Below, in pieces: positions 1 through 64,000 of a stretch of 64,000 nucleotides of DNA; the first letter of the stretch is position 1; every line of letters begins with the position of its first letter. The position numbers were made by a program, and so were the translations under genes. Below the pieces are notes generated by a model. That model saw only the letters and a list, made by a program, of their open reading frames with translations. It had not been told where the DNA came from and did no database searches. Source of the DNA: Micromonospora sp. WMMD1120 (GTDB lineage Bacteria > Actinomycetota > Actinomycetes > Mycobacteriales > Micromonosporaceae); NCBI RefSeq assembly GCF_029626235.1, contig NZ_JARUBO010000005.1:900501-964500 (forward strand). Reading direction: 5' to 3'.

Positions 1-1
1 C

Positions 2-112
2 GAAGCGGCCCTGCGGGCTGGCGGCGTGCAGCTTGTCCCCGGCGAACAGCTCGGCGTGCCGGATCGCGAGGCGGTGAATCGTGTGTCCCTCTGGCACGGC
101 TGCCAAGGATAG
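2..112 (+). CDS. Possible C-terminal end of a gene entering from the left edge
   Basis: An open frame runs in from the window edge and stops at TAG 110-112, giving 36 residues that end in VSLWHGCQG. Its codons have the G/C-rich third positions expected of coding DNA here, and the next gene on the other strand ends just beyond it, so a convergent gene end is plausible. No family can be recognised from so short a tail. It could equally be chance open frame in GC-rich DNA. Confidence 0.3.
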   Translation, partial: EAALRAGGVQLVPGEQLGVPDREAVNRVSLWHGCQG

Positions 113-125
113 CCAGCCGCGCGGG

Positions 126-326
126 TCAGCCTCGGTGGAGCTGGGTGGCGCCGCGAACGAACGTGGCCCAGGAGGCGGGGGCGAAGGTCAGCGTGGGCCC
201 GGTCGGGTCCTTGCTGTCGCGCACACCCACGACGCCGGGCAGGTTGTCGGCCACCTCGACGCAGTTGCCGCCGCTCCCGCCGCTGCGGGTGCTCTTGCGC
301 CAGGTCGCACCGGCAAGGTCAGTCAT
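126..326 (-). CDS. DUF397 domain protein
   Basis: This 66-residue protein has the DUF397 pattern: an N-terminal W-R-K-S-T-R-S segment, a G-G-N-C-V-E-V core and a central V-R-D-S-K-D motif, ending in a short W-x-x-F-V segment. DUF397 proteins are abundant in actinomycetes and nearly always lie next to an XRE/DUF5753 regulator, as here. The start overlaps the end of that upstream gene by 8 bases, so the two are probably translationally coupled. Characterised relatives act with the paired regulator in developmental or stress control, but the biochemical role is not settled. The specific function here is unknown. Confidence 0.85.
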   Translation of the reverse strand: MTDLAGATWRKSTRSGGSGGNCVEVADNLPGVVGVRDSKDPTGPTLTFAPASWATFVRGATQLHRG

Positions 327-1206
327 GATGCTCCTCGATGATCGAAGTGATCATTTTCTCTGATTCTGCCTCACCGGACGCGAGCGCTTCCAGGTCCGAC
401 CAGACATGTTCGAAGGCCGCCACCTCGGCCGGCTTGTCCAGGTAGAGCGCTCCGGTGATGTTCTCCAGGTAGACGGTGGTCGGCTCGGTCGACGCCCGGC
501 CGAACGCCTGCGGAAAGTCCAACAGCACGAAGGTGCCCGTCTCGCTGGCCAGCGGCGGACCGGCGGCGAGCGGCAGCACCCGCAGACTCACGTTCGGCAG
601 CGCGGCCACGTCGAGCAGGTGGCGCAACTGCTGGGTCATCGCCCGGTGGTCGGGGATCGTGCGCCGCAGCACCGCCTCGCTCAACACGACCCGAAGGGTG
701 GGTGCGGGGGGCAGTCGGCGGACGAGGATGCCCTGCCGTTGCAACCGCACCTCGACCAGCTTTTCCCGCTCGTCGGCGGTCATCGTCGGGTTCTTGCGGC
801 GGAACAGCTCGGCGGCGTACTCCCGGGTTTGCAGAAGCCCGGGAATCAACTCCGCGTCGTATTGACGCAAACTGGCGGCCGACGATTCCAGGCCGACGTA
901 CAACGAGAACCACGACGGGACCACATCACCGTACGAGTGCCACCACCCCCTGGCGCGGGTCTCCTTCGCGAGGCCGGCGACGATCTCCCCCATCGCGTCC
1001 GGCACCCGATAGAGGACGCACATCGCCCGCGCGTCCACCACCCGCACCGGCACCAGGCCCTTCTCGATCCGCCACACCTTCTGCCGCGAGCAGTCCAGGG
1101 CCTCGGCGACGGCGTCCAGCGTCACGGAGGCGTCCTCGCGGAGCTGCGTGAGCAGCCGCCCGAGTTGCCGCCGGGGGACGGTCGATCCGCTTGTTTCATC
1201 CGTCAT
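319..1206 (-). CDS. XRE-family helix-turn-helix regulator with DUF5753 domain
   Basis: This 295-residue cytoplasmic DNA-binding protein has a helix-turn-helix at about residues 15-70 (LDAVAEALDCSRQKVWRIEKG). It is followed by a DUF5753 domain from about residue 105 to the end, marked by the P-G-L-L-Q-T-R-E-Y-A motif. This is the standard partner of DUF397 proteins, and the downstream DUF397 gene overlaps its 3' end. Relatives are numerous, paralogous and strain-variable in Streptomyces and Micromonospora. The upstream 1207-1426 region is AT-richer than its surroundings and divergent to the next gene, so it probably holds the promoters of both. The target genes cannot be told from sequence. 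Confidence 0.9.
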   Translation of the reverse strand: MTDETSGSTVPRRQLGRLLTQLREDASVTLDAVAEALDCSRQKVWRIEKGLVPVRVVDARAMCVLYRVPDAMGEIVAGLAKETRARGWWHSYGDVVPSWFSLYVGLESSAASLRQYDAELIPGLLQTREYAAELFRRKNPTMTADEREKLVEVRLQRQGILVRRLPPAPTLRVVLSEAVLRRTIPDHRAMTQQLRHLLDVAALPNVSLRVLPLAAGPPLASETGTFVLLDFPQAFGRASTEPTTVYLENITGALYLDKPAEVAAFEHVWSDLEALASGEAESEKMITSIIEEHHD

Positions 1207-1426
1207 GCAACATCACCGCTCTCCTCGTGCAACACGGAATGTTTCACCACGTACGCATTTCTGGTTCATTCCTCGTGCGTCATTTCGACTTGACAGTAGG
1301 GCGGGGCGAAAGATTGCACAAGGTGGCCAGGGTGGAACATGCTGTCACGCGCCACAGCATTCCGGAAAGGCGTCGTAAATGGCGTCGACAATAGCGTGTT
1401 TGCGCTATTTATCGGAGGGACGCACG

Positions 1427-1597
1427 ATGCGCGTGTCGTACAACGAATACCTCCTGGTCACCGCGCTGACCCTCGCCCGCCGACACCGGCCGGTCTGGAG
1501 CTGGTCCCGCTGGCGCACCGTGTGCCGGTGCGGCGCGGAGCTGCCCTGCCGAGCCCGCCACCGCATCCCGATCAACCGTGGGCACTGGCCGACGTGA
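1427..1597 (+). CDS. Small cysteine-containing protein of unknown function
   Basis: This 56-residue protein starts at ATG 1427, eight bases after a strong Shine-Dalgarno GGAGGG (1414-1419). A longer frame starting upstream has no ribosome site, so the shorter start was chosen. It is basic and rich in Trp and Arg, and carries a compact C-R-C-G-A-E-L-P-C motif that could bind a metal. Its TGA overlaps the GTG of the next gene (GTGA), indicating a two-gene operon. Small proteins of this look sit beside XRE/DUF397 genes in related genomes, but no function is known to me. Confidence 0.7.
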   Translation: MRVSYNEYLLVTALTLARRHRPVWSWSRWRTVCRCGAELPCRARHRIPINRGHWPT

Positions 1598-1911
1598 CCG
1601 CTGCGCAGCCCGGCCGGAAGCCCGGCGACCTCAAGCCCGGCGACCTGCTGTTGATCGGCGAGGCGTGCTCGGTGCAGTTCGCCGGCGACCGGGCGCTGCG
1701 CCTGCGACTGGTGAGTGTCGACCCGCGCCCGACATACCAGGGTTGGGTCTGGCTGACCGGCTACGCCCTGAACGGCAGGGACGTCGCCGTGGACAAGCGG
1801 GAGGTGTTCGTGCTCCACGCCGGGCTGCGGGTGCTGCGCCCAGCGCCGGGTTCAAGCAAGCCGGGCCCGTCCGGGAGCGCGGAAAGACCGGTTTTCCGGA
1901 CGTCGTGTTGA
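1594..1911 (+). CDS. Small hypothetical protein, coupled to the gene before it
   Basis: This 105-residue protein starts at GTG 1594, which overlaps the stop of the upstream 56-residue gene by four bases. It begins with a hydrophilic K-P-G-D-L-K-P-G-D-L segment. A beta-rich stretch follows, with alternating hydrophobic residues (LRLRLVSVDPRP, GWVWLTGYAL, VFVLHAGLRVL), resembling a small beta-barrel. The tail is low-complexity. No signal peptide or membrane segment is visible. The family is not recognised. Coupling with the upstream gene suggests the two products act together. Confidence 0.65.
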   Translation: MTAAQPGRKPGDLKPGDLLLIGEACSVQFAGDRALRLRLVSVDPRPTYQGWVWLTGYALNGRDVAVDKREVFVLHAGLRVLRPAPGSSKPGPSGSAERPVFRTSC

Positions 1912-2006
1912 TCGAGGTCAGACCGGGCGTGGCATCTGTACCCGGTATTGGTGTCAGAAAACGCGCAGCGGGGTACTTCATGGCCGTACCCATCAGGAGG
2001 TGTGTA

Positions 2007-2915
2007 GTGGTCAGGATTCCTTCGCTGTCCCGCCGGTCCGAGCCGGCGCGGGACGAGAACCTCGACGGTCGCGTGGACGGCCGCGATAACCAGGTCACCG
2101 ACCGGGACGCCGAGCAGACGCCGTACACCAGCGGCAACGGCCAGGGCAGTGAGGCCGAGCGGCGGGCCAGCGAGCGCGCGGCGGTGGCCCGCGCCGCCAC
2201 CGCGCGCCCGGTCGACACCGACACCCGCTCGACCGGCCGGTCCGTCGGCGCCGACACCCGGTCCGCCGCCGCGCGGCCCGTCGACACCGACACCCGCCCG
2301 AGCGTCGCGCGCCCGGCGGACACCGACACCCGGGCGGTGACCACCGATGCCCGGCCCGCCGCCGTGGCCGAGACGGACACCGAGGCCCGGCCCGCCGCCG
2401 TGGCCGGGACGGACACCGAGGCCCGGCCCGCCGCCGTGGCCGGGACGAACACCGAGGCCCGGCCCGGGACGCGCACCACCGGGCGGGACTCCCACCCGGA
2501 CGGCACCACCCGGCGACCCGACACCACCGACCGCCCGGTCGACACGACCCCGGACCGGACCGCCCCCGAGCCGCCGGTGACGCGTGGCCCGAAGCCCCGC
2601 GCCAGCCTGCTGGCCACCCTCGGCCTGATCGTCGCGGTCGCCGGCGCGCTGTTCGTCCTGACCGGGACGCTTGCCGGGTACGGCATCGGGCTCGGCGCGG
2701 TCGGCGCGGTCCTCTCGGTGCTCGGCCTGATGGCCACCCGCCGCCGGCACGTCGCCGGCAAGACCGACGCGCTGTTCGGCATCCTGATCGGGCTGGCCGC
2801 AGTGGTGATCGGTGTGCTGGCGATGACCGGTCAGTTCGACTGGCCGACCACCGACGGCGACTGGGTGCCGCGCTTCCGGGAGTGGCTTGACTCACAGTTT
2901 GTCGACCGTTTCTAG
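2007..2915 (+). CDS. Membrane protein with a long Thr/Asp/Arg repeat N-terminus
   Basis: This 302-residue protein starts at GTG 2007, six bases after an ideal AGGAGG (1995-2000). An in-frame ATG at 1980 is possible but lacks a ribosome site. Residues 1-190 are hydrophilic and disordered, built from near-repeats of DTDTR and ARPAAVAGTDTEARP. The C-terminal third carries about three membrane helices (LLATLGLIVAVAGALFVLTG, GIGLGAVGAVLSVLGLMA, ALFGILIGLAAVVIGVLAM) in a DUF4190-like arrangement, then a short acidic/aromatic tail. It is therefore probably an inner-membrane protein with a cytoplasmic repeat domain. The repeats have varied in copy number at DNA level. The function is unknown. Confidence 0.75.
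   Translation: MVRIPSLSRRSEPARDENLDGRVDGRDNQVTDRDAEQTPYTSGNGQGSEAERRASERAAVARAATARPVDTDTRSTGRSVGADTRSAAARPVDTDTRPSVARPADTDTRAVTTDARPAAVAETDTEARPAAVAGTDTEARPAAVAGTNTEARPGTRTTGRDSHPDGTTRRPDTTDRPVDTTPDRTAPEPPVTRGPKPRASLLATLGLIVAVAGALFVLTGTLAGYGIGLGAVGAVLSVLGLMATRRRHVAGKTDALFGILIGLAAVVIGVLAMTGQFDWPTTDGDWVPRFREWLDSQFVDRF
2340..2470 (+). repeat. In-frame tandem repeats inside the membrane-protein gene
   Basis: About three copies of a 45-base unit encode R-P-A-A-V-A-(E/G)-T-(D/N)-T-E-A. They follow shorter D-T-D-T-R units from about 2214. The unit length is a multiple of three, so gain or loss of copies keeps the frame. Confidence 0.75.
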
Positions 2916-3011
2916 CGGGCACTGTTCCGCTCGCCGGTGGTGCACCGGCAGCGCCGGCGGTTCGCCGGCAGCCCGAACTTCCCGGTGGTTCACCGGCCGG
3001 GCGACACACCT

Positions 3012-3040
3012 TTCAGGGGCGGCGGTTCGCCGCCCCTGAA
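3012..3040 (+). terminator. Perfect hairpin downstream of the repeat membrane-protein gene
   Basis: The arms TTCAGGGGCGGCG (3012-3024) and CGCCGCCCCTGAA (3028-3040) pair perfectly around a 3-base loop. It lies 97 bases after the stop of the 2007-2915 gene, with no T-run, as is usual for actinomycete terminators. Confidence 0.65.
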
Positions 3041-3109
3041 GTGCGTCCGGGGCCGGGGCGCCGGGCGCGCGCCGAGCGCCTCCCGGAGGCTGGCCCCGGC
3101 GGCGTGTCA

Positions 3110-3242
3110 CCGGGATGCGTCCCGGGGATGCGTCCCCGGGGTGCGCCCCCGGAGTGCGGCCCCGGAGTGCGGCCCCGGGAGTGCGGCCCCGGGATGCGCC
3201 CCGGAGTGCGGCCCCGGGATGCGGCCCCGGGATGCGCCCCGA
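3110..3242. repeat. Degenerate tandem repeats of a CCCCGGRRTGCG unit
   Basis: About ten imperfect copies of a roughly 12-15 base unit (CCCCGGGATGCG / CCCCGGAGTGCGG) lie directly left of an intergenic palindrome. All three frames on both strands read repetitively, so the open frames here are not genes. Confidence 0.75.
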
Positions 3243-3312
3243 CGATCTTGCACTTTCGGTTGCCGTTTTGTCGCTCTGGTCCCCGTATGCGGCGACAGGA
3301 AGCGCAAGATCG
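3243..3312. repeat. Intergenic palindrome, CGATCTTGCAC family, copy 1
   Basis: The outer arms are CGATCTTGCACTTTC (3243-3257) and GGAAGCGCAAGATCG (3298-3312). An inner TGTCGC / GCGACA pair sits about ten bases inside. The arms have diverged by a few bases compared with the other copies in the window. It lies between two genes on the plus strand. Confidence 0.75.
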
Positions 3313-3367
3313 ACGCCGGAGTGGGGCGCGTGGCCTAGAACACGAACCGAGCCCGGTCGGGCTGTCG

Positions 3368-3424
3368 ACGCAACGAATCGCAGTCCGGCACCCCTCACAC
3401 GCAACGAATCTGCGCTGTGCGCAA
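3368..3424 (+). promoter_or_regulatory. Candidate operator repeats upstream of ddaH-rocD
   Basis: The 12-base word ACGCAACGAATC occurs at 3368-3379 and again at 3399-3410, 31 bases apart, which is about three helical turns. A partial third copy, GCGCAAC, lies at 3418-3424. Helically phased direct repeats ahead of an arginine/ornithine operon suggest an Lrp/AsnC- or ArgR-type regulator. The regulator is not encoded nearby. Confidence 0.45.
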
Positions 3425-3527
3425 CTCTCGACGGTAGATCCTGCCGCTGACCCCGCATAACGTTGAGCAACGGCGCCAGCCCGTGGGCCACGGTGGCCGG
3501 GCGCGCCCGACCCCTGGGAGCAGGACA

Positions 3528-4349
3528 ATGACGATGGACGCCACCAGCCAGCGCCTGTTGATGTGCCGGCCGACGTACTTCGCCGTCGACTACGCGATCA
3601 ACCCCTGGATGGACCCGAGCGCGCCGGTGGACGTCGCGCTGGCCGTTCAGCAGTGGGAGCAGCTCCGCCAGACGTACCTCGACCTGGGCCACACCGTCGA
3701 GGAGATCACTCCGGTGCCCGGCCTGCCCGACATGGTCTTCGCCGCCAACGGCGGCACGGTGATCGACGGCAAGGCGATGGCAGTGCAGTTCCGCGACCCG
3801 CAGCGCGCCGACGAGGCGCCGGCGTACCGGGCCTGGTTCGAGGCCGCCGGCTTCGAGGTGTACGACCCGAAGCACGTCAACGAGGGTGAGGGCGACGTCC
3901 TGCTGGCCGGGGACCACCTGCTGGCCGGCACCGGCTTCCGCACCGCGCACGCCTCGCACGCCCAGTTGCAGGAGGTCTTCGGCTACCCGGTGATCACCAT
4001 GCAGCTCGTCGACCCGCGCTTCTACCACCTGGACACGGCGCTGACGGTGCTCGACGAGCGGACCGTGGCGTACCTGCCGGAGGCGTTCTCCCCCGGCAGC
4101 CAGGCGGTGCTGCGCCGGCTCTTCCCGGACGCGGTGCACGCCACCATGGCCGACGCCGAGGTGCTGGGGCTGAACGCGGTCAGCGACGGGCGGCACGTGG
4201 TGCTGCCCGCGCAGGCCACCGACCTGGCCGCCAAGCTGCGCGACCGGGGCTACGAAACCATCGGTGTCGACCTGTCCGAGCTGCGTAAGGCCGGCGGCGG
4301 ACCGAAGTGCTGCACGCTACGACTCCGTCAGGGAAAGGCAAGCAAGTGA
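3528..4349 (+). CDS. ddaH: Dimethylarginine dimethylaminohydrolase-like amidinohydrolase
   Basis: This 273-residue cytoplasmic enzyme belongs to the amidinotransferase/DDAH superfamily. These hydrolyse the guanidino group of arginine-type substrates through a covalent thiol intermediate. The N-terminal L-M-C-R-P-T-Y-F, the F-A-A-N-G-G region, the F-Y-H-L-D-T histidine motif and the C-terminal G-G-P-K-C-C-T-L with the catalytic cysteine (about residue 261) are all present. The start ATG 3528 follows GGGAGCAGG. Its stop overlaps the GTG of rocD, as in mycobacteria where the Rv2323c-like gene neighbours rocD. In that setting it probably feeds citrulline/ornithine-type catabolism. The true substrate (methylarginine or arginine) is not proven. 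Confidence 0.85.
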   Translation: MTMDATSQRLLMCRPTYFAVDYAINPWMDPSAPVDVALAVQQWEQLRQTYLDLGHTVEEITPVPGLPDMVFAANGGTVIDGKAMAVQFRDPQRADEAPAYRAWFEAAGFEVYDPKHVNEGEGDVLLAGDHLLAGTGFRTAHASHAQLQEVFGYPVITMQLVDPRFYHLDTALTVLDERTVAYLPEAFSPGSQAVLRRLFPDAVHATMADAEVLGLNAVSDGRHVVLPAQATDLAAKLRDRGYETIGVDLSELRKAGGGPKCCTLRLRQGKASK

Positions 4350-5560
4350 TCGACAACATCCTGCGGACGCCGGGAGCGGTCCGGGACGCCGAGCGCTGGA
4401 CGGCGCACAACTACCACCCGCTGCCGGTGGTGATCTCGTCCGCCGAGGGAGCCTGGCTCACCGACGTGGACGGCCGGCGCTACCTCGACTGCCTGGCCGG
4501 CTACTCCGCGCTGAACTTCGGCCACCGGCATCCGCAGCTGATCGCCGCCGCGCACGCCCAGCTCGACCGGCTCACGCTGACCAGTCGGGCGTTCATCCAC
4601 GACCAGTTCGCCGACTTCTGCCGCGAGCTGGCCGAGCTGTGCGGCAAGGACCTGGTGCTGCCGATGAACACCGGCGCCGAGGCGGTGGAGACCGGGATCA
4701 AGGTGGCCCGGAAGTGGGGCTACCAGGTCAAGGGCGTGCCCGCCGGTCAGGCCAACATCGTGGTCGCCGAGGGCAACTTCCACGGCCGGACCACCACCAT
4801 CGTCAGCTTCTCCACCGACGAGGACGCCCGCGCCGACTTCGGGCCGTACACCCCGGGGTTCACCATCGTTCCGTACGGCGACCTGGACGCGCTGACCGCC
4901 GCGATCGACGAGAACACCGTCGCCGTACTGCTCGAGCCGATCCAGGGCGAGCAGGGCGTGGTGCTGCCACCGGAGGGCTACCTGCCCGGCGTACGCCAGG
5001 TCTGCACCGACCGGAACGTGCTCTTCATCGCCGACGAGATCCAGTCCGGGCTGGGGCGTACCGGGGCGACGTTCGCCTGCGACCACGAGGGCGTCGTACC
5101 CGACATGTACCTCCTCGGCAAGGCCCTCGGCGGCGGCATCGTGCCGGTGTCCGCGGTGGCCGCGAACGCCGACGTGCTCGGCGTGCTCAAGCCCGGCCAG
5201 CACGGCTCCACCTTCGGCGGCAACCCGCTGGCCTGCGCGGTGGCCGTCGAGGTGGTCCGACTGCTGGCCACCGGCGAGTTCCAGCGCCGCTCCGCCGAGC
5301 TGGGCGAGCGACTCCGTACCGGCCTGGAGGCTCTGGTTGACAGAGGCCTGGTCGGGGTACGCGTACGCGGCCTGTGGGCCGGTCTGGACATCGACCCGGC
5401 GCTGATGAGCGGCCGGGAGGCGTGTGAGCGGCTGGCGGAGCGCGGCGTGCTGGCCAAGGACACCCACGGCTCCACCATCCGGCTCGCCCCGCCGCTGGTC
5501 ATCACCGAAGAGGAGATCGACCTGGCGGTCAACGCGCTGACCGAGGTGCTGTCCGCCTAA
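4346..5560 (+). CDS. rocD: Ornithine-oxo-acid transaminase
   Basis: This PLP-dependent class III aminotransferase converts ornithine and 2-oxoglutarate to glutamate semialdehyde and glutamate. The cofactor motifs are clear: N-T-G-A-E-A-V-E-T near residue 105, F-H-G-R-T-T-T, I-A-D-E-I-Q-S-G-L-G-R-T-G, and the PLP lysine in L-L-G-K-A-L-G-G-G. GTG 4346 is preferred because it overlaps the ddaH stop (GTGA) and follows AGGGAAAGG. An in-frame ATG at 4307 would overlap ddaH by 43 bases without a ribosome site. The length of 404 residues is normal for the family. With ddaH it forms an arginine/ornithine-to-glutamate route. Confidence 0.93.
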   Translation: MIDNILRTPGAVRDAERWTAHNYHPLPVVISSAEGAWLTDVDGRRYLDCLAGYSALNFGHRHPQLIAAAHAQLDRLTLTSRAFIHDQFADFCRELAELCGKDLVLPMNTGAEAVETGIKVARKWGYQVKGVPAGQANIVVAEGNFHGRTTTIVSFSTDEDARADFGPYTPGFTIVPYGDLDALTAAIDENTVAVLLEPIQGEQGVVLPPEGYLPGVRQVCTDRNVLFIADEIQSGLGRTGATFACDHEGVVPDMYLLGKALGGGIVPVSAVAANADVLGVLKPGQHGSTFGGNPLACAVAVEVVRLLATGEFQRRSAELGERLRTGLEALVDRGLVGVRVRGLWAGLDIDPALMSGREACERLAERGVLAKDTHGSTIRLAPPLVITEEEIDLAVNALTEVLSA

Positions 5561-5656
5561 CCCCCACCCACCCCACCCACCCACCCCACCCCCACCGGCG
5601 CCCCGCCCACCCCCGCCCGGCGTTGATCATGAAGTTATTGCCGTCCACCCCGGCTT

Positions 5657-6799
5657 GGGGTCAAGGGGTGAGTGCAATCGTTAGGCGGCGATGAGGTGGT
5701 CTAGGCGTTCGGCTGGGGTTGCCCAGTCGAGTGTTTGGCGGGGGCGGGTGTTCAGTTCGTGGGCGATCTCGTCGAGGCCGCTCTGGTTGATGCTGCGGAA
5801 GTCGTAGCTGCCTTTGGGGAAGTACTGGCGTAGCAGGCCGTTGGTGTTCTCGTTGCTGCCGCGTTGCCAGGGGCTGTGGGGGTCGCAGAAGTAGACCGGG
5901 CAGCCGGTGGCGACGGTGAAGACCGCGTGGGCGGCCATCTCGCTGCCTTGGTCCCAGGTCAGTGAGCGGCGTAGGTGCGTCGGTAGTCGGGCGGTGAGGT
6001 CGGTGAGCACGCCGATGACGGCTTCGGTGTCACGCCCGTGCGGCAGCGCGCCGAGCATCACGTAGCGGGTGGCGCGTTCGACCAGTGTCACGATCGCCGA
6101 GCGGCCGCCCTTGCCGATGACCAGATCACCTTCCCAGTGACCCGGCACGGCCCGGTCGGTGGCCTCGGCGGGCCGGTTACTGATGTGCAGGTCCCCGATC
6201 CAGGGGCGGCGGCCCCGATCCGCTGCCGCCAGCCGCGACTGGGCACGCCGGTCGGCGCGTCCCGAGCGCAGAGCGACCTGCCGAGTCAACTCCTCCCGCA
6301 GGCTGCCCCGCGACTGAACGTAGATCGCCTGGTAGATCGTCTCGTGAGACACCTGCAACTCCGGCCGGTCAGCGAACATGGCCCGCAGCCACGCGGCGAT
6401 CTGCGTCGGAGACCACCTACGCGCCAGTCTGCCCCGCACCACCTGCCGCAGCCGCGTCCCGGCCCCCAACTTCGTCGCCTTCGGCCGACGCCGCGCCGCG
6501 TCAGCACGCCGCTGCGCCCACTGCGCCTGATACCCCCACCGATACGGCGCCCGAGCCCGCCCCGACGGCAACGACCGCCCCAACGGGTTCTTCGTCCCAT
6601 GCCGGGCACTGTGATACCGGCCCACCTCCCGCGAGACCGTGCTCACCGACACCCCGAGCACACCCGCGATCTGCGAAATCGTCCGCCCTGCCCCCCACAG
6701 ATGCTCCAACACCTGCCGATGCCCAAACGTCACCACACCCGGCCTCGCCACCAGCACCCCCAGCCCAACCAAGATCAGTTGCACTGAAGCCTAGAAACC
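5657..6799 (-). mobile_element. IS30-family insertion sequence, apparently complete
   Basis: The element is about 1.14 kb with one transposase gene. The proposed ends are a 21-base imperfect inverted repeat matching at 15 of 21 positions. The left end is at 5657-5677, ending in AGTGCAA, and the right end at 6779-6799, starting TTGCACT. The short words CCACCCCGG (5646) and CCACCCGGC (6798) outside the ends could be remnants of the target, but no clean target duplication is visible. The exact ends are inferred. Confidence 0.75.
5681..6784 (-). CDS. IS30-family transposase
   Basis: This 367-residue DDE transposase is apparently intact. An N-terminal helix-turn-helix (about residues 30-55, ISQIAGVLGVSVSTVSREV) is typical of IS30. 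The catalytic core has D in H-W-E-G-D-L-V-I-G, D in L-T-W-D-Q-G-S-E-M, and E in S-N-E-N-T-N-G-L-L-R-Q-Y-F-P-K-G. The GTG start at 6784 lies within the terminal inverted repeat, so expression may come from outside promoter read-in, or a slightly later start may be used. There are no frameshifts, so the element may still be mobile. Confidence 0.92.
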   Translation of the reverse strand: MQLILVGLGVLVARPGVVTFGHRQVLEHLWGAGRTISQIAGVLGVSVSTVSREVGRYHSARHGTKNPLGRSLPSGRARAPYRWGYQAQWAQRRADAARRRPKATKLGAGTRLRQVVRGRLARRWSPTQIAAWLRAMFADRPELQVSHETIYQAIYVQSRGSLREELTRQVALRSGRADRRAQSRLAAADRGRRPWIGDLHISNRPAEATDRAVPGHWEGDLVIGKGGRSAIVTLVERATRYVMLGALPHGRDTEAVIGVLTDLTARLPTHLRRSLTWDQGSEMAAHAVFTVATGCPVYFCDPHSPWQRGSNENTNGLLRQYFPKGSYDFRSINQSGLDEIAHELNTRPRQTLDWATPAERLDHLIAA

Positions 6800-6831
6800 A
6801 CCCGGCGTGTCCTGGCAATAACTTCATGATC

Positions 6832-7125
6832 AACCGGGGCCAACCCAGACCGGGGCCAACCCGGACCGGGGCCAACCCGGACCGGGGCCAACCCGGACCG
6901 GGGCCAACCCAGACCGGGGCCAACCCGGACCGGGGCCAACCCGGACCGGGGCCAACCCAGACCGGGGCCAACCCAGACCGGGGCCAACCCAGACCGGGGC
7001 CAACCCAGACCGGGACCAGCCCGGACCGGGGCCAACCCAGACCGGGACCAGCCCGGACCGGGACCAGCCCGGACCGGGGCCAGCCCGGACCGGGGCCAGC
7101 CCGGACCGGGGCCAGCCCGGGACCG
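6832..7125. repeat. 16-bp tandem repeat array, about 18 copies
   Basis: The unit is CCGGGGCCAACCCRGA. The first dozen copies are nearly identical, while the right-hand copies drift to CCGGGACCAGCCCGGA. Because 16 is not a multiple of three, every reading frame is open and cycles through a 16-residue Gly/Pro/Gln or Trp/Pro/Arg pattern. The resulting long open frames are artefacts. There are no spacers, so it is not CRISPR. The array sits between the right arm of the split palindrome and the end of the kinase-like gene. Confidence 0.9.
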
Positions 7126-7130
7126 AATGG

Positions 7131-8078
7131 TTAGGTGTAGGGGTTGCCGGTGCTGTAGAGCATTTCGACCCGCTGGTGCTGAACGGTGAACTCCTCACGG
7201 CGGCGGTCGCGCTGCGTCCACAGAACCGCGAGCCATCGCAGAGCGCACGTTCGCTGGTTCGCGGCGAAGCGGCGGCGGGTCGCGTCGGTGATCCCAAGGT
7301 CAGGCAGGAGCTGCACCCAAATGCTGTCCGGTACGGCGCGGCCGCTGATGTGCTCGACGAGGTCTGCGGCGTCGAATTCGACGTTGCTGTAGCCGGCGTA
7401 CTCGAAGTCGACGCATGCGGCGCCGCTGTCGGTCAGCATCCAGTTGAGCAAGTTCGCGTCGCCGCGGGACAGCACCCCTGCCGCCTGAGCGGTGACCATG
7501 TCAGCGTCGCCGCTGAGCCGCCAGGTCTCCAGCAAGCGCTGCATGGTGGGAGTCAACGGGTCGTTGGGCTGGCTGGCGAGCAGGTCCGGCCACGTCTGAG
7601 TCAGTCGGGCCAGGTAGTGCTCGCCGCAGTCGACTCGTGGCAGTTCGGCGAGCGGACCGGTCAAGGGCACGGCCTGAAGTCGTCTGGTGGTGTCTGCGAG
7701 GGCGCGCAGGGCGGCCAGCGGGTCTGCGGCCCCGGTCAGCGGCTGCCCGTGCAGGCGAGTCATGCCGATCGCGGGCTCGACCGGCGCGGCGTCGTGCCAC
7801 AACGGAGCGGGCACGGTGTGGAGGTGGTGGGGAGCGAGCAGGGTGAGGGCTGCCCATTCCCGCTCGGCGCGTTGCCGGTCGGTCTTGACGTACAGCTTGA
7901 TGATCACCTCGCCCTCCTGGGGTGACGTCCACAGGTAGATGTCGTTCTGCATGCCGCCGCTGAGGGGGCGCAGACCCAGTGCTGACAGCGCGGCGTCGCG
8001 GTCCTCGGCGCTGGCGCGGACGCGGCGGAGCTCGGCAAGCAGGGTCGTGGGGGGAACGTCGATGAGCGGCACGGTCAT
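7131..8078 (-). CDS. Aminoglycoside phosphotransferase (APH)-like kinase
   Basis: This 315-residue protein starts at ATG 8078. An N-terminal lobe carries a lysine in VIIKLYVKTDR. A C-terminal lobe has L-S-R-G-D-A-N-L-L-N-W-M-L, which is the Brenner/H-x-D-x-x-x-x-N loop with Arg-Gly-Asp in place of His-Gly-Asp, and a metal-binding V-D-F-E-Y-A-G. This is the APH/choline kinase fold, whose members phosphorylate small alcohols, sugars or antibiotics with ATP. The substrate cannot be assigned. The frame stays open for 430 bases upstream, but that part resembles IS110 debris and repeats, so it was excluded. There are no partner genes, and the flanking mobile DNA suggests acquisition by transfer. 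Confidence 0.75.
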   Translation of the reverse strand: MTVPLIDVPPTTLLAELRRVRASAEDRDAALSALGLRPLSGGMQNDIYLWTSPQEGEVIIKLYVKTDRQRAEREWAALTLLAPHHLHTVPAPLWHDAAPVEPAIGMTRLHGQPLTGAADPLAALRALADTTRRLQAVPLTGPLAELPRVDCGEHYLARLTQTWPDLLASQPNDPLTPTMQRLLETWRLSGDADMVTAQAAGVLSRGDANLLNWMLTDSGAACVDFEYAGYSNVEFDAADLVEHISGRAVPDSIWVQLLPDLGITDATRRRFAANQRTCALRWLAVLWTQRDRRREEFTVQHQRVEMLYSTGNPYT

Positions 8079-8299
8079 GGGGTACGGGCTCCAGCTCGTC
8101 GGAATGGATCGGACTCCATGGATCGACGGTAGTGCGAGGGCTGTGCACCGAGGGGCAGGACGCGGCTTGCCTAGTCGCCGGCTCGCCGGCGGGCCGGGGG
8201 CGGCCGGATCAAGGTCTGCGACGCCAGCGAGCACCGCCTGGTGTGTCTCGTCCACGGACAGTCCGCTGACGTCAACGGCGTGCAGGTCGAGGGGTGTCC

Positions 8300-8793
8300 T
8301 CGGCGAGGGCGCCGCGACCTGGTCACGTTGTCGCAGGACGTCGCAGAGGCGAAGCGCGGCGCGGCGCGGCGCGAGGCGAGGCGAGGCGAGGCGAGACGAG
8401 GCGAGACGAGACGGGATCGTCTCCGCCGCAGCAGCGCCGGGGACGGTGATGGTCTGCTCGTCGAGGGCGGTCATGATCTGCGCGACGAGACGTTCACCCA
8501 TGCGAGGCACGTGCGCCTCAGCGAACGAGACTAGGGTGCGGCGGGCGGTCTAGCGCAGTCCGGCCGGGTGGCGCTGCCCGCGGGGTCGTCATCGCAGCCG
8601 ACGAGGACTTCCATCTCGGCCGGGGCCAGGCACCGACGTCGACCCGCCGCAGCGTGCGGGGCAGGCCACGGGCGGCGTCAGCGATGACGTGGGCGTCCCG
8701 GGCGGCCGTGCCCCTGCCAGCGGGCCCACCGTCGCCACCCGACCCGGCGACAACACCCCCCGCCTCATCCGAACGACAGGGGCAAGAAGTCAT
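8300..8793 (-). pseudogene. Degraded IS110-family transposase remnant
   Basis: Translated on the minus strand, two pieces look like parts of an IS110-type transposase. The 5' piece (about 8600-8760) reads ARDAHVIADAARGLPRTLRR, then in a shifted frame L-A-P-A-E-M-E-V-L-V-G-C-D-D-D. This matches the usual K-S-D-x-R-D-A-x-V-I-A-D...LRRVD core. The 3' piece (about 8340-8510) reads MGERLVAQIMTALDEQT, V-P-G-A-A-A-A-E and V-L-R-Q-R-D-Q-V-A, which matches the family's C-terminal part. The middle is deleted and a GAGGC microsatellite interrupts the 3' piece. No functional protein is possible. The family call is from remembered motifs. Confidence 0.6.
8355..8412. repeat. GCGGC/GAGGC/GAGAC microsatellite
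   Basis: A run of five-base units (GGCGC, then GAGGC repeated four or five times, then GAGAC) lies inside the IS110 remnant. On the minus strand it reads as repeated Arg-Leu-Ala-Ser residues that are absent from a normal transposase. It probably expanded by slippage after the gene died. Confidence 0.7.
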
Positions 8794-8821
8794 ACCGGGC
8801 CGGGGGCCGGGGGTAGCTGGA

Positions 8822-9976
8822 TCAGGGGCGGGGTAGACGCATGGCCATTGTGGGGGCCTCGGCCATCACCGAGGTGGGTGTGAACGGGGCGCCGGTCGGC
8901 AGTTCCTCGGCCCGGCCGATCTGCACCCCCGGGTACAGCTCGACCATGTCGTTCTCGCCGAGGACGCGGGACTGCTGCGGGGCCAGGGGGATGCGGTCCG
9001 CCTCCGCCATCGAGCCGGCCGGGCGGATGCCGGAGCCGTTCGTGCTGATGTCGGTCACGATGACCTCGCCGACCCGCAGCTCGAAGCGGACGTGACCCCG
9101 GCTGATCCACCGCCGGGCCTCGTCGTTGAGCCACTGCCCGAGCATGATGCCGCCGTCCTGCTCGGGAGCGCGGCCCGCCACCACCGGCTGCTCCTCGCTC
9201 AGCACGAACCGCCGCCGGACCAGGCCGCCGACCCGAACGGCGAGCACCTCGGTACGCGGGCGCGGGCCGACGTCACGCAGCCGTACGCCGTGCCGGGGGC
9301 AGGTCGGCACACCGTTGCGCAGCGCGGGCGGCGCCTGCGCGGCGGGGCTGCGGTCGGCACCTCCGGCCAGGTCGGCGAACGCGCCGCCACCACCACCGCC
9401 GCCGAACAGCGCGCAGCCCGACTCCGGGCAGCGCCAGTGCCGGGCCAGCAGCTTGACGCCGGTCGGTGACCGCGTGCCGGCCACCGGCTCGTGACCGCCA
9501 CCGACGTGCGCGATGAACACCGGCCCACCCGCTCCGGGCACCGGGGCGACCACCCGACCCGGCTGCTCGACGAGCCACGGGAACCGACCGCGCAGCCCGT
9601 CGAAGCGGACCCGGCTGAGCACCGGCAGCCCAAGCAGGTCGGCGACCTCCAGCATGCGGTCGCCCGGGTTGTCGAGCACCTCCACGAGCCCGTCGTCGGC
9701 CCAGCGGCGGACGACCATCCGCTCGTTCGAGGTGAGGTCGGCGTCGGAGAGCAACGCCCGGTGCACCACCGCGTAGACCTGGACGCTGTCCTCTTCCAGT
9801 TCGCGGGAGAGCGCGTCGATGACCATGCCGAGGCGCAGCAGGCTGGCCGGTCGGCCACCGTCGATGTCCTGGTATCGGATGATCTCGGCCAGGTCGACGA
9901 CGGCCCGGGCCAGCGACGGGTCCGTGCAGACCCGCCCCTCGATGGCGTCCAACACCTTGCTGATCTCGAATCTCAT
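8822..9976 (-). CDS. FHA-domain protein with an N-terminal conserved region
   Basis: This 384-residue soluble protein starts at ATG 9976. Residues 1-110 are a helical region of unknown family (MRFEISKVLDAIEGRVCTDP...). A Gly-rich linker around 190-225 contains a run of Gly and two cysteine pairs (C-P-E-S-G-C and C-P-R-H-G). A forkhead-associated domain spans about 265-365, with the phospho-Thr binding signatures S-R-G-H and S-T-N-G-S. FHA domains bind phosphothreonine, so it may be a substrate or effector of a Ser/Thr kinase. The kinase gene at 17351 is the nearest candidate, a link by inference only. Confidence 0.8.
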   Translation of the reverse strand: MRFEISKVLDAIEGRVCTDPSLARAVVDLAEIIRYQDIDGGRPASLLRLGMVIDALSRELEEDSVQVYAVVHRALLSDADLTSNERMVVRRWADDGLVEVLDNPGDRMLEVADLLGLPVLSRVRFDGLRGRFPWLVEQPGRVVAPVPGAGGPVFIAHVGGGHEPVAGTRSPTGVKLLARHWRCPESGCALFGGGGGGGAFADLAGGADRSPAAQAPPALRNGVPTCPRHGVRLRDVGPRPRTEVLAVRVGGLVRRRFVLSEEQPVVAGRAPEQDGGIMLGQWLNDEARRWISRGHVRFELRVGEVIVTDISTNGSGIRPAGSMAEADRIPLAPQQSRVLGENDMVELYPGVQIGRAEELPTGAPFTPTSVMAEAPTMAMRLPRP

Positions 9977-10056
9977 GCCGCGGCCGCCGCGGTGAGCAGG
10001 TCTGCCATGCGCCGACCCTACCGGGGGCGGCGAGCACGATCGACCAGCGGTGGCGG

Positions 10057-10150
10057 GGTGTCGACCGGGCCGGCACACACCGACAGACCGAGCCGGCACC
10101 CACCGACAGACCGAGCCGGCACACGCCGACAGACCGAGCCGGCACACGCC
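10057..10150. repeat. 23-bp tandem repeats in the FHA/desaturase gap
   Basis: Three near-identical copies of a 23-base unit start at 10080, 10103 and 10126, each beginning CCGACAGACCGAGCCGGCAC, with a partial copy before them. They lie in the 250-base gap after the desaturase gene and before the FHA gene, both transcribed leftward. Confidence 0.8.
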
Positions 10151-10227
10151 CGTCGCGACGGCACCGGCACACGCCGGTGGGGGCGGCACCGGCCCGGCGC
10201 CGCCCCCACCGCCCCCCGGGGTGTGGT

Positions 10228-11280
10228 TCAGCTTCGCAGCGGCCGTCCCACCTCGTGCAGGTGGCCGAGCGCCTGCCGGTACGACTCGATCAGCCCGGTC
10301 TGGGCGTACGGGATGCCCTGCTCGGCGCAGTAGGCCCGGACGATCGGCTGGGCCCGGCGCAGGTTGGCGCGGGGCATGTTCGGGAACAGGTGGTGCTCGA
10401 TCTGGTAGTTGAGCCCGCCCAACGCGGTGTCCACAAGTCGGCTGCCCCGCACGTTGCGGGAGGTCAACACCTGCTTGCGCAGGAAGTCCAGCTCGTCCCC
10501 GGCGGTCGGCATCGGCATGCCCTTGTGGTTCGGCGCGAACGCGCAGCCCATGTAGAGACCCCACAGCGCCTGGTGCACCACGGCGAAGAGCAGCGCCTTG
10601 ACCGGCGACATGACCGCCAGCAGCAGCGCCAGGTAGCCGACGGTGTGCGCGAGGAGCAGCGCCGCCTCGACAGCCCGGTGCCGCATCGGCACGGCGTACC
10701 CTCCGTCCGGCCCCCGGCCGACGACCGCCCGGATGCTCGACACGTGCAGGTTCAGGCCCTCCAGCAGGAGCATCGGGAAGAACAGGTACGCCTGCCGGCG
10801 CGCCAGCCACCGGCTGAACCCCCGGGTCTCCAGCGCCTGCTCGTACGTCCAGACCAGGGCCCCGGCGCCGACGTCCGGGTCCTCGTCCTCGTGGTTGGGG
10901 TTGGCGTGGTGCCGGTTGTGCTTGTCGACCCACCACCCGTAGCTGAGTCCGACCGCCGCGTTGCCGGCGACCAGACCGACCACCTCGCTGGGGCCGCGCC
11001 GCCGGAACATCTGGCGGTGCCCGGCGTCGTGCCCGAGGAACGCGACCTGGGTGGTGGCCACCGCCAGCACTGCCGCGAGCGCCAGTTGCCACCAGGAGTC
11101 GCCGAGCAGGAACACCGCCACCCATCCGGCCACGAAGGCGCCGAGGGTGAGCACGATGCGGGTCAGGTAGCCACCGGGACGCCGCTCCAACAGGCCCGCC
11201 TGACTGACCCGCCGGGACAACTGTGCGTAATCACTACCTCGCCGTCGTACCGGCGGTTCCGCCACCGCACCGAGCGCCAT
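10228..11280 (-). CDS. Membrane fatty acid desaturase
   Basis: This 350-residue integral membrane di-iron desaturase introduces double bonds into acyl chains of lipids or acyl-CoA. The three histidine boxes are intact: H-D-A-G-H near residue 85, H-N-R-H-H-A-N-P-N-H-E near 120 and Q-I-E-H-H-L-F-P near 300. Hydrophobic segments between boxes fit the four-helix family topology. The Q-I-E-H-H third box places it among the linoleoyl-CoA/delta-6-type front-end group rather than delta-9 enzymes, but regiospecificity cannot be read from sequence. It has no cytochrome b5 domain, so it presumably needs a separate ferredoxin or reductase. Confidence 0.92.
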   Translation of the reverse strand: MALGAVAEPPVRRRGSDYAQLSRRVSQAGLLERRPGGYLTRIVLTLGAFVAGWVAVFLLGDSWWQLALAAVLAVATTQVAFLGHDAGHRQMFRRRGPSEVVGLVAGNAAVGLSYGWWVDKHNRHHANPNHEDEDPDVGAGALVWTYEQALETRGFSRWLARRQAYLFFPMLLLEGLNLHVSSIRAVVGRGPDGGYAVPMRHRAVEAALLLAHTVGYLALLLAVMSPVKALLFAVVHQALWGLYMGCAFAPNHKGMPMPTAGDELDFLRKQVLTSRNVRGSRLVDTALGGLNYQIEHHLFPNMPRANLRRAQPIVRAYCAEQGIPYAQTGLIESYRQALGHLHEVGRPLRS

Positions 11281-11416
11281 TGCTGCTCCCGTCCCCGTAT
11301 GGGCCCGTACCGGAGTGGTTCGGGTCTACTCCAAGCCTCCCGGCTGCGGTAGCTCCGAGTAACCCTGGCAACCCCCGAATCGGGGGTAGGGCGGGCCCTA
11401 CCCCCGACGTCCCGGC

Positions 11417-14400
11417 TCAGCCCAGCCGGCCCACCGCCGCGCGCAGCCGGGCCAGGTCACGCCGCCGCCGCTCGTAGGTGGCGGCGAGCCCGACCAACGC
11501 CAACCCACCGAGGCCCAGGTAGATCCATCGGGGCAGCAGGTCCCAGCCCCGGGCCACCTCGTACAACGCCAGCAGCACGAGCACGCCCCCGCCGAGCAGC
11601 ACCGGGGCCTGCCAGCGGCGGTTCGCGCCGGCCAGCACCGCGCCCAGCGCCACGGCGCCGAGCAGCAGCCGCCGCCACGGCTGCGGGTCCGGGCCGGCGA
11701 GCACCGACACGAGGCTCGGCAACAGGCCCGCGACAAGCCCCGGGCCGAGGGCCGGCCAACTGGTCAGACCCGGCCGGGTACGCAGCGCCAGCAGCCCCGC
11801 GCCGAGGGCGAGCGCGGCGGCCGGCACCGTGTACGCCTCCAGCACCGTCACCCCACCGGCGGCCAGCAGCACCCACGCTCCGAGCAGCTCGCTGCCGGCG
11901 GCGATGCCGGCGAACGCCCACCGGCGCGCGACCGGCTCCCCCCGGCGCAGCAGCCGCAACGCGACAGCGACGCCCCAGAGCACGAGGACGGTGGCCAGGT
12001 GCCGCGCGACCTCGACGGCGAGGACCGCCGCCACCAGCGCGACGGCCTGCGCGGCGGCGTCCAGCACCCGCCCCGACCGGGCGCGGGCCGTGACCGGCCG
12101 CGACTCGACCGGAGCCGGGGCCGGCCGCGACTCGACCGGAGCCGGGGCCGGCGTGGTCACGGCCGCGGCGGCCAGCACCAGCGCCGCCACCGCCAGCAGG
12201 GGGTACGCGGCGGCGCGCAGCGGCAGCCCGCCGGCGAGCGGGGCGGTCACCGCCAGCGCGGACGCCGCCCCCACCGCGGTGAGGCAACCAGCGACGCGCA
12301 CCTGCACCTGACGCCCGCCGACGGCGACGGCGACCGCTGCCACCAGCAGCACCGCCTCGGCGGCGATAGTGCCGGCCCGGGTGGCCAGCAGACCCAGCAC
12401 GCCGGAGGCCACCAGCACGACCCCCACCGGCACGGCGACCGGAGCGAGCAGCGGACGCGGCCCGCCCAGCGCGGCGCGCAGCAGCGCGGCCGTCCCGACG
12501 AGCAGCACACCGGCGGGTAGCACCGGCCAGGGCGCACCGACCGCGACGAGCAGCACCGGCACCGCCGCCGCGCCGAACGGCAACGCCGGCCAGACCGACC
12601 GGCCCCGCAGCCGGGCGACAAGGGCGGCGGCGCCCGCGAGCACCACCAGCGCCACCCCGACCGGGAGCGCAGCCGGGTCGGCGACGACTGTGGGCGGCCC
12701 CGACCACACCCACTGCCCATTTTCATACGGCGGCACGAGGGCGGTCAGCACCGTCGGCGCCGCCGCCAGGACAGCGACCGCCGCCAGCGTGCCGCCCGCC
12801 GCCAGAACCACCCCCGAACGGGCCGACCCCGTGTCGTCGACGCCCGACCGGTCGGCGACGGCGACGAGCGCGACACCCAGCACCGCCAGCGCGGCGTACA
12901 GGACGAGCGGTTCGTCACCCGCCGCCACCAGCGGCGCGAGGCCGGACGCCGCCACCGCGACGGTCGCGCCGGTCACCGCGTACCCGATGAGGTCCACCCG
13001 GTGGCGACCCACCGCGAGCACCACGACCAGCGCAAGCCCGGCGGCGGCCAGCGCGAGGCGGGCCTGCCACCAGGGCGGCGCTCCCCCGGCGAAGAGCGCC
13101 ACCGCCGCGCTGCCGGGCAGCGCGAGCTGCGCGGCCAGCAGACCCCCGCCGGCCACCGGACGATACGACCCGCTCCCCCGGCGGACGGCCAACGCCAGCC
13201 CGACCAGCGCGATGACGCCGAGGGCCAGCAGGGCGCCGGCCGGCGCGGCGAGGCCGACGAGCAGTCCGTGCCCGAGGAGTACGCCGCCACCCAGCGCCCT
13301 GGTGTGCGCGGCGCCCGGCCGGGCCAGCACGGTGAGCAGCAGCGCCACGCCGCCGACCAGGTCGACGGCCAGCACCTGCGGCCAGCCGGCCACCCAGCCG
13401 GCGGGCACTGCCAGCAGCACCGCCACCGCGCCGGCCGGGGCGAGCACCACCCAGGTGGCGCGGGGCAGCAGCAGCGCCGCCGCGCCGATCGCCAACGCCA
13501 CGGCCGGCGCGAGTTGCCAGCCCCAGTTCAGCTCCGGCCCCGCAGCGGCCCCCTGCCACGGTGGCAGCGACCTGCCGACGGCGGCGACCGCCAGCCCGAC
13601 GGTGATCAACACGGCCACCTGTGCCGTACCCGCCGCGACCGCCAGCGCACCGGCGCGGGGACCGGTCCACCGGCCGACCGCACCGGCCGCCGCCGCGCCG
13701 CCCCCGGCCGGCAGCAGCCGCACGGCGGCGGTCAGGCCGAGCGCCACCGTCCCCGCCGCGAGCAGCAGCCACGCCGGCCGCAGCTCGGCCACCGGACGCA
13801 GCAGCGCGGCGGCGACCACCGGGACCAGAAGCCCGGCGGTCGCCGACCGCGCCACCCTCCCCCCGACCAGCCACGCCGCCGCGAACCCGGTCGACGCCAC
13901 CAGCAGCAGCGGCGCCCCGGCCAGCAGCGGCGAGCCCCCCGCCCGCCCGCTGACCAGGGGCACCACCGCGCACCCCGCGCCACCGACCAGCGCGGCGACG
14001 TGACCGACCCCGGCCAGCACCCGACCGGCCAGCGCCGCCGCCCCGGCCCGGCCACGCAGCGCCACCAGCACGGCCAGGTTCAGCGCGGCCACCCCGGTCA
14101 GGACCAGCGCCCACCCGGCCGCGCCCGGCTCCGCCCCCACGGCCAGCAGCGGCAGCACCGGCTGAGCCGCCACCAGGCCGGCGAACCAGGGACCGGTCAA
14201 CCCGGTCCACCGGCCGTACCCCACGGCGACCGCCGCGCTGGCCCCCCCGACCAGCGCGGCGTACCGGCTGCCCGGCCAACCGGCCACCCCGGCCAGGTTC
14301 ACCGACCAGGCCGCGTAACCGTTGAGCACCACCAGCAGCAACCCCACAGCGGCGAACGTCTCCGCCGTGCCCCGCAACCCCCGGCGTGCCGCCACCAGCG

Positions 14401-14875
14401 GTACGCCCAGCGCGAGCGCGGTGAACGCCGCCAGGATCGAGGCACGCCCGCCGACGCCCACCGACGCCCAGGCCACCGCCGTGAACACCACCGCCGCGTT
14501 GCCCAGCAGCAGTCCACCGAGGACGAAGAGCAGACCCTGGACCGTCCGGGTAGAGGTCTCCGCCGCGCCCGCCGGCCCCACCTGCGACATCGCCCCGACC
14601 GGGGACACCGGTCGCGGCACCGCCGAGGCGGCCACCCCGGCGCGGACGACCGCCGCCAGCTCGGCCCGCCGACGCGACACCGCCGACAGGCGCGCGGCCA
14701 GCTCGGTGTACGTACGGCGGGCCCGCTCGACCTCCGGCTCGAGATCGGCGGCCTCCCGCCCCAACCGGACCACCTCGGCGGCTACCGGGTCCGGCGGACG
14801 TCCACAACCGGTGCAACCGGCGGTCAGGTCGGCCGGCGCAGCGCAGGCCGGGCAGGGATAGCGGCTGTCATCCAC
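11417..14875 (-). CDS. Giant polytopic membrane protein with N-terminal zinc ribbon
   Basis: This 1152-residue protein begins with a zinc ribbon (Cys 8, 11, 21 and 24 as two C-x-x-C pairs). A charged coiled-coil of about 45 residues follows, then more than 25 predicted membrane helices of Ala/Leu/Val/Gly that fill the rest. A 27-base in-frame duplication gives a doubled A-P-A-P-V-E-S-R-P near residue 920. The architecture matches large actinomycete membrane proteins of unknown function. No transporter signature, glycosyltransferase motif or catalytic residues were recognised. The cytoplasmic ribbon and coil suggest partner binding. Function is open. Confidence 0.8.
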   Translation of the reverse strand: MDDSRYPCPACAAPADLTAGCTGCGRPPDPVAAEVVRLGREAADLEPEVERARRTYTELAARLSAVSRRRAELAAVVRAGVAASAVPRPVSPVGAMSQVGPAGAAETSTRTVQGLLFVLGGLLLGNAAVVFTAVAWASVGVGGRASILAAFTALALGVPLVAARRGLRGTAETFAAVGLLLVVLNGYAAWSVNLAGVAGWPGSRYAALVGGASAAVAVGYGRWTGLTGPWFAGLVAAQPVLPLLAVGAEPGAAGWALVLTGVAALNLAVLVALRGRAGAAALAGRVLAGVGHVAALVGGAGCAVVPLVSGRAGGSPLLAGAPLLLVASTGFAAAWLVGGRVARSATAGLLVPVVAAALLRPVAELRPAWLLLAAGTVALGLTAAVRLLPAGGGAAAAGAVGRWTGPRAGALAVAAGTAQVAVLITVGLAVAAVGRSLPPWQGAAAGPELNWGWQLAPAVALAIGAAALLLPRATWVVLAPAGAVAVLLAVPAGWVAGWPQVLAVDLVGGVALLLTVLARPGAAHTRALGGGVLLGHGLLVGLAAPAGALLALGVIALVGLALAVRRGSGSYRPVAGGGLLAAQLALPGSAAVALFAGGAPPWWQARLALAAAGLALVVVLAVGRHRVDLIGYAVTGATVAVAASGLAPLVAAGDEPLVLYAALAVLGVALVAVADRSGVDDTGSARSGVVLAAGGTLAAVAVLAAAPTVLTALVPPYENGQWVWSGPPTVVADPAALPVGVALVVLAGAAALVARLRGRSVWPALPFGAAAVPVLLVAVGAPWPVLPAGVLLVGTAALLRAALGGPRPLLAPVAVPVGVVLVASGVLGLLATRAGTIAAEAVLLVAAVAVAVGGRQVQVRVAGCLTAVGAASALAVTAPLAGGLPLRAAAYPLLAVAALVLAAAAVTTPAPAPVESRPAPAPVESRPVTARARSGRVLDAAAQAVALVAAVLAVEVARHLATVLVLWGVAVALRLLRRGEPVARRWAFAGIAAGSELLGAWVLLAAGGVTVLEAYTVPAAALALGAGLLALRTRPGLTSWPALGPGLVAGLLPSLVSVLAGPDPQPWRRLLLGAVALGAVLAGANRRWQAPVLLGGGVLVLLALYEVARGWDLLPRWIYLGLGGLALVGLAATYERRRRDLARLRAAVGRLG

Positions 14876-14923
14876 CCGGCCATCATCGGAAGCCGGGCGG
14901 GGTACGGCCCAGAGTGCGCGTAC

Positions 14924-15265
14924 TCAGGGCCGGGTGTGCTCGAACACCCAGGTCGTGTACGCGGGATTACCGCTCTCCACCCTGGACACCAGGATCTCCG
15001 GCACCTCGTACGGGTGGCTGACCCGGATCTGGTCCAGCAACGCGAGGAGACGGTCCGGCGCGGTCTTGAACTGCACCGACCACTCGGTGCTGGTCTCCAC
15101 ACCGGAGCGCCACCAGTAGGTGCTGTCCACCTGACCACCGACCTGGGCGCAGGCGGCGAGCCTGCCGGCGACGGCCGCGGCCGCCAGCACGTCGGCGACC
15201 GAACGCGCGTCCACCACCGTCGTCACCACGCAGATCTCGTCCACGACCCGAACCCTAGCCGGCAT
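14924..15265 (-). CDS. cutA: CutA-type divalent-ion tolerance protein
   Basis: This 113-residue cytoplasmic protein of the CutA1 family forms trimers with a ferredoxin-like fold and is associated with divalent metal tolerance. The conserved motifs are V-V-T-T-V near the start, A-C-A-Q-V, Y-W-W-(R)-x-x-V-E-T, E-W-S-V-Q-F-K-T and the Y-E-V-P-E-I-L signature. ATG 15265 is chosen because it gives the normal length. The frame stays open a further 63 bases upstream, and a GTG a few codons inside is also possible. It lies just downstream of nothing co-oriented within 80 bases and is probably a single-gene unit. Confidence 0.9.
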   Translation of the reverse strand: MPARVRVVDEICVVTTVVDARSVADVLAAAAVAGRLAACAQVGGQVDSTYWWRSGVETSTEWSVQFKTAPDRLLALLDQIRVSHPYEVPEILVSRVESGNPAYTTWVFEHTRP

Positions 15266-15347
15266 TGCCCCGCCGGGCGGCCTTCGGCTCGCGACAGTGA
15301 GGGCTCCGCTACGCTGCGTCGATCGCAACCGGGTTCGCGGGTCCCGA

Positions 15348-16352
15348 TCAGCGGTTGTCGGCGACCCAGGCGTCGATTTGCGCCCACCACTCGAAGAGCC
15401 AGTCGATGCGCTGCTGCCGCCCGGTCGGCACCTCCTCCGGCGGCACCGACCAGAACCGCATCACGATCCGCTTGTCCATCGGCAACTCCCGCCACACGTC
15501 GGCGACGGTCAGCATCCGGTCCAGACCGGTGTGCGCGACGAAGATGACCCCGGAGTCCGGTGCGGCGTCCAGCGCGGCGAGCATCCCACCGGGCTGCGGG
15601 GCGAGCACGTGGCGCATCCGTTCGGCGCGCAGCGCCATCCGTTCCAGACCGAGGGAGCGCAGCCGGGCGATGGCCCGCAGTCGCCGTCTGGGGGTGAAGT
15701 TGCCGCCCTCCGGGAAGATCACGAAGGCGTCGTTGTCGTCCAGGCCGGCGGCCAGGTGCCCGACCTGGCGGACCGTCTCCTCGCCGCGCTCCGGCGTCGG
15801 CGCGATGAACCGGTTGGGCAACCTGTTGAGCAGCACGTCGATAGCCGGGTCCCACTGGAGGCTGTCCTTGAGCACGATCCGCGGCTCCCGGTGGAACCAG
15901 TTGACCAGGCCGTGGATCAGGATGAACGAGTCCCCGGGCCCGGCGTGCCGGCAGAGCACCAGCTCGGGCCGGCCGGGCAGCGCGACGTCCGGGTCGGTGC
16001 CCACCACGTCGATCGTCAACCGCAGCGTCCACCGGGCCTGCCAGAACAGCAGCCGCAGGAACCAGCCGGCCAGCACGTAGTGCGCCCGCTGGAAGGCCGG
16101 CGACCGGGTGCGCCAGCCGAAGCCGGAGGCTACCCACAGCACGAAGAGCGCGACCAGCGCGGCGGCGTCCCAGACCAGGTAGAAGCAGCCGATCCAGAGC
16201 AGCCGCAGAGGGCGTAACCGGCCCGGGACCAGCGGGGACGCGGCGGCGGCGAGCAACGCCCAGACCGGCAACGTGGTGACCACGAGGAAGGCGAGCAGGA
16301 CGACGGCGGGGGCGATCAGCAACCGACGAAGCCACCGGGGAGGCAGCGGCAT
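15348..16352 (-). CDS. 1-acylglycerol-3-phosphate O-acyltransferase-like membrane protein
   Basis: This 334-residue protein has two or three N-terminal membrane helices (VVLLAFLVVTTLPVWALLAA and LVWDAAALVALFVLWVAS). A PlsC-type acyltransferase domain follows, with the H-x4-D motif H-A-G-P-G-D near residue 133 and F-P-E-G-G-N-F near 215. These enzymes transfer acyl groups to lysophospholipids at the inner membrane. Its ATG shares one base with the stop of the upstream patatin gene (TGATG), so the two are translationally coupled. A patatin that releases acyl chains next to an acyltransferase suggests a phospholipid remodelling pair. Confidence 0.85.
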   Translation of the reverse strand: MPLPPRWLRRLLIAPAVVLLAFLVVTTLPVWALLAAAASPLVPGRLRPLRLLWIGCFYLVWDAAALVALFVLWVASGFGWRTRSPAFQRAHYVLAGWFLRLLFWQARWTLRLTIDVVGTDPDVALPGRPELVLCRHAGPGDSFILIHGLVNWFHREPRIVLKDSLQWDPAIDVLLNRLPNRFIAPTPERGEETVRQVGHLAAGLDDNDAFVIFPEGGNFTPRRRLRAIARLRSLGLERMALRAERMRHVLAPQPGGMLAALDAAPDSGVIFVAHTGLDRMLTVADVWRELPMDKRIVMRFWSVPPEEVPTGRQQRIDWLFEWWAQIDAWVADNR

Positions 16353-17194
16353 CACTGCTCCAGGTGGGTGGCGAGGTAGCGCCGGGAGGCGGTGTAGGCC
16401 CGGCTGATCCGCCGGCCCACGGCCGCCATGTCCCGGTACGCCCACGGGGTGTCGTCGCGCGGGTTGAGACCACCGGTCGGCAGGACGTGCACCTCCACCC
16501 CCTCGGGCAGCGCCGCCATCTCCCGGAAGAAGCGGTGCCGACGGGAGATCTCGAACGCGACCTGCGCGATCTCCCACGGCCGCCGGGGCGGCGTCAGCTC
16601 GCGTTCGATCCGGCCCACCTGGAGGACGTAGATGCGGCGCGCTCCGATGGCCACCGCCTCGCCGATCGGGATCGAGTTGACGATGCCACCGTCCACGTAG
16701 TGCGCGCCGTTGATCTCCATGGGCGGAAGCAGACCCGGCACCGAGGCCGACGCCAGCACCGCCGGCACCACCGGCCCGCTGTCGAACCAGTACTCGGCGG
16801 CGCGCTCGATGTGGGCGGCGCAGCAGCGGAACGGCACCCGCAGGTCGGCGAAGGTGGTGTCCGCCCCGAGCGTCGTCTCCAGCAGACGACGCAACGGCCG
16901 GGGTGAGTGCAGGTGGGTGCGGGCGGCGAAGCGGCGCAGTTGCCGGGCGACCGAGTCGCCGTACACCTCGCTCGCCTCCGGCGACGCCCAGAGCCGGACC
17001 AGCCGGTCGGTCACCGCCTCGGACGGGTCGGCGGCGACCAGCGCGCCGTTCACCGCGCCGATGGAGGTGCCGAGCACCATGTCGGGCTGGATGCCGGCGC
17101 GGAACAGCGCCCGCAGCATGCCCACCTCGACCGCGCCGAGCACTCCCCCGCCGCCGAGCACGAACGCCACCGGTCCCCCCACCATGCCTCTCAT
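16352..17194 (-). CDS. Patatin-like phospholipase
   Basis: This 280-residue Ser-Asp dyad lipid hydrolase has the oxyanion motif G-G-G-G-V-L-G-A near residue 15, the nucleophile motif G-T-S-I-G-A-V-N near 43, and D-G-G-I-V-N-S-I-P carrying the catalytic Asp near 170. The length and order fit the RssA/YchK type of bacterial patatin. Two in-frame starts exist: 17194 and 17185, the latter with AGAGGC in front. I keep the longer one. It overlaps the downstream acyltransferase by one base, so both act in the same process, probably membrane lipid turnover. Confidence 0.88.
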   Translation of the reverse strand: MRGMVGGPVAFVLGGGGVLGAVEVGMLRALFRAGIQPDMVLGTSIGAVNGALVAADPSEAVTDRLVRLWASPEASEVYGDSVARQLRRFAARTHLHSPRPLRRLLETTLGADTTFADLRVPFRCCAAHIERAAEYWFDSGPVVPAVLASASVPGLLPPMEINGAHYVDGGIVNSIPIGEAVAIGARRIYVLQVGRIERELTPPRRPWEIAQVAFEISRRHRFFREMAALPEGVEVHVLPTGGLNPRDDTPWAYRDMAAVGRRISRAYTASRRYLATHLEQ

Positions 17195-17350
17195 CCTGGC
17201 ACGGGCCCGCCGCCGACCGGTGGGCCGCTGTCCTCCGACGGTCGGCGCACCGCAGGCACCGCCCGCCGACGGCGGGCGCCGACAGCGTTGACAGGCAGGA
17301 CCCGGTCACGCAACCTGATACGGCTCCCACCCCTGAGGCAGGTGCGATCC

Positions 17351-18784
17351 GTGAAGGCAGCGCTGCATCCGGGCCGATTGTTGGCTCGCAGATACCGACT
17401 CTTGGACCAGATCGGCGCTGGCGGCATGTCGGTCATCTGGCGTGCCCGGGACGAGGTGCTGGACCGGGTCGTCGCGCTCAAGGTGCTCGCCCCGTCGCTC
17501 GCCGCCGACGCGCGGTTCCGGGGGATGGTGCGTGAGGAGGCGCGGGCCGCCGCCCAGTTGGTGCACCCGCACCTGACCTCGGTGCACGACTACGGCGAGA
17601 CCGTCGACCCGGACGGCTCGATCACCTCGTTCGTGGTGATGGAGCTGCTCAACGGCGAGGAGCTGAAGCTGCGCCTCACCGAGGGGCCGTTGCCGTGGAC
17701 CGAGGCGGTCGAGGTGGGCGCGCAGGTCGCCGACGCGTTGGCCGCCGCGCACCGGCTCGGCATCGTGCACCGGGACATCACCCCGGGCAACGTGATGATG
17801 ACCGGTACGGGGGTGAAGGTACTCGACTTCGGCATCGCCACCCGGATCGGCGCTCCGGACGAGGACGAGGACGGCGACACGTTCGGCACCCCGGCGTACG
17901 TCGCACCGGAACGCCTCGACGGCGCGCCCGCGCAGCCCTCCACCGACGTCTACTCGCTCGGCGTCCTGCTCTACGAGGCGCTCACCGGCCGGGTGCCGTA
18001 CCCGGCGGACACCTGGGACCAGCTCAGCGCCGCGCTGGCCAACGACCCGCCACCGACGCTCGCCGAACTGCCGGAACTGCCCGCCCCGATCGCCGAGATC
18101 TGCCTGCGCAGCCTCGCCCGGAACCCGGCCGAGCGGCCGACCGCCCGGCAGGTCGCCACCGCGCTCCGCGACCACCTGCTGCCCACCGAACCGCCGACCG
18201 CCACCGTCCGGGTGCCCGCCGAACCCCCGCCGCCGGCCGCCGGCACACCGGCTCCGGTGGCGACGACGGACCCGCCGGGCGACCCGGTCACCGCGTCGAG
18301 GTGGCCGGCCCGGCGGCTCGCGTTGCTCCTGGCGCTGGCCGTCGGGGTGACGCTGGCCGTGGTGGCTCTCCTACCCGACGGCCCGACACGTCGCACGCCG
18401 CCCTCGGCCGGCCCGACCGCGAGCCCGTCGAGCGACCCACCCACGCCGTCGACAACCGCGCCGACGGCGGCCCCGGCCACACCGTCGGGCACCGGTTCGC
18501 CGACCACGGACCCGGGCACCCTGACCGAGGCCGCCAACCGCATCCACGGGCTGATCGACGCGGGGCAGAGCGCCGGCGAGATCCGTGACGACGTGGCCCT
18601 CGACCTGCGCAACGAGCTGCGCAACCTGACAGCGGCGGTCAGCTCCGGCCGCGAGGAGCTGGCGCCCCCGGTGGCCCGGCTGCGCGAGAAGGTCACCGTC
18701 CGGGTCGGTGAGCAGGGCATCAGTCCGGCGTACGCGGCCCGGCTCGACGCCGCCATCGCCCAGCTCGGCGCGGTGCAGGTGTGA
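17351..18784 (+). CDS. Membrane-anchored Ser/Thr protein kinase (PknB-like) with altered catalytic loop
   Basis: This 477-residue protein starts at GTG 17351. The kinase domain occupies about residues 13-280: glycine loop I-G-A-G-G-M-S-V, lysine in V-A-L-K-V-L, metal-binding V-L-D-F-G, then G-T-P-A-Y-V-A-P-E. The catalytic loop reads H-R-D-I-T-P-G-N, with threonine where most kinases have lysine (H-R-D-x-K-P-x-N). A Pro/Ala linker, one membrane helix (LALLLALAVGVTLAVVALL) and a Ser/Thr/Pro stalk lead to an external domain of about 95 residues, which looks helical and carries no PASTA repeat. An active kinase is likely but should be tested. Confidence 0.9.
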   Translation: MKAALHPGRLLARRYRLLDQIGAGGMSVIWRARDEVLDRVVALKVLAPSLAADARFRGMVREEARAAAQLVHPHLTSVHDYGETVDPDGSITSFVVMELLNGEELKLRLTEGPLPWTEAVEVGAQVADALAAAHRLGIVHRDITPGNVMMTGTGVKVLDFGIATRIGAPDEDEDGDTFGTPAYVAPERLDGAPAQPSTDVYSLGVLLYEALTGRVPYPADTWDQLSAALANDPPPTLAELPELPAPIAEICLRSLARNPAERPTARQVATALRDHLLPTEPPTATVRVPAEPPPPAAGTPAPVATTDPPGDPVTASRWPARRLALLLALAVGVTLAVVALLPDGPTRRTPPSAGPTASPSSDPPTPSTTAPTAAPATPSGTGSPTTDPGTLTEAANRIHGLIDAGQSAGEIRDDVALDLRNELRNLTAAVSSGREELAPPVARLREKVTVRVGEQGISPAYAARLDAAIAQLGAVQV

Positions 18785-18800
18785 CCACACCACGCCCCGG

Positions 18801-19913
18801 TCAGCGGGTCGGCACCCGTGCCGTTTCGCGGTTCTCGCGCCGGTCCAGCGCGAAGCGTCGGTAGACCTCCGCGTAGCCGTACGCCATCCGCTCGACCGAG
18901 AAGCCCTGCGCCACGTGTGCCACGCAGTCCTCCGGGTCGAGGCGTTCCGCCGCCCGCAACGCCCCGGGCAACTCCTCCGGCCGCTCCACGACCAGCCCGG
19001 TCCGCCCCGGCCGGACCAGCTCCGGCACCGCGCCCCGGTTGAGGGCGACCACCGGCGTACCGGTCGCCATCGCCTCCAGCATCACCATGCCGAAGGGCTC
19101 GTCCCACTGGATCGGCATGATCAGACAGCGGGCGTCGACGAGCATCCGTAGCGTCGCCGCGCGATCCGCGTTCAACACGACCGTCACGTCCTGGTCGACG
19201 AGCGGCGCGACGACCTGCTCGTAGTAGCGGCGTTCGGCCGGCTCGTTGCACTTGCCGGCCAGTAGCAGCGGCAGCCCGGCGGCCCGGCACGCCCGGATGG
19301 CGACGTCCGGGCCCTTGTCCGGGCTGAACCGCGCCAGCCACAGCACCGGCCCCCGACCGGGTGCGGTCTTGCGCGGCAGCCCCCTGGTGTCCAGCGCGTT
19401 GTGCACGGTGCCGGCCCAGGGCAGGCCGGGGTTGAGCTGCCGCTGGGCGTGCGAGATCGCCACCAGGGCGATGCCCGCGTCGACGTCGCCGAGCACGTCG
19501 CCGTACTCCCCCACCGGGTTGCCGTGCACCGTCGCGACGGTCGGTACGGCACGGCGACCGGCGACCAGCGGGCCGATGGTGGTGTGGTCGTGGATCACGT
19601 CGAAGTCGTCGGCGGTGATCAGCCGGTTCACCCGGGCCAGATGGGCCAGCTCGGGCAGCGACTCGCCGAGCCGGTCGTACTGGACCTCGGACACGGTGGA
19701 GACGAAGCCGTCGGCAGCCGTGCCGTGGTCGTCGCCCGCGCCGAACAGGGTCACCGAGTGCCCCTGCCCGGTGAGCCCGTCCACCAGGGCGGCCACCACC
19801 TGCTCCAGACCGCCGTAACCGGGCGGCGGCACCGACAACCAGGGCGGGACCACCATCGCGACACGCAGGGACCGCTCAGCCGGGCGACCCGCAGTCAGGT
19901 GGTTCACGGCCAC
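18801..19913 (-). CDS. Family 4 glycosyltransferase
   Basis: This 370-residue GT-B enzyme has an N-terminal acceptor lobe starting V-A-M-V-V-P-P-W and containing P-P-P-G-Y-G-G-L-E. The C-terminal donor lobe carries L-A-R-F-S-P-D-K-G near residue 215 and E-P-F-G-M-V-M-L-E-A-M-A-T-G-T-P-V-V near 295, the E-x7-E signature of retaining GT4 enzymes. It transfers a sugar from a nucleotide donor to an unknown acceptor, in the cytosol or at the membrane face. There is no membrane segment and no polysaccharide cluster nearby. It converges on the kinase gene with a gap of 16 bases. Confidence 0.88.
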   Translation of the reverse strand: MAVNHLTAGRPAERSLRVAMVVPPWLSVPPPGYGGLEQVVAALVDGLTGQGHSVTLFGAGDDHGTAADGFVSTVSEVQYDRLGESLPELAHLARVNRLITADDFDVIHDHTTIGPLVAGRRAVPTVATVHGNPVGEYGDVLGDVDAGIALVAISHAQRQLNPGLPWAGTVHNALDTRGLPRKTAPGRGPVLWLARFSPDKGPDVAIRACRAAGLPLLLAGKCNEPAERRYYEQVVAPLVDQDVTVVLNADRAATLRMLVDARCLIMPIQWDEPFGMVMLEAMATGTPVVALNRGAVPELVRPGRTGLVVERPEELPGALRAAERLDPEDCVAHVAQGFSVERMAYGYAEVYRRFALDRRENRETARVPTR

Positions 19914-20013
19914 GCGTCCTCCCCGTTGCTGTCCGGCACGGTGGCGCCTCCGGTCGCGATGGTCGGCGGCGGTTTCCCCGTGTGGTCGCCGGTAAACGGG
20001 ACGACGCGGACGA

Positions 20014-20679
20014 TCACCCGCCGACCAGGAGCTGGTCGTGCACCACCCGCACCCCGGGCGCGGACCAGGCCACCCGCTCGACCTGGTCGCGTTCCCACCA
20101 CGAACGGACCACCCCGGCGAGGACCAGCGTGTCGCCGTCCACCTCGACCGTCACCCGCTCGCCGCCGAGCGTGCGGAGCAGCGCCCGCTGGACGTCCCGC
20201 CGCAGCCGTTCCGCCTGCGGCGGCGCCGCCGGACGTACCTCGATCAGGTTGGTGTTGCCGCGTACCCCGTCGAGCCGCCGGACCGCGTCCTCGGCGGCAC
20301 GCCGCTGCCAGCCGAACTCGACCTCACCGCGCAGCATCAGCCAGCCGTTGGCAACCGTCACGTCCAGCCGTTCGGCCGGTACGAAGCTGTCCCACTCCAA
20401 CGCCCGCGTGGCGGCGGTGGCGATCTCCGCGTCGGTACGCCCCGGTGTGCCCGGCAGCCGTACCTCGATCTCGTCGGCCACCGCGCGGACGCCACGGACC
20501 CGTTGCGCGCAGCGGGTCGCGGCCCACCGGCGGGCGGCGCCGGCCACGAAGCCGGTCAGGGTGACCACGCCCCGGTCGACGGTCACGCCGATCTCGTTCG
20601 GCTGCGACCGGGCGTCCCAGGCCAGCTCCGCCAGGACGTCCCGTTGGATCAGTCGGTCGTCGCGGACGTGCGCTGTCAT
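20014..20679 (-). CDS. Protein with three BON domains
   Basis: This 221-residue protein starts at the ATG of M-T-A-H-V-R-D-D. It contains three BON-type units at about 1-70, 75-140 and 145-220. Each has the pattern of an alpha helix, a V-x-V-x-x-G-x-V-x-L-x-G turn (VDRGVVTLTGFV, VANGWLMLRGEV, VDGDTLVLAGVV) and a closing helix with A-x-x-V-x-G-V. BON domains bind phospholipid or other surfaces. There is no signal peptide, so it may be cytoplasmic or membrane-associated, as with stress-linked BON proteins in actinomycetes. It lies downstream of the HtrA operon but is separated from it by a hairpin. Confidence 0.85.
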   Translation of the reverse strand: MTAHVRDDRLIQRDVLAELAWDARSQPNEIGVTVDRGVVTLTGFVAGAARRWAATRCAQRVRGVRAVADEIEVRLPGTPGRTDAEIATAATRALEWDSFVPAERLDVTVANGWLMLRGEVEFGWQRRAAEDAVRRLDGVRGNTNLIEVRPAAPPQAERLRRDVQRALLRTLGGERVTVEVDGDTLVLAGVVRSWWERDQVERVAWSAPGVRVVHDQLLVGG

Positions 20680-20730
20680 CGCATCCACCCCCGGTTTCCG
20701 GTCGCACCCGAACCTGCCCGGCACACGGGT

Positions 20731-20765
20731 GACGGCGGTTCACCCGATCCGGGTGAACCGCCGTC
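20731..20765 (-). terminator. Perfect hairpin after the HtrA operon
   Basis: The arms GACGGCGGTTCACCC and GGGTGAACCGCCGTC pair perfectly over 15 bases around GATCC. It lies 88 bases past the htrA stop and before the BON gene, so it probably ends htrA transcripts. Confidence 0.75.
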
Positions 20766-20852
20766 CGGGCGGAAGAAGCGGCGGGTGACGGAGCCGACCC
20801 CCTCGGCCCCGCCACCCGCCGCCGGAGGGAGGAAGCAGGTTTCAGATGTCGG

Positions 20853-22409
20853 TCAGGACGTCTCGGCGAGCGTCACGGACACGGTCTTCTCGACACCGTT
20901 GCGCTTGAACTGCACCTCGACCCGGTCGCCGACCTTGCCGGCCTGCACCGCGCCGACCAGGTCGTCGGAGTCGTTCACCGGCTTGTCGCCGAACCTGGTG
21001 ACCACGTCGCCACGCTGGAGACCGGCCTTCTCGGCCGGGCTGCCCGGGGTGACCGACGCGACGAGCGCGCCGCCGCCCTCGGCCGGGTTGACGCCGACGC
21101 CGAGCGACGGGTGGCTCACCTTCTCGCCGCGCTGGAGCTTGCCCGCGACGTCCTTGGCCTTGTTGCTGGGGATGGCGAAGCCGACGCCGATGTTGCCGGT
21201 GCTCTGCCCGGAGGTCGCGATGGCGGTGTTCACGCCGATCACCTCGCCCCGGGTGTTGACCAGCGCGCCACCGGAGTTGCCGGGGTTGATCGGGGCGTCG
21301 GTCTGGAGCAGGCCGGAGATCGAGCTGACCGGCTGGCCCTGCCGGGTGGGGTCCTGCGGCTGGCCCTCGCCGGCCCGGATGGTGCGGTCCCGGGCGCTGA
21401 GGATGCCCGAGGTCACCGACCCCTGGAGGCCGAGCGGGCTGCCCAGGGCGAGGACCTGGTCGCCGACCTGCATGGCGTCGCTGTCGCCGAACGTCGCCGC
21501 CTTGAGGTCGCTCACCCCGTTGGCCTTGACCACGGCCAGGTCGGTCTTCGGGTCGGTGCCGATGATCTTCGCGTCGGCGGTCTTTCCGTCGGCGAAGACC
21601 ACCCGTACGGCGTCCCCGGCGGCGGAGGCGACCACGTGGTTGTTGGTCAGCACGTAACCGTCGGCGCTGAGCACCACCCCGGAGCCCTCACCGCTGTCGG
21701 TGGTGATCGAGACGACGCTGTCCTGCACCGATGCGGCGATCTTGGGCAGGTCGGCGCCGTTGATCACGGGTGCCGCCGAGTAGGTGCGGGTGACGCCGCC
21801 GCTGTCGCCGTCGAGGGCGAGCGCGAGCGCCCCGCCGGCCACGCCGGAGCCGAGCATGAGCGCGAACACCGCGACGCCGGCGCCGGCGAACTTGGCGATC
21901 CGGCCCGGCCGGGGACCGCTGCCGGGCGGCGCGACCTGCGGGCCCCACGGCGGGACCGGCTGGCCCGGGTGCTGCTGGTGCTGCCCGGGGTGGTGCTGGT
22001 GGTGTTGCTGGTACGCCACACCCGGCTGGCCCGCGCCGGCCCAGCCGGACTGCTGGCCCTGGTACCACTGGGCGCCGGGGTAGTGGCCGGCGGCCGGCTG
22101 CGGGTAGCCGGGCTGGCCGGACGTCGGGTGGCCGGAGACCGGGTACGGCGGCGCGGAGGGGGTGGCGGCCGGCGGCTCGTACCCGGTCGGCTGGGCGGTG
22201 GCCGGGGCAACCCCGCCCGGCTGGCCGGCGTACCCCGAGGGGCCGGCGGTGGTGGTCTCCGGGTCGCCGGTGGTCGGGACGACCGGCACCGGAGTGGTCG
22301 GTGAGTCGGACTGCGCGCGCTCGTCGCGCGGCAGCTCGGCGGTGGGGTGCGACGGCTCGGCGTCGGTGGGGGCCGGCCGGCGCTGCGGGTCGGACTCGAA
22401 CTCGGTCAT
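20853..22409 (-). CDS. HtrA/DegP-like membrane serine protease with PDZ domain
   Basis: This 518-residue protein has a cytoplasmic Pro/Gly/Gln-rich N-terminus (about 175 residues), one membrane helix (AGVAVFALMLGSGVAGGALAL) and a trypsin-like domain. The triad lies in T-N-N-H-V-V (His), T-D-L-A-V-V-K (Asp) and N-P-G-N-S-G-G-A-L (Ser). A C-terminal PDZ has G-S-P-A-E-K-A-G-L-Q-R-G-D. ATG 22409 follows GGAGAAGG. It degrades or holds misfolded proteins at the outer membrane face. It lies 62 bases downstream of the kinase-regulator pair, as PepD follows MprAB in mycobacteria, which suggests envelope-stress control by that pair. Confidence 0.93.
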   Translation of the reverse strand: MTEFESDPQRRPAPTDAEPSHPTAELPRDERAQSDSPTTPVPVVPTTGDPETTTAGPSGYAGQPGGVAPATAQPTGYEPPAATPSAPPYPVSGHPTSGQPGYPQPAAGHYPGAQWYQGQQSGWAGAGQPGVAYQQHHQHHPGQHQQHPGQPVPPWGPQVAPPGSGPRPGRIAKFAGAGVAVFALMLGSGVAGGALALALDGDSGGVTRTYSAAPVINGADLPKIAASVQDSVVSITTDSGEGSGVVLSADGYVLTNNHVVASAAGDAVRVVFADGKTADAKIIGTDPKTDLAVVKANGVSDLKAATFGDSDAMQVGDQVLALGSPLGLQGSVTSGILSARDRTIRAGEGQPQDPTRQGQPVSSISGLLQTDAPINPGNSGGALVNTRGEVIGVNTAIATSGQSTGNIGVGFAIPSNKAKDVAGKLQRGEKVSHPSLGVGVNPAEGGGALVASVTPGSPAEKAGLQRGDVVTRFGDKPVNDSDDLVGAVQAGKVGDRVEVQFKRNGVEKTVSVTLAETS

Positions 22410-22471
22410 GGCACTACCTTCTCCCCCCGCTCTGCGTTCAAGCTGGAACCGTCCTGGAAGTTGGCTGAAAG

Positions 22472-24034
22472 TCACTCGGCCGGCCCGTCGCCCTGGTGCA
22501 GCAGTGGCAGCCGGACCCGGAAGGTGGCCCCGCCACCGGGCGTCTCGGCCACCTCGACCGAGCCGTGGTGGGCGGCGACGAGCGCGGCGACGATGGCCAG
22601 GCCGAGGCCGGTGCCGGTGTTGCCGTCGGCCCGCCGGGTCCGCGCCGCGTCGGCCCGGTAGAACCGTTCGAAGACCCGCTCCGCCTGCTCCGCCGTCAGG
22701 CCGGGTCCGGTGTCGGCCACCTCCACGACGGCGAAGCCACCCGGTTCGGCGCGCAGGCGCACCCGGATCTCGGCCTCCGGCGGGGTGTGCGTCAAGGCGT
22801 TGGTGACCAGGTTGCCGATGACCTGACGCAGCCGCGCGTCGTCGGCGGAGACGACGAGCGGGCCCGAATCGGACTCGATCTCCAGCTCGATCCGCCGGTC
22901 CGGGGCCACCACCCGCGCCGCCTGCACCGCGTCGGAGGCGAGCACCGGCAGCTCCACGGGGGTCAGCGCGAGCGGTCGCTCCCGGTCCAACCGGGCGAGC
23001 AGCAGCAGGTCCTCCACCAGGAGTCCCATCCGGGCCGCCTCGTCCTCGATCCGGCGCAGCAGGCCGGCGGTCTGCTCCGGCTCGCGGGCCGCGCCCTGCC
23101 GGTACAGCTCAGCGAAGCCCCGGATGGTGGTCAGCGGCGTCCGCAGCTCGTGCGAGGCGTCGGCGACGAACTGGCGCATCCGTTCCTCGGAGCGGATGGC
23201 GCGCGCCTCGGACGCCTGGGCGGCGACAGCGGCGTCCCGGGCGGCGCTCTCCGCCCAGCGCGCCGAGGTCTCCGACGCGGCCCGGGCGGTGAACGCCGCC
23301 TCGATCTGGGTGAGCATCGCGTTCAGGGCACGGGAGAGCCGGCCCAGCTCGGAGGTCGGATGCTCCTCACCCTCCTCCGGGTCGGGCACCCGGCGGGTCA
23401 GGTCACCGCCGGCGATGGCGGCGGCGGTGCGTTCGATCTCGACGAGGGGTTTGAGGCTGGTCCGCACGATCGCCGCGCCGACCGACGCCAGCATGATCAG
23501 CACCGCTCCGCCGACCAGCAGGTCGATCCAGGCCAGCCGCTTCACGGCGAGATCGACGTCGGTCAGGTGCTGGCCGATCGCGGCCACCTGACCGTTGGGC
23601 AGCTCCGTGTAGAGCATCCGCCAACGCACCGAGCTGTCCCGGGCGCGGACGGTGCGCGGCACGCCGCCCTGGGCCGCCTCCTGCGTCTCGAACCCGCTGG
23701 CGTCGTTCGGCCACGGTGGCAGGTCGTCCACCCGGAAGCGGGTCTTGTCGTACACCGGTCTCTGCACCTGGCCGGTCGCCGGGGTGGTCAGCACGACCAC
23801 GTAGTCGCTGGGCAGCGAGACGGAGTCCGTCGACGGCGTGATGGACTGGATCCCCTTGGCGGAGCTGCGCAGCTCCCAGTCGATCTGGTCGACCAGGTAG
23901 TTGTGCAGGAAGTACGCGGTCGACACGCTGATCACCAGCAGCGCGACGGCGACCAGGGCCAGCACCGAGGTGACCAGCTTGATCCGCAGCGGTACGCCCC
24001 GGACCCGTCCCTTCGCCTGCTGGACCGGGTTCAC
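22472..24034 (-). CDS. Sensor histidine kinase, MprB-like
   Basis: This 520-residue membrane sensor has two membrane helices (about 18-40 and 180-200) that flank a periplasmic domain of about 140 residues. A HAMP follows, then HisKA with the phosphorylated His in A-S-H-E-L-R-T-P-L, then HATPase with N-L-V-T-N-A-L-T-H-T and D-T-G-P-G-L. Its ATG overlaps the stop of the response-regulator gene by four bases. The order regulator-kinase-HtrA resembles mprA-mprB-pepD, the envelope-stress system of mycobacteria. The signal is probably envelope damage, by analogy. Confidence 0.93.
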   Translation of the reverse strand: MNPVQQAKGRVRGVPLRIKLVTSVLALVAVALLVISVSTAYFLHNYLVDQIDWELRSSAKGIQSITPSTDSVSLPSDYVVVLTTPATGQVQRPVYDKTRFRVDDLPPWPNDASGFETQEAAQGGVPRTVRARDSSVRWRMLYTELPNGQVAAIGQHLTDVDLAVKRLAWIDLLVGGAVLIMLASVGAAIVRTSLKPLVEIERTAAAIAGGDLTRRVPDPEEGEEHPTSELGRLSRALNAMLTQIEAAFTARAASETSARWAESAARDAAVAAQASEARAIRSEERMRQFVADASHELRTPLTTIRGFAELYRQGAAREPEQTAGLLRRIEDEAARMGLLVEDLLLLARLDRERPLALTPVELPVLASDAVQAARVVAPDRRIELEIESDSGPLVVSADDARLRQVIGNLVTNALTHTPPEAEIRVRLRAEPGGFAVVEVADTGPGLTAEQAERVFERFYRADAARTRRADGNTGTGLGLAIVAALVAAHHGSVEVAETPGGGATFRVRLPLLHQGDGPAE

Positions 24035-24732
24035 GCCGCCGGCTTGCGCAGCACGTATCCGACGCCGCGGAGGGTGTGGATCAGCCGAGGCTGGGTGGTG
24101 TCCACCTTGCGGCGCAGGTAGGAGATGTAGGACTCGACGATGTTGTCGTCACCACGGAAGTCGTAGTTCCAGACGTGGTCGAGGATCTGCGCCTTGGACA
24201 GCACCCGGTTGGCGTTGAGCATCAGATAGCGCAGCAGCTTGAACTCGGTGGGCGAGAGCTGCACCCGCTGCCCGGCCCGGTGCACCTCGTGGGTCTCCTC
24301 GTCCAACTCCAGGTCGGCGAAGGTGAGCCGGGACGGCGCCTGCTCGCCGGTCGTGGTGCGGCGCAGCACGGCGCGGATGCGCGCGGTCAGCTCCTCCAGG
24401 CTGAACGGCTTGGTGACGTAGTCGTCGCCGCCCAGGGTGAGCCCACGGATCTTGTCGTCGGTGGCGTCCCGGGCGGTCAGGAACACCACGGGGGTACGCG
24501 TCCCGCCCTCGCGGAGCATCCGGATGACCTCGAAGCCGTCCAGGTCGGGGAGCATCACGTCGAGCACCACCAGGTCGGGCCGGTGGTCCTTGGCCGCGTG
24601 CAGCGCCGCGCTCCCGCTGGTCGCGGTGGCCACGTCGAAGCCCGCGAACCGTAGGCTCGCGGAGAGCAGTTCGAGGATGTTGGGGTCGTCCTCGACGACG
24701 AGCAGACGCGCCTCGGTCTGGGTAGCGGGCAT
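24031..24732 (-). CDS. OmpR/PhoB-family response regulator, MprA-like
   Basis: This 233-residue protein has a receiver domain (residues 9-120) with the acidic pair V-E-D-D, the phospho-acceptor Asp in V-V-L-D-V-M-L-P-D, Thr in F-L-T-A-R and Lys in V-T-K-P-F-S. A winged-helix DNA-binding domain follows (about 135-230, ending L-I-H-T-L-R-G-V-G-Y-V-L). It activates or represses target promoters after phosphorylation by the coupled kinase. It is the first gene of a three-gene operon, with a four-base overlap to the kinase. The AT-richer stretch just upstream (24735-24790) may carry its promoter. Confidence 0.94.
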   Translation of the reverse strand: MPATQTEARLLVVEDDPNILELLSASLRFAGFDVATATSGSAALHAAKDHRPDLVVLDVMLPDLDGFEVIRMLREGGTRTPVVFLTARDATDDKIRGLTLGGDDYVTKPFSLEELTARIRAVLRRTTTGEQAPSRLTFADLELDEETHEVHRAGQRVQLSPTEFKLLRYLMLNANRVLSKAQILDHVWNYDFRGDDNIVESYISYLRRKVDTTQPRLIHTLRGVGYVLRKPAA

Positions 24733-24847
24733 GCGCCCATCATCGGTGACGTCACTGCGTCAGCGCTGGACGCTTCCTGCAAAAACCCTGTGAGTCGCCG
24801 GCCACCCCTTGCGGCCCGCGTGGTCGGTGTGCGGCGCGGTGGGGTGG

Positions 24848-25459
24848 TCAGCGCAGCAGGCGGCGCAGCCCGTCCAGGGCGCCGTCGAGCAGCCGGACGG
24901 CGGTGCGTAGCTGGGTGTCGCTGAACTGCCGGCCGCGGACCAGCCGACCGACCTCGGTGGTGAAGGCGGCGAGGCGCTTGTCGAGGTCGTCGAGCAGGTC
25001 GGCCTGCGGCCCGGCGGACGGCCCCGGCCGGGGTGGCGGGGCCGGCGGCTCCCACCGGGCCCGCCGGGTCTGCCGGGTGGCCTCGCTCAGCTCCCGCTTG
25101 AGGTCGCGTACCGAGCCGCGCACCTCGCTGCGGATCTCGCCGGCCAGGCTGGAGAGGTCGGCCACCGAGGCGGCGATGTCCGCCTCCAGCGCGGTCAGCT
25201 CGTCGGCGCGCTGGCGCAGCTCGGCACGGCCCGCATCGGTGATGTCGTACGTCTTGCGGCCCCCGGCCGCGGTGTGGCTGACCAGGCCCTCGGCCTCCAG
25301 CCGTTGCAGCCGTGGGTAGATGGTGCCGGCGCTGGGCGCGTACAGCCCGAGGAACCGGTCCTCCAGCAGGCGAATCAGCTCGTAGCCGTGCTTCGGGCCG
25401 TCGTCGAGGAGCTTGAGCAGGTAGAGCCGGAGCCGCCCGTGGCTGAACACGGCGGTCAC
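24848..25459 (-). CDS. PadR-family transcriptional regulator
   Basis: This 203-residue regulator has a PadR winged helix in residues 8-85, with H-G-Y-E-L-I-R-L-L-E, S-A-G-T-I-Y-P-R-L-Q-R-L-E and G-L-V-x-H motifs. A long charged coiled-coil and a Pro-rich linker follow, then a helical C-terminus that gives dimerisation. PadR regulators repress nearby genes and respond to small ligands or stress. The start ATG overlaps the stop of the upstream DUF4097 gene by four bases, so both are cotranscribed. Co-occurrence of PadR with DUF4097 proteins is common in actinobacteria. The effector is unknown. Confidence 0.9.
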   Translation of the reverse strand: MTAVFSHGRLRLYLLKLLDDGPKHGYELIRLLEDRFLGLYAPSAGTIYPRLQRLEAEGLVSHTAAGGRKTYDITDAGRAELRQRADELTALEADIAASVADLSSLAGEIRSEVRGSVRDLKRELSEATRQTRRARWEPPAPPPRPGPSAGPQADLLDDLDKRLAAFTTEVGRLVRGRQFSDTQLRTAVRLLDGALDGLRRLLR

Positions 25460-26280
25460 GGCAGCCCCTCCCCGTCGTCGTCGACCGCTCGGGCGAGCAG
25501 GGCGATGCTCCCCGAGGTCGCGGAAGCCCAGAGCTTACCCTCGCCGGCGCCGAGCACCCCCTCACTGCTGGGCAGCGGGAACGTCGAGGTGTGCAGTTGC
25601 GGGAAGCCGCTGGTGATCCGGCCGGAGGCGGTGTTCAGCCGGACGGCGAGGTCGCTGTCCTCCCGGACCCGGACGGTGATGCCGCCCGAGATGGTGGTCA
25701 GCGTGATGTCGCTGCGCCGGGGATTGTCCAGGTCGCAGGTGATGGCGCCGGACACGGTCTGGGCGCGCACCCGCTCGGCGGCGCTGTCGGCGAGGATCAC
25801 CTCACCGGAGACCGTCTCCAGGCTGAGGTCGCCACGGACGCCGAGCGCCTCCACCGGCCCGGAGGTGATCGTCGCCGCGGTCTCGCCCCGCAGACCCATC
25901 AGGGTGATCTGACCGGAGACGACGTTGACCCTGGTCCGCCGGCGCAGGCCGGACGCGACGAGCGACCCCGCCACCAGACCCAGGTCGGCGAGGACGTCGG
26001 CGGGCACGGCCACGGACACGTCCACCCGCGGGAAGCGGTGCACGGACCGGAACCAGCCCAGCACGCCCGACCAGCCGCGACCGCGCTCCTGGCGGATGCG
26101 GAGCCGGCCGTCGGCGTGGTCGATCAGGATCGGGCGGCGGCCGACCTGGGTGACGTCGATGCGGGCCGGGCCGTCGGTGGCGACCACGTTGAGGCGTCCA
26201 CTGATGAGCTGGACGTCCAGCCGGAACACCGGACCGTCCATGGTGAGCCGCTGCGGACTCTCGACCGTCCATCCGGCCAT
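25456..26280 (-). CDS. DUF4097 beta-helix-like protein
   Basis: This 274-residue protein starts at ATG 26280 after GGGGAGCAGCC. After a lead region, about residues 100-255 consist of repeated short beta strands with S-G-x-I or S-G-x-V turns (VVSGQITLMG, TITSGPVEALG, TVSGEVILAD, TVSGAITCDL, TISGGITVRV, TASGRITSGF). This is the DUF4097 (LiaX-like) adhesin fold. Members often pair with PadR or LiaR-type regulators and are linked to envelope stress. There is no signal peptide or membrane helix. It overlaps the PadR gene, so the pair is probably one regulatory unit. Confidence 0.85.
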   Translation of the reverse strand: MAGWTVESPQRLTMDGPVFRLDVQLISGRLNVVATDGPARIDVTQVGRRPILIDHADGRLRIRQERGRGWSGVLGWFRSVHRFPRVDVSVAVPADVLADLGLVAGSLVASGLRRRTRVNVVSGQITLMGLRGETAATITSGPVEALGVRGDLSLETVSGEVILADSAAERVRAQTVSGAITCDLDNPRRSDITLTTISGGITVRVREDSDLAVRLNTASGRITSGFPQLHTSTFPLPSSEGVLGAGEGKLWASATSGSIALLARAVDDDGEGLP

Positions 26281-26371
26281 GGCTGCTCCCCTCTCGGCGA
26301 CGCGGCAGAGCGCGCGCTTCCCCGGGGAGACAGTAACGCGATACATCGCGATAGCACAAGACAGTCGCGAG

Positions 26372-26475
26372 GGTGGCAGTGCCACCGCGCGCCACGATCG
26401 CGCTCGATCCTGGTTGTAGTGGCATCCCACGCCGACCAGGGCCACCACTTCCCGGAACGAGCGCGATCTTGGCAC
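26372..26475. repeat. Complex palindromic element between olsA-like and DUF4097 genes
   Basis: A perfect 15-base palindrome GGTGGCAGTGCCACC (26372-26386) is followed by a larger stem. Its arms GATCGCGCTCG (26396-26406) and CGAGCGCGATC (26458-26468) are 51 bases apart. The right arm continues as GCGCGATCTTGGCAC, close to the left arm of the CGATCTTGCAC family, so this may be a diverged member. It is placed where the DUF4097-PadR promoter would lie. Confidence 0.6.
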
Positions 26476-26516
26476 GCCGCAGGGCGCACGCCGTGTGGCT
26501 CGTGGCAGCGGCTCGC

Positions 26517-27452
26517 TCAGGCCGCCAGGTCCAACTCACGATCGGCGGCGGTCGGGACCGGCACCACGGGGGGCGCCGTGGGCACCGGCCGCAGCCGGGC
26601 TCGTGGCGGGCCAGCCGCCGCCGACACGAGGTGTACGGCGGACTCGGCGGCCCGGGCCAGCAACCGCCGGTCGGCGTCCCGGGCCGGGTGCAGCGCGCTG
26701 GCGATCGTCACCGAGACCACAAGTTCTCGCGCCGCCATCACCCGGACCACCGACCGCAGCAGGGTGTCCGCACCGAGGAAGGCCGCCACCGTGGTGGTCG
26801 TTCCGGTGGCCCGGCAGCGGTAGGAGATCCGCAGCGGCACCACCGGGCTGCCCGCGTCGATGGCGGCCTGGAACATCGCCGGGCGGAAGCCCCTGCCCGG
26901 GCGGCAGTCATCGGCGTCCGTATCGGCGCACCACGTGGTGCCCTCCGGAAAGACAGTCACCGACCGCCCGGCGCGCAGCGCGTCGGCGAGCCGGCGCACC
27001 GTGCCCGGCAGCTCCCGCGGCCGGGCACGGTCCACGAACACGGTGCCCGCCGCCGCGGCCAGCAAGCCGACCACCGGCCAGGAGCGGATCTCCCGCTTCG
27101 CGACCATCCGGGTCGGCGCGACGGCGAGCACCGCGAGGATGTCCAACCAGGAGACGTGGTTGGCGACCAGCAGCGCCCGCCGCCGGGGCAGCCGACCCCG
27201 GAGCACCAGGCGGACGCCGAAGGCCCGGATGGTCGCCCGCGCCCAACCGCGCACCGCCGCCTGCCGTTCCTGGGTCGGCAGCACCGGCAGCAGCACCACC
27301 AGGCCGACACCGGCCAGCAGCATGCCGAGGGCGGCGACCGACCGGAGCACCCGGCGGGACACCGACGCCGTGGGCACCGCGCCGGCCGCCGGCAGGCAGT
27401 CGTCGTCGCAGCCCGAGGTGGGCCGCCACAGGTCGTACGCCGCGCTGTTCAT
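26517..27452 (-). CDS. olsA: Lysophospholipid/lyso-ornithine-lipid acyltransferase (OlsA-like)
   Basis: This 311-residue PlsC-family acyltransferase has an N-terminal membrane helix (VAALGMLLAGVGLVVLLPVL). The catalytic H-x4-D motif lies in V-A-N-H-V-S-W-L-D near residue 107, the substrate motif F-V-D-R-A-R near 150 and V-F-P-E-G-T-T near 177. Its ATG overlaps the stop of the OlsB-like gene. In ornithine-lipid synthesis OlsB makes lyso-ornithine lipid and OlsA adds the second acyl chain. The pairing, not the sequence alone, supports the name. A role as ordinary PlsC is possible, and the Pro/Ala-rich C-terminal tail is unusual. Confidence 0.7.
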   Translation of the reverse strand: MNSAAYDLWRPTSGCDDDCLPAAGAVPTASVSRRVLRSVAALGMLLAGVGLVVLLPVLPTQERQAAVRGWARATIRAFGVRLVLRGRLPRRRALLVANHVSWLDILAVLAVAPTRMVAKREIRSWPVVGLLAAAAGTVFVDRARPRELPGTVRRLADALRAGRSVTVFPEGTTWCADTDADDCRPGRGFRPAMFQAAIDAGSPVVPLRISYRCRATGTTTTVAAFLGADTLLRSVVRVMAARELVVSVTIASALHPARDADRRLLARAAESAVHLVSAAAGPPRARLRPVPTAPPVVPVPTAADRELDLAA

Positions 27453-28237
27453 GCCGCCTCGCCGAGGAAGTGCCGCAGGTAGCGCGGGTTCATCCGGTCG
27501 AGCGAGAACAGCACGTAGAAGTCCGCGCAGTCGAAGTCGCTGTCGTACGACGGCTCGCCGCAGATCCACGCGCCGAGCCGGAGGTAACCGCGCAGCAACG
27601 GTGGCACCGCGACCCGCCCGCCCGACTCGACGACACCGGACGGGTTGCCGGTTCGCGCGCGGGGAGTGGCCTGCTCGCCGAACCAGGGCCGCAGCGGGCG
27701 CACCCGCAGCGGCGGCGGCGACAGGTGCCGACTCTGCGCCTGGGTCCACACCTCGGCGACCGTCCGCCCACCGTCGGCCACCGGCACCGAGGCGCAGCCA
27801 CCGAGCCAGCGGGAGCCGCGCAGGTGCAGGTAGCGGGTGAGGCCCGCCCACATCAGGTTGATCACCGCGCCGGACCGGTGCGCCGGGTGCACACAGGACC
27901 GGCCCGTCTCGACCAGGTCGTCGCGGAGCGGGTCGAGCGCCCGCAGGTCGAACTCGCCTTCGGCGTACCGCCGGTCGGTCCGTCCCGGCGGCAGCAGCCG
28001 GTACGTGCCGACCACCTCGCCGGTGCTGTCCTCCCGGACGATCAGGTGGTCGCAGTACGCGTCGAAGGGATCCACGTCCAACCCGCTCTCACCGGGCAGG
28101 AGGGTGGCGCCGAGCTCGGTGGCGAACACCTCGTGGCGCAGGCGTTGCGCGGCCGCGACCTGGGTGGGGTCGTCGGCGATCAGCAGGGTGTATCCGCTGG
28201 TCGTCAGGGGTGCGCCAGCGGCATGCAGAACGGCCAT
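27449..28237 (-). CDS. olsB: Ornithine-acyl-ACP N-acyltransferase (OlsB-like)
   Basis: This 262-residue protein has the Acetyltransf_5 / OlsB fold: R-L-R-H-E-V-F-A-T-E-L-G-A near residue 33, D-V-D-P-F-D-A-Y-C-D-H-L-I-V near 55, V-V-G-T-Y-R-L-L-P near 78 and E-T-G-R-S-C-V-H-P-A-H-R near 113. OlsB transfers a 3-hydroxyacyl chain from acyl carrier protein to ornithine, giving lyso-ornithine lipid, a phosphorus-free membrane lipid. The start ATG 28237 fits family length. A four-base overlap couples it to the OlsA-like gene. The ornithine link is by family assignment, since related enzymes can acylate other amino acids. Confidence 0.75.
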   Translation of the reverse strand: MAVLHAAGAPLTTSGYTLLIADDPTQVAAAQRLRHEVFATELGATLLPGESGLDVDPFDAYCDHLIVREDSTGEVVGTYRLLPPGRTDRRYAEGEFDLRALDPLRDDLVETGRSCVHPAHRSGAVINLMWAGLTRYLHLRGSRWLGGCASVPVADGGRTVAEVWTQAQSRHLSPPPLRVRPLRPWFGEQATPRARTGNPSGVVESGGRVAVPPLLRGYLRLGAWICGEPSYDSDFDCADFYVLFSLDRMNPRYLRHFLGEAA

Positions 28238-28388
28238 GGCATCTGTGTAAGGGCCTCGGGTTGCCATCCACGGGCACCACTGGTGTCGGCAGGGTGAACG
28301 CCGGCCGGCGGATGCGCCGCGCGCCGGTCGTGCGAGGCTCGCCTGACGAATTGGCATCGGCGCCGGTTCGCCGCACCGGAGGTCGACA

Positions 28389-29036
28389 ATGCGCATCGAG
28401 TCCCGCCACAACGGCCCGCCCGGCTCCGGCAACGGCGGCTGGAGCGCCGGCGTCTTCGCCACCGCCGCCGGCGACACCGGGCCGGTCGAGGTGACGCTGC
28501 GCCGGCCGCCGCCCCTGGACACCGAGCTGACCTACGCCGACGGCGAGGTCCGTGACCCGGCCGGCGAACTGGTCGCCGAGGTCCGTCCGGCCGGGGCGAT
28601 CGATGCCGTCGTACCCCCGGTGGATCTGGTGACCGCGGCGGCCGCCGCCACCCGCTACCCCGGCCTGGTCGAACATCCGTTTCCCGGCTGTTACGTCTGC
28701 GGGCCGCAGCGGGCCGACGGGCTGCGGATCTTCCCCGGCCGGCTGGCGGACGGGCGGACGGCCGCCCCGTTCCGCGCGCCCGAGGGGGTGAGCACGGCCA
28801 CGGTCTGGGCGGCGCTGGACTGCCCCGGCGGCTGGACGGTGCTCGCGCCGGGGCGCCCGTACCTGCTGGGGCGGATCGGCGCCGTCGTCTCCGCGCTGCC
28901 GGAGCCGGGCGACGAGTGCGTGGTGACCGGCGCGCTGCTCGGCGTCGACGGGCGCAAGGCGTTCGTGCACACCAGCCTGTACGGGCCGGACGGCGCGCTG
29001 CTCGGCGCGGCGCGGGCGACCTGGATAGCCCGCTGA
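28389..29036 (+). CDS. Hypothetical protein with hotdog-like fold
   Basis: This 215-residue protein has no signal peptide or membrane segment. It carries a conserved H-P-F-P-G-C-Y-V-C-G-P motif near residue 97, then beta-rich segments. The pattern G-C-F-V-C-G-x-x-(N/R)-x-x-G-L at the mid-point, followed by a second beta domain, resembles the double-hotdog thioesterase-like proteins of actinobacteria. A role in acyl-CoA handling is possible but unproven. It lies alone, divergent from the OlsB/OlsA pair with 150 bases between, which may hold two promoters. Confidence 0.65.
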   Translation: MRIESRHNGPPGSGNGGWSAGVFATAAGDTGPVEVTLRRPPPLDTELTYADGEVRDPAGELVAEVRPAGAIDAVVPPVDLVTAAAAATRYPGLVEHPFPGCYVCGPQRADGLRIFPGRLADGRTAAPFRAPEGVSTATVWAALDCPGGWTVLAPGRPYLLGRIGAVVSALPEPGDECVVTGALLGVDGRKAFVHTSLYGPDGALLGAARATWIAR

Positions 29037-29176
29037 GGCCGGCTGGTCGTTCGCAGGGAGGACCCGCCTCCACCCCGCGACGGAGGCGAACATACTGACC
29101 GCGCCTGATTGACCTTGCTGCCACGGGCCGTCACGCTGTGCCACGGCGTTCCTCTACGCCACACGGGAGGAGAATG

Positions 29177-30112
29177 ATGACTGACGGGCAGCGAAGCCCC
29201 ACCAGCGACGGTCAGATCGTGGTGTCCGGTCTGACGAAGCAGTACAAAAACGTGCGGGCGGTGAACGATCTGTCCTTCACCGTGGCACCGGGGCGGGTCA
29301 CCGGCTTCCTCGGCCCGAACGGCGCCGGTAAGACCACCACGCTGCGCATGCTGCTGAACCTGGTCACGCCGACCGCCGGCACGGCCACCATCAGCGGCCA
29401 CCGGTACGCCGACCTCACCGACCCGCTGCGGCACGTCGGCGCGGTGCTGGAGGCATCCAGCGCGCACAAGGGCCGCACCGGCATCAACCACCTCCGGGTC
29501 ATCTGCGCGGCGGCGGGGCTGCCGAAGCAGCGGGCCGACGAGGCGCTGGCGATGGTCGGGCTGACCCCGGCGGCCAAGCGCAAGTTCAAGGGCTACTCGT
29601 TGGGCATGAAGCAGCGGCTCGGGATCGCCGCGGCGATGCTCGGCGACCCGCGCGTGCTGATCCTCGACGAGCCGGCCAACGGGCTCGACCCGGAGGGCAT
29701 CCGGTGGATGCGGGGCTTCCTCAAGGGTCTCGCCCAGCAGGGCCGCACCGTGCTGGTCTCCAGTCACCTGCTGTCGGAGATGCAGCTGCTCGCGGACGAC
29801 GTGGTGATCATCGCGGCCGGGCAGCTGGTCCGGCAGGGGCCGGTCGACCAGGTCCTCGGCTCGATGGCGCAGAGCGCCCGGGTCCGGGTCCGCACCCCGC
29901 AGGCCGAGGCGCTGACCGCCGCCCTGAAGGCGCAGTCGGCGACCGTCGAGACCGACGAGCACGGCACCCTGCTGGTCGCCGGGGTGGACGCCCCGACGAT
30001 CGGCCGGTCCGCCCTGGCCGCCGGCGTCGAGCTGCACGAACTGACCACCGAACGGCCCGACCTGGAACGGGTCTTCCTGGAGCTGACGGCCGGAAAGGCG
30101 GGCATCCGATGA
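29177..30112 (+). CDS. ABC transporter ATP-binding protein
   Basis: This 311-residue ATPase carries Walker A G-P-N-G-A-G-K-T-T near residue 43, Q-loop, signature Y-S-L-G-M-K-Q-R-L near 140, Walker B V-L-I-L-D-E-P-A-N-G-L-D-P near 160 and the H-loop S-S-H-L-L-S. The C-terminal domain of about 85 residues matches the bacitracin/daunorubicin-type exporter ATPases (BcrA/DrrA group). Two ATG codons adjoin (29174 and 29177). The second is better spaced from GGGAGGAG (29165-29172). Its stop overlaps the permease ATG, so the two form a complete ABC-2 exporter whose substrate is unknown. Confidence 0.92.
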   Translation: MTDGQRSPTSDGQIVVSGLTKQYKNVRAVNDLSFTVAPGRVTGFLGPNGAGKTTTLRMLLNLVTPTAGTATISGHRYADLTDPLRHVGAVLEASSAHKGRTGINHLRVICAAAGLPKQRADEALAMVGLTPAAKRKFKGYSLGMKQRLGIAAAMLGDPRVLILDEPANGLDPEGIRWMRGFLKGLAQQGRTVLVSSHLLSEMQLLADDVVIIAAGQLVRQGPVDQVLGSMAQSARVRVRTPQAEALTAALKAQSATVETDEHGTLLVAGVDAPTIGRSALAAGVELHELTTERPDLERVFLELTAGKAGIR

Positions 30113-30921
30113 ACCTGGTCCGAGCCGAACTCCTCAAGATCCGCACCACCAGCACGTGGTGGTGGCTGGCCCTCGGCGCGTTGCTGTCGATCGCCCTGGC
30201 CTTCGCGTTCAACGCCTGGTACGCCGTCACCGTCCTCGGCGGCGACGGCGGGGACCTGGGCGCCAGCCCGGAGCAGTCCACGCCGGCCGCGCAGGCGGCG
30301 AACCTCTACACCTCAGGTCAGTACCTCGGGCTGATGTTCGTGATGCTCATCGGCATCCTGATGGTCACCAACGAGTTCTTCCACCAGACGGCGACCACGA
30401 CGTTCCTCACCACCCCGCGGCGGACCTCGGTGATCGTCGGCAAGCTCATCGCCGCGAGCCTGCTCGGGTTCTTCTTCTGGCTGGCGACCACCGTCGTCGA
30501 CCTGGCCGCCGGCTCGATCTTCCTGTCCCTCAACGACTACGGCGCCCAGCTCGGTGAGTGGCCGGTGCAGCGGGCGCTGCTGTTCAACCTGCTCGCGTAC
30601 GCCATCTGGACGATCCTCGGCGTGGGCATCGGCACGCTGATCACCAACCAGCTCGGCGCGGTGATCACGGCCGCGGTGCTCTACCTGGTCGGCACCCAGG
30701 TGATTGGTCTGCTGTTCCTGCTCCTGTCGAACGTGCTCGACAGCGAGGCGGTGCTCAAGTGGCAGGTGATCTGGCCCGCTGTGGCGTCCCAGGTCATGAT
30801 CACCGAGGGCCAGTCGGAGTTCGTCCCGGCCTGGTGGGTCGGCGCCCTGGTGCTGTTCGGCTACGCACTGGTCAGCGGCGTCGTCGGCGTCCTCATCACG
30901 CGGCGTCGCGACATCGCCTGA
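30109..30921 (+). CDS. ABC-2 type permease
   Basis: This 270-residue inner-membrane protein has about six membrane helices. The first starts after M-N-L-V-R-A-E-L-L-K-I-R-T-T, the typical ABC-2 N-terminal amphipathic segment. A cytoplasmic loop F-H-Q-T-A-T-T-T-F-L near residue 90 is typical of permeases that couple to BcrA/DrrA ATPases. It ends R-R-R-D-I. The start overlaps the ATPase stop (ATGA), so the genes form one operon ending at the hairpin that follows. It may export a drug, lipid or peptide. Nothing in the neighbourhood specifies which. Confidence 0.9.
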   Translation: MNLVRAELLKIRTTSTWWWLALGALLSIALAFAFNAWYAVTVLGGDGGDLGASPEQSTPAAQAANLYTSGQYLGLMFVMLIGILMVTNEFFHQTATTTFLTTPRRTSVIVGKLIAASLLGFFFWLATTVVDLAAGSIFLSLNDYGAQLGEWPVQRALLFNLLAYAIWTILGVGIGTLITNQLGAVITAAVLYLVGTQVIGLLFLLLSNVLDSEAVLKWQVIWPAVASQVMITEGQSEFVPAWWVGALVLFGYALVSGVVGVLITRRRDIA

Positions 30922-30930
30922 CAGCGCTTG

Positions 30931-30972
30931 CGACCCCGGGACGGCGGCGAACGGCCGGCCGTCCCGGGGTCG
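30931..30972 (+). terminator. Strong hairpin after the ABC exporter operon
   Basis: The arms CGACCCCGGGACGGC and GCCGTCCCGGGGTCG form a 15-base perfect stem with a 12-base loop. It starts ten bases after the permease stop. No U-tract is present, as is normal in this group. Confidence 0.8.
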
Positions 30973-31175
30973 GCGCGTGTAGCACCACCACGGCGCGTGC
31001 GCAGGCGTTGACGAACTTCTGGCGTCTTCTGTGAAACCGGCCACGGGAAGCAGGCGGAAATGCCTGCGGGATCGGTACGGCGTAGCCTGGAACCGTCCCG
31101 TCTGTGCTCCTGACGGAAGCTCAGCGGACGCACCGCGTGCCACACAAACCCGCGTGAAAGAGGCGATTACCGGCC

Positions 31176-34100
31176 GTGTCGACCCAGCAGACTTCGCAGG
31201 ATAACCCACTAGCGGGTTTCGGCCCGAACGAGTGGGTCGTGGAGGAGATGTACCAGCGCTACCTCGCCGACCCGTCGAGCGTCGATTCGGCCTGGCACGA
31301 CTTCTTTGCCGACTACCGGCCGGCCCCCGGAGCGGCCACCCCGCGCGGCGCCGAGTCGTCCGGCAAGCCGGCCGCCGCTCCCGAGCCGGACGGCCAGCCC
31401 GAGCCCGCCGCCCAGGTGAAGCAGCCGAGCGCCCCGGCCAAGCCGGCCACCGCGCAGGCCGCCCCCGGCAAGCCCGCCGCCACCACGGCCAAGCCCGCCG
31501 CCACCGCCGAGAAGGCCACCGCCACCCCGGAGAAGGCCGCACCGGCCAAGCCGGCGGCCAAGGCCACCGCGCCGACCGCCGACGGTCCGCAGACCACGCC
31601 GTTGCGGGGCGTCGCCGCGAAGATCGTCCAGAACATGGACGCCTCGCTGAGCGTGCCCACCGCGACGAGCGTGCGCGCCGTCCCGGCCAAGCTGCTCGTC
31701 GACAACCGCATCGTGATCAACAACCACCTCGCCCGGGGGCGCGGTGGCAAGGTTAGCTTCACCCACCTGGTCGGCTACGCGATGGTCCGGGCGCTGGTCC
31801 AGCACCCGGAGATGAACAACTCCTTCGCCGAGGCCAACGGCAAGCCCGCCGTTGTCCGCCCGCCGCACGTCAACCTCGGCATCGCCATCGACCTGGCCAA
31901 GCCGGACGGCAGCCGCAACCTGGTGGTCCCCTCCATCAAGGGCTGCGAGCAGATGGACTTCCGGCAGTTCTGGCAGGCGTACGAGGACGTGGTCCGGCGG
32001 GCGCGGCGCAACGAGCTGACCATGGAGGACTACTCCGGCACCACGATCTCGCTGACCAACCCGGGCGGCATCGGCACCGTGCACTCGATGCCCCGCCTGA
32101 TGCAGGGGCAGAGCGCGATCATCGGCGTCGGCGCCATGGAGTACCCGGCCCCCTACCAGGGGATGTCCGAGGCCACTCTCGCCGAGCTGGCGGTCAGCAA
32201 GATCATCACGCTGACCAGCACGTACGACCACCGGATCATCCAGGGCGCGCAGTCCGGCGAGTTCCTCAAGGCCATGCACGAGCTGATCCTGGGCGAGCAC
32301 GGCTTCTACGACCAGATCTTCACCGCGCTGCGCATCCCGTACGAGCCGGTGCGCTGGATGCGCGACGTGGCGGTCAACTCCGAGGGGCAGATCAACAAGA
32401 CCGCCCGGGTGCACGAGCTGATCCACGCGTACCGGGTGCGCGGTCACCTGATGGCCGACACCGACCCGCTGGAATTCAAGATCCGCAAGCACCCCGACCT
32501 GGACGTCCTCCAGCACGGCCTCACCCTGTGGGACCTGGACCGCGAGTTCCCGGTCAACGGCTTCGCCGGCCGGCAGCGGATGAAGCTGCGCGAGATCCTG
32601 GGCGTGCTGCGCGACTCGTACTGCCGCCGGGTCGGCATCGAGTACATGCACATCCAGGACCCGGAGGAGCGGCGCTGGGTCCAGGAACGGATCGAGCGCA
32701 AGTACGAGAAGCCGTCCGCCGACGAGCAGAAGCACGTGCTCAACCGGCTCAACGCGGCCGAGGCGTTCGAGACCTTCCTCCAGACGAAGTACGTCGGCCA
32801 GAAGCGCTTCTCGCTGGAGGGCGGCGAGTCGCTGATCCCGCTGCTCGGCGAGGTGCTGGAGTCCGCAGCCGAGAACGGGCTCGACGAGGTCGTCATCGGC
32901 ATGGCCCACCGGGGTCGGCTCAACGTGCTCGCCAACATCGTCGGCAAGCCGTACGAAAAGATCTTCTCGGAGTTCGAGGGGCACCTGGACCCGCGCTCGA
33001 CGCAGGGCTCCGGCGACGTGAAATACCACCTGGGCCAGAACGGCAAGTTCACCACTCCGGACGGCGAGCACGCGGTCAAGGTGTCGGTGGTGGCCAACCC
33101 GTCGCACCTGGAGGCCGTCGACCCCGTGCTGGAGGGCATCGTCCGGGCCAAGCAGGACCGGATCGACCTCAAGCTGGAGGGCTACACCGTGCTGCCGCTG
33201 GCGGTGCACGGTGACGCCGCGTTCGCCGGGCAGGGCGTGGTCGCCGAGACTCTCAACCTGTCGCAGTTGCGCGGCTACCGCACCGGCGGCACCGTGCACG
33301 TGGTGGTCAACAACCAGGTCGGCTTCACCACCGCCCCGGAATACAGCCGGTCCAGCCTGTACAGCACCGACGTGGCCCGGATGATCCAGGCGCCGATCTT
33401 CCACGTCAACGGTGACGACCCGGAGGCCGTGGTCCGGGTGGCCCGGCTGGCCTTCGAATACCGGCAGACGTTCAACAAGGACGTCGTGATCGACATGGTC
33501 TGCTACCGCCGGCGCGGGCACAACGAGGGCGACGACCCGTCGATGTCCAACCCGCAGATGTACAAGATCATTGACTCGAAGCGCTCGGTCCGCAAGCTCT
33601 ACACCGAGGAGCTGATCGGCCGCGGCGACATCACCGTGGAGGACGCGGAGGAGCTGCTGCGCGACTACCAGGCGCAGCTGGAGAAGGTCTTCAAGGCCAC
33701 CCGGGACGCCGCCTCGGCGCCACGGCAGCTCAACCGGCAGCGCCGCGAGGAGGAGCCGGAGCCGCAGGTCGACACCGCCACCGACGCGTCGGTGATCAAG
33801 GCCATCGGCGAGGCACACGTCAACCTGCCCGAGGGCTTCACCCCGCACAAGCGGATCCAACAGCTGCTCGACCGGCGGGCCAAGATGTCCACCGAGGGCA
33901 ACATCGACTGGGGCTACGGCGAGATCATCGCGTTCGGGGCGCTGCTGCACGACGGGGTGACCGTCCGGCTGGCCGGTCAGGACTCGCGCCGCGGCACGTT
34001 CGTCCAGCGGCACGCCTCGGTGGTCGACTCCCGCACCGGCGACGACTACCTGCCGCTGAAGTCGCTCACCGGCGACGGCGAGCGCTCCCGGTTCTTCGTG

Positions 34101-34937
34101 CACGACTCGCTGCTCAGCGAGTACGCGGCGATGGGCTTCGAGTACGGCTACTCGGTGGAGAACATCAACGCCCTGGTCGCCTGGGAGGCCCAGTTCGGCG
34201 ACTTCGTCAACGGCGCCCAGTCGGTGATCGACGAGTTCATCTCGTCCGGCGAGGTGAAGTGGGGCCAGCGGTCCGCCGTCACCCTGCTGCTGCCGCACGG
34301 CCACGAGGGCCAGGGCCCGGACCACACCTCCGGTCGGCCGGAGCGGTTCCTCCAGATGTGCGCCGAGGACAACATGCGGGTGGCCATCCCGACCACCCCG
34401 GCGAACTACTTCCACCTGCTGCGCCGTCAGGCCCTGTCGCCCAAGCGCAAGCCGCTGGTGGTGTTCACGCCGAAGTCGCTGCTGCGGCACAAGCTCTGCG
34501 TCTCCTCGGTGGAGGACTTCACCACCGGCACCTTCCAGCCGGTGCTGCGCGACACGGCCGCCCCGGCGCCGGAGGCGGTGAAGCGGGTGCTGCTCTGCTC
34601 CGGCAAGGTCTACTACGACCTGTTCCAGGCCCGGCAGGAGCGCGGCGTCACCGACACCGCGATCATCCGGATCGAGCAGCTCTACCCGCTCCCGGTGGAG
34701 GAGATCCGCGCCGCCCTGGCGCAGTACCCGAACGCCGAGGACTTCGCCTGGGTGCAGGAGGAGCCGGCCAACCAGGGTGCCTGGTCGTTCGTCGCGCTCA
34801 ACCTGCTGGAGCACCTCAGCGACGTCCGGCTGCGGCGGATCTCCCGCCCGGCCGCCGCCGCCCCGGCGGTCGGCTCGGCAAAGACGCACGACGTCGAGCA
34901 GACCGCGCTGATCGAGGCGGCTCTCCCCCGCCCGTGA
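31176..34937 (+). CDS. kgd: Multifunctional 2-oxoglutarate decarboxylase/dehydrogenase E1 (Kgd/OdhA type)
   Basis: This 1253-residue cytoplasmic enzyme links the citric acid cycle steps at 2-oxoglutarate, using thiamine diphosphate. It has three parts. A short N-terminal segment ([11 protein letters not shown]) is joined by an Ala/Pro/Lys linker (about 45-135). An E2-like acyltransferase domain (about 140-370) carries the [15 protein letters not shown] catalytic motif. The E1 domain has [13 protein letters not shown] and [10 protein letters not shown]. This fused form is the actinobacterial Kgd/OdhA (Mycobacterium Kgd is 1231 residues). Start GTG 31176. It is often controlled by an FHA protein, so the FHA gene at 8822 is worth noting. 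Confidence 0.97.
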
Positions 34938-34950
34938 CCTGACCGCGCCG

Positions 34951-34993
34951 CGAGCCGGGGCAGGGCCGTCGACCACGGTCCTGCCCCGGCTCG
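34951..34993 (+). terminator. Long hairpin after kgd
   Basis: A 19-base stem with one G-T pair (CGAGCCGGGGCAGG... / ...CCTGCCCCGGCTCG) has a loop of about five bases. It begins 14 bases after the kgd stop and precedes the small DUF6104-like gene. Confidence 0.8.
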
Positions 34994-35056
34994 CGTCGGT
35001 CCCACCCACCACCGACCCGCCCGGCCCGCGCCGGGCCGAGCACGAGGACGTACGCC

Positions 35057-35242
35057 GTGTACTTCACCGACCGTGGCATCGAGGAGCTGATCGAGCGCCG
35101 GGGCGACGAGCAGGTGACCCTGGAGTGGCTGGGCGAACGCCTGCGCGACTTCGTCGACCTCAACCCCGACTTCGAAACCCCCGTCGAACGCCTGGCCACC
35201 TACCTGGCCCGCCTAGACGACCCCGACGACGCCGACGCCTAA
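35057..35242 (+). CDS. Small DUF6104-like protein
   Basis: This 61-residue acidic protein begins M-Y-F-T-D-R-G-I-E-E-L, then V-T-L-E-W-L-G-E-R-L-R-D-F-V-D-L-N-P-D-F-E and ends D-D-P-D-D-A-D. It closely matches a small family conserved next to kgd/sucA genes in actinobacteria (DUF6104). No catalytic residues or membrane segment are visible. It lies 119 bases after kgd, beyond a hairpin, so it may have its own promoter. Function is unknown. Its adjacency hints at a helper of the 2-oxoglutarate enzyme, but that is only inference. Confidence 0.85.
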   Translation: MYFTDRGIEELIERRGDEQVTLEWLGERLRDFVDLNPDFETPVERLATYLARLDDPDDADA

Positions 35243-35287
35243 CCCCCTCCCAACCCTCCCCCCCAGTCCCCGCCCTCGCCCCGTTGC

Positions 35288-35368
35288 CCTCCGCCCCGTT
35301 GATCATGAAGTTGGTCGGGCGTGTCGTCAGCGTGTCGCGCCATAACTTCATGATCAACGGGGCGGAGG
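35288..35368. repeat. Intact GTTGATCATGAAGTT palindrome
   Basis: The arms CCCCGTTGATCATGAAGTT and AACTTCATGATCAACGGGG (35294-35312 and 35344-35362) are exact. The match extends further outward through CTCCG / CGGAG to about 35288 and 35368. The interior is 31 bases. The left flank is C-rich and the right flank G-rich. Confidence 0.85.
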
Positions 35369-35462
35369 AGGGGGCGGCGGGGGGGCGGAGGGGGGCGGCG
35401 GGGGGCGGAGGAGGGGGCGGGGCGGCGGGGGTAGGGCGGCGGGGGGCGGGTGTGGGGGTTGG
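35363..35462 (+). repeat. G-run tract upstream of pta
   Basis: About 100 bases of GGGGG runs separated by A, C or T lie immediately right of the palindrome and 20 bases ahead of pta. Many G-runs close together could form G-quadruplexes on the plus strand. There is no gene here. Confidence 0.75.
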
Positions 35463-35482
35463 GGATCTTCTAGGGTGGGGTT

Positions 35483-37552
35483 GTGGCTCGGAGCGTTTAT
35501 CTGACCAGCGTGGGGGCTGGCGGGGGGAAGTCGGCGGTCGCGCTCGGGTTGGCGGAGTTGCTGTCCCGCCAGGTGGGGCGGATCGGCGTGTTCCGTCCGC
35601 TGGTGGCGTCCGGCGGGCCGGACCCGATTCTCGCCCTGCTCAGTGAGCGTTACCGGGTCGAGGTGCCGTTGGCCGACCTGGCCGGGGCCACGTACGCCGA
35701 GGCGGCGGCCATGGTCGCGGACGGTCGGCGAGAGCAGTTGATCTCCGGCATCGTCGAGCGGTACCGGGCGGTGGAGCGGCAGTGCCCGGCGGTGGTCGTG
35801 GTGGGCAGCGACTTCGACGACCCCGGTGACCCGGCCCATCCCCGGGAGCTGGCTTTCAACGCCCGGCTGGCCACCGAGTTCGGCAGTGTGGTGGTGCCGG
35901 TGGTGGACGGCTTCGAGCAGGACCCGGCGGCGGTCGCGGCGGCGGCGCGGGGGGCGTACCACGATCTTGCCGATCTGGGCGCCACGGTGCTCGCGGTGAT
36001 CGCCAACCGGGTGACCGAGCCGATGACGTTGCCGGATCTGCCGGTGCCCGCGTACACCATCCCGGAGGTGCCGAGCGTGTCGGCGCCGACGGTGGCCGAG
36101 GTGGCGGCGGCGCTCGGCGCCACCCTGCTGGCCGGGGACGACGCCGCGCTGGGCCGGGACGTGCTGGACTTCGTGGTCGGCGCGGCACACGTGCCGACAC
36201 TCCTCGACCACCTCACCGACGGCGCCTTGGTGATCACCCCCGGGGACCGGGCCGACCTGCTCGTCGCGGCCAGCGCCGCGCACGTGGCCGGGCAGGTGTC
36301 GGTGGCCGGTCTGGTGCTCACCCTCGGCGAGCAGCCCGACCCCCGGGTCATGCGGCTGGTGGAGGGGCTGAACACCGGGCTGGCGGTGCTCTCGGTGCCC
36401 AGCGACAGCTACGACACGGTGGCGGCGTCCAGCCGCATCGAGGGCCGTCCCAGCGCGGCCAATCCGCGCAAGGTGGAAGCCGCGCTCGGCGCGTTCGAAC
36501 GTTGCGTGGACACGGACGACCTGGCCCGGCGGCTGCGGGTCAGCCGGTCGACCCGGGTCACCCCGCTGATGTTCGAGAACGAGCTGATCGACAGGGCCCG
36601 CTCGAAGCCCCGGCACCTGGTCCTGCCGGAGGGCACCGACGAGCGGATCCTGCGGGCGGCGGAGATCCTGCTGCGCCGCGGGGTGGCCGAGCTGACGCTG
36701 CTCGGGCGGCCGGACGACATCGCCCGGCGGACCCGTGAGCTGGGCATCGACCTCGGCGACGCGCATCTGGTGGACCCGGTCACCAGTGGGTGGCGGGACG
36801 ACTTCGCCGCCGAGTACGCCCGGCTGCGCGCCCACCGGGGCGTCACCGCCGAGTTGGCGCACGACATCGTGGCCCAGCCCAACTACTTCGGCACACTGAT
36901 GGTGGCCACCGGACGCGCCGACGGCATGGTGTCCGGCGCGACGCACACCACCGCCGCCACCATCCGGCCGGCCTTCGAGATCATCCGTACGCTCCCGGAC
37001 GTCTCGGTCGCCTCCAGCGTCTTCTTCATGCTGCTCGCCGACCGGGTGCTGGTCTACGGCGACTGCGCGGTCAACCGCGACCCGGACGCCGCCCAGCTCG
37101 CCGACATCGCGATCTCGTCGGCCGACACCGCCGCCCGGTTCGGCATCGAACCCCGGGTGGCGATGCTGTCGTACTCCACCGGCAGCTCCGGCGCCGGCGC
37201 GGACGTGGAGAAGGTCGCCGCGGCCACCGCGCTGGTCCGGGAGCGCCGGCCCGACCTGCTGGTCGAGGGACCCATCCAGTACGACGCGGCGATCGACCCG
37301 GCGGTGGCGGCCACCAAGTTGCCGGGCAGCCCGGTCGCCGGCCACGCGACAGTCTTCATCTTCCCGGACCTGAACACCGGCAACAACACGTACAAGGCGG
37401 TGCAGCGCTCCGCCGGGGCGGTCGCCGTCGGCCCGGTCATGCAGGGCCTCCGCCGACCGGTGAACGACCTGTCCCGGGGCGCGGTGGTGCCGGACATCGT
37501 CAACACGGTGGCGATCACCGCCATCCAGGCGGCCACCGAGGAGGCGTCATGA
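35483..37552 (+). CDS. pta: Phosphate acetyltransferase
   Basis: This 689-residue enzyme interconverts acetyl-CoA and acetyl phosphate. The long form has an N-terminal P-loop/CobB-like domain with G-A-G-G-G-K-S-A-V (residues 1-130), a DRTGG domain (about 200-320) and the C-terminal catalytic PTA_PTB domain (about 370-685). The latter shows M-V-A-T-G-R-A-D-G-M-V-S-G and G-P-I-Q-Y-D-A-A-I-D-P. GTG 35483 is the first usable codon, and the protein starts V-A-R-S-V-Y-L-T-S-V-G-A. The stop overlaps ackA by four bases, making the classical pta-ackA operon for acetate overflow and acetate use. Confidence 0.96.
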   Translation: MARSVYLTSVGAGGGKSAVALGLAELLSRQVGRIGVFRPLVASGGPDPILALLSERYRVEVPLADLAGATYAEAAAMVADGRREQLISGIVERYRAVERQCPAVVVVGSDFDDPGDPAHPRELAFNARLATEFGSVVVPVVDGFEQDPAAVAAAARGAYHDLADLGATVLAVIANRVTEPMTLPDLPVPAYTIPEVPSVSAPTVAEVAAALGATLLAGDDAALGRDVLDFVVGAAHVPTLLDHLTDGALVITPGDRADLLVAASAAHVAGQVSVAGLVLTLGEQPDPRVMRLVEGLNTGLAVLSVPSDSYDTVAASSRIEGRPSAANPRKVEAALGAFERCVDTDDLARRLRVSRSTRVTPLMFENELIDRARSKPRHLVLPEGTDERILRAAEILLRRGVAELTLLGRPDDIARRTRELGIDLGDAHLVDPVTSGWRDDFAAEYARLRAHRGVTAELAHDIVAQPNYFGTLMVATGRADGMVSGATHTTAATIRPAFEIIRTLPDVSVASSVFFMLLADRVLVYGDCAVNRDPDAAQLADIAISSADTAARFGIEPRVAMLSYSTGSSGAGADVEKVAAATALVRERRPDLLVEGPIQYDAAIDPAVAATKLPGSPVAGHATVFIFPDLNTGNNTYKAVQRSAGAVAVGPVMQGLRRPVNDLSRGAVVPDIVNTVAITAIQAATEEAS

Positions 37553-38664
37553 GCCGGGTGCTGGTGCTCAACTGCGGGTCGTCGTCGGTGAAGTGGCGCA
37601 CCTACGACGGGGACCGGGCGCTCGACCACGGCACCGTCGAGCGGGTCGGCGAACCCGGCGGCGGCCCGGCGAACCACACCGACGCGGTCCGGCAGATCCT
37701 GGACGGGCTGGACCTGACCGGGCTGACGGCGGTCGGGCACCGCGTGGTGCACGGTGGCCGTACCTTCAGCGCCCCCGTGCTCGTCGACGACCAGGTGCTC
37801 GCCGCGATCCGCGACCTGGTGCCGCTCGCCCCGCTGCACAACCCGGCCAACCTCGCCGGCATCGAGGTCGCCCGCGCGGCGCTGCCGGACATCCCGCAGG
37901 TCGCCGTCTTCGACACCGCGTTCCACCACACCCTGCCCGAGGCCGCCGCCACCTACGCGATCGACCGGGACACCGCCGAGCGGTACGACGTCCGGAGGTA
38001 CGGCTTCCACGGCACCTCGCACGCGTACGTCTCCCGCCGCACCGCCGAACTGCTGGGCCGCCCGTACGGGGACCTGCACACCATCACCCTGCACCTGGGC
38101 AACGGCGCCAGCGCCTGCGCGGTGGCGAACGGACGCAGCGTCGCCACCTCGATGGGCATGTCGCCCCTGGAGGGGCTGGTGATGGGCACCCGCAGCGGCG
38201 ACCTGGACCCGGCCGTGATCTTCCACCTGCGCCGGGAGGGCGGGCTGTCGGTGGACGACATCGACGACCTGCTCAACCACCGCAGCGGACTGCTCGGGCT
38301 GACCGGCGTCAACGACATGCGCGAGGTGCTCCAACGGCGGGCGGCCGGCGACCCGGCGGCGGCGCTGGCCTTCGACGTGTACTGCCGGCGCATCACCGAG
38401 TACGTCGGGGCGTACTACGCGCTGCTCGGCCGGGTCGACGCGATCACCTTCACCGCCGGGGTCGGCGAACACGCGGCGCCGGTGCGGGCCGCCGCGCTGG
38501 CCGGCCTGGACCGGCTCGGCATCACCGTGGACGACACCCGCAACGACGGCGTCGGCGACCGGGTGATCTCGCCCGAGGGCGCCGAGGTGGCCGTCTGCGT
38601 CATCGGCACCGACGAGGAGCGGGAGATCGCCCGGCAGACCCGCGACGTGGTCGGCGCGGCCTGA
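37549..38664 (+). CDS. ackA: Acetate kinase
   Basis: This 371-residue member of the ASKHA kinase fold converts acetyl phosphate and ADP to acetate and ATP, or the reverse. The signature L-V-L-N-C-G-S-S-S-V-K lies at the N-terminus. G-H-R-V-V-H-G-G lies near residue 63, the substrate loop Y-G-F-H-G-T-S-H near 157, H-L-G-N-G-A-S near 182, and F-T-A-G-V-G-E-H near 305. The ATG overlaps the pta stop (ATGA), so both are made in step. It is slightly shorter than the usual 390-400 residues but all motifs are present. Confidence 0.96.
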   Translation: MSRVLVLNCGSSSVKWRTYDGDRALDHGTVERVGEPGGGPANHTDAVRQILDGLDLTGLTAVGHRVVHGGRTFSAPVLVDDQVLAAIRDLVPLAPLHNPANLAGIEVARAALPDIPQVAVFDTAFHHTLPEAAATYAIDRDTAERYDVRRYGFHGTSHAYVSRRTAELLGRPYGDLHTITLHLGNGASACAVANGRSVATSMGMSPLEGLVMGTRSGDLDPAVIFHLRREGGLSVDDIDDLLNHRSGLLGLTGVNDMREVLQRRAAGDPAAALAFDVYCRRITEYVGAYYALLGRVDAITFTAGVGEHAAPVRAAALAGLDRLGITVDDTRNDGVGDRVISPEGAEVAVCVIGTDEEREIARQTRDVVGAA

Positions 38665-38751
38665 CGCCTCCGCCGGCCGGGCGGCAGACCCGCCGCGCGC
38701 GGCCGGTCGACCGGCGCGGGCGGCCAGCCGGTCGCCAGCCGGCCGGCCTGA

Positions 38752-38925
38752 TCAGCCGGTCGCCAGCCAGGCGATGAGGGCCACCAGCACCACCACGACG
38801 ACCGCCCCGACGATGATGACCGGCAGACGGGAGGGGGCCTCGGCCGGCGCCGCGGCCTCCGGCGTCTGGGTGAAGGCGCGGAACGCCTCGGTGTTGCCGC
38901 TGGGGTCCGTGTAGTTCTCAGGCAT
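38752..38925 (-). CDS. Small membrane protein
   Basis: This 57-residue protein starts at the ATG of M-P-E-N-Y-T-D-P-S-G. It has a hydrophilic N-terminus (about 32 residues, Pro/Ala/Glu-rich) and one C-terminal membrane helix (VIIVGAVVVVVLVALIAWLA). It is probably a tail-anchored membrane peptide with the N-terminus in the cytosol. It converges with ackA and diverges from the lipoprotein gene that follows. The family is not recognised, but the codon pattern is consistent with a real gene. Confidence 0.65.
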   Translation of the reverse strand: MPENYTDPSGNTEAFRAFTQTPEAAAPAEAPSRLPVIIVGAVVVVVLVALIAWLATG

Positions 38926-39083
38926 GCCGGTGACCCTAGCGAAGCTGGTCACCGGCCACCGGCCCCGGCCCACGGCGTTCCAGCGGTAGGACCCGCCCGG
39001 TGGAGGCGACCCGACCGGGTGGCGGGTCCAGCCGAGCCGGACGGCGGGACCGGTACGCCCACCCCGGCACCTACCGTGGAACG

Positions 39084-39968
39084 ATGGGGGCGGGACGGCT
39101 GTGTGCCGTACTGGTGACAGCGCTGCTGGCCGGCTGCGCGCCGGCCACGGCCGGGGCGGCCGGGGCGGTGTCGACGCGTCGAGCGCCCGAGGGGTCGTAC
39201 GTCGTCGGCGTGCGTACGCTCACCCTCGATCCGCGCTCGGCGCGTCCGCTACCGGTGACGATCTGGTATCCGGCGTCGACCGACGGGGTGGCGGCCGGAC
39301 GATTCCCCGTGGTGATCTACAGCCACGGGTTGGGTAGCCGGCCCGACCTGCACGCCGGGCTGACCACCCGCTGGGCGGCGGCCGGCTTCGTGGTGGCCGC
39401 GCCCGCCTACCCGCACACCCGGCAGGGCGCCGCGCACTTCACCAGAGCCGACGTCCGCAACCAGCCGGCCGACGGCTGGCGGCTGATCCGCCACCTGGGC
39501 GACCTCGACCGGGCCGGCGACGACCCGCTCGCCGGGCACCTCGACCTGACCTCGGTCGCCGCCGCCGGGCACTCGGCGGGCGGCTTCACCACCTCCGGCA
39601 TGTTCAGCGAGGGCCACCCGACCCGACTGCGGTCCGGGATCGTCATCGCCGGCGGCGGACTGCCGGGCAGCTTCGCCGGACCGCCCGCCCCGGTGCTCTT
39701 CGTACACGGCACGTCCGACCCGGTGGTGCCGGTGACCGTCGGCCGGGCCGCGTACGCCCGCACCCGGGGGCCGGCCGTGTTCCTCAGCCTGCTCGGTCAG
39801 GACCACGGCGCGTACCTGACGCCCGGTCACCCGGGGTTCTTCCCGGTCCTCGCCACCACCACCGACTTCCTCCGCTGGACCCTCTACGGCGACCGGGCGG
39901 CCGGCGACCGTCTCCCCGCCGACGCCCGCTCCCCGCTGACCGGCTTCGAGGCCCGCCCGGCCCGGTGA
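39084..39968 (+). CDS. Lipoprotein alpha/beta hydrolase (first of two paralogs)
   Basis: This 294-residue exported lipoprotein has a signal peptide with lipobox L-L-A-G-C near residue 15. It is followed by an alpha/beta hydrolase domain related to chlorophyllase/PAF acetylhydrolase-like or dienelactone hydrolases. The motifs are I-Y-S-H-G-L-G-S (oxyanion), A-A-G-H-S-A-G-G with nucleophile Ser near 165, V-H-G-T-S-D-P-V-V-P with Asp, and the final G-Q-D-H-G-A-Y His. It probably hydrolyses an ester outside the cell membrane. It is closely similar in layout to the next gene 100 bases downstream, so the pair looks like a tandem duplication. The substrate is unknown. Confidence 0.82.
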   Translation: MGAGRLCAVLVTALLAGCAPATAGAAGAVSTRRAPEGSYVVGVRTLTLDPRSARPLPVTIWYPASTDGVAAGRFPVVIYSHGLGSRPDLHAGLTTRWAAAGFVVAAPAYPHTRQGAAHFTRADVRNQPADGWRLIRHLGDLDRAGDDPLAGHLDLTSVAAAGHSAGGFTTSGMFSEGHPTRLRSGIVIAGGGLPGSFAGPPAPVLFVHGTSDPVVPVTVGRAAYARTRGPAVFLSLLGQDHGAYLTPGHPGFFPVLATTTDFLRWTLYGDRAAGDRLPADARSPLTGFEARPAR

Positions 39969-40070
39969 CCCGGTCCCGACCGGTCGTGCACACGATCGGC
40001 CGGTGAGCGGGAGGGCACAGCGCGTCGATGCCCACCTGGCCGACGCGTCCGGGAGGGCACAATCGGATTC

Positions 40071-41036
40071 ATGTCGCCACGCGTCACCCCCGCCCTGCTC
40101 GCCACCGCCGTGCTGCTGGCCGGCCTGGTCGGCTGCTCCGCCGACGCCCGCAGGAGCGGGAGCTGGCAGCCACCGGCCGAGCCAGCACCCGCCGCCACGC
40201 CGACCCCGCGGGTAGCCGCCGGCAAGGCGCCGGAGCGTGCCTTCGCGGTCGGCGTACGCCAGCTCAAGCTGAACCGGGACGGCCGGGCGCTGCCCACGAC
40301 GCTGTGGTACCCGGCGGTCGGGCAGTCCGGCGGCGCGGCCCGGCGGTCGGCGACCGCGGCGGAGGGCCGGTTCCCGGTGGTGATGTTCAGCCACGGGCTG
40401 GGTGGGCGGCCGGACGACTACGCGACGCTGCTCACCCGCTGGGCGGCGGCGGGCTTCGTGGTGGCCGCCCCGGCGTTCCCGCACACCTCCCGGGGCGGCG
40501 ACAACAACGTGCTCGACGTGCTCAACCAGCCGGCCGACGTGTCGTACACGCTGGACCAGGTGTTGGCGTTGGACGCGAAGGCCGGCGACGCGCTGCGCGG
40601 CCGGTTGGACGGCGAGCGGGTGGCCGCGGCAGGGCACTCGGCCGGCGCGGTGACCACCATCGGGCTCTTCACCGCCAGCCGGGACGAACGGCTCGACGCC
40701 GGTGTGGTGTTCGCGGGCACCGCGCTCGGGGTGGGCACCGCGTTCGCCGGCGCCGCCGCACCGCAACTGTTCGTGCACGGCGAGCTGGACGAGGTGATCG
40801 ACTACGCGGCGGGCAAGGCCGCGTACGACAAGGTGCCGTGGCCGAAGGCGATGTTGAGCCTGCCCAAGGGCGACCACGGTCGGGCGCTGCTCAGCGACGG
40901 CGCGACGCTACGGGTCGTCTCGGACACCTCGGTCGAGTTCCTGCGCTGGTCGCTCTACGGCGACGCGGCGGCGAAGAGGCGCATCCCCACCGACGCGACG
41001 CGCGGCGACATCGCCACCTTCGACGACCACCTCTGA
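40071..41036 (+). CDS. Lipoprotein alpha/beta hydrolase (second paralog)
   Basis: This 321-residue lipoprotein starts at ATG 40071, with lipobox L-V-G-C near residue 22 and a Pro/Ala linker. The hydrolase domain has F-S-H-G-L-G-G, A-G-H-S-A-G-A with the Ser nucleophile, V-H-G-E-L-D-E-V-I and P-K-G-D-H-G-R. It aligns along its length with the preceding gene (shared T-R-W-A-A-A-G-F-V-V-A-A-P, F-L-R-W-x-L-Y-G-D). Both are in the same direction with their own starts, so they are probably cotranscribed paralogs with different substrate preference. Confidence 0.82.
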   Translation: MSPRVTPALLATAVLLAGLVGCSADARRSGSWQPPAEPAPAATPTPRVAAGKAPERAFAVGVRQLKLNRDGRALPTTLWYPAVGQSGGAARRSATAAEGRFPVVMFSHGLGGRPDDYATLLTRWAAAGFVVAAPAFPHTSRGGDNNVLDVLNQPADVSYTLDQVLALDAKAGDALRGRLDGERVAAAGHSAGAVTTIGLFTASRDERLDAGVVFAGTALGVGTAFAGAAAPQLFVHGELDEVIDYAAGKAAYDKVPWPKAMLSLPKGDHGRALLSDGATLRVVSDTSVEFLRWSLYGDAAAKRRIPTDATRGDIATFDDHL

Positions 41037-41057
41037 CGCCGCCGCCGCCCCTCGTCT

Positions 41058-41133
41058 GCGCGATCTTGCACTTTCGGCGGTGACATAGCGGGGCATGCTT
41101 CGTTAATCGACAACAGAAAGTGCAAGATCGCGC
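41058..41133. repeat. Intergenic palindrome, CGATCTTGCAC family, copy 2
   Basis: The arms GCGCGATCTTGCACTTTC (41058-41075) and GAAAGTGCAAGATCGCGC (41116-41133) are exact, with 40 bases between. It lies between convergent genes. A GGGGC array follows on the right. Confidence 0.9.
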
Positions 41134-41135
41134 GG

Positions 41136-41194
41136 GGCGGCGCGGGGCGGGGCGGGGCGGGGCGGGGCGGGGCGGGGCGGGGCGGGGCGGGGCG
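41136..41194 (+). repeat. (GGGGC)n array, about ten copies
   Basis: A five-base GGGGC tandem tract starts just right of palindrome copy 2 and ends seven bases before the stop codon of the oxidoreductase gene. It has quadruplex potential on the plus strand. There is no coding content. Confidence 0.85.
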
Positions 41195-41200
41195 CGGGCG

Positions 41201-42154
41201 TCAGGCGTCGTGGTCGATGACGATCTTGCCGAAGGCGTCGCCGGAGTGCAGGCGGGCGAAGGCGTCCTCGACCCGGCTGAAGCCGACCACGCTGTCCACC
41301 ACCGGGCGTACCTCGTTGTCGGAGCAGAACTCCAGCAGCTCGTACAGCTCCCCGGGGGTCCCCATCGACGTGCCCAGGATCTCCAACTGCATCGCGAACA
41401 CCCGGCGCAGGTTGACAGCCGGCTGGTGACCGGCTGTCGCTCCGGAGACCACGATCCGGGCCATCGGCGCGGCCGACTTCAGCGAGTGGTCGAAGGTCGC
41501 CGCGCCGACCGTCTCGATCACCACGTCGACCCGTTCCGGCAGCCGGGCGCCGGGCTCCACCGCGGTGGCGCCGAGGGCCGAGATCCGGTCCCGCTTGGCG
41601 GCGTCGCGGCTGGTCGCGTACACCCGCTTGCCCATCGCGACGGCGAGCGCGACGGCCGCGGTCGCCACGCCGCCGCCCGCGCCCTGCACCAGCACGCTGT
41701 CGGCGTCCGCGACGCGGCCCTTGGTGGTCAGCATCCGCCAGGCGGTCAGCCAGGCCGTGGGCAGGCACGCCGCGTCGGTCGCCGCCATGCCGTCGGGCAG
41801 TGGGATCAGGTTCGACCGGGGTACGGCGACCCGCTCGGCGAGCGTCCCGGGGAAGTGCTCGGAGAGGATGGAGACGCCGCGCGGGTCGCCCGGGGTGACG
41901 ACCACCGGGTACACCACCACGGGGCGTCCGTCCGGGTCCTCGCCGACCGCGTCGCATCCCAGGATCATCGGCAGTTGCGCCTCGGTGAGACCCACCCCGC
42001 GCAGTGACCAGAGGTCGTGGTGGTTGAGCGAGGTGGCCCGCACCCGGACGGTCACCCAGTCGTCGGCCGGCGGGGTCGGCTCCGGCCGCTCGCCGACGGT
42101 GAGCGCGGCGAGCGGGTCGGCGTCGTCGAAGTGGGAGGCGAAGGCAGCACGCAT
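41201..42154 (-). CDS. Zinc-type alcohol dehydrogenase / quinone oxidoreductase-like protein
   Basis: This 317-residue medium-chain dehydrogenase/reductase uses NADPH. The N-terminal GroES-like lobe has S-L-N-H-H-D-L-W and L-G-C-D-A-V-G. The nucleotide-binding site lies in V-Q-G-A-G-G-G-V-A-T-A-A near residue 165. The two zinc-site residue sets of classical alcohol dehydrogenases are incomplete, so it more likely resembles quinone oxidoreductases. ATG 42154 is chosen over a GTG three codons upstream. It converges with the lipoprotein gene across a palindrome, and lies downstream of malic enzyme in the same direction, separated by 45 bases. The substrate is unknown. Confidence 0.85.
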   Translation of the reverse strand: MRAAFASHFDDADPLAALTVGERPEPTPPADDWVTVRVRATSLNHHDLWSLRGVGLTEAQLPMILGCDAVGEDPDGRPVVVYPVVVTPGDPRGVSILSEHFPGTLAERVAVPRSNLIPLPDGMAATDAACLPTAWLTAWRMLTTKGRVADADSVLVQGAGGGVATAAVALAVAMGKRVYATSRDAAKRDRISALGATAVEPGARLPERVDVVIETVGAATFDHSLKSAAPMARIVVSGATAGHQPAVNLRRVFAMQLEILGTSMGTPGELYELLEFCSDNEVRPVVDSVVGFSRVEDAFARLHSGDAFGKIVIDHDA

Positions 42155-42199
42155 GATCGGCACGGTAACAAGCTGAGCGCCCGTTAAGAAGTGGCGTGA

Positions 42200-43378
42200 C
42201 TACCGGCGGGCCACGCCGTCGCGCCGGGCGGCTTCGGCGACCGCCTCGGCGACGGCGGGCGCGACGCGCGGGTCGAGCGGCGACGGGACGATCGCGTCGG
42301 CGGTCAGCGACTCGGCCACCACACCGGCGATGGCGTCCGCGGCGGCGACCTTCATCGCATCGGTGATCCGGGTGGCGCCGGCGTCGAGCGCGCCACGGAA
42401 CACGCCGGGGAAGGCGAGCACGTTGTTGATCTGGTTGGGGTAGTCGCTGCGCCCGGTGGCGACCACCGCCACGTGCCGGGCGGCCACCTCGGGGTGCACC
42501 TCCGGGGTCGGGTTGGCCAGCGCGAACACGATGCCGTCGGGTGCCATGCCGGCCACCGCCGCCTCCGGGATCTGCCCACCCGAGACGCCGATCAGCACGT
42601 CCGCGTCGCGCAGCGCCTCGGTGATGTCGCCGTGCCGGCCGTCGGCGTTGGTGCTCGCCGCCAGCTCGGCCTTGGTGCCGGTCAGCTCGGTGCGGTGCCG
42701 ACCGATGATCCCCCTGGAGTCGCAGACCACCACCCGGTCGCTGTCGACACCCCCGGCGACGAGCATCTTCGTCACCGCCACCCCCGCCGCGCCCGCGCCG
42801 CTCACCGCGACCCGCAGGTCGCCGAGCTTGCGGTTGAGCAGCGTCGCCGCGTTGCGCAGCGCGGCGAGCACCACGATCGCCGTGCCGTGCTGGTCGTCGT
42901 GGAAGACCGGGATGTCCAGCGCCTCGTCGAGCCGGCGCTCGATCTCGAAGCAGCGCGGCGCGCTGATGTCCTCCAGGTTGATGCCACCGAACGAGGGGGC
43001 CAGCGCGCGGACCACTGCGACGATCTCGTCCACGTCCTGGGTGTCCAGGCACACCGGCACGGCGTCCACCCCGCCGAACTGCTTGAACAGCACCGCCTTG
43101 CCCTCCATCACCGGCAGCGCGCCGCGCGGGCCGATGTTGCCGAGCCCGAGCACCGCGGAGCCGTCGGTGACCACCGCGACCGTGTGCGACACCCAGGTGT
43201 AGTCGTCCACCAGGGCGGGGTCGGCGGCGATCGCCTCGCACACCCGGGCCACCCCCGGGGTGTACGCCAGGGAGAGGTCCTCCCGACTGGTGAGCGGGAC
43301 GGTGGAGGTGACGGCCATCTTGCCGCCTTGGTGCAGCACGAAAACGGGATCAGCGGGGTCCACGGTGGACGAAGACAT
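42200..43378 (-). CDS. NAD(P)-dependent malic enzyme
   Basis: This 392-residue enzyme decarboxylates malate to pyruvate with NAD(P), linking the citric acid cycle and gluconeogenesis. The malic-enzyme N-domain has S-L-A-Y-T-P-G-V-A-R-V-C and G-N-I-G-P-R-G-A-L-P-V-M-E-G-K. The core has the substrate loop V-F-H-D-D-Q-H-G-T-A and nucleotide site V-S-G-A-G-A-A-G-V-A. The length is typical of the bacterial short form without a C-terminal extension. ATG 43378 follows CTGGAG. It is probably a single gene or cotranscribed with the oxidoreductase 45 bases downstream. Confidence 0.95.
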   Translation of the reverse strand: MSSSTVDPADPVFVLHQGGKMAVTSTVPLTSREDLSLAYTPGVARVCEAIAADPALVDDYTWVSHTVAVVTDGSAVLGLGNIGPRGALPVMEGKAVLFKQFGGVDAVPVCLDTQDVDEIVAVVRALAPSFGGINLEDISAPRCFEIERRLDEALDIPVFHDDQHGTAIVVLAALRNAATLLNRKLGDLRVAVSGAGAAGVAVTKMLVAGGVDSDRVVVCDSRGIIGRHRTELTGTKAELAASTNADGRHGDITEALRDADVLIGVSGGQIPEAAVAGMAPDGIVFALANPTPEVHPEVAARHVAVVATGRSDYPNQINNVLAFPGVFRGALDAGATRITDAMKVAAADAIAGVVAESLTADAIVPSPLDPRVAPAVAEAVAEAARRDGVARR

Positions 43379-43521
43379 GATGGTGACTCCAGGATCTGTC
43401 GAGCAGATGTGAGGCGGCGGGCCCGGCCGCGAGGTGGGCGGCGAGCGGTGGCACGCGGCGCGGGGGGTCACCCGGCACCTCCGAGCATAGTGTCGGCGCT
43501 ACTCCCCGGATGTGAGCAGGG

Positions 43522-43887
43522 TCATAACTGCCGGCGAGGCACCCGTCCGGGGCGGGGCCAGTAGCGCGCCACCACCCGCGCGCGCACGTCGGCCACCCCG
43601 TACACCCGGGAGTCGTCGGTGACCAGCTCGTTGTCCCCCCGCAGCCACCAGCCGCCGTCCTGTGGCCGGACCGCACGCTTGACCACCAGCAGATCGGGAC
43701 GGCTGCGGAAGACCGCGACCACCACGTCGCCGGCCCGGATCGGGCGACCGCCGGGGCGGACCAGCACCGCGTCGCCGTGCCGCAGCGTCGGCGCCATGGA
43801 CGGACCGGTCACCAGGACGGCGGTCAGCGGCCCACGTAGCCGGAGGGCCTCCGCCGGGTGATCGGCCGGCACTGGTTTCACCTCCAC
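43522..43887 (-). CDS. sodX: S24/S26-family signal peptidase-like protein, putative NiSOD maturation protease
   Basis: This 121-residue small serine protease-like protein contains the LexA/signal peptidase fold: V-T-G-P-S-M-A-P-T-L-R-H-G-D with the catalytic Ser near residue 30, and V-V-K-R-A-V with the catalytic Lys near 70. It is divergent to sodN with 69 bases between. That is the usual partner arrangement of NiSOD (sodN) and its N-terminal-processing protease SodX/CbiX. It would remove the propeptide so that His1 can ligate nickel. The name is by context. There is no membrane helix, which fits the SodX type. Confidence 0.8.
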   Translation of the reverse strand: MEVKPVPADHPAEALRLRGPLTAVLVTGPSMAPTLRHGDAVLVRPGGRPIRAGDVVVAVFRSRPDLLVVKRAVRPQDGGWWLRGDNELVTDDSRVYGVADVRARVVARYWPRPGRVPRRQL

Positions 43888-43956
43888 CCCGTTCGGGGAG
43901 CACTCTCAGGAGTAATGTCGCCTTTGATCATCGCAAACTTCCCATGGAGGAATCCG
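43888..43956. promoter_or_regulatory. Divergent promoter region of the protease and sodN
   Basis: The 69-base region holds a TGGAGG ribosome site for sodN (43945-43950). The rest is moderately AT-rich and contains the symmetric TTTGATCATCGCAAA. I cannot call a nickel regulator (Nur) box with confidence because the TTGCAA spacing does not match. Confidence 0.5.
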
Positions 43957-44361
43957 ATGCGACTTCCGCGCATCCTTGCGCCCCGCGTCACCGCGAGCGC
44001 TCACTGCGACCTGCCGTGCGGCGTCTACGACCCGGCTCAGGCCCGGATCGAGGCCGAGTCGGTCAAAATGATCTGCGAGAAGTACCAGGCGAACACCGAC
44101 CCGGAGTTCCGCACCCGGGCGATCATCATCAAGGAGCAGCGCGCCGAGCTGGTCAAGCACCACCTCTGGGTGCTCTGGACCGACTACTTCAAGCCGCCGC
44201 ACTTCGAGAAGTACCCGAACCTGCACACCCTCTTCAACGAGGCCACCAAGCTCGCCGGCGCCGGTGGCGTCAAGGGCAGCCTCGACCCGGCCACCGCCGA
44301 CAAGCTGCTCGGGAAGATCGACGAGATCGCCAAGATCTTCTGGGAGACCAAGCAGGCGTGA
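43957..44361 (+). CDS. sodN: Nickel-containing superoxide dismutase precursor
   Basis: This 134-residue enzyme converts superoxide to oxygen and hydrogen peroxide. The nickel hook H-C-D-L-P-C-G-V-Y-D-P begins at residue 16, with His1, Cys2 and Cys6 of the mature enzyme as metal ligands. The preceding 15 residues (M-R-L-P-R-I-L-A-P-R...) form the propeptide cleaved by the divergent protease. The helical remainder is normal. ATG 43957 has TGGAGG in front. It is cytoplasmic in Streptomyces. The gene stop overlaps the next GNAT gene, an operon unit. Confidence 0.97.
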   Translation: MRLPRILAPRVTASAHCDLPCGVYDPAQARIEAESVKMICEKYQANTDPEFRTRAIIIKEQRAELVKHHLWVLWTDYFKPPHFEKYPNLHTLFNEATKLAGAGGVKGSLDPATADKLLGKIDEIAKIFWETKQA

Positions 44362-44879
44362 CCGCCGTGGTCACCCCGACGATCCGGCCGGCACGTCCCG
44401 AGGACGTGCCGGCCGTCGTCGCCATGGTGCACGATCTGGCGGAGTACGAGCGGGCCCCGGAGCAGTGTCACCTCACCACCGACCAGCTCACCTCGGCCCT
44501 CTTCGGGACCGCCCCGGCGCTCTTCGGCCACGTCGCCGTGGACGAGCACGACGCACCCCTCGGCTTCGCGCTGTGGTTCCTCAACTTCTCCACCTGGGCC
44601 GGTGTGCACGGCATCTACCTGGAGGACCTGTACGTCCGGCCGGCCGCGCGGGGCAGCGGGGCGGGTCGACTGCTGCTCGCGACGTTGGCCGACATCTGCG
44701 TACGACGCGGCTACCGACGGCTGGAGTGGTGGATGATCCACTGGAACCCCGCCGCCGGCTTCTACGCCTCGATCGGCGCGGAGCAGATGACCGACTGGGT
44801 CCCCTACCGGCTCAGCGGCGACGCGCTGCGGGAGCTGGCCGATCAGGCCAGCACCGCCGGCAGGCGTACGGACCACTGA
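44358..44879 (+). CDS. GNAT-family N-acetyltransferase
   Basis: This 173-residue protein starts at GTG 44358 (GTGA overlap with the sodN stop). The fold is typical: A-R-P-E-D-V-P-A-V-V-A-M-V near the start, L-E-D-L-Y-V-R-P-A-A-R-G-S-G-A-G-R-L-L-L with the acetyl-CoA loop near residue 97, and W-N-P-A-A-G-F-Y motifs at the end. It resembles diamine/thialysine N-acetyltransferases (SSAT-like). Coupling to sodN may be fortuitous. The substrate is unknown, but polyamine or lysine analog acetylation is possible. Confidence 0.88.
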   Translation: MTAVVTPTIRPARPEDVPAVVAMVHDLAEYERAPEQCHLTTDQLTSALFGTAPALFGHVAVDEHDAPLGFALWFLNFSTWAGVHGIYLEDLYVRPAARGSGAGRLLLATLADICVRRGYRRLEWWMIHWNPAAGFYASIGAEQMTDWVPYRLSGDALRELADQASTAGRRTDH

Positions 44880-44911
44880 CCGGGTAGAGTCCCCGACCGG
44901 GGGGATGAGGC

Positions 44912-45319
44912 GTGACTCAACTGACTGGCCAACCAGTGACCGACGACGACGTGGTGCACCTCACGGTGCCTGCCGACGGCGGTTACCTCGGCGTGCTCCG
45001 CACCGCCACCGCCGGTCTCGCGGCCCGGTTGCAGTTCGCGCTGGACGAGATCGAGGATCTGCGCATCGCCGTCGACGAGGCGTGCGCGATGCTGCTGGCC
45101 ATCGCCACCCGGGACGCCGAGCTGGAGTGCCGATTCGCCGTCACCGACGACGCGTTGACCATCGAGGTGACGGTGCCGACGGTGCGCGGCGCGATGCTGC
45201 CCGCCGAGTCGTCCTTCGCGTGGAAGGTGCTCACCGCGCTGACGAGTTCGGCGTCCGCCTCCGCCGCCGACGGTCGGGCCACGATCGCACTGCTCACCCG
45301 CCGCTCCGGCGGCTACTGA
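44912..45319 (+). CDS. Anti-sigma factor / ATP-binding kinase (RsbW-like)
   Basis: This 135-residue protein of the HATPase_c family starts at GTG 44912. The characteristic features are V-P-A-D-G-G-Y-L-G-V-L-R at the start, L-D-E-I-E-D-L-R-I-A-V-D-E-A-C near residue 50, and a C-terminal segment F-A-W-K-V-L-T-A-L. The ATP-lid motifs are partially reduced. Such proteins bind sigma factors of the SigB type or phosphorylate anti-anti-sigma factors. There is no partner sigma gene adjacent. Its 3' end lies inside a 24-base tandem repeat that contains the stop codon. Confidence 0.82.
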   Translation: MTQLTGQPVTDDDVVHLTVPADGGYLGVLRTATAGLAARLQFALDEIEDLRIAVDEACAMLLAIATRDAELECRFAVTDDALTIEVTVPTVRGAMLPAESSFAWKVLTALTSSASASAADGRATIALLTRRSGGY

Positions 45320-45382
45320 CCGGCGCCCGCCGGCGGCCACTGACCGGCGCCCGCCGGCGGCCACTGACCGGCGCCCGCCGGC
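45311..45382 (+). repeat. 24-bp tandem repeat x3 spanning the anti-sigma stop codon
   Basis: Three copies at 45311-45334, 45335-45358 and 45359-45382 share the core CTGACCGGCGCCCGCCGGC. The first copy contains the last codons and the TGA stop of the anti-sigma gene. Each following unit repeats a G-G-H-stop, so duplication kept the reading frame closed. Confidence 0.85.
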
Positions 45383-45418
45383 GGGTGTGTCCCTCGGGTC
45401 GGCGGCGCGCCGACACCC

Positions 45419-45808
45419 TCACTCGAAGCCGAGGGCGCGGGTCGTCGGCGGACTGACCAGCAGCCAGGCCACGCCCAGGCCGAGCACCATCAACGGCACG
45501 CCCAGCCAGCCCAGCCCAGCCTGGATCATGAACCACCCGATCGGCAGCAGCATGAGCTGGAGCACTATCGCGGGGGCCCGCGCGCCCGCCTGACGGCGCA
45601 GCAGCGCCCGGCCCAGCGCCCAGAGCGCCACCGCCGCCCCGATGGCGAACACCGTCACCAGCAGCGCGGCGAGCAGATCGGTGCGGGTGGCGGTGAGGTC
45701 GGCCCAGACCAGCCACACGGCGACCAGCCCGACGGCTGCCGCCTCCGCCCACAGCAGCCGGACGGCCCAGCGGAGCGTGACGGGAATCGGAGCCGAGTCG
45801 ATGGTCAC
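45419..45808 (-). CDS. Small membrane protein with four helices
   Basis: This 129-residue protein starts at GTG 45808. It is mostly hydrophobic with about four membrane helices (LLWAEAAAVGLVAVWLVW, DLLAALLVTVFAIGAAVALWALG, IVLQLMLLPIGWFMIQAGL, WLGVPLMVLGLGVAWLLVS). It has a short charged loop R-R-Q-A-G-A-R-A-P between helices 2 and 3, and its pattern resembles the actinobacterial DUF4345/Integral membrane type. Function unknown. Its start is 43 bases from the divergent lipid kinase gene. Confidence 0.75.
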   Translation of the reverse strand: MTIDSAPIPVTLRWAVRLLWAEAAAVGLVAVWLVWADLTATRTDLLAALLVTVFAIGAAVALWALGRALLRRQAGARAPAIVLQLMLLPIGWFMIQAGLGWLGVPLMVLGLGVAWLLVSPPTTRALGFE

Positions 45809-45851
45809 GCGCGCCACGATACCCGGGCCGGCGAGAGGTACAGTGCCGCCC

Positions 45852-46802
45852 ATGCGGGCCGTCCTGGTGGTCAATCCGAAGGCCACCACCACCAGCGAAC
45901 GCAGCCGGGACGTGCTCGTCCGGGCGCTGCGCAGCGAAGTCGACCTCAGCGTGCGCTACACCCGCCGACGCGGGCACGCCACCGCCCTGGCCCGGGAGGC
46001 CGCCGTGGAGGGGGTCGACGTTGTCGTCACCCTCGGTGGCGACGGCACGGTGAACGAGGTGGTGAACGGTCTGATGACGGCCGAGCTGCCGACCCGCTCC
46101 GACGACGCCCCGATGGCGGACCGGCTGCCCGCGCTGGCGACCGTCCCGGGCGGCTCCACGAACGTCTTCGCCCGCGCCGTGGGACTGCCCCGGGAGTGGC
46201 CGGAGGCCACCAGCATGATCCTGGAGGGGCTGCGGCTGGGTCGGAGCCGGACGGTGGGGCTCGGCCGCGCGGACGACCGCTACTTCACCTTCTGCGCCGG
46301 GTTCGGCCTGGACGCCGCGGTCATCCACCGGGTGGAGCAGGCCCGGCGCAAGGGTCGGGTGTCGACGCCGTCGCTCTACCTGCGCTCGATCATGAGCCAG
46401 TACTTCTTCGCCTCGGACCGGCGGCACCCGGCGATCGTTCTGGAGCGGCCGGGCGAGCCGGCGGAAGCCGAGCTGGCCACCGTCATCATCCAGAACACGG
46501 CGCCCTGGACGTACCTGGGTGACCGGGAGGTCAACCCGAACCCGAGCGCGTCGTTCGATCTCGGGCTGGACGTGCTGGCGTTACGTCAGCTCCGGGTGGC
46601 TAGCACAACACGGACAGTGACGCAGTTCCTGGGTCGGCAACCAAATCCGCGCGGGCGTCAGGTGTTACGACTCCATGACACAGCGGAGTTCACGCTGGTC
46701 TCCAACCGTCCGCAGGCGTTCCAGCTCGACGGCGACTATCTCGGCGAGCGGGAGAAAGTCAGATTCACCTCCGTTCCCGCCGCACTGAGAGTAATCTGCT
46801 AG
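45852..46802 (+). CDS. Diacylglycerol/sphingosine-type lipid kinase
   Basis: This 316-residue kinase of the DAGK catalytic family phosphorylates lipid alcohols with ATP. The glycine-rich V-V-T-L-G-G-D-G-T-V-N-E-V-V-N-G lies near residue 60 and V-P-G-G-S-T-N-V-F-A-R near 100. The beta-sandwich part has Q-L-D-G-D-Y-L-G near the end. ATG 45852 is chosen, and a GTG at 45843 is possible. It probably acts on diacylglycerol or a related lipid at the membrane. In Mycobacterium a similar gene (Rv3218-like) neighbours whiB1, as here. The distance to whiB is 447 bases. Confidence 0.88.
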   Translation: MRAVLVVNPKATTTSERSRDVLVRALRSEVDLSVRYTRRRGHATALAREAAVEGVDVVVTLGGDGTVNEVVNGLMTAELPTRSDDAPMADRLPALATVPGGSTNVFARAVGLPREWPEATSMILEGLRLGRSRTVGLGRADDRYFTFCAGFGLDAAVIHRVEQARRKGRVSTPSLYLRSIMSQYFFASDRRHPAIVLERPGEPAEAELATVIIQNTAPWTYLGDREVNPNPSASFDLGLDVLALRQLRVASTTRTVTQFLGRQPNPRGRQVLRLHDTAEFTLVSNRPQAFQLDGDYLGEREKVRFTSVPAALRVIC

Positions 46803-47249
46803 GTCTCGGGTACTGCCCAAGGTCGACACGGTGGCCACAACGGGTCGGCACGGCCACCGCCACACCGAGGGGCAGGTGCCGGAAATGTCAGCAATGTCAC
46901 GCGGACTGTACTATATTGATCCTCGACTGTGGCACGCCGGGTAACCAGGAAAGCACTGGAATCCGGACAAACGGGTTGTGGGCTTGCTCACCGCCCGGAG
47001 TTTTTCCGAGCGTCACCCTTGACATCACGAGAGTTCGTGAAAGTATTCACAAGCGAACTTGAGTTACCGGGACAACGCCTGGATATGCTCGACAGGTTGA
47101 GCTGTTCCAGCAGGTCCCCGGCGCTGAACGCCTGCTCACGCGCTGCCGAATGGACAGACGCTAACCGTCACCATCGGCATTGCGGATGCATATAGGAAAA
47201 GCACGACACGCAAAATTGCCACCCATCCAGAATGAGGAGTGTTGCCGCC
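46803..47249 (+). promoter_or_regulatory. Long non-coding upstream region of the whiB1-like gene
   Basis: 447 bases without a gene, AT-richer than flanking DNA around 46880-47230. Features are a TTGACA at 47019-47024 with an AT-rich region 18-19 bases later, a CRP-like dyad at 47036-47051, and the ribosome site GAGGAG just before the ATG at 47250. I see no RNA gene or riboswitch class. A long 5' leader is likely if the TTGACA promoter is used. Confidence 0.6.
47036..47051. promoter_or_regulatory. Candidate CRP/Crp-type site
   Basis: The sequence C-GTGA-AAGTAT-TCAC-A (47036-47051) matches the GTGA-N6-TCAC consensus exactly, and its GTGAA / TTCAC arms are symmetric. In Mycobacterium whiB1 transcription is controlled by CRP and Cmr, so the position is suggestive. 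It overlaps the place where the -10 of a TTGACA promoter would lie. Confidence 0.55.
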
Positions 47250-47507
47250 ATGGACTGGCGTCACCATGCTGTCTGCCGCGACGAGGACCCGGAGCTGTTC
47301 TTCCCGATCGGGACGTCCGGGCCGGCTCTCCTGCAGGTCGAGCAGGCCAAGGCCGTCTGCAGGCGCTGCTCCGTGACCGACCAGTGCCTGCAGTGGGCAC
47401 TCGAGTCCGGTCAGGACGCGGGCGTCTGGGGCGGAATGAGCGAGGAGGAGCGGCGCGCCGTCAAGCGACGCGGCGGCCTCCGGGTGCTGCGCGCTCACTC
47501 CGCCTGA
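47250..47507 (+). CDS. whiB1: WhiB-family iron-sulfur regulator (WhiB1/WblE-like)
   Basis: This 85-residue protein starts at ATG 47250 after GAGGAG. It carries the four cysteines of a WhiB [4Fe-4S] cluster: C9 in H-A-V-C-R-D-E, C37-x-x-C40 (C-R-R-C) and C46 (Q-C-L-Q-W-A-L). The G-V-W-G-G turn follows, then a basic C-terminus E-E-R-R-A-V-K-R-R. WhiB1-type proteins sense nitric oxide and bind the vegetative sigma factor SigA region 4. Length and sequence fit WhiB1/WblE, which is essential in Mycobacterium. The gene lies after a lipid kinase gene and before the sulfite operon, a partly conserved order. Confidence 0.93.
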   Translation: MDWRHHAVCRDEDPELFFPIGTSGPALLQVEQAKAVCRRCSVTDQCLQWALESGQDAGVWGGMSEEERRAVKRRGGLRVLRAHSA

Positions 47508-47524
47508 TCCCCAACGACACAGCC

Positions 47525-47558
47525 GAACGCCCCGGTGGGTCCGCCCGCCGGGGCGTTC
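47525..47558. terminator. Bidirectional hairpin between whiB1 and the chelatase gene
   Basis: The arms GAACGCCCCGG (47525-47535) and CCGGGGCGTTC (47548-47558) are exact over 11 bases with a 12-base loop. It lies between convergent genes and could serve both. Confidence 0.8.
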
Positions 47559-47580
47559 CGCTGTCCGGCGCCGGCACGGG

Positions 47581-48369
47581 TCACCCCGCTGCGTCGTCCA
47601 CCCGACGCAGCACCAGGTCCACCAACTCGGGCGCGTCGGTCAGCGGCCCGGCCACCGCCACCGCGCCCGCCGACCGGGCCGCCTCGGCCACCGCGTCGTG
47701 GAAGAGACCCGGCGCCAGGAAGTACGCGGACACCGCGACCCGGCGCGCGCCGGCCGCCCGCAGCCGGGTCACCGCCACACCGGCCGCCGGAGGCGCCGCC
47801 GAGGCGTACGACACGCGGCAGGGCACCCCGAGCTGCACGCCGAGCGCGTCGGCCACCCGGCCCACCGAGCGGCGCGCCCGCGCGTCCCGGGTGCCCGCGG
47901 CCGCCAGCACCAGCGCGTCGAAGCGGCCCGGCCGCGCCTCGTCGAGCCGACGGCGCAGCCCGGCCAGCAGCCCCGCGTCGGCGTCCCCCGCCGCCGGGCC
48001 GAGCACGTCGGTCACCCGTACGTCGAGCGCCGGCCCGCCCTGCGCGGCGGCGGCGACCGCCGCGGGGATGTCCACCCGACGGTGGTACGCGGCGGTCAGC
48101 AACAGCGGCACCAGCACCGCCCGCCGGTGCCCGGCCATGGCCAGGTCGCGCAGCACCTCGGTCGGCCCCGGCTCGGTGTGGTCCAGCCAACTGGCATGGA
48201 CCGGCGTGCCCGGCCGCGCCACCGACACGGCCCGGGCCAGCGCCCGGGTGGCGTCGGCCGCCCGTGGATCGCTGCTGCCGTGCGCGACGAGCACCACCGG
48301 GTCCGCCCCGCCGGCCGTGGCGGGGCCGGTGCGGGACGTGGCCGGGGAGGTCAGACGTGCAGCCCGCAC
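47581..48369 (-). CDS. Sirohydrochlorin chelatase-like protein (CbiX/SirB family)
   Basis: This 262-residue protein starts at GTG 48369, overlapping the cysH 3' end by 19 bases. The motif V-V-L-V-A-H-G-S-S-D-P-R near residue 22 and a second H-x-x-x-x-P pattern are typical of CbiX chelatases. These insert Fe or Co into sirohydrochlorin, the precursor of siroheme. In Mycobacterium a similar gene (Rv2393/che1) follows cysH in the sirA-cysH-che1 operon. The long form contains two related halves. It would provide siroheme for the sulfite reductase of the same operon. Confidence 0.85.
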   Translation of the reverse strand: MRAARLTSPATSRTGPATAGGADPVVLVAHGSSDPRAADATRALARAVSVARPGTPVHASWLDHTEPGPTEVLRDLAMAGHRRAVLVPLLLTAAYHRRVDIPAAVAAAAQGGPALDVRVTDVLGPAAGDADAGLLAGLRRRLDEARPGRFDALVLAAAGTRDARARRSVGRVADALGVQLGVPCRVSYASAAPPAAGVAVTRLRAAGARRVAVSAYFLAPGLFHDAVAEAARSAGAVAVAGPLTDAPELVDLVLRRVDDAAG

Positions 48370-49112
48370 TCGGTCTTCTCGAACATGGCCCACCGGCCGG
48401 CCCGGGCGTCCTCGCCGGCCTTCGTCCGACGGGTGCACGGCCAGCAGCCGATCGAGCCGTAACCCTGCTTGAACAGCTCGTTCACCGGCACGTTGAAGCG
48501 GGCGATGTACGCGTCCACGTCCCGCTGCGACCACGCCGCGATCGGGTTGACCTTGACCTTGCCGCGCCGGGCGTCGAACGTCACCACAGGGGTGTTGGCC
48601 CGGGTCGGCGACTCGTCCCGGCGCAGGCCGGCAGCCCAGGCGTCGTACCCGGTGAGCGCCCGCTCCAGCGGCTCCACCTTGCGCAGTTGGCAGCAGTCGT
48701 CCGGGGACTTGTTGAACAGCCGGGGGCCGTACTGGCCGTCCTGCTGGCCGACGGTGAGCCGGGGCCGGATCGACCGGACGTTCACCGGCAGCGTCCGGGC
48801 GACCTCGTCGCGCACCCGCAGCGTCTCCGGGAAGTGCAGGCCGGTGTCGAGGAAGACCACGTCGACCCCCGGCGCGACCCGGGACACCAGGTGCGCCAGC
48901 ACGGCGTCGGCCATCGAGCTGGTGACGCAGAAGCGGTCACCGAACGTCTCCGCCGCCCAGCGGGCGATCTCCAGCGCCGGAGCGCCCTCCAGGTCGGCGG
49001 CGGCCTGCTCGGCCAGCGCGCGCAGCTCGTCCGGGCCGCGCCGGGAGGCGTCGGCGGGGGCCGGACCACCCGGGCCGACCAGGCGCAGGCTCGTGGCCGA
49101 GACGAGGCTCAT
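48351..49112 (-). CDS. cysH: Assimilatory adenylylsulfate / phosphoadenylylsulfate reductase
   Basis: This 253-residue enzyme reduces activated sulfate (APS or PAPS) to sulfite. It has the PP-loop region S-S-M-A-D-A-V near residue 65 and the cysteines that bind a [4Fe-4S] cluster: C-C in D-D-C-C-Q-L near 140, C-x-x-C in I-G-C-W-P-C near 223, then the catalytic C-terminal E-C-G-L-H. The cluster motif indicates APS specificity (APS reductase), which is usual in actinobacteria. ATG 49112 overlaps the upstream 53-residue gene by four bases. It is the third gene of the sulfur operon. Confidence 0.94.
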   Translation of the reverse strand: MSLVSATSLRLVGPGGPAPADASRRGPDELRALAEQAAADLEGAPALEIARWAAETFGDRFCVTSSMADAVLAHLVSRVAPGVDVVFLDTGLHFPETLRVRDEVARTLPVNVRSIRPRLTVGQQDGQYGPRLFNKSPDDCCQLRKVEPLERALTGYDAWAAGLRRDESPTRANTPVVTFDARRGKVKVNPIAAWSQRDVDAYIARFNVPVNELFKQGYGSIGCWPCTRRTKAGEDARAGRWAMFEKTECGLHV

Positions 49113-49270
49113 CGGGTCACCGCCCGACTCAGCAGCCCGGTGAAGCGCACCGCGAAGACCCGGGCACAGGCGTGGCACTCCCAGGCGCCGTGGCCCGCCT
49201 CGTGCGGCCGGAGATCCTCCTCGCCGCAGTACGGGCAGTACAGAGGTGCCGCTCGGTTCTCGCTGCTCAC
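49109..49270 (-). CDS. 53-residue zinc-ribbon protein in the sulfur operon
   Basis: This tiny protein starts at GTG 49270 and overlaps both the sulfite reductase stop (GTGA) and the cysH start (ATGA). Two C-x-x-C pairs, C-P-Y-C-G near residue 12 and C-H-A-C near 32, form a zinc ribbon or rubredoxin-like knuckle. The rest is hydrophilic with a C-terminal A-V-R-F-T-G-L-L. Its placement between sir and cysH in a tight operon suggests a role in electron transfer or assembly, but no biochemistry is known to me. Confidence 0.82.
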   Translation of the reverse strand: MSSENRAAPLYCPYCGEEDLRPHEAGHGAWECHACARVFAVRFTGLLSRAVTR

Positions 49271-50979
49271 CGCAGTTCCTCCTCGTCGACTCTGATCACC
49301 CAGTTGGCGAACGACTCGCCCTCGCTCCGGCCGGCCAGGTAGCGCAGGGCCAGCCGTTCCACGTACTCCGGAAGCTCCTCGGCGGTGGTCTTCAGGCCGC
49401 GCAGCTTGCGGCCGAAACCGGCGGTCTGCCCCTGGGCCATGCCCAGCCCACCGCCCAGGTGCACCTGGAAGCCCTCCACCTGCTGGCCGTCCGGTCCGAC
49501 CACCAGCTGGCCCTTGAGCCCGATGTCGGCCACCTGGGTCCGCGCGCACGCGTTCGGGCAGCCGTTGATGTGGATCGAGATGTCCGCGTCGAAGTCGCGC
49601 AGCCGCTGCTCCAGCCGGGCCACCAGCTCCTCACCGCGCGCCTTGGTCTCGACGATGGCGAGCTTGCAGTACTCGATGCCGGTGCACGCCATGGTGCCGC
49701 GCCGCCAGGCCGACGGCCGGGCCTCCAGACCGATTTCACGCAGCGCGTCGACCAGCGACTCCGTCCGCTCCGACGGCACGTCGAGCACCAGCAGCTTCTG
49801 GTACGGCGTGAGCCGCACCCGGTCGCTGCCGTGCGCCTCGACCACGTCGGCGAGCTGGCTGAGCTGCACCCCGGAGACCCGGCCGACCACCGGGGCGGCG
49901 CCCACGTAGTGCCGCCCGTCGGCCTGCTCGTGCACGCCCACGTGGTCGATCGGCTTCGCCGGCAGGGTGGGCGCCGGGCCGTCGAGCAGCGTCCGGCCGA
50001 GGTACTCCTTCTCCAGGACCTCGCGGAAGCGCTCGATGCCCCAGTCGGCCACCAGGAACTTCAGCCGGGCCCGGTTGCGCAGCCGGCGGTAGCCGTAGTC
50101 GCGGAAGATCCCGACCACCCCGGCCCACACGTCCGGCACCTCGGCCAGCGGCACCCAGACACCGAGACGCTTGGCGAGCATCGGGTTGGTGGAGAGGCCA
50201 CCGCCGACCCAGACGTCGAAGCCGGGACCGTGCTCGGGGTGGTCGACACCGAGGAACGCGACGTCGTTCGACTCGTACGGGGTGTCCACCAGCCAGGAGA
50301 TGGACGTCTTGAACTTACGGGGCAGGTTGGAGAACTGCTTGTCGCCGACGTACCGGGAGACGATCTCGTCGATCGCCGGCGTCGGGTCCAGGACCTCGTC
50401 CCGGGCCACCCCGGCGACCGGGCTGCCCAGCACGATGCGCGGGCAGTCGCCGCACGCCTCGGTGGTCTGCAGACCGACCGACTCCAGCCGGCGCCAGATC
50501 TCCGGCATGTCCTCGACCCGGATCCAGTGGTACTGGATGTTCTGCCGGTCGGTGATGTCGGCGGTGTCCCGGGCGAACTCCCGGGAGATGTCCGCGATCA
50601 CCCGTAGCTGGGCCAGGCTGAGCTGGCCACCGTCGATGCGGACCCGGAGCATGAAGAACTCGTCCTCCAGCTCGTGCGGCTCCAACACGGCCGTACGCCC
50701 ACCGTCGATGCCCGCCTTGCGCTGGGTGTAGAGGCCCCACCAGCGGAACCGGCCGCGCAGATCCTGCGGGTCGATCGAGGCGAAGCCCCGGTGCGCGTAG
50801 ATGTTCTCGATGCGGGCCCGTACGTTGAGCGGATCGTCGTCCTTCTTGATCCGCTCGTTGGGGTTGAGCGGCTCACGGTGGCCGAGCGCCCACTGACCCT
50901 CGCCCCGTGGCCGACGCGCTGCCCGGGCCGGTCGGGCCGCGGGGTCGTCGGATCGGGCCGGGATGCTGCTGACCGCCAT
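49267..50979 (-). CDS. sir: Ferredoxin-dependent sulfite reductase (SirA type)
   Basis: This 570-residue siroheme/[4Fe-4S] enzyme reduces sulfite to sulfide with six electrons from ferredoxin. Two ferrodoxin-like half domains are visible (about 90-160 and 330-400). The cluster motif C-T-G-I-E-Y-C-K then C-P-N-A-C lies near residues 430-480 (C-x5-C and C-x3-C), with T-D-R-Q-N-I-Q-Y-H-W near 145. The length fits the actinobacterial SirA. ATG 50979 has ACGGAGGA in front. Its 5' leader (about 220 bases) contains a short cysteine-containing ORF. First gene of sir-zinc ribbon-cysH-chelatase. Confidence 0.95.
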   Translation of the reverse strand: MAVSSIPARSDDPAARPARAARRPRGEGQWALGHREPLNPNERIKKDDDPLNVRARIENIYAHRGFASIDPQDLRGRFRWWGLYTQRKAGIDGGRTAVLEPHELEDEFFMLRVRIDGGQLSLAQLRVIADISREFARDTADITDRQNIQYHWIRVEDMPEIWRRLESVGLQTTEACGDCPRIVLGSPVAGVARDEVLDPTPAIDEIVSRYVGDKQFSNLPRKFKTSISWLVDTPYESNDVAFLGVDHPEHGPGFDVWVGGGLSTNPMLAKRLGVWVPLAEVPDVWAGVVGIFRDYGYRRLRNRARLKFLVADWGIERFREVLEKEYLGRTLLDGPAPTLPAKPIDHVGVHEQADGRHYVGAAPVVGRVSGVQLSQLADVVEAHGSDRVRLTPYQKLLVLDVPSERTESLVDALREIGLEARPSAWRRGTMACTGIEYCKLAIVETKARGEELVARLEQRLRDFDADISIHINGCPNACARTQVADIGLKGQLVVGPDGQQVEGFQVHLGGGLGMAQGQTAGFGRKLRGLKTTAEELPEYVERLALRYLAGRSEGESFANWVIRVDEEELR

Positions 50980-51111
50980 CGCGGCGTCCTCCGTTGTCTG
51001 CGGTGCCTCTGGCGTGCGGGGCGCGGCGGCCGGCCCGCGGCGAGCGGGCGGGACAACGGTGTCTGGGACAGCCGGCGCGGAGCGCGCCCGAGACGGATTG
51101 GTCGGGCGTCG

Positions 51112-51198
51112 TCAGTTGGCCGGACAGATCGCGCTGCGCACGCGGCCGTAATCAACGTGGCGTCGAGCCACGAAGCGGCGGACGACTGCGGCGGTCAT
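51112..51198 (-). CDS. 28-residue leader peptide of the sulfur operon
   Basis: An ATG at 51198 opens a 28-codon ORF that ends in TGA, 132 bases before the sulfite reductase ATG. It encodes ...RRHVDYGRVRSAIC-PAN. The R-R-H-V-D-x-x-R-V-x-S-A-I-C pattern is that of actinomycete 'putative leader peptides' found ahead of sulfur genes. In mycobacteria comparable cysteine-rich leader ORFs act as cysteine-responsive attenuators. Here there is a single Cys codon, close to the end. Short alternative stems lie in the 51000-51100 region. Attenuation is inferred. Confidence 0.75.
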   Translation of the reverse strand: MTAAVVRRFVARRHVDYGRVRSAICPAN

Positions 51199-51348
51199 GC
51201 GCCCATGCTGCCACACCCCACAGGGACCGGCCAATGTCCGCGTGCGGCATCCCACATCACGGGCCAGCCCTCCGCACGTCCCCTACCCCCGGCCCTGATC
51301 CCCGATCCTGGTCCCCCGCCCCCGCCCCGGCCCAGGGCCCCCGGCCCA

Positions 51349-51421
51349 CGCGATCTTGCACTTCTTGTCGCGACATATAGGGCAGTGCACCCATACCGAC
51401 GACTGAAACTGCAAGATCGCG
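51349..51421. repeat. Intergenic palindrome, CGATCTTGCAC family, copy 3
   Basis: The arms CGCGATCTTGCACTT (51349-51363) and AACTGCAAGATCGCG (51407-51421) have one mismatch. It lies between divergent genes, unlike most copies. The left flank is C-rich (51300-51345) and the right flank consists of GGGTGGGG runs (51422-51470). Confidence 0.85.
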
Positions 51422-51519
51422 GGTGGGGTTCGGGTGGGGTTCGGGTGGGGTGGGGGTGGGTGGTTTGCGGGGTGGGCCCGGGAGGGCTGAGGGCGTGGCA
51501 GGCTCGGGCCGTGGGGGGA

Positions 51520-53007
51520 ATGTCCGAGAAGTCGACCCGGGTGCTTCGGCGTCCGCCGGTCTGGCTTCCTCCGGCGCTGCTCACCCTGGCGGTGACGCTG
51601 ACCGGCCTGGACTCGGCGCAGCTCTGGCGGGACGAGCTGGCGACCTGGAGCGCGGCCACCCGGTCGCCCGGCGAGCTGGCCAGGCTGGCCGGCACCATCG
51701 ATGCCGCCACCGGGCCGTACTACCTGCTCATGCACGGCTGGACCACTGTCGCCGGGGACTCCACAGTCGCCCTGCGGCTGCCGGCCGTGCTGGCGATGGC
51801 GGTGGCCGCCGGGCTGCTCGCCGTACTCGGCGGGTGGCTCGTCGACCGGCGCTGCGGTCTCTTCGCCGGGCTGCTGTTCGCGGTGCTCCCCGGCACCTCC
51901 CGGTACGGGCAGGAGGCCCGCCCGTACGCCCTGGCCACGATGCTCGCTGTCCTCGCCACGGTGCTCCTGGTGGCCGCGCTGCGGCGGCCGAGCTGGGCCC
52001 GCTGGACCGGGTACGCGGTCGCCGTCACCGCGCTCGGGCTCATCCACCTGATCGCGCTCACCCTGCTCGTCGTACACGCGCTCGTGGTTGTGGTGACCTG
52101 GTGGCGCGGCCCGGCGGCGGCCGGCGTCGCCGCACCGGCTGCTCCCGGGGCCGCCCGGGACGGCCGGATGTGGCGGTGGGTGGTCGCGGTGGTGCCGGTC
52201 GCGGTACTGGTGGGTCCGCTGCTGATCGAGGCCCGGACACAGCGGTCCCGGCAGTTGAACTGGGTCCACCTGGCCCGGCTGGACGACCTGAGCGCGCTGC
52301 CCGGCGGCGTGACGCAGAGCAGCGTGGTGGGCGGCCTGCTGGTCGGGGTCGCCGGCCTGGGCGCCGCCCGGCTCGGGCGGCGTGCGCTGCTGCCGGTGAG
52401 CGCGGTCCTGTTGCCCGTGCTGCTGCTCTTCGCGGTCGGCGCGGTCGTGCCGCTGTGGGTGCCCCGCTACCTGGTCTTCGTGGTGCCCTTCGCGTGTCTG
52501 CTGGCCGGCGCGGCGCTGGCCGCGGTGCCCGCGCGGGCCGCGCTCGTCGTGGTGGTCCTGGCCGGGCTGCTCGGCCTGCCCGACCAGGCCGCGCTGCGCC
52601 GGACCCACGAGTGGCCCCGCACCGCCCCGGTGGACTACGCGGGGGCGGCGCGGGTGATCGCCGAGGGTCAACGGCCCGGGGACGGCATCGTCTACTCGCC
52701 CCGACGCAGTTGGCTCTTCCTCGACCTCGGCATCGACTACCACCTGGCGGACCGACCGCGGGACGTGCTGGTCACCGAGGACGAGGACCGTCGGGGTGAC
52801 CTGTGGGCGGCGGAGTGCCCCGACCCGGCGCGGTGCCTGACCGGCGCGGAACGGGTGTGGCTCGTCCTCTCCGGTCGGCACGGCGAACCGCTGCCAGCCG
52901 TGCCGGGAAAGAAGGGCGACGCGCTGCGCGAGGGCTTCACCGTCACCCAGGTCTGGCAGCGCCCCGGCCTGACCGTGGCCCTGCTGAATCGCCGCTCCGA
53001 CCGCTGA
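51520..53007 (+). CDS. Polytopic glycosyltransferase (GT39/ArnT-like)
   Basis: This 495-residue inner membrane protein has about ten to eleven helices. The first periplasmic loop carries the conserved acidic pair D-E in L-W-R-D-E-L-A-T-W near residue 37. A long C-terminal extracytoplasmic domain of about 130 residues follows. The topology is that of the GT-C family (PMT/ArnT/DPMT type) which uses polyprenyl-phosphate sugar donors. ATG 51520 is chosen, and a GTG nine bases upstream with GGGGGG next to it is possible. The acceptor is unknown. It lies between palindrome copy 3 and the PdtaS-like kinase. Confidence 0.82.
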   Translation: MSEKSTRVLRRPPVWLPPALLTLAVTLTGLDSAQLWRDELATWSAATRSPGELARLAGTIDAATGPYYLLMHGWTTVAGDSTVALRLPAVLAMAVAAGLLAVLGGWLVDRRCGLFAGLLFAVLPGTSRYGQEARPYALATMLAVLATVLLVAALRRPSWARWTGYAVAVTALGLIHLIALTLLVVHALVVVVTWWRGPAAAGVAAPAAPGAARDGRMWRWVVAVVPVAVLVGPLLIEARTQRSRQLNWVHLARLDDLSALPGGVTQSSVVGGLLVGVAGLGAARLGRRALLPVSAVLLPVLLLFAVGAVVPLWVPRYLVFVVPFACLLAGAALAAVPARAALVVVVLAGLLGLPDQAALRRTHEWPRTAPVDYAGAARVIAEGQRPGDGIVYSPRRSWLFLDLGIDYHLADRPRDVLVTEDEDRRGDLWAAECPDPARCLTGAERVWLVLSGRHGEPLPAVPGKKGDALREGFTVTQVWQRPGLTVALLNRRSDR

Positions 53008-53058
53008 CCCGCCGTCCCGACTGGCCGGAGCGAGCCGGGCCGGGGGCGGGGGCGGGCC

Positions 53059-54651
53059 TCAGGGTTGCGCGCGCCCGTCGGGGGCGTTGCGGGCCAGCGG
53101 TACGGCGAGCACGGCCTCGGTGCCGCCGTTGGCGCCGGCGCGCAACTCGATGGTGCCGCGCAACTCCCCGGTGACCAGCGCGCGGACGATCTGCAGGCCG
53201 AGCCGGCTGCCACGTTCGGCGTCGAAGTCCGGAGGTAGGCCGCGCCCGTTGTCGGTGACCGAGACGTGCAGCATCTTGCGGAACCGGTGGGCCGAGACCA
53301 CCACCTCGGGCCGCTCCGACGGGTCGACCTCGGCGACGGCGGCCGGCACCATGCCGGAGGCGGCGGGCACCGGGGCCTCGTCGGCCTCCTCGGCCGGCGG
53401 GAAGCCGTGCTCCACAGCGTTGAGCAGCAACTCGTTCAGGACCATCACCAGCGAGGTGGCGATCTCCGCCGGCAGCACACCGAAGCTGCCCCGGCGGCGC
53501 ATGCCGACGCTCACCTCGGTCACCGCGACCTCGGTCGCCGCGCTGGCCACCCGGTCGACGATGCCGTCGAACTCGACAGCCTCGTCGCTGGACATCGAAA
53601 GCGTCTCGTGCACCAGGGCGATCGAGGCGACCCGGCGGACCGACTCCTCCAACGCGACCCGCGCCTCCGGCATCGCCACCCGGCGGGCCTGCAACCGCAG
53701 CAGCGCGGCGACCGTCTGGAGGTTGTTCTTCACCCGGTGGTGGATCTCCCGGATGGTGGCGTCCTTGGTGATCAGCGCCCGGTCCCGGCGACGGACCTCG
53801 GTGATGTCCCGCACCAGCACCAACGCGCCGATCGGCACGCCGGCCGGCATCAGCGGCAGCGCCCGGGTGAGCATGGTGGCCCCCCGGGCGTCGATCTCCC
53901 GTCGCGGCGGCCCCTCGCCGCGCAACGCGGCCAGGATGCCGTTCGCCGCCTCGGTGCCCTCCAACGGGTCACCGGCCAGCCGGCGGTGCAGCCCGGCCAG
54001 GTCCTCGCCCACCAGGTGCGAGACGTAGCCCAGGCGGCGGTACGCGGACTGGGCGTTCGGGCTGGCGTAGGTGACCTTGCCGCCGGCGTCGAGCCGCACC
54101 AGGCCGTCGCCGACCCGGGGCGCGGACGTGGTCTCGCCCGGATGACGCGGCGGCGGGAAGGTGCCGTCCGCGATCATCTGCGCCAGGTCGTCGGCGGTGG
54201 TCAGGTAGTTCAACTCCAGCTGGCTGGGGGTACGGGCGGTGGAGAGGTTGGTGTCCCGTCCCACCACGGCGATCACCTCACCGGCCTCCCCCTCGGCGGT
54301 GCGCAGCCGGACCGGGATCGCCTCGTGCCGGGCCGGCACGTCGCCGTACCAGACCGGGTCGCCCTCCCGCCAGATCCGGCCCTGGGAGTACGCCACCCCG
54401 AGGTGGGCCACCTCCGACCCGCCGACGATCCGGCCCACCTGGTCGTCCTGGTAGGCGGTGGGCGCGGTGGTCGGGCGGACCTGGGCGACGCAGAGGAACG
54501 TGCCGTCGGCGTCGACGGGCACCCAGAGCAGCAGGTCAGCGAAGGACAGGTCGGAGAGCAACTGCCAGTCGCCGGCGATCCGGTGCAGGTGGTCGATGTC
54601 GGCCGGACGGAGGTGGGTGTGCTCCTCGGCGAGGTCGCGCAGCGTGGACAC
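53059..54651 (-). CDS. pdtaS: Cytoplasmic sensor histidine kinase, PdtaS-like
   Basis: This 530-residue soluble kinase contains a GAF-type domain (about 15-170), a PAS domain (about 185-290), a HisKA_2 domain with H-H-R-V-K-N-N-L-Q-T-V near residue 310, and a HATPase (about 400-520) with L-N-E-L-L-L-N-A-V-E-H-G and D-N-G-R-G-L-P. PdtaS phosphorylates the ANTAR RNA-binding regulator PdtaR in Mycobacterium, where it lies next to whiB1 (Rv3220c). No PdtaR gene occurs in this window. Ala/Pro insert of about 25 residues within HATPase domain is unusual. Confidence 0.9.
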   Translation of the reverse strand: MSTLRDLAEEHTHLRPADIDHLHRIAGDWQLLSDLSFADLLLWVPVDADGTFLCVAQVRPTTAPTAYQDDQVGRIVGGSEVAHLGVAYSQGRIWREGDPVWYGDVPARHEAIPVRLRTAEGEAGEVIAVVGRDTNLSTARTPSQLELNYLTTADDLAQMIADGTFPPPRHPGETTSAPRVGDGLVRLDAGGKVTYASPNAQSAYRRLGYVSHLVGEDLAGLHRRLAGDPLEGTEAANGILAALRGEGPPRREIDARGATMLTRALPLMPAGVPIGALVLVRDITEVRRRDRALITKDATIREIHHRVKNNLQTVAALLRLQARRVAMPEARVALEESVRRVASIALVHETLSMSSDEAVEFDGIVDRVASAATEVAVTEVSVGMRRRGSFGVLPAEIATSLVMVLNELLLNAVEHGFPPAEEADEAPVPAASGMVPAAVAEVDPSERPEVVVSAHRFRKMLHVSVTDNGRGLPPDFDAERGSRLGLQIVRALVTGELRGTIELRAGANGGTEAVLAVPLARNAPDGRAQP

Positions 54652-54676
54652 GGTGACCAGGGTGCCACGCCGCGCC

Positions 54677-55729
54677 TCACATCGTCGCGGTGACCTTCTT
54701 CAGGCCGCGCGGCGCGTCCGGGTCCTCACCCCGGGTCAGCGCCAGGGCCAGGGCCAACCGCTGCAACGGCAGGATGTCCAGCAGTGGGGCGTACCGCTCG
54801 TCGACCTCGGGCACGGCCAGCCGGGTCGCGCCCGGCACGTCGGCGGAGCCGACCACGACGACATCGGCGCGACGTTCACCGAGGCGGGGCAACACCTCGC
54901 CCATCGAACGCCCGCCGGGACCGGAGCCGACGACCGCGAGCACCGGGACCTCCGGGTCGGTCATCGCCAGCGGGCCGTGCAGCAGGTCGGCGCCCGAGAA
55001 GGCGAGGGCCGGCAGGTAGGAGGTCTCCATCAGTTTCAGCGCTGCCTCGCGGGCGGTCGGGTACGCGTACCCCCGACCGGTGGTGACCAGTTGGCGGGCG
55101 AACCGGTAGCGCGGCGCGAGCTGCGCAGGGGTGCCGTCGGTCAGGGTGCGGGCGGCCAGGTCGGGGAGCGCGTCGAGAGCCTTCCGCTCGGCGGCCGGGA
55201 GCACGCCGTCGCCGGCCCGGACCCCCTCCACCAGCATCAACAGGGCGAGCAGCTCGGCCGTGTAGGTCTTTGTCGCGGCCACCGCCCGCTCGTGCCCGGC
55301 GGCGATGTCGACGCTCAGCTCGGCCGCCTCGACGAGCGGCGAGTCGGGCGCGTTGGTCACCGCGAGGGTCAGCGCCCCGGACGCGCGGGCGGCGCGCAGC
55401 ACCTCGGTCAGGTCGGGTGAGCCGCCGCTCTGGCTGACGCCGACGACGAGCGCGTCGGACAGGTCGGGGCGGGCCCCGAAGAGGGTGACCACGCTGGGCG
55501 AGGCGAGCCCGGCGGGCAGGCCGAGCCGGATCTCGGTCAGGTACGCCCCGTAGAGCGCCGCGTGGTCGGAGGTGCCCCGGGCGGTGAAGACCACGTGCCG
55601 TGGGCGGCGCTCGGCGATGACCGCCGCCACCCGGGCGATCTCGGTGGCGCTGGCCGTGGCGAGCAGGCGCGCGTAGCCGGCCGGCTGCTCGTCGATGTCG
55701 GCGGCCATGCCAGCCCCTGCGCGTGTCAC
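54677..55729 (-). CDS. SIS-domain sugar isomerase/deaminase-like protein
   Basis: This 350-residue protein starts at GTG 55729, six bases after AGAGGGGA. A shorter ATG at 55708 is possible. Two SIS domains are visible (about 35-175 and 200-345), with F-T-A-R-G-T-S-D-H-A-A and V-S-Q-S-G-G-S-P-D in the first, and E-T-S-Y-L-P-A-L-A-F-S-G-A-D-L-L-H-G-P-L-A in the second. The family includes the isomerase half of GlmS, AgaS and NagB-II glucosamine-6-phosphate deaminases. It has no glutaminase domain, so NagB-II or FrlB-like activity is more probable than GlmS. Confidence 0.86.
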   Translation of the reverse strand: MTRAGAGMAADIDEQPAGYARLLATASATEIARVAAVIAERRPRHVVFTARGTSDHAALYGAYLTEIRLGLPAGLASPSVVTLFGARPDLSDALVVGVSQSGGSPDLTEVLRAARASGALTLAVTNAPDSPLVEAAELSVDIAAGHERAVAATKTYTAELLALLMLVEGVRAGDGVLPAAERKALDALPDLAARTLTDGTPAQLAPRYRFARQLVTTGRGYAYPTAREAALKLMETSYLPALAFSGADLLHGPLAMTDPEVPVLAVVGSGPGGRSMGEVLPRLGERRADVVVVGSADVPGATRLAVPEVDERYAPLLDILPLQRLALALALTRGEDPDAPRGLKKVTATM

Positions 55730-55899
55730 TGCCACTCCCCTCTCTGCGCGGTTGCCGCGCGAATCTTGCTCAGTCTTGCATTTTTCCATCCCGTACAGCA
55801 ATTGAACGAGCAGAAGTGCGCAGTAGCTCACCTGGTGATCTCAATATCAACTACGCTGGACGCGGCCGCACCCGGTCCAACCCGTGACGAGAGGACGAC

Positions 55900-57735
55900 G
55901 TGCCCGACGGAACGGACGACTCCGCGCTCTCGGCGACCGAGGAGCTGGCGCTGGCCCGGCTGGCCCTCGACGAGGGCGACCTGCACCACGCCGCCGGGCA
56001 CCTCGCCGGCGCGTTGGCGCGGGCGCCCACCCTCCCGGAGGTCCACGAGACGCTGGCCCGGCTGGCCGCGACGGACGGCGGCGGCCTCGACCTCTTCCCG
56101 ATCAACCACCACACCTTCGTCGGCGCCGTCGTCGCGCGGGCGCACCTCCTCGCCACCGCCGGCCGCCCCGCCGAAGGACTCGACCTACTGGCCGTGGCGA
56201 CCGTCTACGCACCCGGCGCCCAGTGGGCCGGCGTGCCCTGGGTCACCGCGCCCGAACTCGCCGAACGACTCCCCCCGGAACACATCGCCCGCGTCCTCAT
56301 GCAGGTCTGCGCCGCGCTGCCCGACCCGGTGCCGCGGGTCGGTCGGGCCGCGCTGATCCCGTACCTCACGCTCGCCCGCAACGCGGCCACCGTGCACCCC
56401 GAGCACGGCCTCCTGCTGGGCGCGGCGTCCGCGTTGGCCCGGCGTCTCGGCGAGGTCGAGCTGGCCGTCCGCTGGGCCTCCCGAGGGGTACGCGCACAGC
56501 CCTCGAAGATGGGCGAGGTGTGGCTCGGGTACGCGTACCGCAGCTCGGGCCGGACCCGCGACGGCCTGGCGGCCCTCGGTCGGGCCGTCGAGCTGGACCC
56601 CGACGACCTGGCGATCTACGCGGACATCGCGGGCACGCTCGCCGAGATCGGCCGGCTCGACGAGGCGCTGGAGTGGGCCGAGCGGGCCCTGGCGCGCGAC
56701 CCCTCCTTCGACTGCGCGGTGCACACCGCCCACCGGGTACGCCACCTACGCGACGGCAACCTCGCCCACCTGGTCGCCCTCGCCGACTTCGTCCGCGACC
56801 ATCCGGACGACAGCCACGAGCACGGCGACCTCGCCCAGTGCTGCCGGAGTCGACCCTGGCTCGGTCAACTGACCCCGGCCGGCGGCGCGCTCGTCGACGC
56901 GCTGCGGCAGGCGGTGGCCGACGACGACAACGGCCTGGGCGGCACGGTGAGCCTGGCCGCCCCCGCCCCGCCGAGCGCTGTCGTGACGGCGCTCGCCAAC
57001 GCTCCCGGGCTGCGGATGGTTGTCGACGCGGTGCCGGAGCCGGACCCGCGCGAGCCACGCCGGGCGTCGGCCCGGCGGCTGTGGCACTACGCCGGGCAGA
57101 TTCCCACGCCCGCGCTGCCGGCTCCCTCGCCCACCGCTGTCGAACGGGTCGGGCAGATCGCGCACCCGGCCTGGGCGCACCCGCCGGCGGCGTACGACGC
57201 GGCGGTGGGCCTGGCCGGCCTGGACGTGGCCGACCTGCTCGGCCTGCTGGTGCACCCACCGGCCGCGCCGGCCAACGCGGTGGGTCGACTGCTGGCCGCC
57301 CACGACCCGTCGGTCTGGGTCCGTGGCGTGCAGGTGTGGGCCTGCCTGGGGCTGCTGCACCACCGCACCGACGAGCCGTGGGAGGGGTCGACACGGCGGC
57401 GGGTGCTGCTCGACCTGATCTGGGGCGTCGAGGACTGGGTCACCGAGGCAGCGCTGTTCGCCCTGGTCACCGCCGCCTGGGTCGACCCCGAGGTCCGGCC
57501 GGACGTGGCGCGGGTGGTGGGCGAACGTCTCGCCGACGCGGCCGCCGTGGCACGGACCCGACCGGTCCCGATCATCGCCTCGCTGGCCCACCTGACGCTC
57601 GCCACGCCGGAGCTGGACCCGGGCACCGCGGCCCTGGCCGGCGAACTGCTCGACACCTACTCCCCGCGACTCCCCCGCCCCCGCAACCCACTGCGCCGCC
57701 TCTGGCAACGCCTAACCCGCCCCCGCAACCCCTAA
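55900..57735 (+). CDS. TPR-repeat protein
   Basis: This 611-residue soluble protein starts at GTG 55900. Residues 15-60 and 160-290 contain tetratricopeptide-like helical pairs (A-x-x-x-L-G-R-A-V-E-L-D-P-D-D-L-A-I-Y-x-D-I, A-L-E-W-A-E-R-A-L-A-R-D-P). The C-terminal half is helical and contains the conserved-looking L-V-H-P-P-A-A-P-A-N. The last 20 residues carry a duplicated R-P-R-N-P. It probably acts as a scaffold. There is no membrane segment. It is divergent from the SIS gene and converges with the MFS transporter across palindrome copy 4. Function unknown. Confidence 0.8.
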   Translation: MPDGTDDSALSATEELALARLALDEGDLHHAAGHLAGALARAPTLPEVHETLARLAATDGGGLDLFPINHHTFVGAVVARAHLLATAGRPAEGLDLLAVATVYAPGAQWAGVPWVTAPELAERLPPEHIARVLMQVCAALPDPVPRVGRAALIPYLTLARNAATVHPEHGLLLGAASALARRLGEVELAVRWASRGVRAQPSKMGEVWLGYAYRSSGRTRDGLAALGRAVELDPDDLAIYADIAGTLAEIGRLDEALEWAERALARDPSFDCAVHTAHRVRHLRDGNLAHLVALADFVRDHPDDSHEHGDLAQCCRSRPWLGQLTPAGGALVDALRQAVADDDNGLGGTVSLAAPAPPSAVVTALANAPGLRMVVDAVPEPDPREPRRASARRLWHYAGQIPTPALPAPSPTAVERVGQIAHPAWAHPPAAYDAAVGLAGLDVADLLGLLVHPPAAPANAVGRLLAAHDPSVWVRGVQVWACLGLLHHRTDEPWEGSTRRRVLLDLIWGVEDWVTEAALFALVTAAWVDPEVRPDVARVVGERLADAAAVARTRPVPIIASLAHLTLATPELDPGTAALAGELLDTYSPRLPRPRNPLRRLWQRLTRPRNP

Positions 57736-57779
57736 CCCCACCCCCTCCCCACCCCCCACCCCCCCGCGCCCCCTTCCCC

Positions 57780-57852
57780 GCGATCTTGCACTCGCTGTCG
57801 TCGATTCGCCGGGAAGGGGAGCTTTTGTCGACGCAGAAAGTGCAAGATCGCG
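57780..57852. repeat. Intergenic palindrome, CGATCTTGCAC family, copy 4
   Basis: The arms CGCGATCTTGCAC (57780-57792) and GTGCAAGATCGCG (57840-57852) are exact, with a GTCG / CGAC pair inside. It lies between convergent genes, with C-rich DNA left (57736-57779) and G-rich DNA right (57853-57905). Confidence 0.88.
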
Positions 57853-57905
57853 CGGGTGGGGGGTGGGGTGCGGAGCGCGGGGGTGGGGGCGGGGCGGGGT
57901 GGGGG

Positions 57906-59495
57906 TTAGGCGACGGGGGCTTTGCCGAGGGCGGTCTCGGCCTCTTCCTCCGGGGTGGCCTGGGGCGGCGCGTCGTTCGCGGTGCGGAGCGGGATCTCCT
58001 TGATGAACCAGGCCAGCACCGGGATCACGACGGTGAAGAGCGCCGCCCAGAGGAAGACGTGCGAGATCGCGTCGGCGAGACCGCCGAGGACCAGCTCGCG
58101 CGCCTGGGCGGGCAGTTGCTTGAGCTTCGCCAGGTCCATCCCCGCGCCGGCCTCACCGCCGCCGCCGAAGGCCGACCCGGCGGCCGAGTCCGCCAACCGG
58201 TTGGCGAAGATCGCGCCGAACAGCGAGATGCCGAACGAGCCGCCGATCGACCGGAAGAAGGTCGCCGCGCCGCTGGCCGCGCCAAGGTCCTTCTGCTCCA
58301 CGCTGTTCTGGGCGATCAGCATCGAGGTCTGCATGAGGAAGCCCATGCCGACGCCGAGCACGATCATGTAGAGCGACGACGTCAGCTTGCTGGTGTTGGT
58401 GTCCAGCATGGACAGCAGCACCATGCCGGCCGTCATGACCACGCCACCGACGATCGGGTATGCCCGGTACTTGCCGTTGCGGGTGATCGCCCGGCCGATG
58501 GCCAGCGAGACGACGAGCATGCCGAACATCAGGGGCAGCAGCAGCAGACCGCTGTTGGTCGCCGACGCCCCCTGCACGGTCTGCTGGTAGAGCGGCAGGA
58601 AGTTCATCGCGCCGAACATCGCGAAGCCGAGCATGAAACCGATCACCGAGATCAGCGCGAAGTTGCGGTTCGCGAACAGCGCCAACGGCAGGATCGGCTC
58701 CGGCACGCGCCGCTCCACCAGGCCGAACGCCAACAGCGCGAGCGCGGCCACCACCATCAGGCCGAGGATCTGCGGCGACGTCCAGTCGTACTCGTTGCCA
58801 CCCCAGGTGGTGATGAGCACGATCGCGGTGATGCCGGCGGAGAGCAGCCCGGCGCCGAGCCAGTCGATCCGGTGCTCGGTGCGGTACTTCGGCAGGTGCA
58901 TCGTGGTGATCAGCACCAGCAGCGCGACGCCGCCGAGCGGCAGGTTGACGTAGAACGCCCACCGCCAGGAGAGGTGGTCGGTGATGAAGCCACCGACCAG
59001 CGGGCCGGCGACCATGGCGATGGCCATGATGCCCGCCATCATGCCCTGGTAGCGCCCACGCTCGCGGGGCGGCACCAGGTCACCGATGATCGCCATCACG
59101 CCGACCATGAGGCCACCGGCGCCGAGGCCCTGCACGGCACGGAAGGCGATGAGCTGGACCATGCCGTCCTCCGGGCCGCCGAACATACCCGAGCCGGACA
59201 TGCCGCAGAGGGCGGAGCCGACGATGAAGATGACGACCGAGGTCAGGAAGACCGACTTGCGGCCGTACAGGTCACCGAGCTTGCCCCAGATCGGGGTGGA
59301 GACCGTGGTGCCCAGGACGTACGCGGTGACCACCCAGGTGAAGTGGTTGAGGCCGCCGAACTCGCCGACGATCCGCGGTAGCGCGGTGCTGACGATCATG
59401 TTGTCGAGCATCGCGAGCATCATCGCGATCATCAGCCCGAACAGCACGACCCGGATGTTGTTGGGTCGCGTGCCGGCCTGGGTTGCCTGAGTCAT
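57906..59495 (-). CDS. DHA2-family MFS multidrug exporter (EmrB/QacA type)
   Basis: This 529-residue inner membrane transporter has 14 helices. Characteristic motifs are D-N-M-I-V-S-T-A-L-P near residue 30 (motif D1), G-K-L-G-D-L-Y-G-R-K near 75 (motif A) and V-G-P-L-V-G-G-F near 155 (motif C). These are proton-driven drug/proton antiporters. The ATG follows GGGGGGAG. It is divergent to a TetR regulator and the 113-base gap holds clear operator dyads, so it is very probably repressed by that regulator and induced by a substrate drug. The specificity is unknown. Confidence 0.94.
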   Translation of the reverse strand: MTQATQAGTRPNNIRVVLFGLMIAMMLAMLDNMIVSTALPRIVGEFGGLNHFTWVVTAYVLGTTVSTPIWGKLGDLYGRKSVFLTSVVIFIVGSALCGMSGSGMFGGPEDGMVQLIAFRAVQGLGAGGLMVGVMAIIGDLVPPRERGRYQGMMAGIMAIAMVAGPLVGGFITDHLSWRWAFYVNLPLGGVALLVLITTMHLPKYRTEHRIDWLGAGLLSAGITAIVLITTWGGNEYDWTSPQILGLMVVAALALLAFGLVERRVPEPILPLALFANRNFALISVIGFMLGFAMFGAMNFLPLYQQTVQGASATNSGLLLLPLMFGMLVVSLAIGRAITRNGKYRAYPIVGGVVMTAGMVLLSMLDTNTSKLTSSLYMIVLGVGMGFLMQTSMLIAQNSVEQKDLGAASGAATFFRSIGGSFGISLFGAIFANRLADSAAGSAFGGGGEAGAGMDLAKLKQLPAQARELVLGGLADAISHVFLWAALFTVVIPVLAWFIKEIPLRTANDAPPQATPEEEAETALGKAPVA

Positions 59496-59525
59496 AGGTA
59501 AGCTCCCCCCTAAGGATTGCCATAC

Positions 59526-59569
59526 TTACTTGCCGCCCGGCTAGTAACCTTACTAGCCGCACGGTAAGT
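59526..59569. promoter_or_regulatory. TetR operator dyads between the MFS and tetR genes
   Basis: A perfect dyad GGCTAGTAA-CC-TTACTAGCC lies at 59539-59558. An overlapping dyad TTACTTGCCG-CC-CGGCTAGTAA (59526-59547) has one mismatch. A further half-site, GGTAAGT, lies near 59563-59569. The half-site word TTACTWGCCG repeats every 24 bases, which suits cooperative binding of two dimers. The location in the divergent promoter region supports autoregulation and control of the exporter. Confidence 0.8.
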
Positions 59570-59608
59570 TGGATAGCGAACGACGGTCAAGCCAATTGGG
59601 GGGCGCGG

Positions 59609-60184
59609 GTGAGGGAGAGCACAGGCGGGACCCGGGAACGGATCAAGACCGTCGCGCTCGAGCTCTTTACCGAGCAGGGGTACGAGAAGACCTCGCTCCG
59701 GGAGATCGCCGAGCGCCTCAATGTCACGAAGGCCGCCCTCTACTACCACTTCAAGAGCAAGGACGACATCGTCGCCAGCTTCGTGGAGGACCGGCTGGAA
59801 CGCATGGACGCGCTCGTCGCCTGGGCCGAGTCACAACCCTCGACCCTGGCCACCCGCCGCGAGCTGATCTCCCGGTACGCCGACACGATGTTCAGCGGCG
59901 ACCAGCCGTCGGTGATGCGCTTCTTCGAGCAGAACCAGACCGCGCTCAAGAGCCTCGCGGCCGGTCAGAAGATGCGTGGGCGGATGATGGAGTTGGCCAA
60001 CGCGCTCTGTCGGGGCGACGATTCCCCCGCCGCCCAACTGCGTGCCGCGCTGTCGCTCTTCGCGGTGCACACCAGCTGGTTCGCGGTCCGCGCGCCACAC
60101 GTCAGCGACGACGAGCGCCGCAAGCTCGCCCTGGACGTGGCCGACGAACTGCTGGCCGCCATCGCGACCGAGCCCGGCGCCTGA
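59609..60184 (+). CDS. TetR-family transcriptional repressor
   Basis: This 191-residue regulator has an N-terminal helix-turn-helix (about residues 12-58) with T-S-L-R-E-I-A-E-R-L-N-V-T-K-A-A-L-Y-Y-H-F-K-S-K-D-D. A helical ligand-binding C-terminal domain follows. GTG 59609 is the likely start. It is divergent to the DHA2 exporter with operator dyads between, the classical arrangement in which drug binding releases the repressor. The ligand is unknown but is likely also an exporter substrate. Confidence 0.92.
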   Translation: MRESTGGTRERIKTVALELFTEQGYEKTSLREIAERLNVTKAALYYHFKSKDDIVASFVEDRLERMDALVAWAESQPSTLATRRELISRYADTMFSGDQPSVMRFFEQNQTALKSLAAGQKMRGRMMELANALCRGDDSPAAQLRAALSLFAVHTSWFAVRAPHVSDDERRKLALDVADELLAAIATEPGA

Positions 60185-60200
60185 CCGGACGCCGCTCGCC

Positions 60201-60252
60201 GCCGGGCCGATGCACGCCCGCCGACGGGCCGATGCACGCCCGCCGCCGGGTC
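60201..60252 (+). repeat. 22-bp tandem duplication after tetR
   Basis: The unit (G-C/A)CGGGCCGATGCACGCCCGCC appears twice (60201-60222 and 60223-60244), with a partial third copy. It lies in the gap between the convergent tetR and GNAT genes. Confidence 0.7.
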
Positions 60253-60285
60253 GGGTGACGCTCGGCGGCGCGCGTCGGGCGGCCC

Positions 60286-60795
60286 TCAACCGTGGGTCAG
60301 GTCCAGTCGCAGGCCGAGCAGGTTGACCCCCGCCACCGGCGACCAGTCCTTCTCCGGCACCCGGACGAAGCCACGCCGGGCGTAGAGCCGGTGCGCCGAC
60401 TCGGCCATCCCGGCCCGGACGCAGATCACCAGCGCCGTGCACCCCAACCTGGTCGCCCGGTCGACACACGCCTCGACCAGCGCCACACCGACACCCCGCC
60501 CTTGCGCGCCCGGGTCGACAGCGAGCATCCGGAACTCGGCCTCGCCCGGCCCGGACAATTCGGCGTACCGGGTGCCGGGCAGCACGAACGTCACCGAGCC
60601 GAGCACGGCGCCGGTCACCTCGTCGACGGCGACGAGCACCTCGCCACTGGCGGCACGGCTCGACACGTCGGCCAACACCTCGCCGTACCCGTGCTCGCCC
60701 TTGAGTTGACCGTCCGCCTCGTAGGCGGCCACTGTCAGCCGGGCCACCGCCGGGAAGTCAGCCGGCTCGGCCGGACGGACCCGGAGTCCGGTCAA
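60286..60795 (-). CDS. GNAT-family N-acetyltransferase
   Basis: This 169-residue protein has a TTG start at 60795 that overlaps the stop of the biotinyl protein gene (TTGA). The motifs V-R-P-A-E-P-A-D-F-P-A-V-A-R-L-T, M-L-A-V-D-P-G-A-Q-G-R-G-V-G-V-A-L (acetyl-CoA loop near residue 105) and A-H-R-L-Y-A-R-R-G-F-V-R give the GNAT fold. Its N-terminus is inferred from the overlap because no ATG/GTG precedes the fold. The substrate is unknown. It is probably cotranscribed with the biotinyl protein. Confidence 0.82.
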   Translation of the reverse strand: MTGLRVRPAEPADFPAVARLTVAAYEADGQLKGEHGYGEVLADVSSRAASGEVLVAVDEVTGAVLGSVTFVLPGTRYAELSGPGEAEFRMLAVDPGAQGRGVGVALVEACVDRATRLGCTALVICVRAGMAESAHRLYARRGFVRVPEKDWSPVAGVNLLGLRLDLTHG

Positions 60796-61007
60796 GCGAT
60801 CACCGCGATCAGATCGCCGTCCTGCACGACGTCGCCCTCGTGCACCGCCAACTGCTGGAGCACACCGTCGGACTCGGCGACGACCGGGATCTCCATCTTC
60901 ATCGACTCGAGGATCACCAGGGTGTCGCCCTCGGCCACCGTGTCGCCCGCCGTGGCCACGACCTTCCAGACGTTCGCCACCATCTCGGCGCGGATCTCCT
61001 CGGCCAT
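60792..61007 (-). CDS. Biotinyl carrier protein, TB7.3-like
   Basis: This 71-residue protein is a stand-alone biotinyl/lipoyl domain with the biotin site Lys in E-S-M-K-M-E-I-P-V near residue 37. It carries flanking D-T-V-A-E-G-D and G-D-V-V-Q-D-G-D-L turns. Mycobacterial TB7.3 (Rv3221c) is a close match in size and lies next to rshA-sigH, as here. It may serve as carrier in an acyl-CoA carboxylase, but no carboxylase subunit gene occurs nearby, so its partner is unknown. Confidence 0.9.
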   Translation of the reverse strand: MAEEIRAEMVANVWKVVATAGDTVAEGDTLVILESMKMEIPVVAESDGVLQQLAVHEGDVVQDGDLIAVIA

Positions 61008-61234
61008 GTCCGGGCCCTCCCTCTTCGCGATGTGTCTGCCGACGTATCCAATCATGCGTCCGTCGGTGGTGGGCGCGCAGCGGCACGGGCCGGAAGGCAC
61101 GTCCGCCCTGCGGGCGGCGGCGGGTGCCGTCGGCACTACCATCAGCGGGTCGGACCCGACGCCGGACGGCCGGTGGGCGCACCGGCGCCGAGGTCGTGCG
61201 CAGGACGGCTCCGACCGATCACGAGGAGGTCAGC

Positions 61235-61309
61235 ATGGCGAAGAAGGCTCGGAAGAAGAAGGCGCGCAAGAAGAGCGCCGCGAACCACGGCAAGCGCCCC
61301 AACTCCTGA
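61235..61309 (+). CDS. Ribosomal protein bL37 (24 residues)
   Basis: This 24-residue very basic peptide is M-A-K-K-A-R-K-K-K then ...SAANHGKRPNS, with an ideal GAGGAGGT (61223-61230) ahead of ATG 61235. The A-N-H-G-K-R-P-N end matches bL37, a tiny protein found in the large subunit of the Mycobacterium smegmatis ribosome. It is easily missed because of its size. It lies divergent to the TB7.3-like gene and convergent with rsrA. Confidence 0.85.
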   Translation: MAKKARKKKARKKSAANHGKRPNS

Positions 61310-61371
61310 ACGCGTCGGCGGGTCCGTGGCCCGTCACCGCTCAGCCCGACCCGGCCGCGGCCGGGGACACC

Positions 61372-61403
61372 GGTGGCCCGGGTCGACACCGACCCGGGCC
61401 ACC
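61372..61403. terminator. Perfect hairpin between bL37 and rsrA
   Basis: The arms GGTGGCCCGGGTCG and CGACCCGGGCCACC (14 bases) enclose ACAC. It lies 62 bases after bL37 and 28 bases beyond the rsrA stop, so it may stop both convergent transcripts. Confidence 0.8.
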
Positions 61404-61431
61404 GTTCGTGCTCTGACAGACGCGCCGACGC

Positions 61432-61719
61432 TCAGTCGGCCAACTCGCGGGACTCGCTGGTCTCGAAGACCACCAGCTCGGTGAGCTTGACCCGCAGGCG
61501 CTCGCGCAGCTGGTCCGGGGCGGTCTCGTTGCCGCAGCAACGGGCCACCAGCGCCCGCACCTCCTGCTCCAGCCCGTACTCGCGCAGGCACGGCCCGCAC
61601 TCGTCGAGGTGGTCGCGGATCAACGAGCGACGCTCGTCGGCGCACTCGAGATCCAGGTAGAGATACACCTCCGCGAGCACCTCGCGGCAGTCCGTCTCGT
61701 GCGGCTCCCCACAGCTCAC
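61432..61719 (-). CDS. rsrA: Redox-sensitive zinc anti-sigma factor (RsrA/RshA)
   Basis: This 95-residue cytoplasmic protein has the ZAS motif H-x3-C-x2-C (H-L-D-E-C-G-P-C near residue 37) and an additional Cys in D-C-R-E near 11. These bind zinc and form a disulfide on oxidation, releasing the sigma factor. It lies one base after the sigR stop in the same direction, in the standard sigR-rsrA operon. Length and Cys pattern fit RsrA of Streptomyces and RshA of Mycobacterium. Two extra cysteines (C-C near residue 60) are also present. Confidence 0.94.
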   Translation of the reverse strand: MSCGEPHETDCREVLAEVYLYLDLECADERRSLIRDHLDECGPCLREYGLEQEVRALVARCCGNETAPDQLRERLRVKLTELVVFETSESRELAD

Positions 61720-61720
61720 G

Positions 61721-62548
61721 TCACACCTCCCGACCGGCAGCGGCGGCGGTCGAGCCCTTCGACGAGCGGGCGGCGCTGAAGCCCCGCTCCTCGGCGTATT
61801 GCTCGAGCAGCTTGCGCAGATTACGACGGCCCCGGTGCAGGCGCGACATCACGGTGCCGATCGGCGTGCCCATGATGTCCGCGACCTCCTTGTAGGAGAA
61901 GCCCTCGACATCGGTGAGGTAGACCGCCAGGCGGAACTCCTCCGGCAACTGCTGGAGGGCCTCCTTGACGTCGCTGTCCGGCAGCCGGTCCAGTGCCTCG
62001 GTCTCGGCCGAGCGCAACCCGCTGGAGGTGTGCGACTCGGCCTCGGCGAGCTGCCAGTCGGTGATCTCCTCGGTCGGCGCCTGGATCGGCTGGCGCTGCC
62101 GCTTACGGTAGGAGTTGATGTAGGTGTTGGTCAGGATCCGGTAGAGCCAGGCCTTCAGGTTCGTGCCCTGCTCGAACTGGTGGAAGGCCGCATAGGCCTT
62201 CAGGTAGGTCTCCTGGACCAGGTCCTCGGCATCCGCCGGGTTACGCGTCATCCGCAGCCCAGCAGCGTAGAGCTGATCGACGAATGGCATCGCGTCCCGT
62301 TCGAACCGGGCCCTGCGCTCGTCCGTCTTCTCGGTGGTCAACCGCACATCCCCTCGCGTCGGATGCTTTCCCGCCGAGGATACGCGCACGGACCTGGCCG
62401 CAGATTCACTTTCGGCCGGTGTGCCAGTGCTCACCGCGCCCACCCGGCCCGGGCCTGCCGTCACGGGCCATTCCGGAGCGTCCAGCAGCCGCTTCAGCTG
62501 CCGGGCGTCCCGTTCGTCCCGTTGCAGGCTTCGTGTCTCGGTTGGCAC
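61721..62548 (-). CDS. sigR: ECF sigma factor SigR/SigH (long form from GTG 62548)
   Basis: The sigma core has region 2 ([17 protein letters not shown]) and region 4 ([23 protein letters not shown]). It directs thiol-oxidative stress genes and is held by RsrA, encoded next. Two starts are supported. GTG 62548 follows GAGGGG and gives 275 residues. GTG 62347 gives 208 residues and is the normal-sized protein. Streptomyces makes both: a stable SigR and an unstable N-terminally extended SigR' from a self-activated promoter. The 67-residue extension here is comparable to that arrangement. Confidence 0.92.
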
Positions 62549-62586
62549 CGGTCACCCCCCTCGCAGAAAAGTCGTCCGGGGGTAGT

Positions 62587-62613
62587 AACGCGAGAGGACC
62601 GCTGGGGCATTCC
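62587..62613 (-). promoter_or_regulatory. Candidate SigR-dependent autoregulatory promoter
   Basis: On the minus strand a -35 GGAAT (62613-62609) and -10 GTT (62589-62587) are 19 bases apart. This resembles the SigR/SigH consensus GGAAT-N18-GTT with one extra base. Transcription would start near 62580, about 32 bases before the long sigR start. It predicts positive feedback. Confidence 0.65.
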
Positions 62614-62784
62614 GGCCGATCCTCCCCCGTTCCTGGTCCCGACCCCGACGGCGGTCGGCGCTGGGACCAGGAAGGGCCTGGGAGGACTGGCGCCACGACT
62701 CCGTTCGGGCCGGCGGCACCACCGGATGCAACGACCCGTCCCGGGCAGCGGAAACGGTCGCGTGGGCGTGCCGGCCCCGGAGGG

Positions 62785-63399
62785 TCAGTCGGCCGTCCAG
62801 CCCTGGGCCGCCAGCCACTCCCGGACGGCCGCCCCGGTGCCGGTCGGATCTCTGCGCAGGTCGTGCGTCTCACCCGGACGCGACACCACCCGCACGGTCG
62901 GCCCCGGCTCCGGGGTGCCGAACGGGTCCCGGTCGCCGTTGACCACGAGCGTGGGCAGGCCGGTGTCCAGTTCGGCGGCGCGCGAGCGCTCCGGCCGCCC
63001 GGGTGGGTGCAGCGGGAAGGCCAACGCCACCACCCCGGCCGCGCCCACCGTGCGGGCCGTCCGGCAGGCAACCCGCGCGCCACTCGAGCGACCGCCGACG
63101 ACAGTCGTGGGCACGTCTGTGTGCCGCGCCCGCAGCACGGCGAGCACCGCCGCCCAGGACTCGTCGAGGTGACCCGCCGGTGCCGGCGCGCGCCGACCGG
63201 CGACCCGGTAGGGCTGGGTCACCCGGACCACCACCAGACCGGCCGCGACCGCGGCGTCGCGTACCGCGAGCAGGTCGGGGGCGTCCACGCTGCCGCCCGC
63301 ACCGTGCCCGAGGACGAGCAGCGCGGTGGCCGGGCGGCCCGGCAGGTCGGTGTCGATCCGCGCGGGCCCGCGCGGGGTGTCGATCTCGTCGGCTGGCAC
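62785..63399 (-). CDS. Alpha/beta hydrolase of the KANL3/Tex30-like type
   Basis: This 204-residue protein starts at GTG 63399. The motifs L-V-L-G-H-G-A-G-G near residue 32, G-G-R-S-S-G-A-R-V-A near 100 (nucleophile Ser) and N-G-D-R-D-P-F-G near 155 (Asp), and a final T-H-D-L His, are the catalytic triad of small alpha/beta hydrolases similar to KANL3/Tex30. It has no signal peptide. The substrate is unknown. It lies upstream of sigR in the same direction and is separated from it by about 240 bases including the candidate SigR promoter. Confidence 0.85.
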   Translation of the reverse strand: MPADEIDTPRGPARIDTDLPGRPATALLVLGHGAGGSVDAPDLLAVRDAAVAAGLVVVRVTQPYRVAGRRAPAPAGHLDESWAAVLAVLRARHTDVPTTVVGGRSSGARVACRTARTVGAAGVVALAFPLHPPGRPERSRAAELDTGLPTLVVNGDRDPFGTPEPGPTVRVVSRPGETHDLRRDPTGTGAAVREWLAAQGWTAD

Positions 63400-63449
63400 C
63401 GACCCATTCTGCGCCGCCGGAAGGGTGCCGGGCGCGGACCCGCCGCCGG

Positions 63450-63842
63450 TCAGCTCAGCGGAACCAGGGCGAGCAGTCGGTCGCGGACCGGCGGGCCGGC
63501 GTCGTCGACGGCGTCCGGGTCCGGATCGACCTCGCCGCGCCACGCCACGAGCATCGCCCGGCGTTCGCGCGGCGTGGTGCCGCCCCACACGCCGTGACAG
63601 TCGCCGACGTCGAGCGCCCAGGCCAGGCAGGACCCCTGCACGTCACAACTGCGGCACAGCGCGACGGCGGCGTCCGCCGGCTCGTTCGGCGCGGGAAAGA
63701 ACGTCTCCGGATCGACGCTCTGACAGGTGCCTCTGGTGCGCCACGCGTCGTCCTGGCGCCGTTCCCGCAAGGCCCGCAGCAGTCGCGGATCCCGCCGCGC
63801 CGCCGCCACCTCGTGCGGGCGCGGCATACGTGCCCGTGTCAT
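63450..63842 (-). CDS. WhiB-family transcriptional regulator
   Basis: This 130-residue protein starts at ATG 63842 after GGGAGGTGGG. Four cluster cysteines are visible: C40 in G-T-C-Q-S, C-R-S-C near 63-66 and C72 in G-S-C-L-A-W. The G-V-W-G-G turn follows, then a basic R-E-R-R-A. The N-terminal extension of 35 residues is basic (P-R-P-H-E-V-A-A-A-R-R). It differs from WhiB1 in length and terminal regions. A subfamily cannot be assigned from sequence alone. It lies upstream of the hydrolase and close to sigR, consistent with a stress-regulator cluster. Confidence 0.88.
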   Translation of the reverse strand: MTRARMPRPHEVAAARRDPRLLRALRERRQDDAWRTRGTCQSVDPETFFPAPNEPADAAVALCRSCDVQGSCLAWALDVGDCHGVWGGTTPRERRAMLVAWRGEVDPDPDAVDDAGPPVRDRLLALVPLS

Positions 63843-64000
63843 CCACCCACCTCCCCCGTGGGACCGGCAAGATCCGTGAATGCCGTCCGCCCCGTGCGAA
63901 TCGACAGCCACTACCGGCGCTGTGTTCTATCGCACTTCACGACATCGGGACAAGGGTCTGCCAGGAACACGACCGAACGGTCGGGCGACGAATCGCGCGG

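Follow-up and report, generated by a model that had tools for sequence, protein, structure and literature searches.

DNA uptake sequences are built on a short fixed word, inverted pairs of which stand at gene ends and act as terminators. The elements described here, family A, one branch of a superfamily of palindromes with arms GATCWWGNRSTT, differ from them in that the solo word is absent (0 solo and 313 paired occurrences in the sampled DNA, which was chosen largely for holding pairs) and in that the facing arms lie about 44-48 bp apart. REPINs, as set out in passages of PMC3116915, are doublets of REP sequences, an inverted word pair with a spacer, that fold into hairpins and occur outside genes in many copies. 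Family A shares with them the inverted conserved words, the spacer, the predicted hairpins, the extragenic location and the multiplicity; unlike REPINs as described there, it has no PF01797 RAYT in its own genome and no positive association with one in 61 genomes, shows no solo arms in the sample just mentioned, and is sandwiched between C-rich and G-rich tracts. GTAG- and CGTC-tagged REPs are dispersed palindromes of 20-40 bp, found mostly in convergent or unidirectional gaps between ORFs, downstream of coding regions, and the CGTC REPs apparently have no dedicated transposase (parts of PMC3733652). The present elements are likewise dispersed and placed, but measure about 55-70 bp, have GATCWWGNRSTT arms and bear no unpaired end tag that we could see; the main text of that paper mentions neither Micromonospora nor Salinispora, Actino or Streptomyces. 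Rho-dependent or noncanonical termination has been suggested for Streptomyces, whose intrinsic terminators resemble A in being stable, U-poor hairpins that follow genes; unlike A, no family of shared sequence and fixed length is described in those passages (of PMC12207403). Our search, with most subscription literature outside it, found no printed description of the superfamily; papers with GATCTTGCAC were unrelated among the matches listed, and GTTGATCATGAAGTT was in no paper.

Palindromes of the window

The window is the whole stretch of 64,000 nucleotides analysed. The earlier note had reported four intergenic palindromes in it, and the family A model matched all four sites, with E-values of 5.3e-14 to 3.8e-11.

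3244..3311, minus strand: family A copy 1 (67.9 bits), codirectional gap, one right-arm mismatch
5622..6834: E-family palindrome interrupted by an insertion, which leaves its arms at 5622-5636 and 6820-6834
5681..6784, minus strand: transposase ORF with HTH_38 and rve domain matches, within the split E palindrome
26387..26477: palindrome of another family, with GATC-containing arms and a GTAGTGGC..GGCCACCAC core
35298..35358: E-family palindrome, 61 bp, arms GTTGATCATGAAGTT, sister of A, flanked by CCTCCGCCCC and GGGGCGGAGG
41062..41129, plus strand: family A copy 2 (67.2 bits), convergent gap, stops at 41036 and 41201
41130..41194: G-rich tract that follows copy 2 and contains GGGGC repeats
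51352..51418, plus strand: family A copy 3 (56.9 bits), divergent gap, right arm GATCTTGCAG
57736..57781: C-rich tract ahead of copy 4
57782..57849, minus strand: family A copy 4 (69.3 bits), convergent gap, stops at 57735 and 57906
57850..57905: G-rich tract behind copy 4

The four copies of the earlier note are confirmed, with a correction to the arms of copies 1 and 3: GATCTTGCAC occurs exactly 6 times in the window, always within the four A copies, and the remaining two arms, the mismatched right arms of copies 1 and 3, are each one base off it. The transposase ORF is presumably IS30-like, judging by its family features. The palindrome at 26387..26477 resembles those found in the copy 2 gap of relatives. 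Pfam gave no match for the gene called to the left of copy 1. A search of the window against Rfam (E up to 5) gave six matches, every one below the gathering score; a microRNA model accounts for two of these, one over copy 4 and the other over the E element.

Copy number and build of family A

The 7.15-Mb source genome holds family A in at least 117 places, each of about 67-68 bp, a lower bound since 150 of 1146 candidates were scored, on both strands. Unit lengths hardly vary, being 68, 67, 69 and 65 bp in 77, 34, 5 and 1 of the 117. The 12-bp half-sites GATCTTGCACTT are near-fixed and the interior is diverged; the model was built from exact-arm copies, which biases arm constancy in this census upward. 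Along the element, invariant and free positions alternate. Exact inverted pairs number 51 in the source genome and 0 for the reversed control pattern; our first own-genome set comprised 50 of these 51 places. Called genes contain none of the 117, and in an inverted doublet of a conserved word, a diverged spacer and many extragenic copies the family has the make-up of REPs and REPINs. Apart from two tandem pairs, whose interiors are 82% and 89% identical, the closest interiors among the 50 copies are 77% identical, and no recent burst is therefore visible.

A second set of 145 loci (L001-L145), with duplicate elements removed, came mostly from other species, L001-L015 being own-genome loci. One match in an Acaryochloris bin (L090), judged to be chance, was excluded from the context, folding, flank, distance and skew analyses, and a Dactylosporangium locus (L053) from one comparison only.

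Position relative to genes

Genes were called by our own codon-usage script, not taken from annotation. The 117 own-genome copies divide into 70 convergent, 42 codirectional and 5 divergent, compared with 7, 48 and 35 for element-free gaps (Fisher p = 1.4e-15 for the convergent excess and 3.8e-10 for the divergent depletion). Among 126 classified loci of the second set, 67 were convergent, 50 codirectional and 9 divergent, against 49, 203 and 150 control gaps; 19 edge cases and 1 inside an ORF lay outside the 126. The 50 codirectional elements stand a median of 28 bp from the upstream stop and 101.5 bp from the next start. E elements (n = 29) gave 14 convergent, 13 codirectional, 1 divergent and 1 unclassified, and a superfamily set from seven further genomes (G430, G488, G440, G203, G161, G012 and G042; 65 elements on 60 stretches, the first places listed) gave 30, 34 and 0 with 1 at an edge, compared with 7, 48 and 34 control gaps. 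The earlier note had taken the mixture of gaps to speak against terminators; the census does not support this argument, as it shows a strong bias to convergent gaps and to positions downstream of stops and a depletion of divergent gaps. The four window copies are an atypical sample of contexts, divergent ones being rare overall. Orientation relative to the gene in codirectional gaps (30 against 19, 1 unassigned) was not convincing as a signal, and orientation along the chromosome is mixed.

Flanking tracts

On both strands, a C-rich tract is followed by the palindrome and then by a G-rich, often quadruplex-capable tract, whatever the flanking genes. The C-left and G-right flanks that the earlier note had seen in the window are a general feature over 145 elements. 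Toward the element, convergent gaps have a C-minus-G skew of 0.56 if they hold one and of 0.07 if they do not; the skew is nearly as strong 5' of downstream genes (0.45) and in divergent gaps (0.51), and is thus a property of the element and not only of transcript ends. Upstream skews of 0.56-0.61 correspond to the C-rich, G-poor RNA expected ahead of a Rho-type end. A quadruplex motif was present in at least one 70-bp flank of 98 of 117 A copies (opposite sense, 0 and 2), compared with 54 of 5000 random 70-mers; these and the control 300-mers were drawn from intergenic and other DNA. Outside the source species the sandwich is weaker, with skews of 0.35 and 0.30 and quadruplex motifs in 4 of 20 and 8 of 23 (another family and another genus). 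Close behind the hairpin, stretches with 5 or more T among 8 bases occur in 1 of 117 copies on the right and 0 of 117 on the left. The bases just outside the arms are mostly CGC/GCG, exactly so in 55 of 145, while a minority have GTC ahead of the arm. Extended complementary flanks were considered and rejected, as only the second and third bases outward pair more than composition predicts.

Pairing within the elements

A strict cut-off applied to 100 sources gave 89 aligned own copies, in which standard pairs made up 71.4%, compared with 69.7% after shuffling. Covariation was 0.089 for the structure itself and 0.104 for partners slid by one column; changes on both sides fall mainly at columns 10/60, 18/52 and 20/50 and at the centre. 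Aligned E pairs showed no pairwise covariation. Real interiors had somewhat lower predicted folding energies than left/right chimeras in own A copies (-8.9 vs -7.9, sd 0.23), at other loci (-13.3 vs -11.8, sd 0.34) and in E (-9.0 vs -8.1, sd 0.30). We retain a weak hairpin constraint, and rejected an RNA stem as the main constraint: the pairing excess is modest, slid partners score higher and E lacks covariation.

Orthologous gaps

Copy 4 has orthologous copies in four relatives. Over the five species its arms are 98.3% identical, compared with 88.6% at third codon positions, and the interiors about 70-75% (70-91% in the 4 equal-length pairs of 10); interiors of non-orthologous 68-bp copies in the source genome have a mean identity of 51% and a 99th percentile of 68%. 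Read by eye, 23 of 28 genomes had a legible gap: 5 hold A, 11 a short GC-rich hairpin, 2 E, 2 a GGGGCCCC-type palindrome and 3 something else. One A carrier has A together with a GC hairpin and four have A alone, so that A coexists with other hairpins or is replaced by them. These carriers are scattered over the local tree of 29 genomes, and none of the spacers inspected held A with its arms decayed. Of 28 genomes readable at the copy 2 gap, 11 lack both A and any other repeated palindrome type, and in two of the genomes just 1 bp separates the stop codons; a palindrome is therefore not required there. The comparison of filled and empty sites proposed in the earlier note yielded patchy occupancy, some relatives being filled and others empty or otherwise filled. 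The outcome that the earlier note had set against its own view, convergent terminators throughout with every relative filled, is not what we observed.

The superfamily and its spread

Of 250 genomes in the bacterial family, 114 match the superfamily pattern (reversed control, 0), and the E branch has 44 exact pairs in the source genome. Several palindrome families exist, each with its own arms; most lengths fall either at about 55 bp or at 65-70 bp, two classes roughly one helical turn apart. Within the genus, 49 of 61 genomes were positive for the A model, each having from 1 match up to at least 84 over both strands, and 12 had none; filters were stricter here than in the own-genome census, and at most 84 candidates were scored per genome. 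In draft assemblies some elements sit near the end of a contig. Among 2.9 million viral contigs there were 3 matches to the A pattern and 62 stretches with the superfamily pattern. Viral carriage was rejected: C/G flanks were lacking in the 3 A matches and in the 10 of 62 superfamily stretches inspected, which were selected for a GC content above 0.6 or for arm agreement in at least 11 positions.

Mobility

The earlier note's proposal of a REP- or MITE-type family holds as regards dispersal, numbers far above chance and patchiness in relatives; its suggested link to a RAYT-type transposase does not. PF01797 (Y1_Tnp) had 0 matches in the source genome. It was found in 17 of 61 genomes, namely in 2 of 14 with at least 76 A matches and 7 of 12 with none, which is no positive association, and ten RAYT loci held no exact superfamily pattern; the RAYT hypothesis was rejected on these grounds. 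Target-site duplications were sought around the 117 own copies at offsets 0-5, with at most one 5-bp repeat and none of 6-9 bp. A weak excess of direct repeats (43 vs 26 at 2 bp, 5 vs 1.9 at 4 bp) we ascribe to the GC-type ends. No full-length transposon with the same ends was present in the DNA examined, a part of the genome, and the own-genome units of 65-69 bp carry no unpaired GTAG/CGTC tag of a 20-40 bp unit.

Discussion

We give a probability of about one half to the reading that A and E are REPIN-like dispersed palindromes kept as bidirectional 3'-end/termination or insulator elements, judging from sequence and position. The two near-invariant half-sites of A point at one another in a unit of fixed length, 67-68 bp, and a transcript leaving a gene on either strand would pass through a C-rich leader, the hairpin and the quadruplex-prone tract. 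The C-rich RNA may load Rho, with the hairpin and G-tract then pausing the polymerase or protecting the 3' end; the transcript would be ended or trimmed, and the neighbours, convergent ones above all, insulated. This supposes that transcription really ends at the elements and that a sequence-reading factor explains the constant arms. The location bias, the symmetrical tracts and the arm conservation at the copy 4 gap speak for this reading. Against it speak the flank skew in divergent gaps and 5' of downstream genes, the weaker sandwich outside the species, the five divergent copies (copy 3 of the window included), the near lack of T-rich stretches, the dispensable palindrome at the copy 2 gap and the modest pairing signal. 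Dispersal by a mobiliser is suggested by the patchy occupancy.

The elements may instead be selfish miniature mobile elements (REPIN/MITE) moved by a transposase that needs the arms, with 3'-end sites being harmless. The many copies and their patchiness, the several families with their own arms, of which different ones share one orthologous gap, the REPIN-like doublet and spacer (as in passages of PMC3116915) and the similar tandem pairs fit this; yet the arms at an inherited site are kept over five species while the interior shifts, target duplications of at least 5 bp, a RAYT in the source genome and a recent burst are all lacking, and we regard the selfish account as possible and somewhat doubtful. 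A binding site for a protein of the nucleoid or of DNA topology (gyrase, condensin or a sequence-specific architectural one) where supercoils build up between convergent genes, its half-sites about six helical turns apart, would explain the fixed spacing, the alternation of invariant and free positions, the convergent bias, the length classes one turn apart and the absence of covariation in E. It leaves the flank tracts unexplained, codirectional copies are common and we found no candidate protein, all of which makes it improbable. That ordinary intrinsic terminators, a hairpin with a U-run, merely look alike by chance is very improbable: they too would stand past stop codons with stable predicted hairpins, but the base composition disfavours them, T-runs being almost lacking, and they need neither a fixed word nor a fixed length.

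The termination/insulator reading has a more specific form, rather unlikely in our estimate, in which the elements would be an actinomycete factor-dependent bidirectional terminator/insulator. A protein family would read the paired GATCWWGNRSTT half-sites across fixed helical turns and, with the C-tract and quadruplex sandwich, stop polymerase from either side, words and readers having diversified and swapping at gene ends.

The elements bear on the way in which high-GC actinomycetes, having few U-runs, finish their transcripts. They are recognisable, of fixed length and located at gene ends, and their natural presence or absence at orthologous gaps makes the proposal directly testable. They would represent a REPIN-like family that thrives without RAYTs, and could serve as insulators for actinomycete engineering.

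A dispersed palindrome family and its putative relatives

The four palindromes reported in the earlier note were confirmed at their positions, by reading the window and by model matches. The window is C5:900501-964500 of the WMMD1120 genome. They belong to a dispersed family, here called A, with near-fixed arms and a diverged interior:

3244-3311, A element, copy 1
41062-41129, A element, copy 2
51352-51418, A element, copy 3
57782-57849, A element, copy 4

The strict pair GATCTTGCAC..GTGCAAGATC occurs 51 times in the 7.15-Mb WMMD1120 genome and its reversed control 0 times, strict sequence patterns being prone to undercount the elements. A covariance model trained on 50 of the 51 pairs placed A at no fewer than 117 distinct sites (150 of 1146 candidates scored). 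These copies measure 68 bp (77), 67 bp (34), 69 bp (5) or 65 bp (1), and the 12+12 arm bases carry 0, 1, 2, 3 or 4 mismatches in 36, 34, 29, 15 and 3 copies, the model being biased toward good arms. The interior is oriented, CTGTCGCGACATAA-like on the left and GGCATAACGGCAACCG-like on the right, and averages 51% identity between the 68-bp copies.

Within the genus, the model found matches in 49 of 61 genomes (1 to at least 84 per genome) and none in the other 12. Of 25 genus genomes, 15 contained the strict pattern; none of 16 genomes representing 16 other genera of the order did. Among the 80 stretches listed, out of 120 from named species, the carriers were Micromonospora species, one Verrucosispora, one Dactylosporangium and unclassified Micromonosporaceae; a match in an Acaryochloris bin among these looks like chance.

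A scan for strong hairpins revealed further palindrome families. The sister family E, with arms GTTGATCATGAAGTT, accounts for 44 exact pairs in the WMMD1120 genome, each 61 bp. The arms of A (GATCTTGCACTT), E (GATCATGAAGTT), GATCATGGAGTT and GATCAAGAGGTT all fit GATCWWGNRSTT, which forms inverted pairs 144 times in the WMMD1120 genome, in 62/63 genomes of the genus, and in 114/250 genomes and 24/44 genera of the bacterial family. In a class-level sample the pattern matched 24/296 genomes and 13/114 genera, among them members of another bacterial family, with as many as 54 per genome; every genome of both samples scored 0 with the reversed control. The commonest spacings are about 55 and 65-70 bp. 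From the arm pattern we infer, short of proof, common ancestry or common recognition. A Dactylosporangium element (L053:5580-5649) combines A arms and an inner GTGGTGCC/GGCACCAC stem with the GACACGCCG core of E, and is a mosaic that links the families.

One E palindrome in the window is split:

5622-6834, E palindrome with its two halves on either side of an insertion sequence; HTH_38 + rve transposase at 5681-6784, minus strand
6835-6960, array of tandem 16-bp repeats of the ccggggccaacccgga type, directly following the split palindrome

The insertion is presumably IS30-like. Its ends contain AGTGCAA, also present in the A arm, possibly by chance. Elements also lie about 13-200 bp from contig starts in several draft assemblies (G005 C9, C256 and C265; G017 C10; G044 C87; G050 C17 and C63), and such closeness suggests that they may break assemblies.

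Gene context and flanking tracts

Gap classes were counted with gene calls from our own codon-usage script, and Fisher tests on the contrast between the 117 A copies and element-free gaps gave p = 1.4e-15 for convergent and 3.8e-10 for divergent gaps.

Gap contexts (convergent/codirectional/divergent; author-made gene calls)
A, 117 WMMD1120 copies: 70/42/5
Gaps of 60 bp or longer with no element, same loci: 7/48/35
Loci L001-L145, mostly other species (L001-L015 are WMMD1120 loci), 126 classified elements: 67/50/9 (plus 19 edge, 1 inside)
Control gaps, L001-L145: 49/203/150
E: 14/13/1 (1 unclassified)
Superfamily, 65 elements, 7 other genomes: 30/34/0 (1 edge)
Control gaps, those genomes: 7/48/34

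The convergent excess was weaker in the other genus tested (8/23 elements versus 6/40 control gaps). In codirectional gaps (n=50), A lies a median 28 bp past the upstream stop and 101.5 bp ahead of the next start.

Across 145 elements, the palindrome is preceded by 40 or more C-rich bases and followed by G-rich ones, the commonest junction being CGC|GATC..GATC|GCG (55/145). The C-minus-G skew toward the element was 0.58 in convergent gaps, 0.61 and 0.45 on the upstream and downstream sides in codirectional gaps, and 0.51 in divergent gaps; convergent gaps lacking an element gave 0.07. The skew is independent of transcription direction, which makes the tracts either part of the element or its product. 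A G-quadruplex motif occurs in one or both 70-bp flanks of 98/117 WMMD1120 A copies (0 and 2 in the opposite sense) and in 54/5000 random 70-mers. Tandem arrays were found in 83/117 flank pairs versus 42/400 random 300-mers. E flanks have the same skew (0.56-0.61). The sandwich is weaker elsewhere: four groups of superfamily elements gave skews of 0.35, 0.30, 0.45 and 0.51, with quadruplexes in 4/20, 8/23, 11/13 and 6/9 elements, respectively.

Orthologous gaps

For copy 4, 23 of 28 genomes searched were readable, and by-eye assignment gave A in 5 (WMMD1120 included), a short GC-rich hairpin in 11, E in 2, a GGGGCCCC-type hairpin in 2 and others in 3; one A carrier also has the GC hairpin. The A carriers are scattered on a flanking-gene tree (29 of 37 genomes, those with sufficient sequence), which is local and may differ from the species tree. 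In the four pairs of equal length the interiors share 70-91% identity, more than the 99th percentile (68%) for non-orthologous WMMD1120 pairs. A single ancestral gain followed by several losses, or a transfer of the locus, is therefore more probable than repeated insertion. Averaged over all pairs of the five elements, identity is 98.3% in the arms, 69.5% at positions 13-22 and 74.5% in the centre; at third codon positions in the adjacent gene the same genomes average 88.6%.

For copy 2, 28 of 30 loci were readable and, again by eye, 2 had A, 9 GATC-armed palindromes of other types, about 6 the GGGGCCCC type and 11 none of these, the spacers of the last being 1 to 100 bp (two of 1 bp). The two A interiors are 66% identical, between the 95th and 99th percentiles of non-orthologous pairs, which leaves a common origin uncertain. 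A palindrome akin to those of the relatives lies in the window:

26387-26477, different-family palindrome, GATC arms with GTAGTGGC / GGCCACCAC

At these orthologous gaps, other Micromonospora genomes also carry a further repeated hairpin type (GGAAGGGCCCCTTCTTAACGCC..; L173, L174, L183, L184, L207, L210).

Proposed role and relation to known elements

A elements are similar to REPs (PMC3733652) and REPINs (PMC3116915) in architecture and location. The earlier note had suggested looking for a RAYT-type transposase, and a RAYT link was not supported: the WMMD1120 genome has no Y1 transposase, and RAYT and A elements show a negative trend across genus genomes. Membership of the RAYT-driven REPs is rejected on these grounds. 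Membership of the U-run terminators likewise fails for A elements.

Our favoured reading, drawn from sequence, is that A elements would act as bidirectional 3'-end elements. A transcript arriving from either side would meet C-rich RNA, then the hairpin, then a G-rich tract. One relative has A together with an ordinary hairpin and most others have only one of the two, a pattern consistent with functional redundancy. Counting against a 3'-end role are the indifference of the skew to direction, the few divergent copies, and those relatives whose copy 2 gap holds no palindrome of this kind.

Covariation was absent in E and slight in A, where on one measure it did not exceed a slid control. Base pairing does not explain the constant arms, so sequence recognition would be needed; candidate readers are a mobiliser, a termination factor or an architectural protein. 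A Term-seq study (PMC12207403) notes that Streptomyces terminators contain few U residues and suggests that termination there is Rho-dependent or noncanonical. Such U-poor termination is a setting in which A-type elements would matter.
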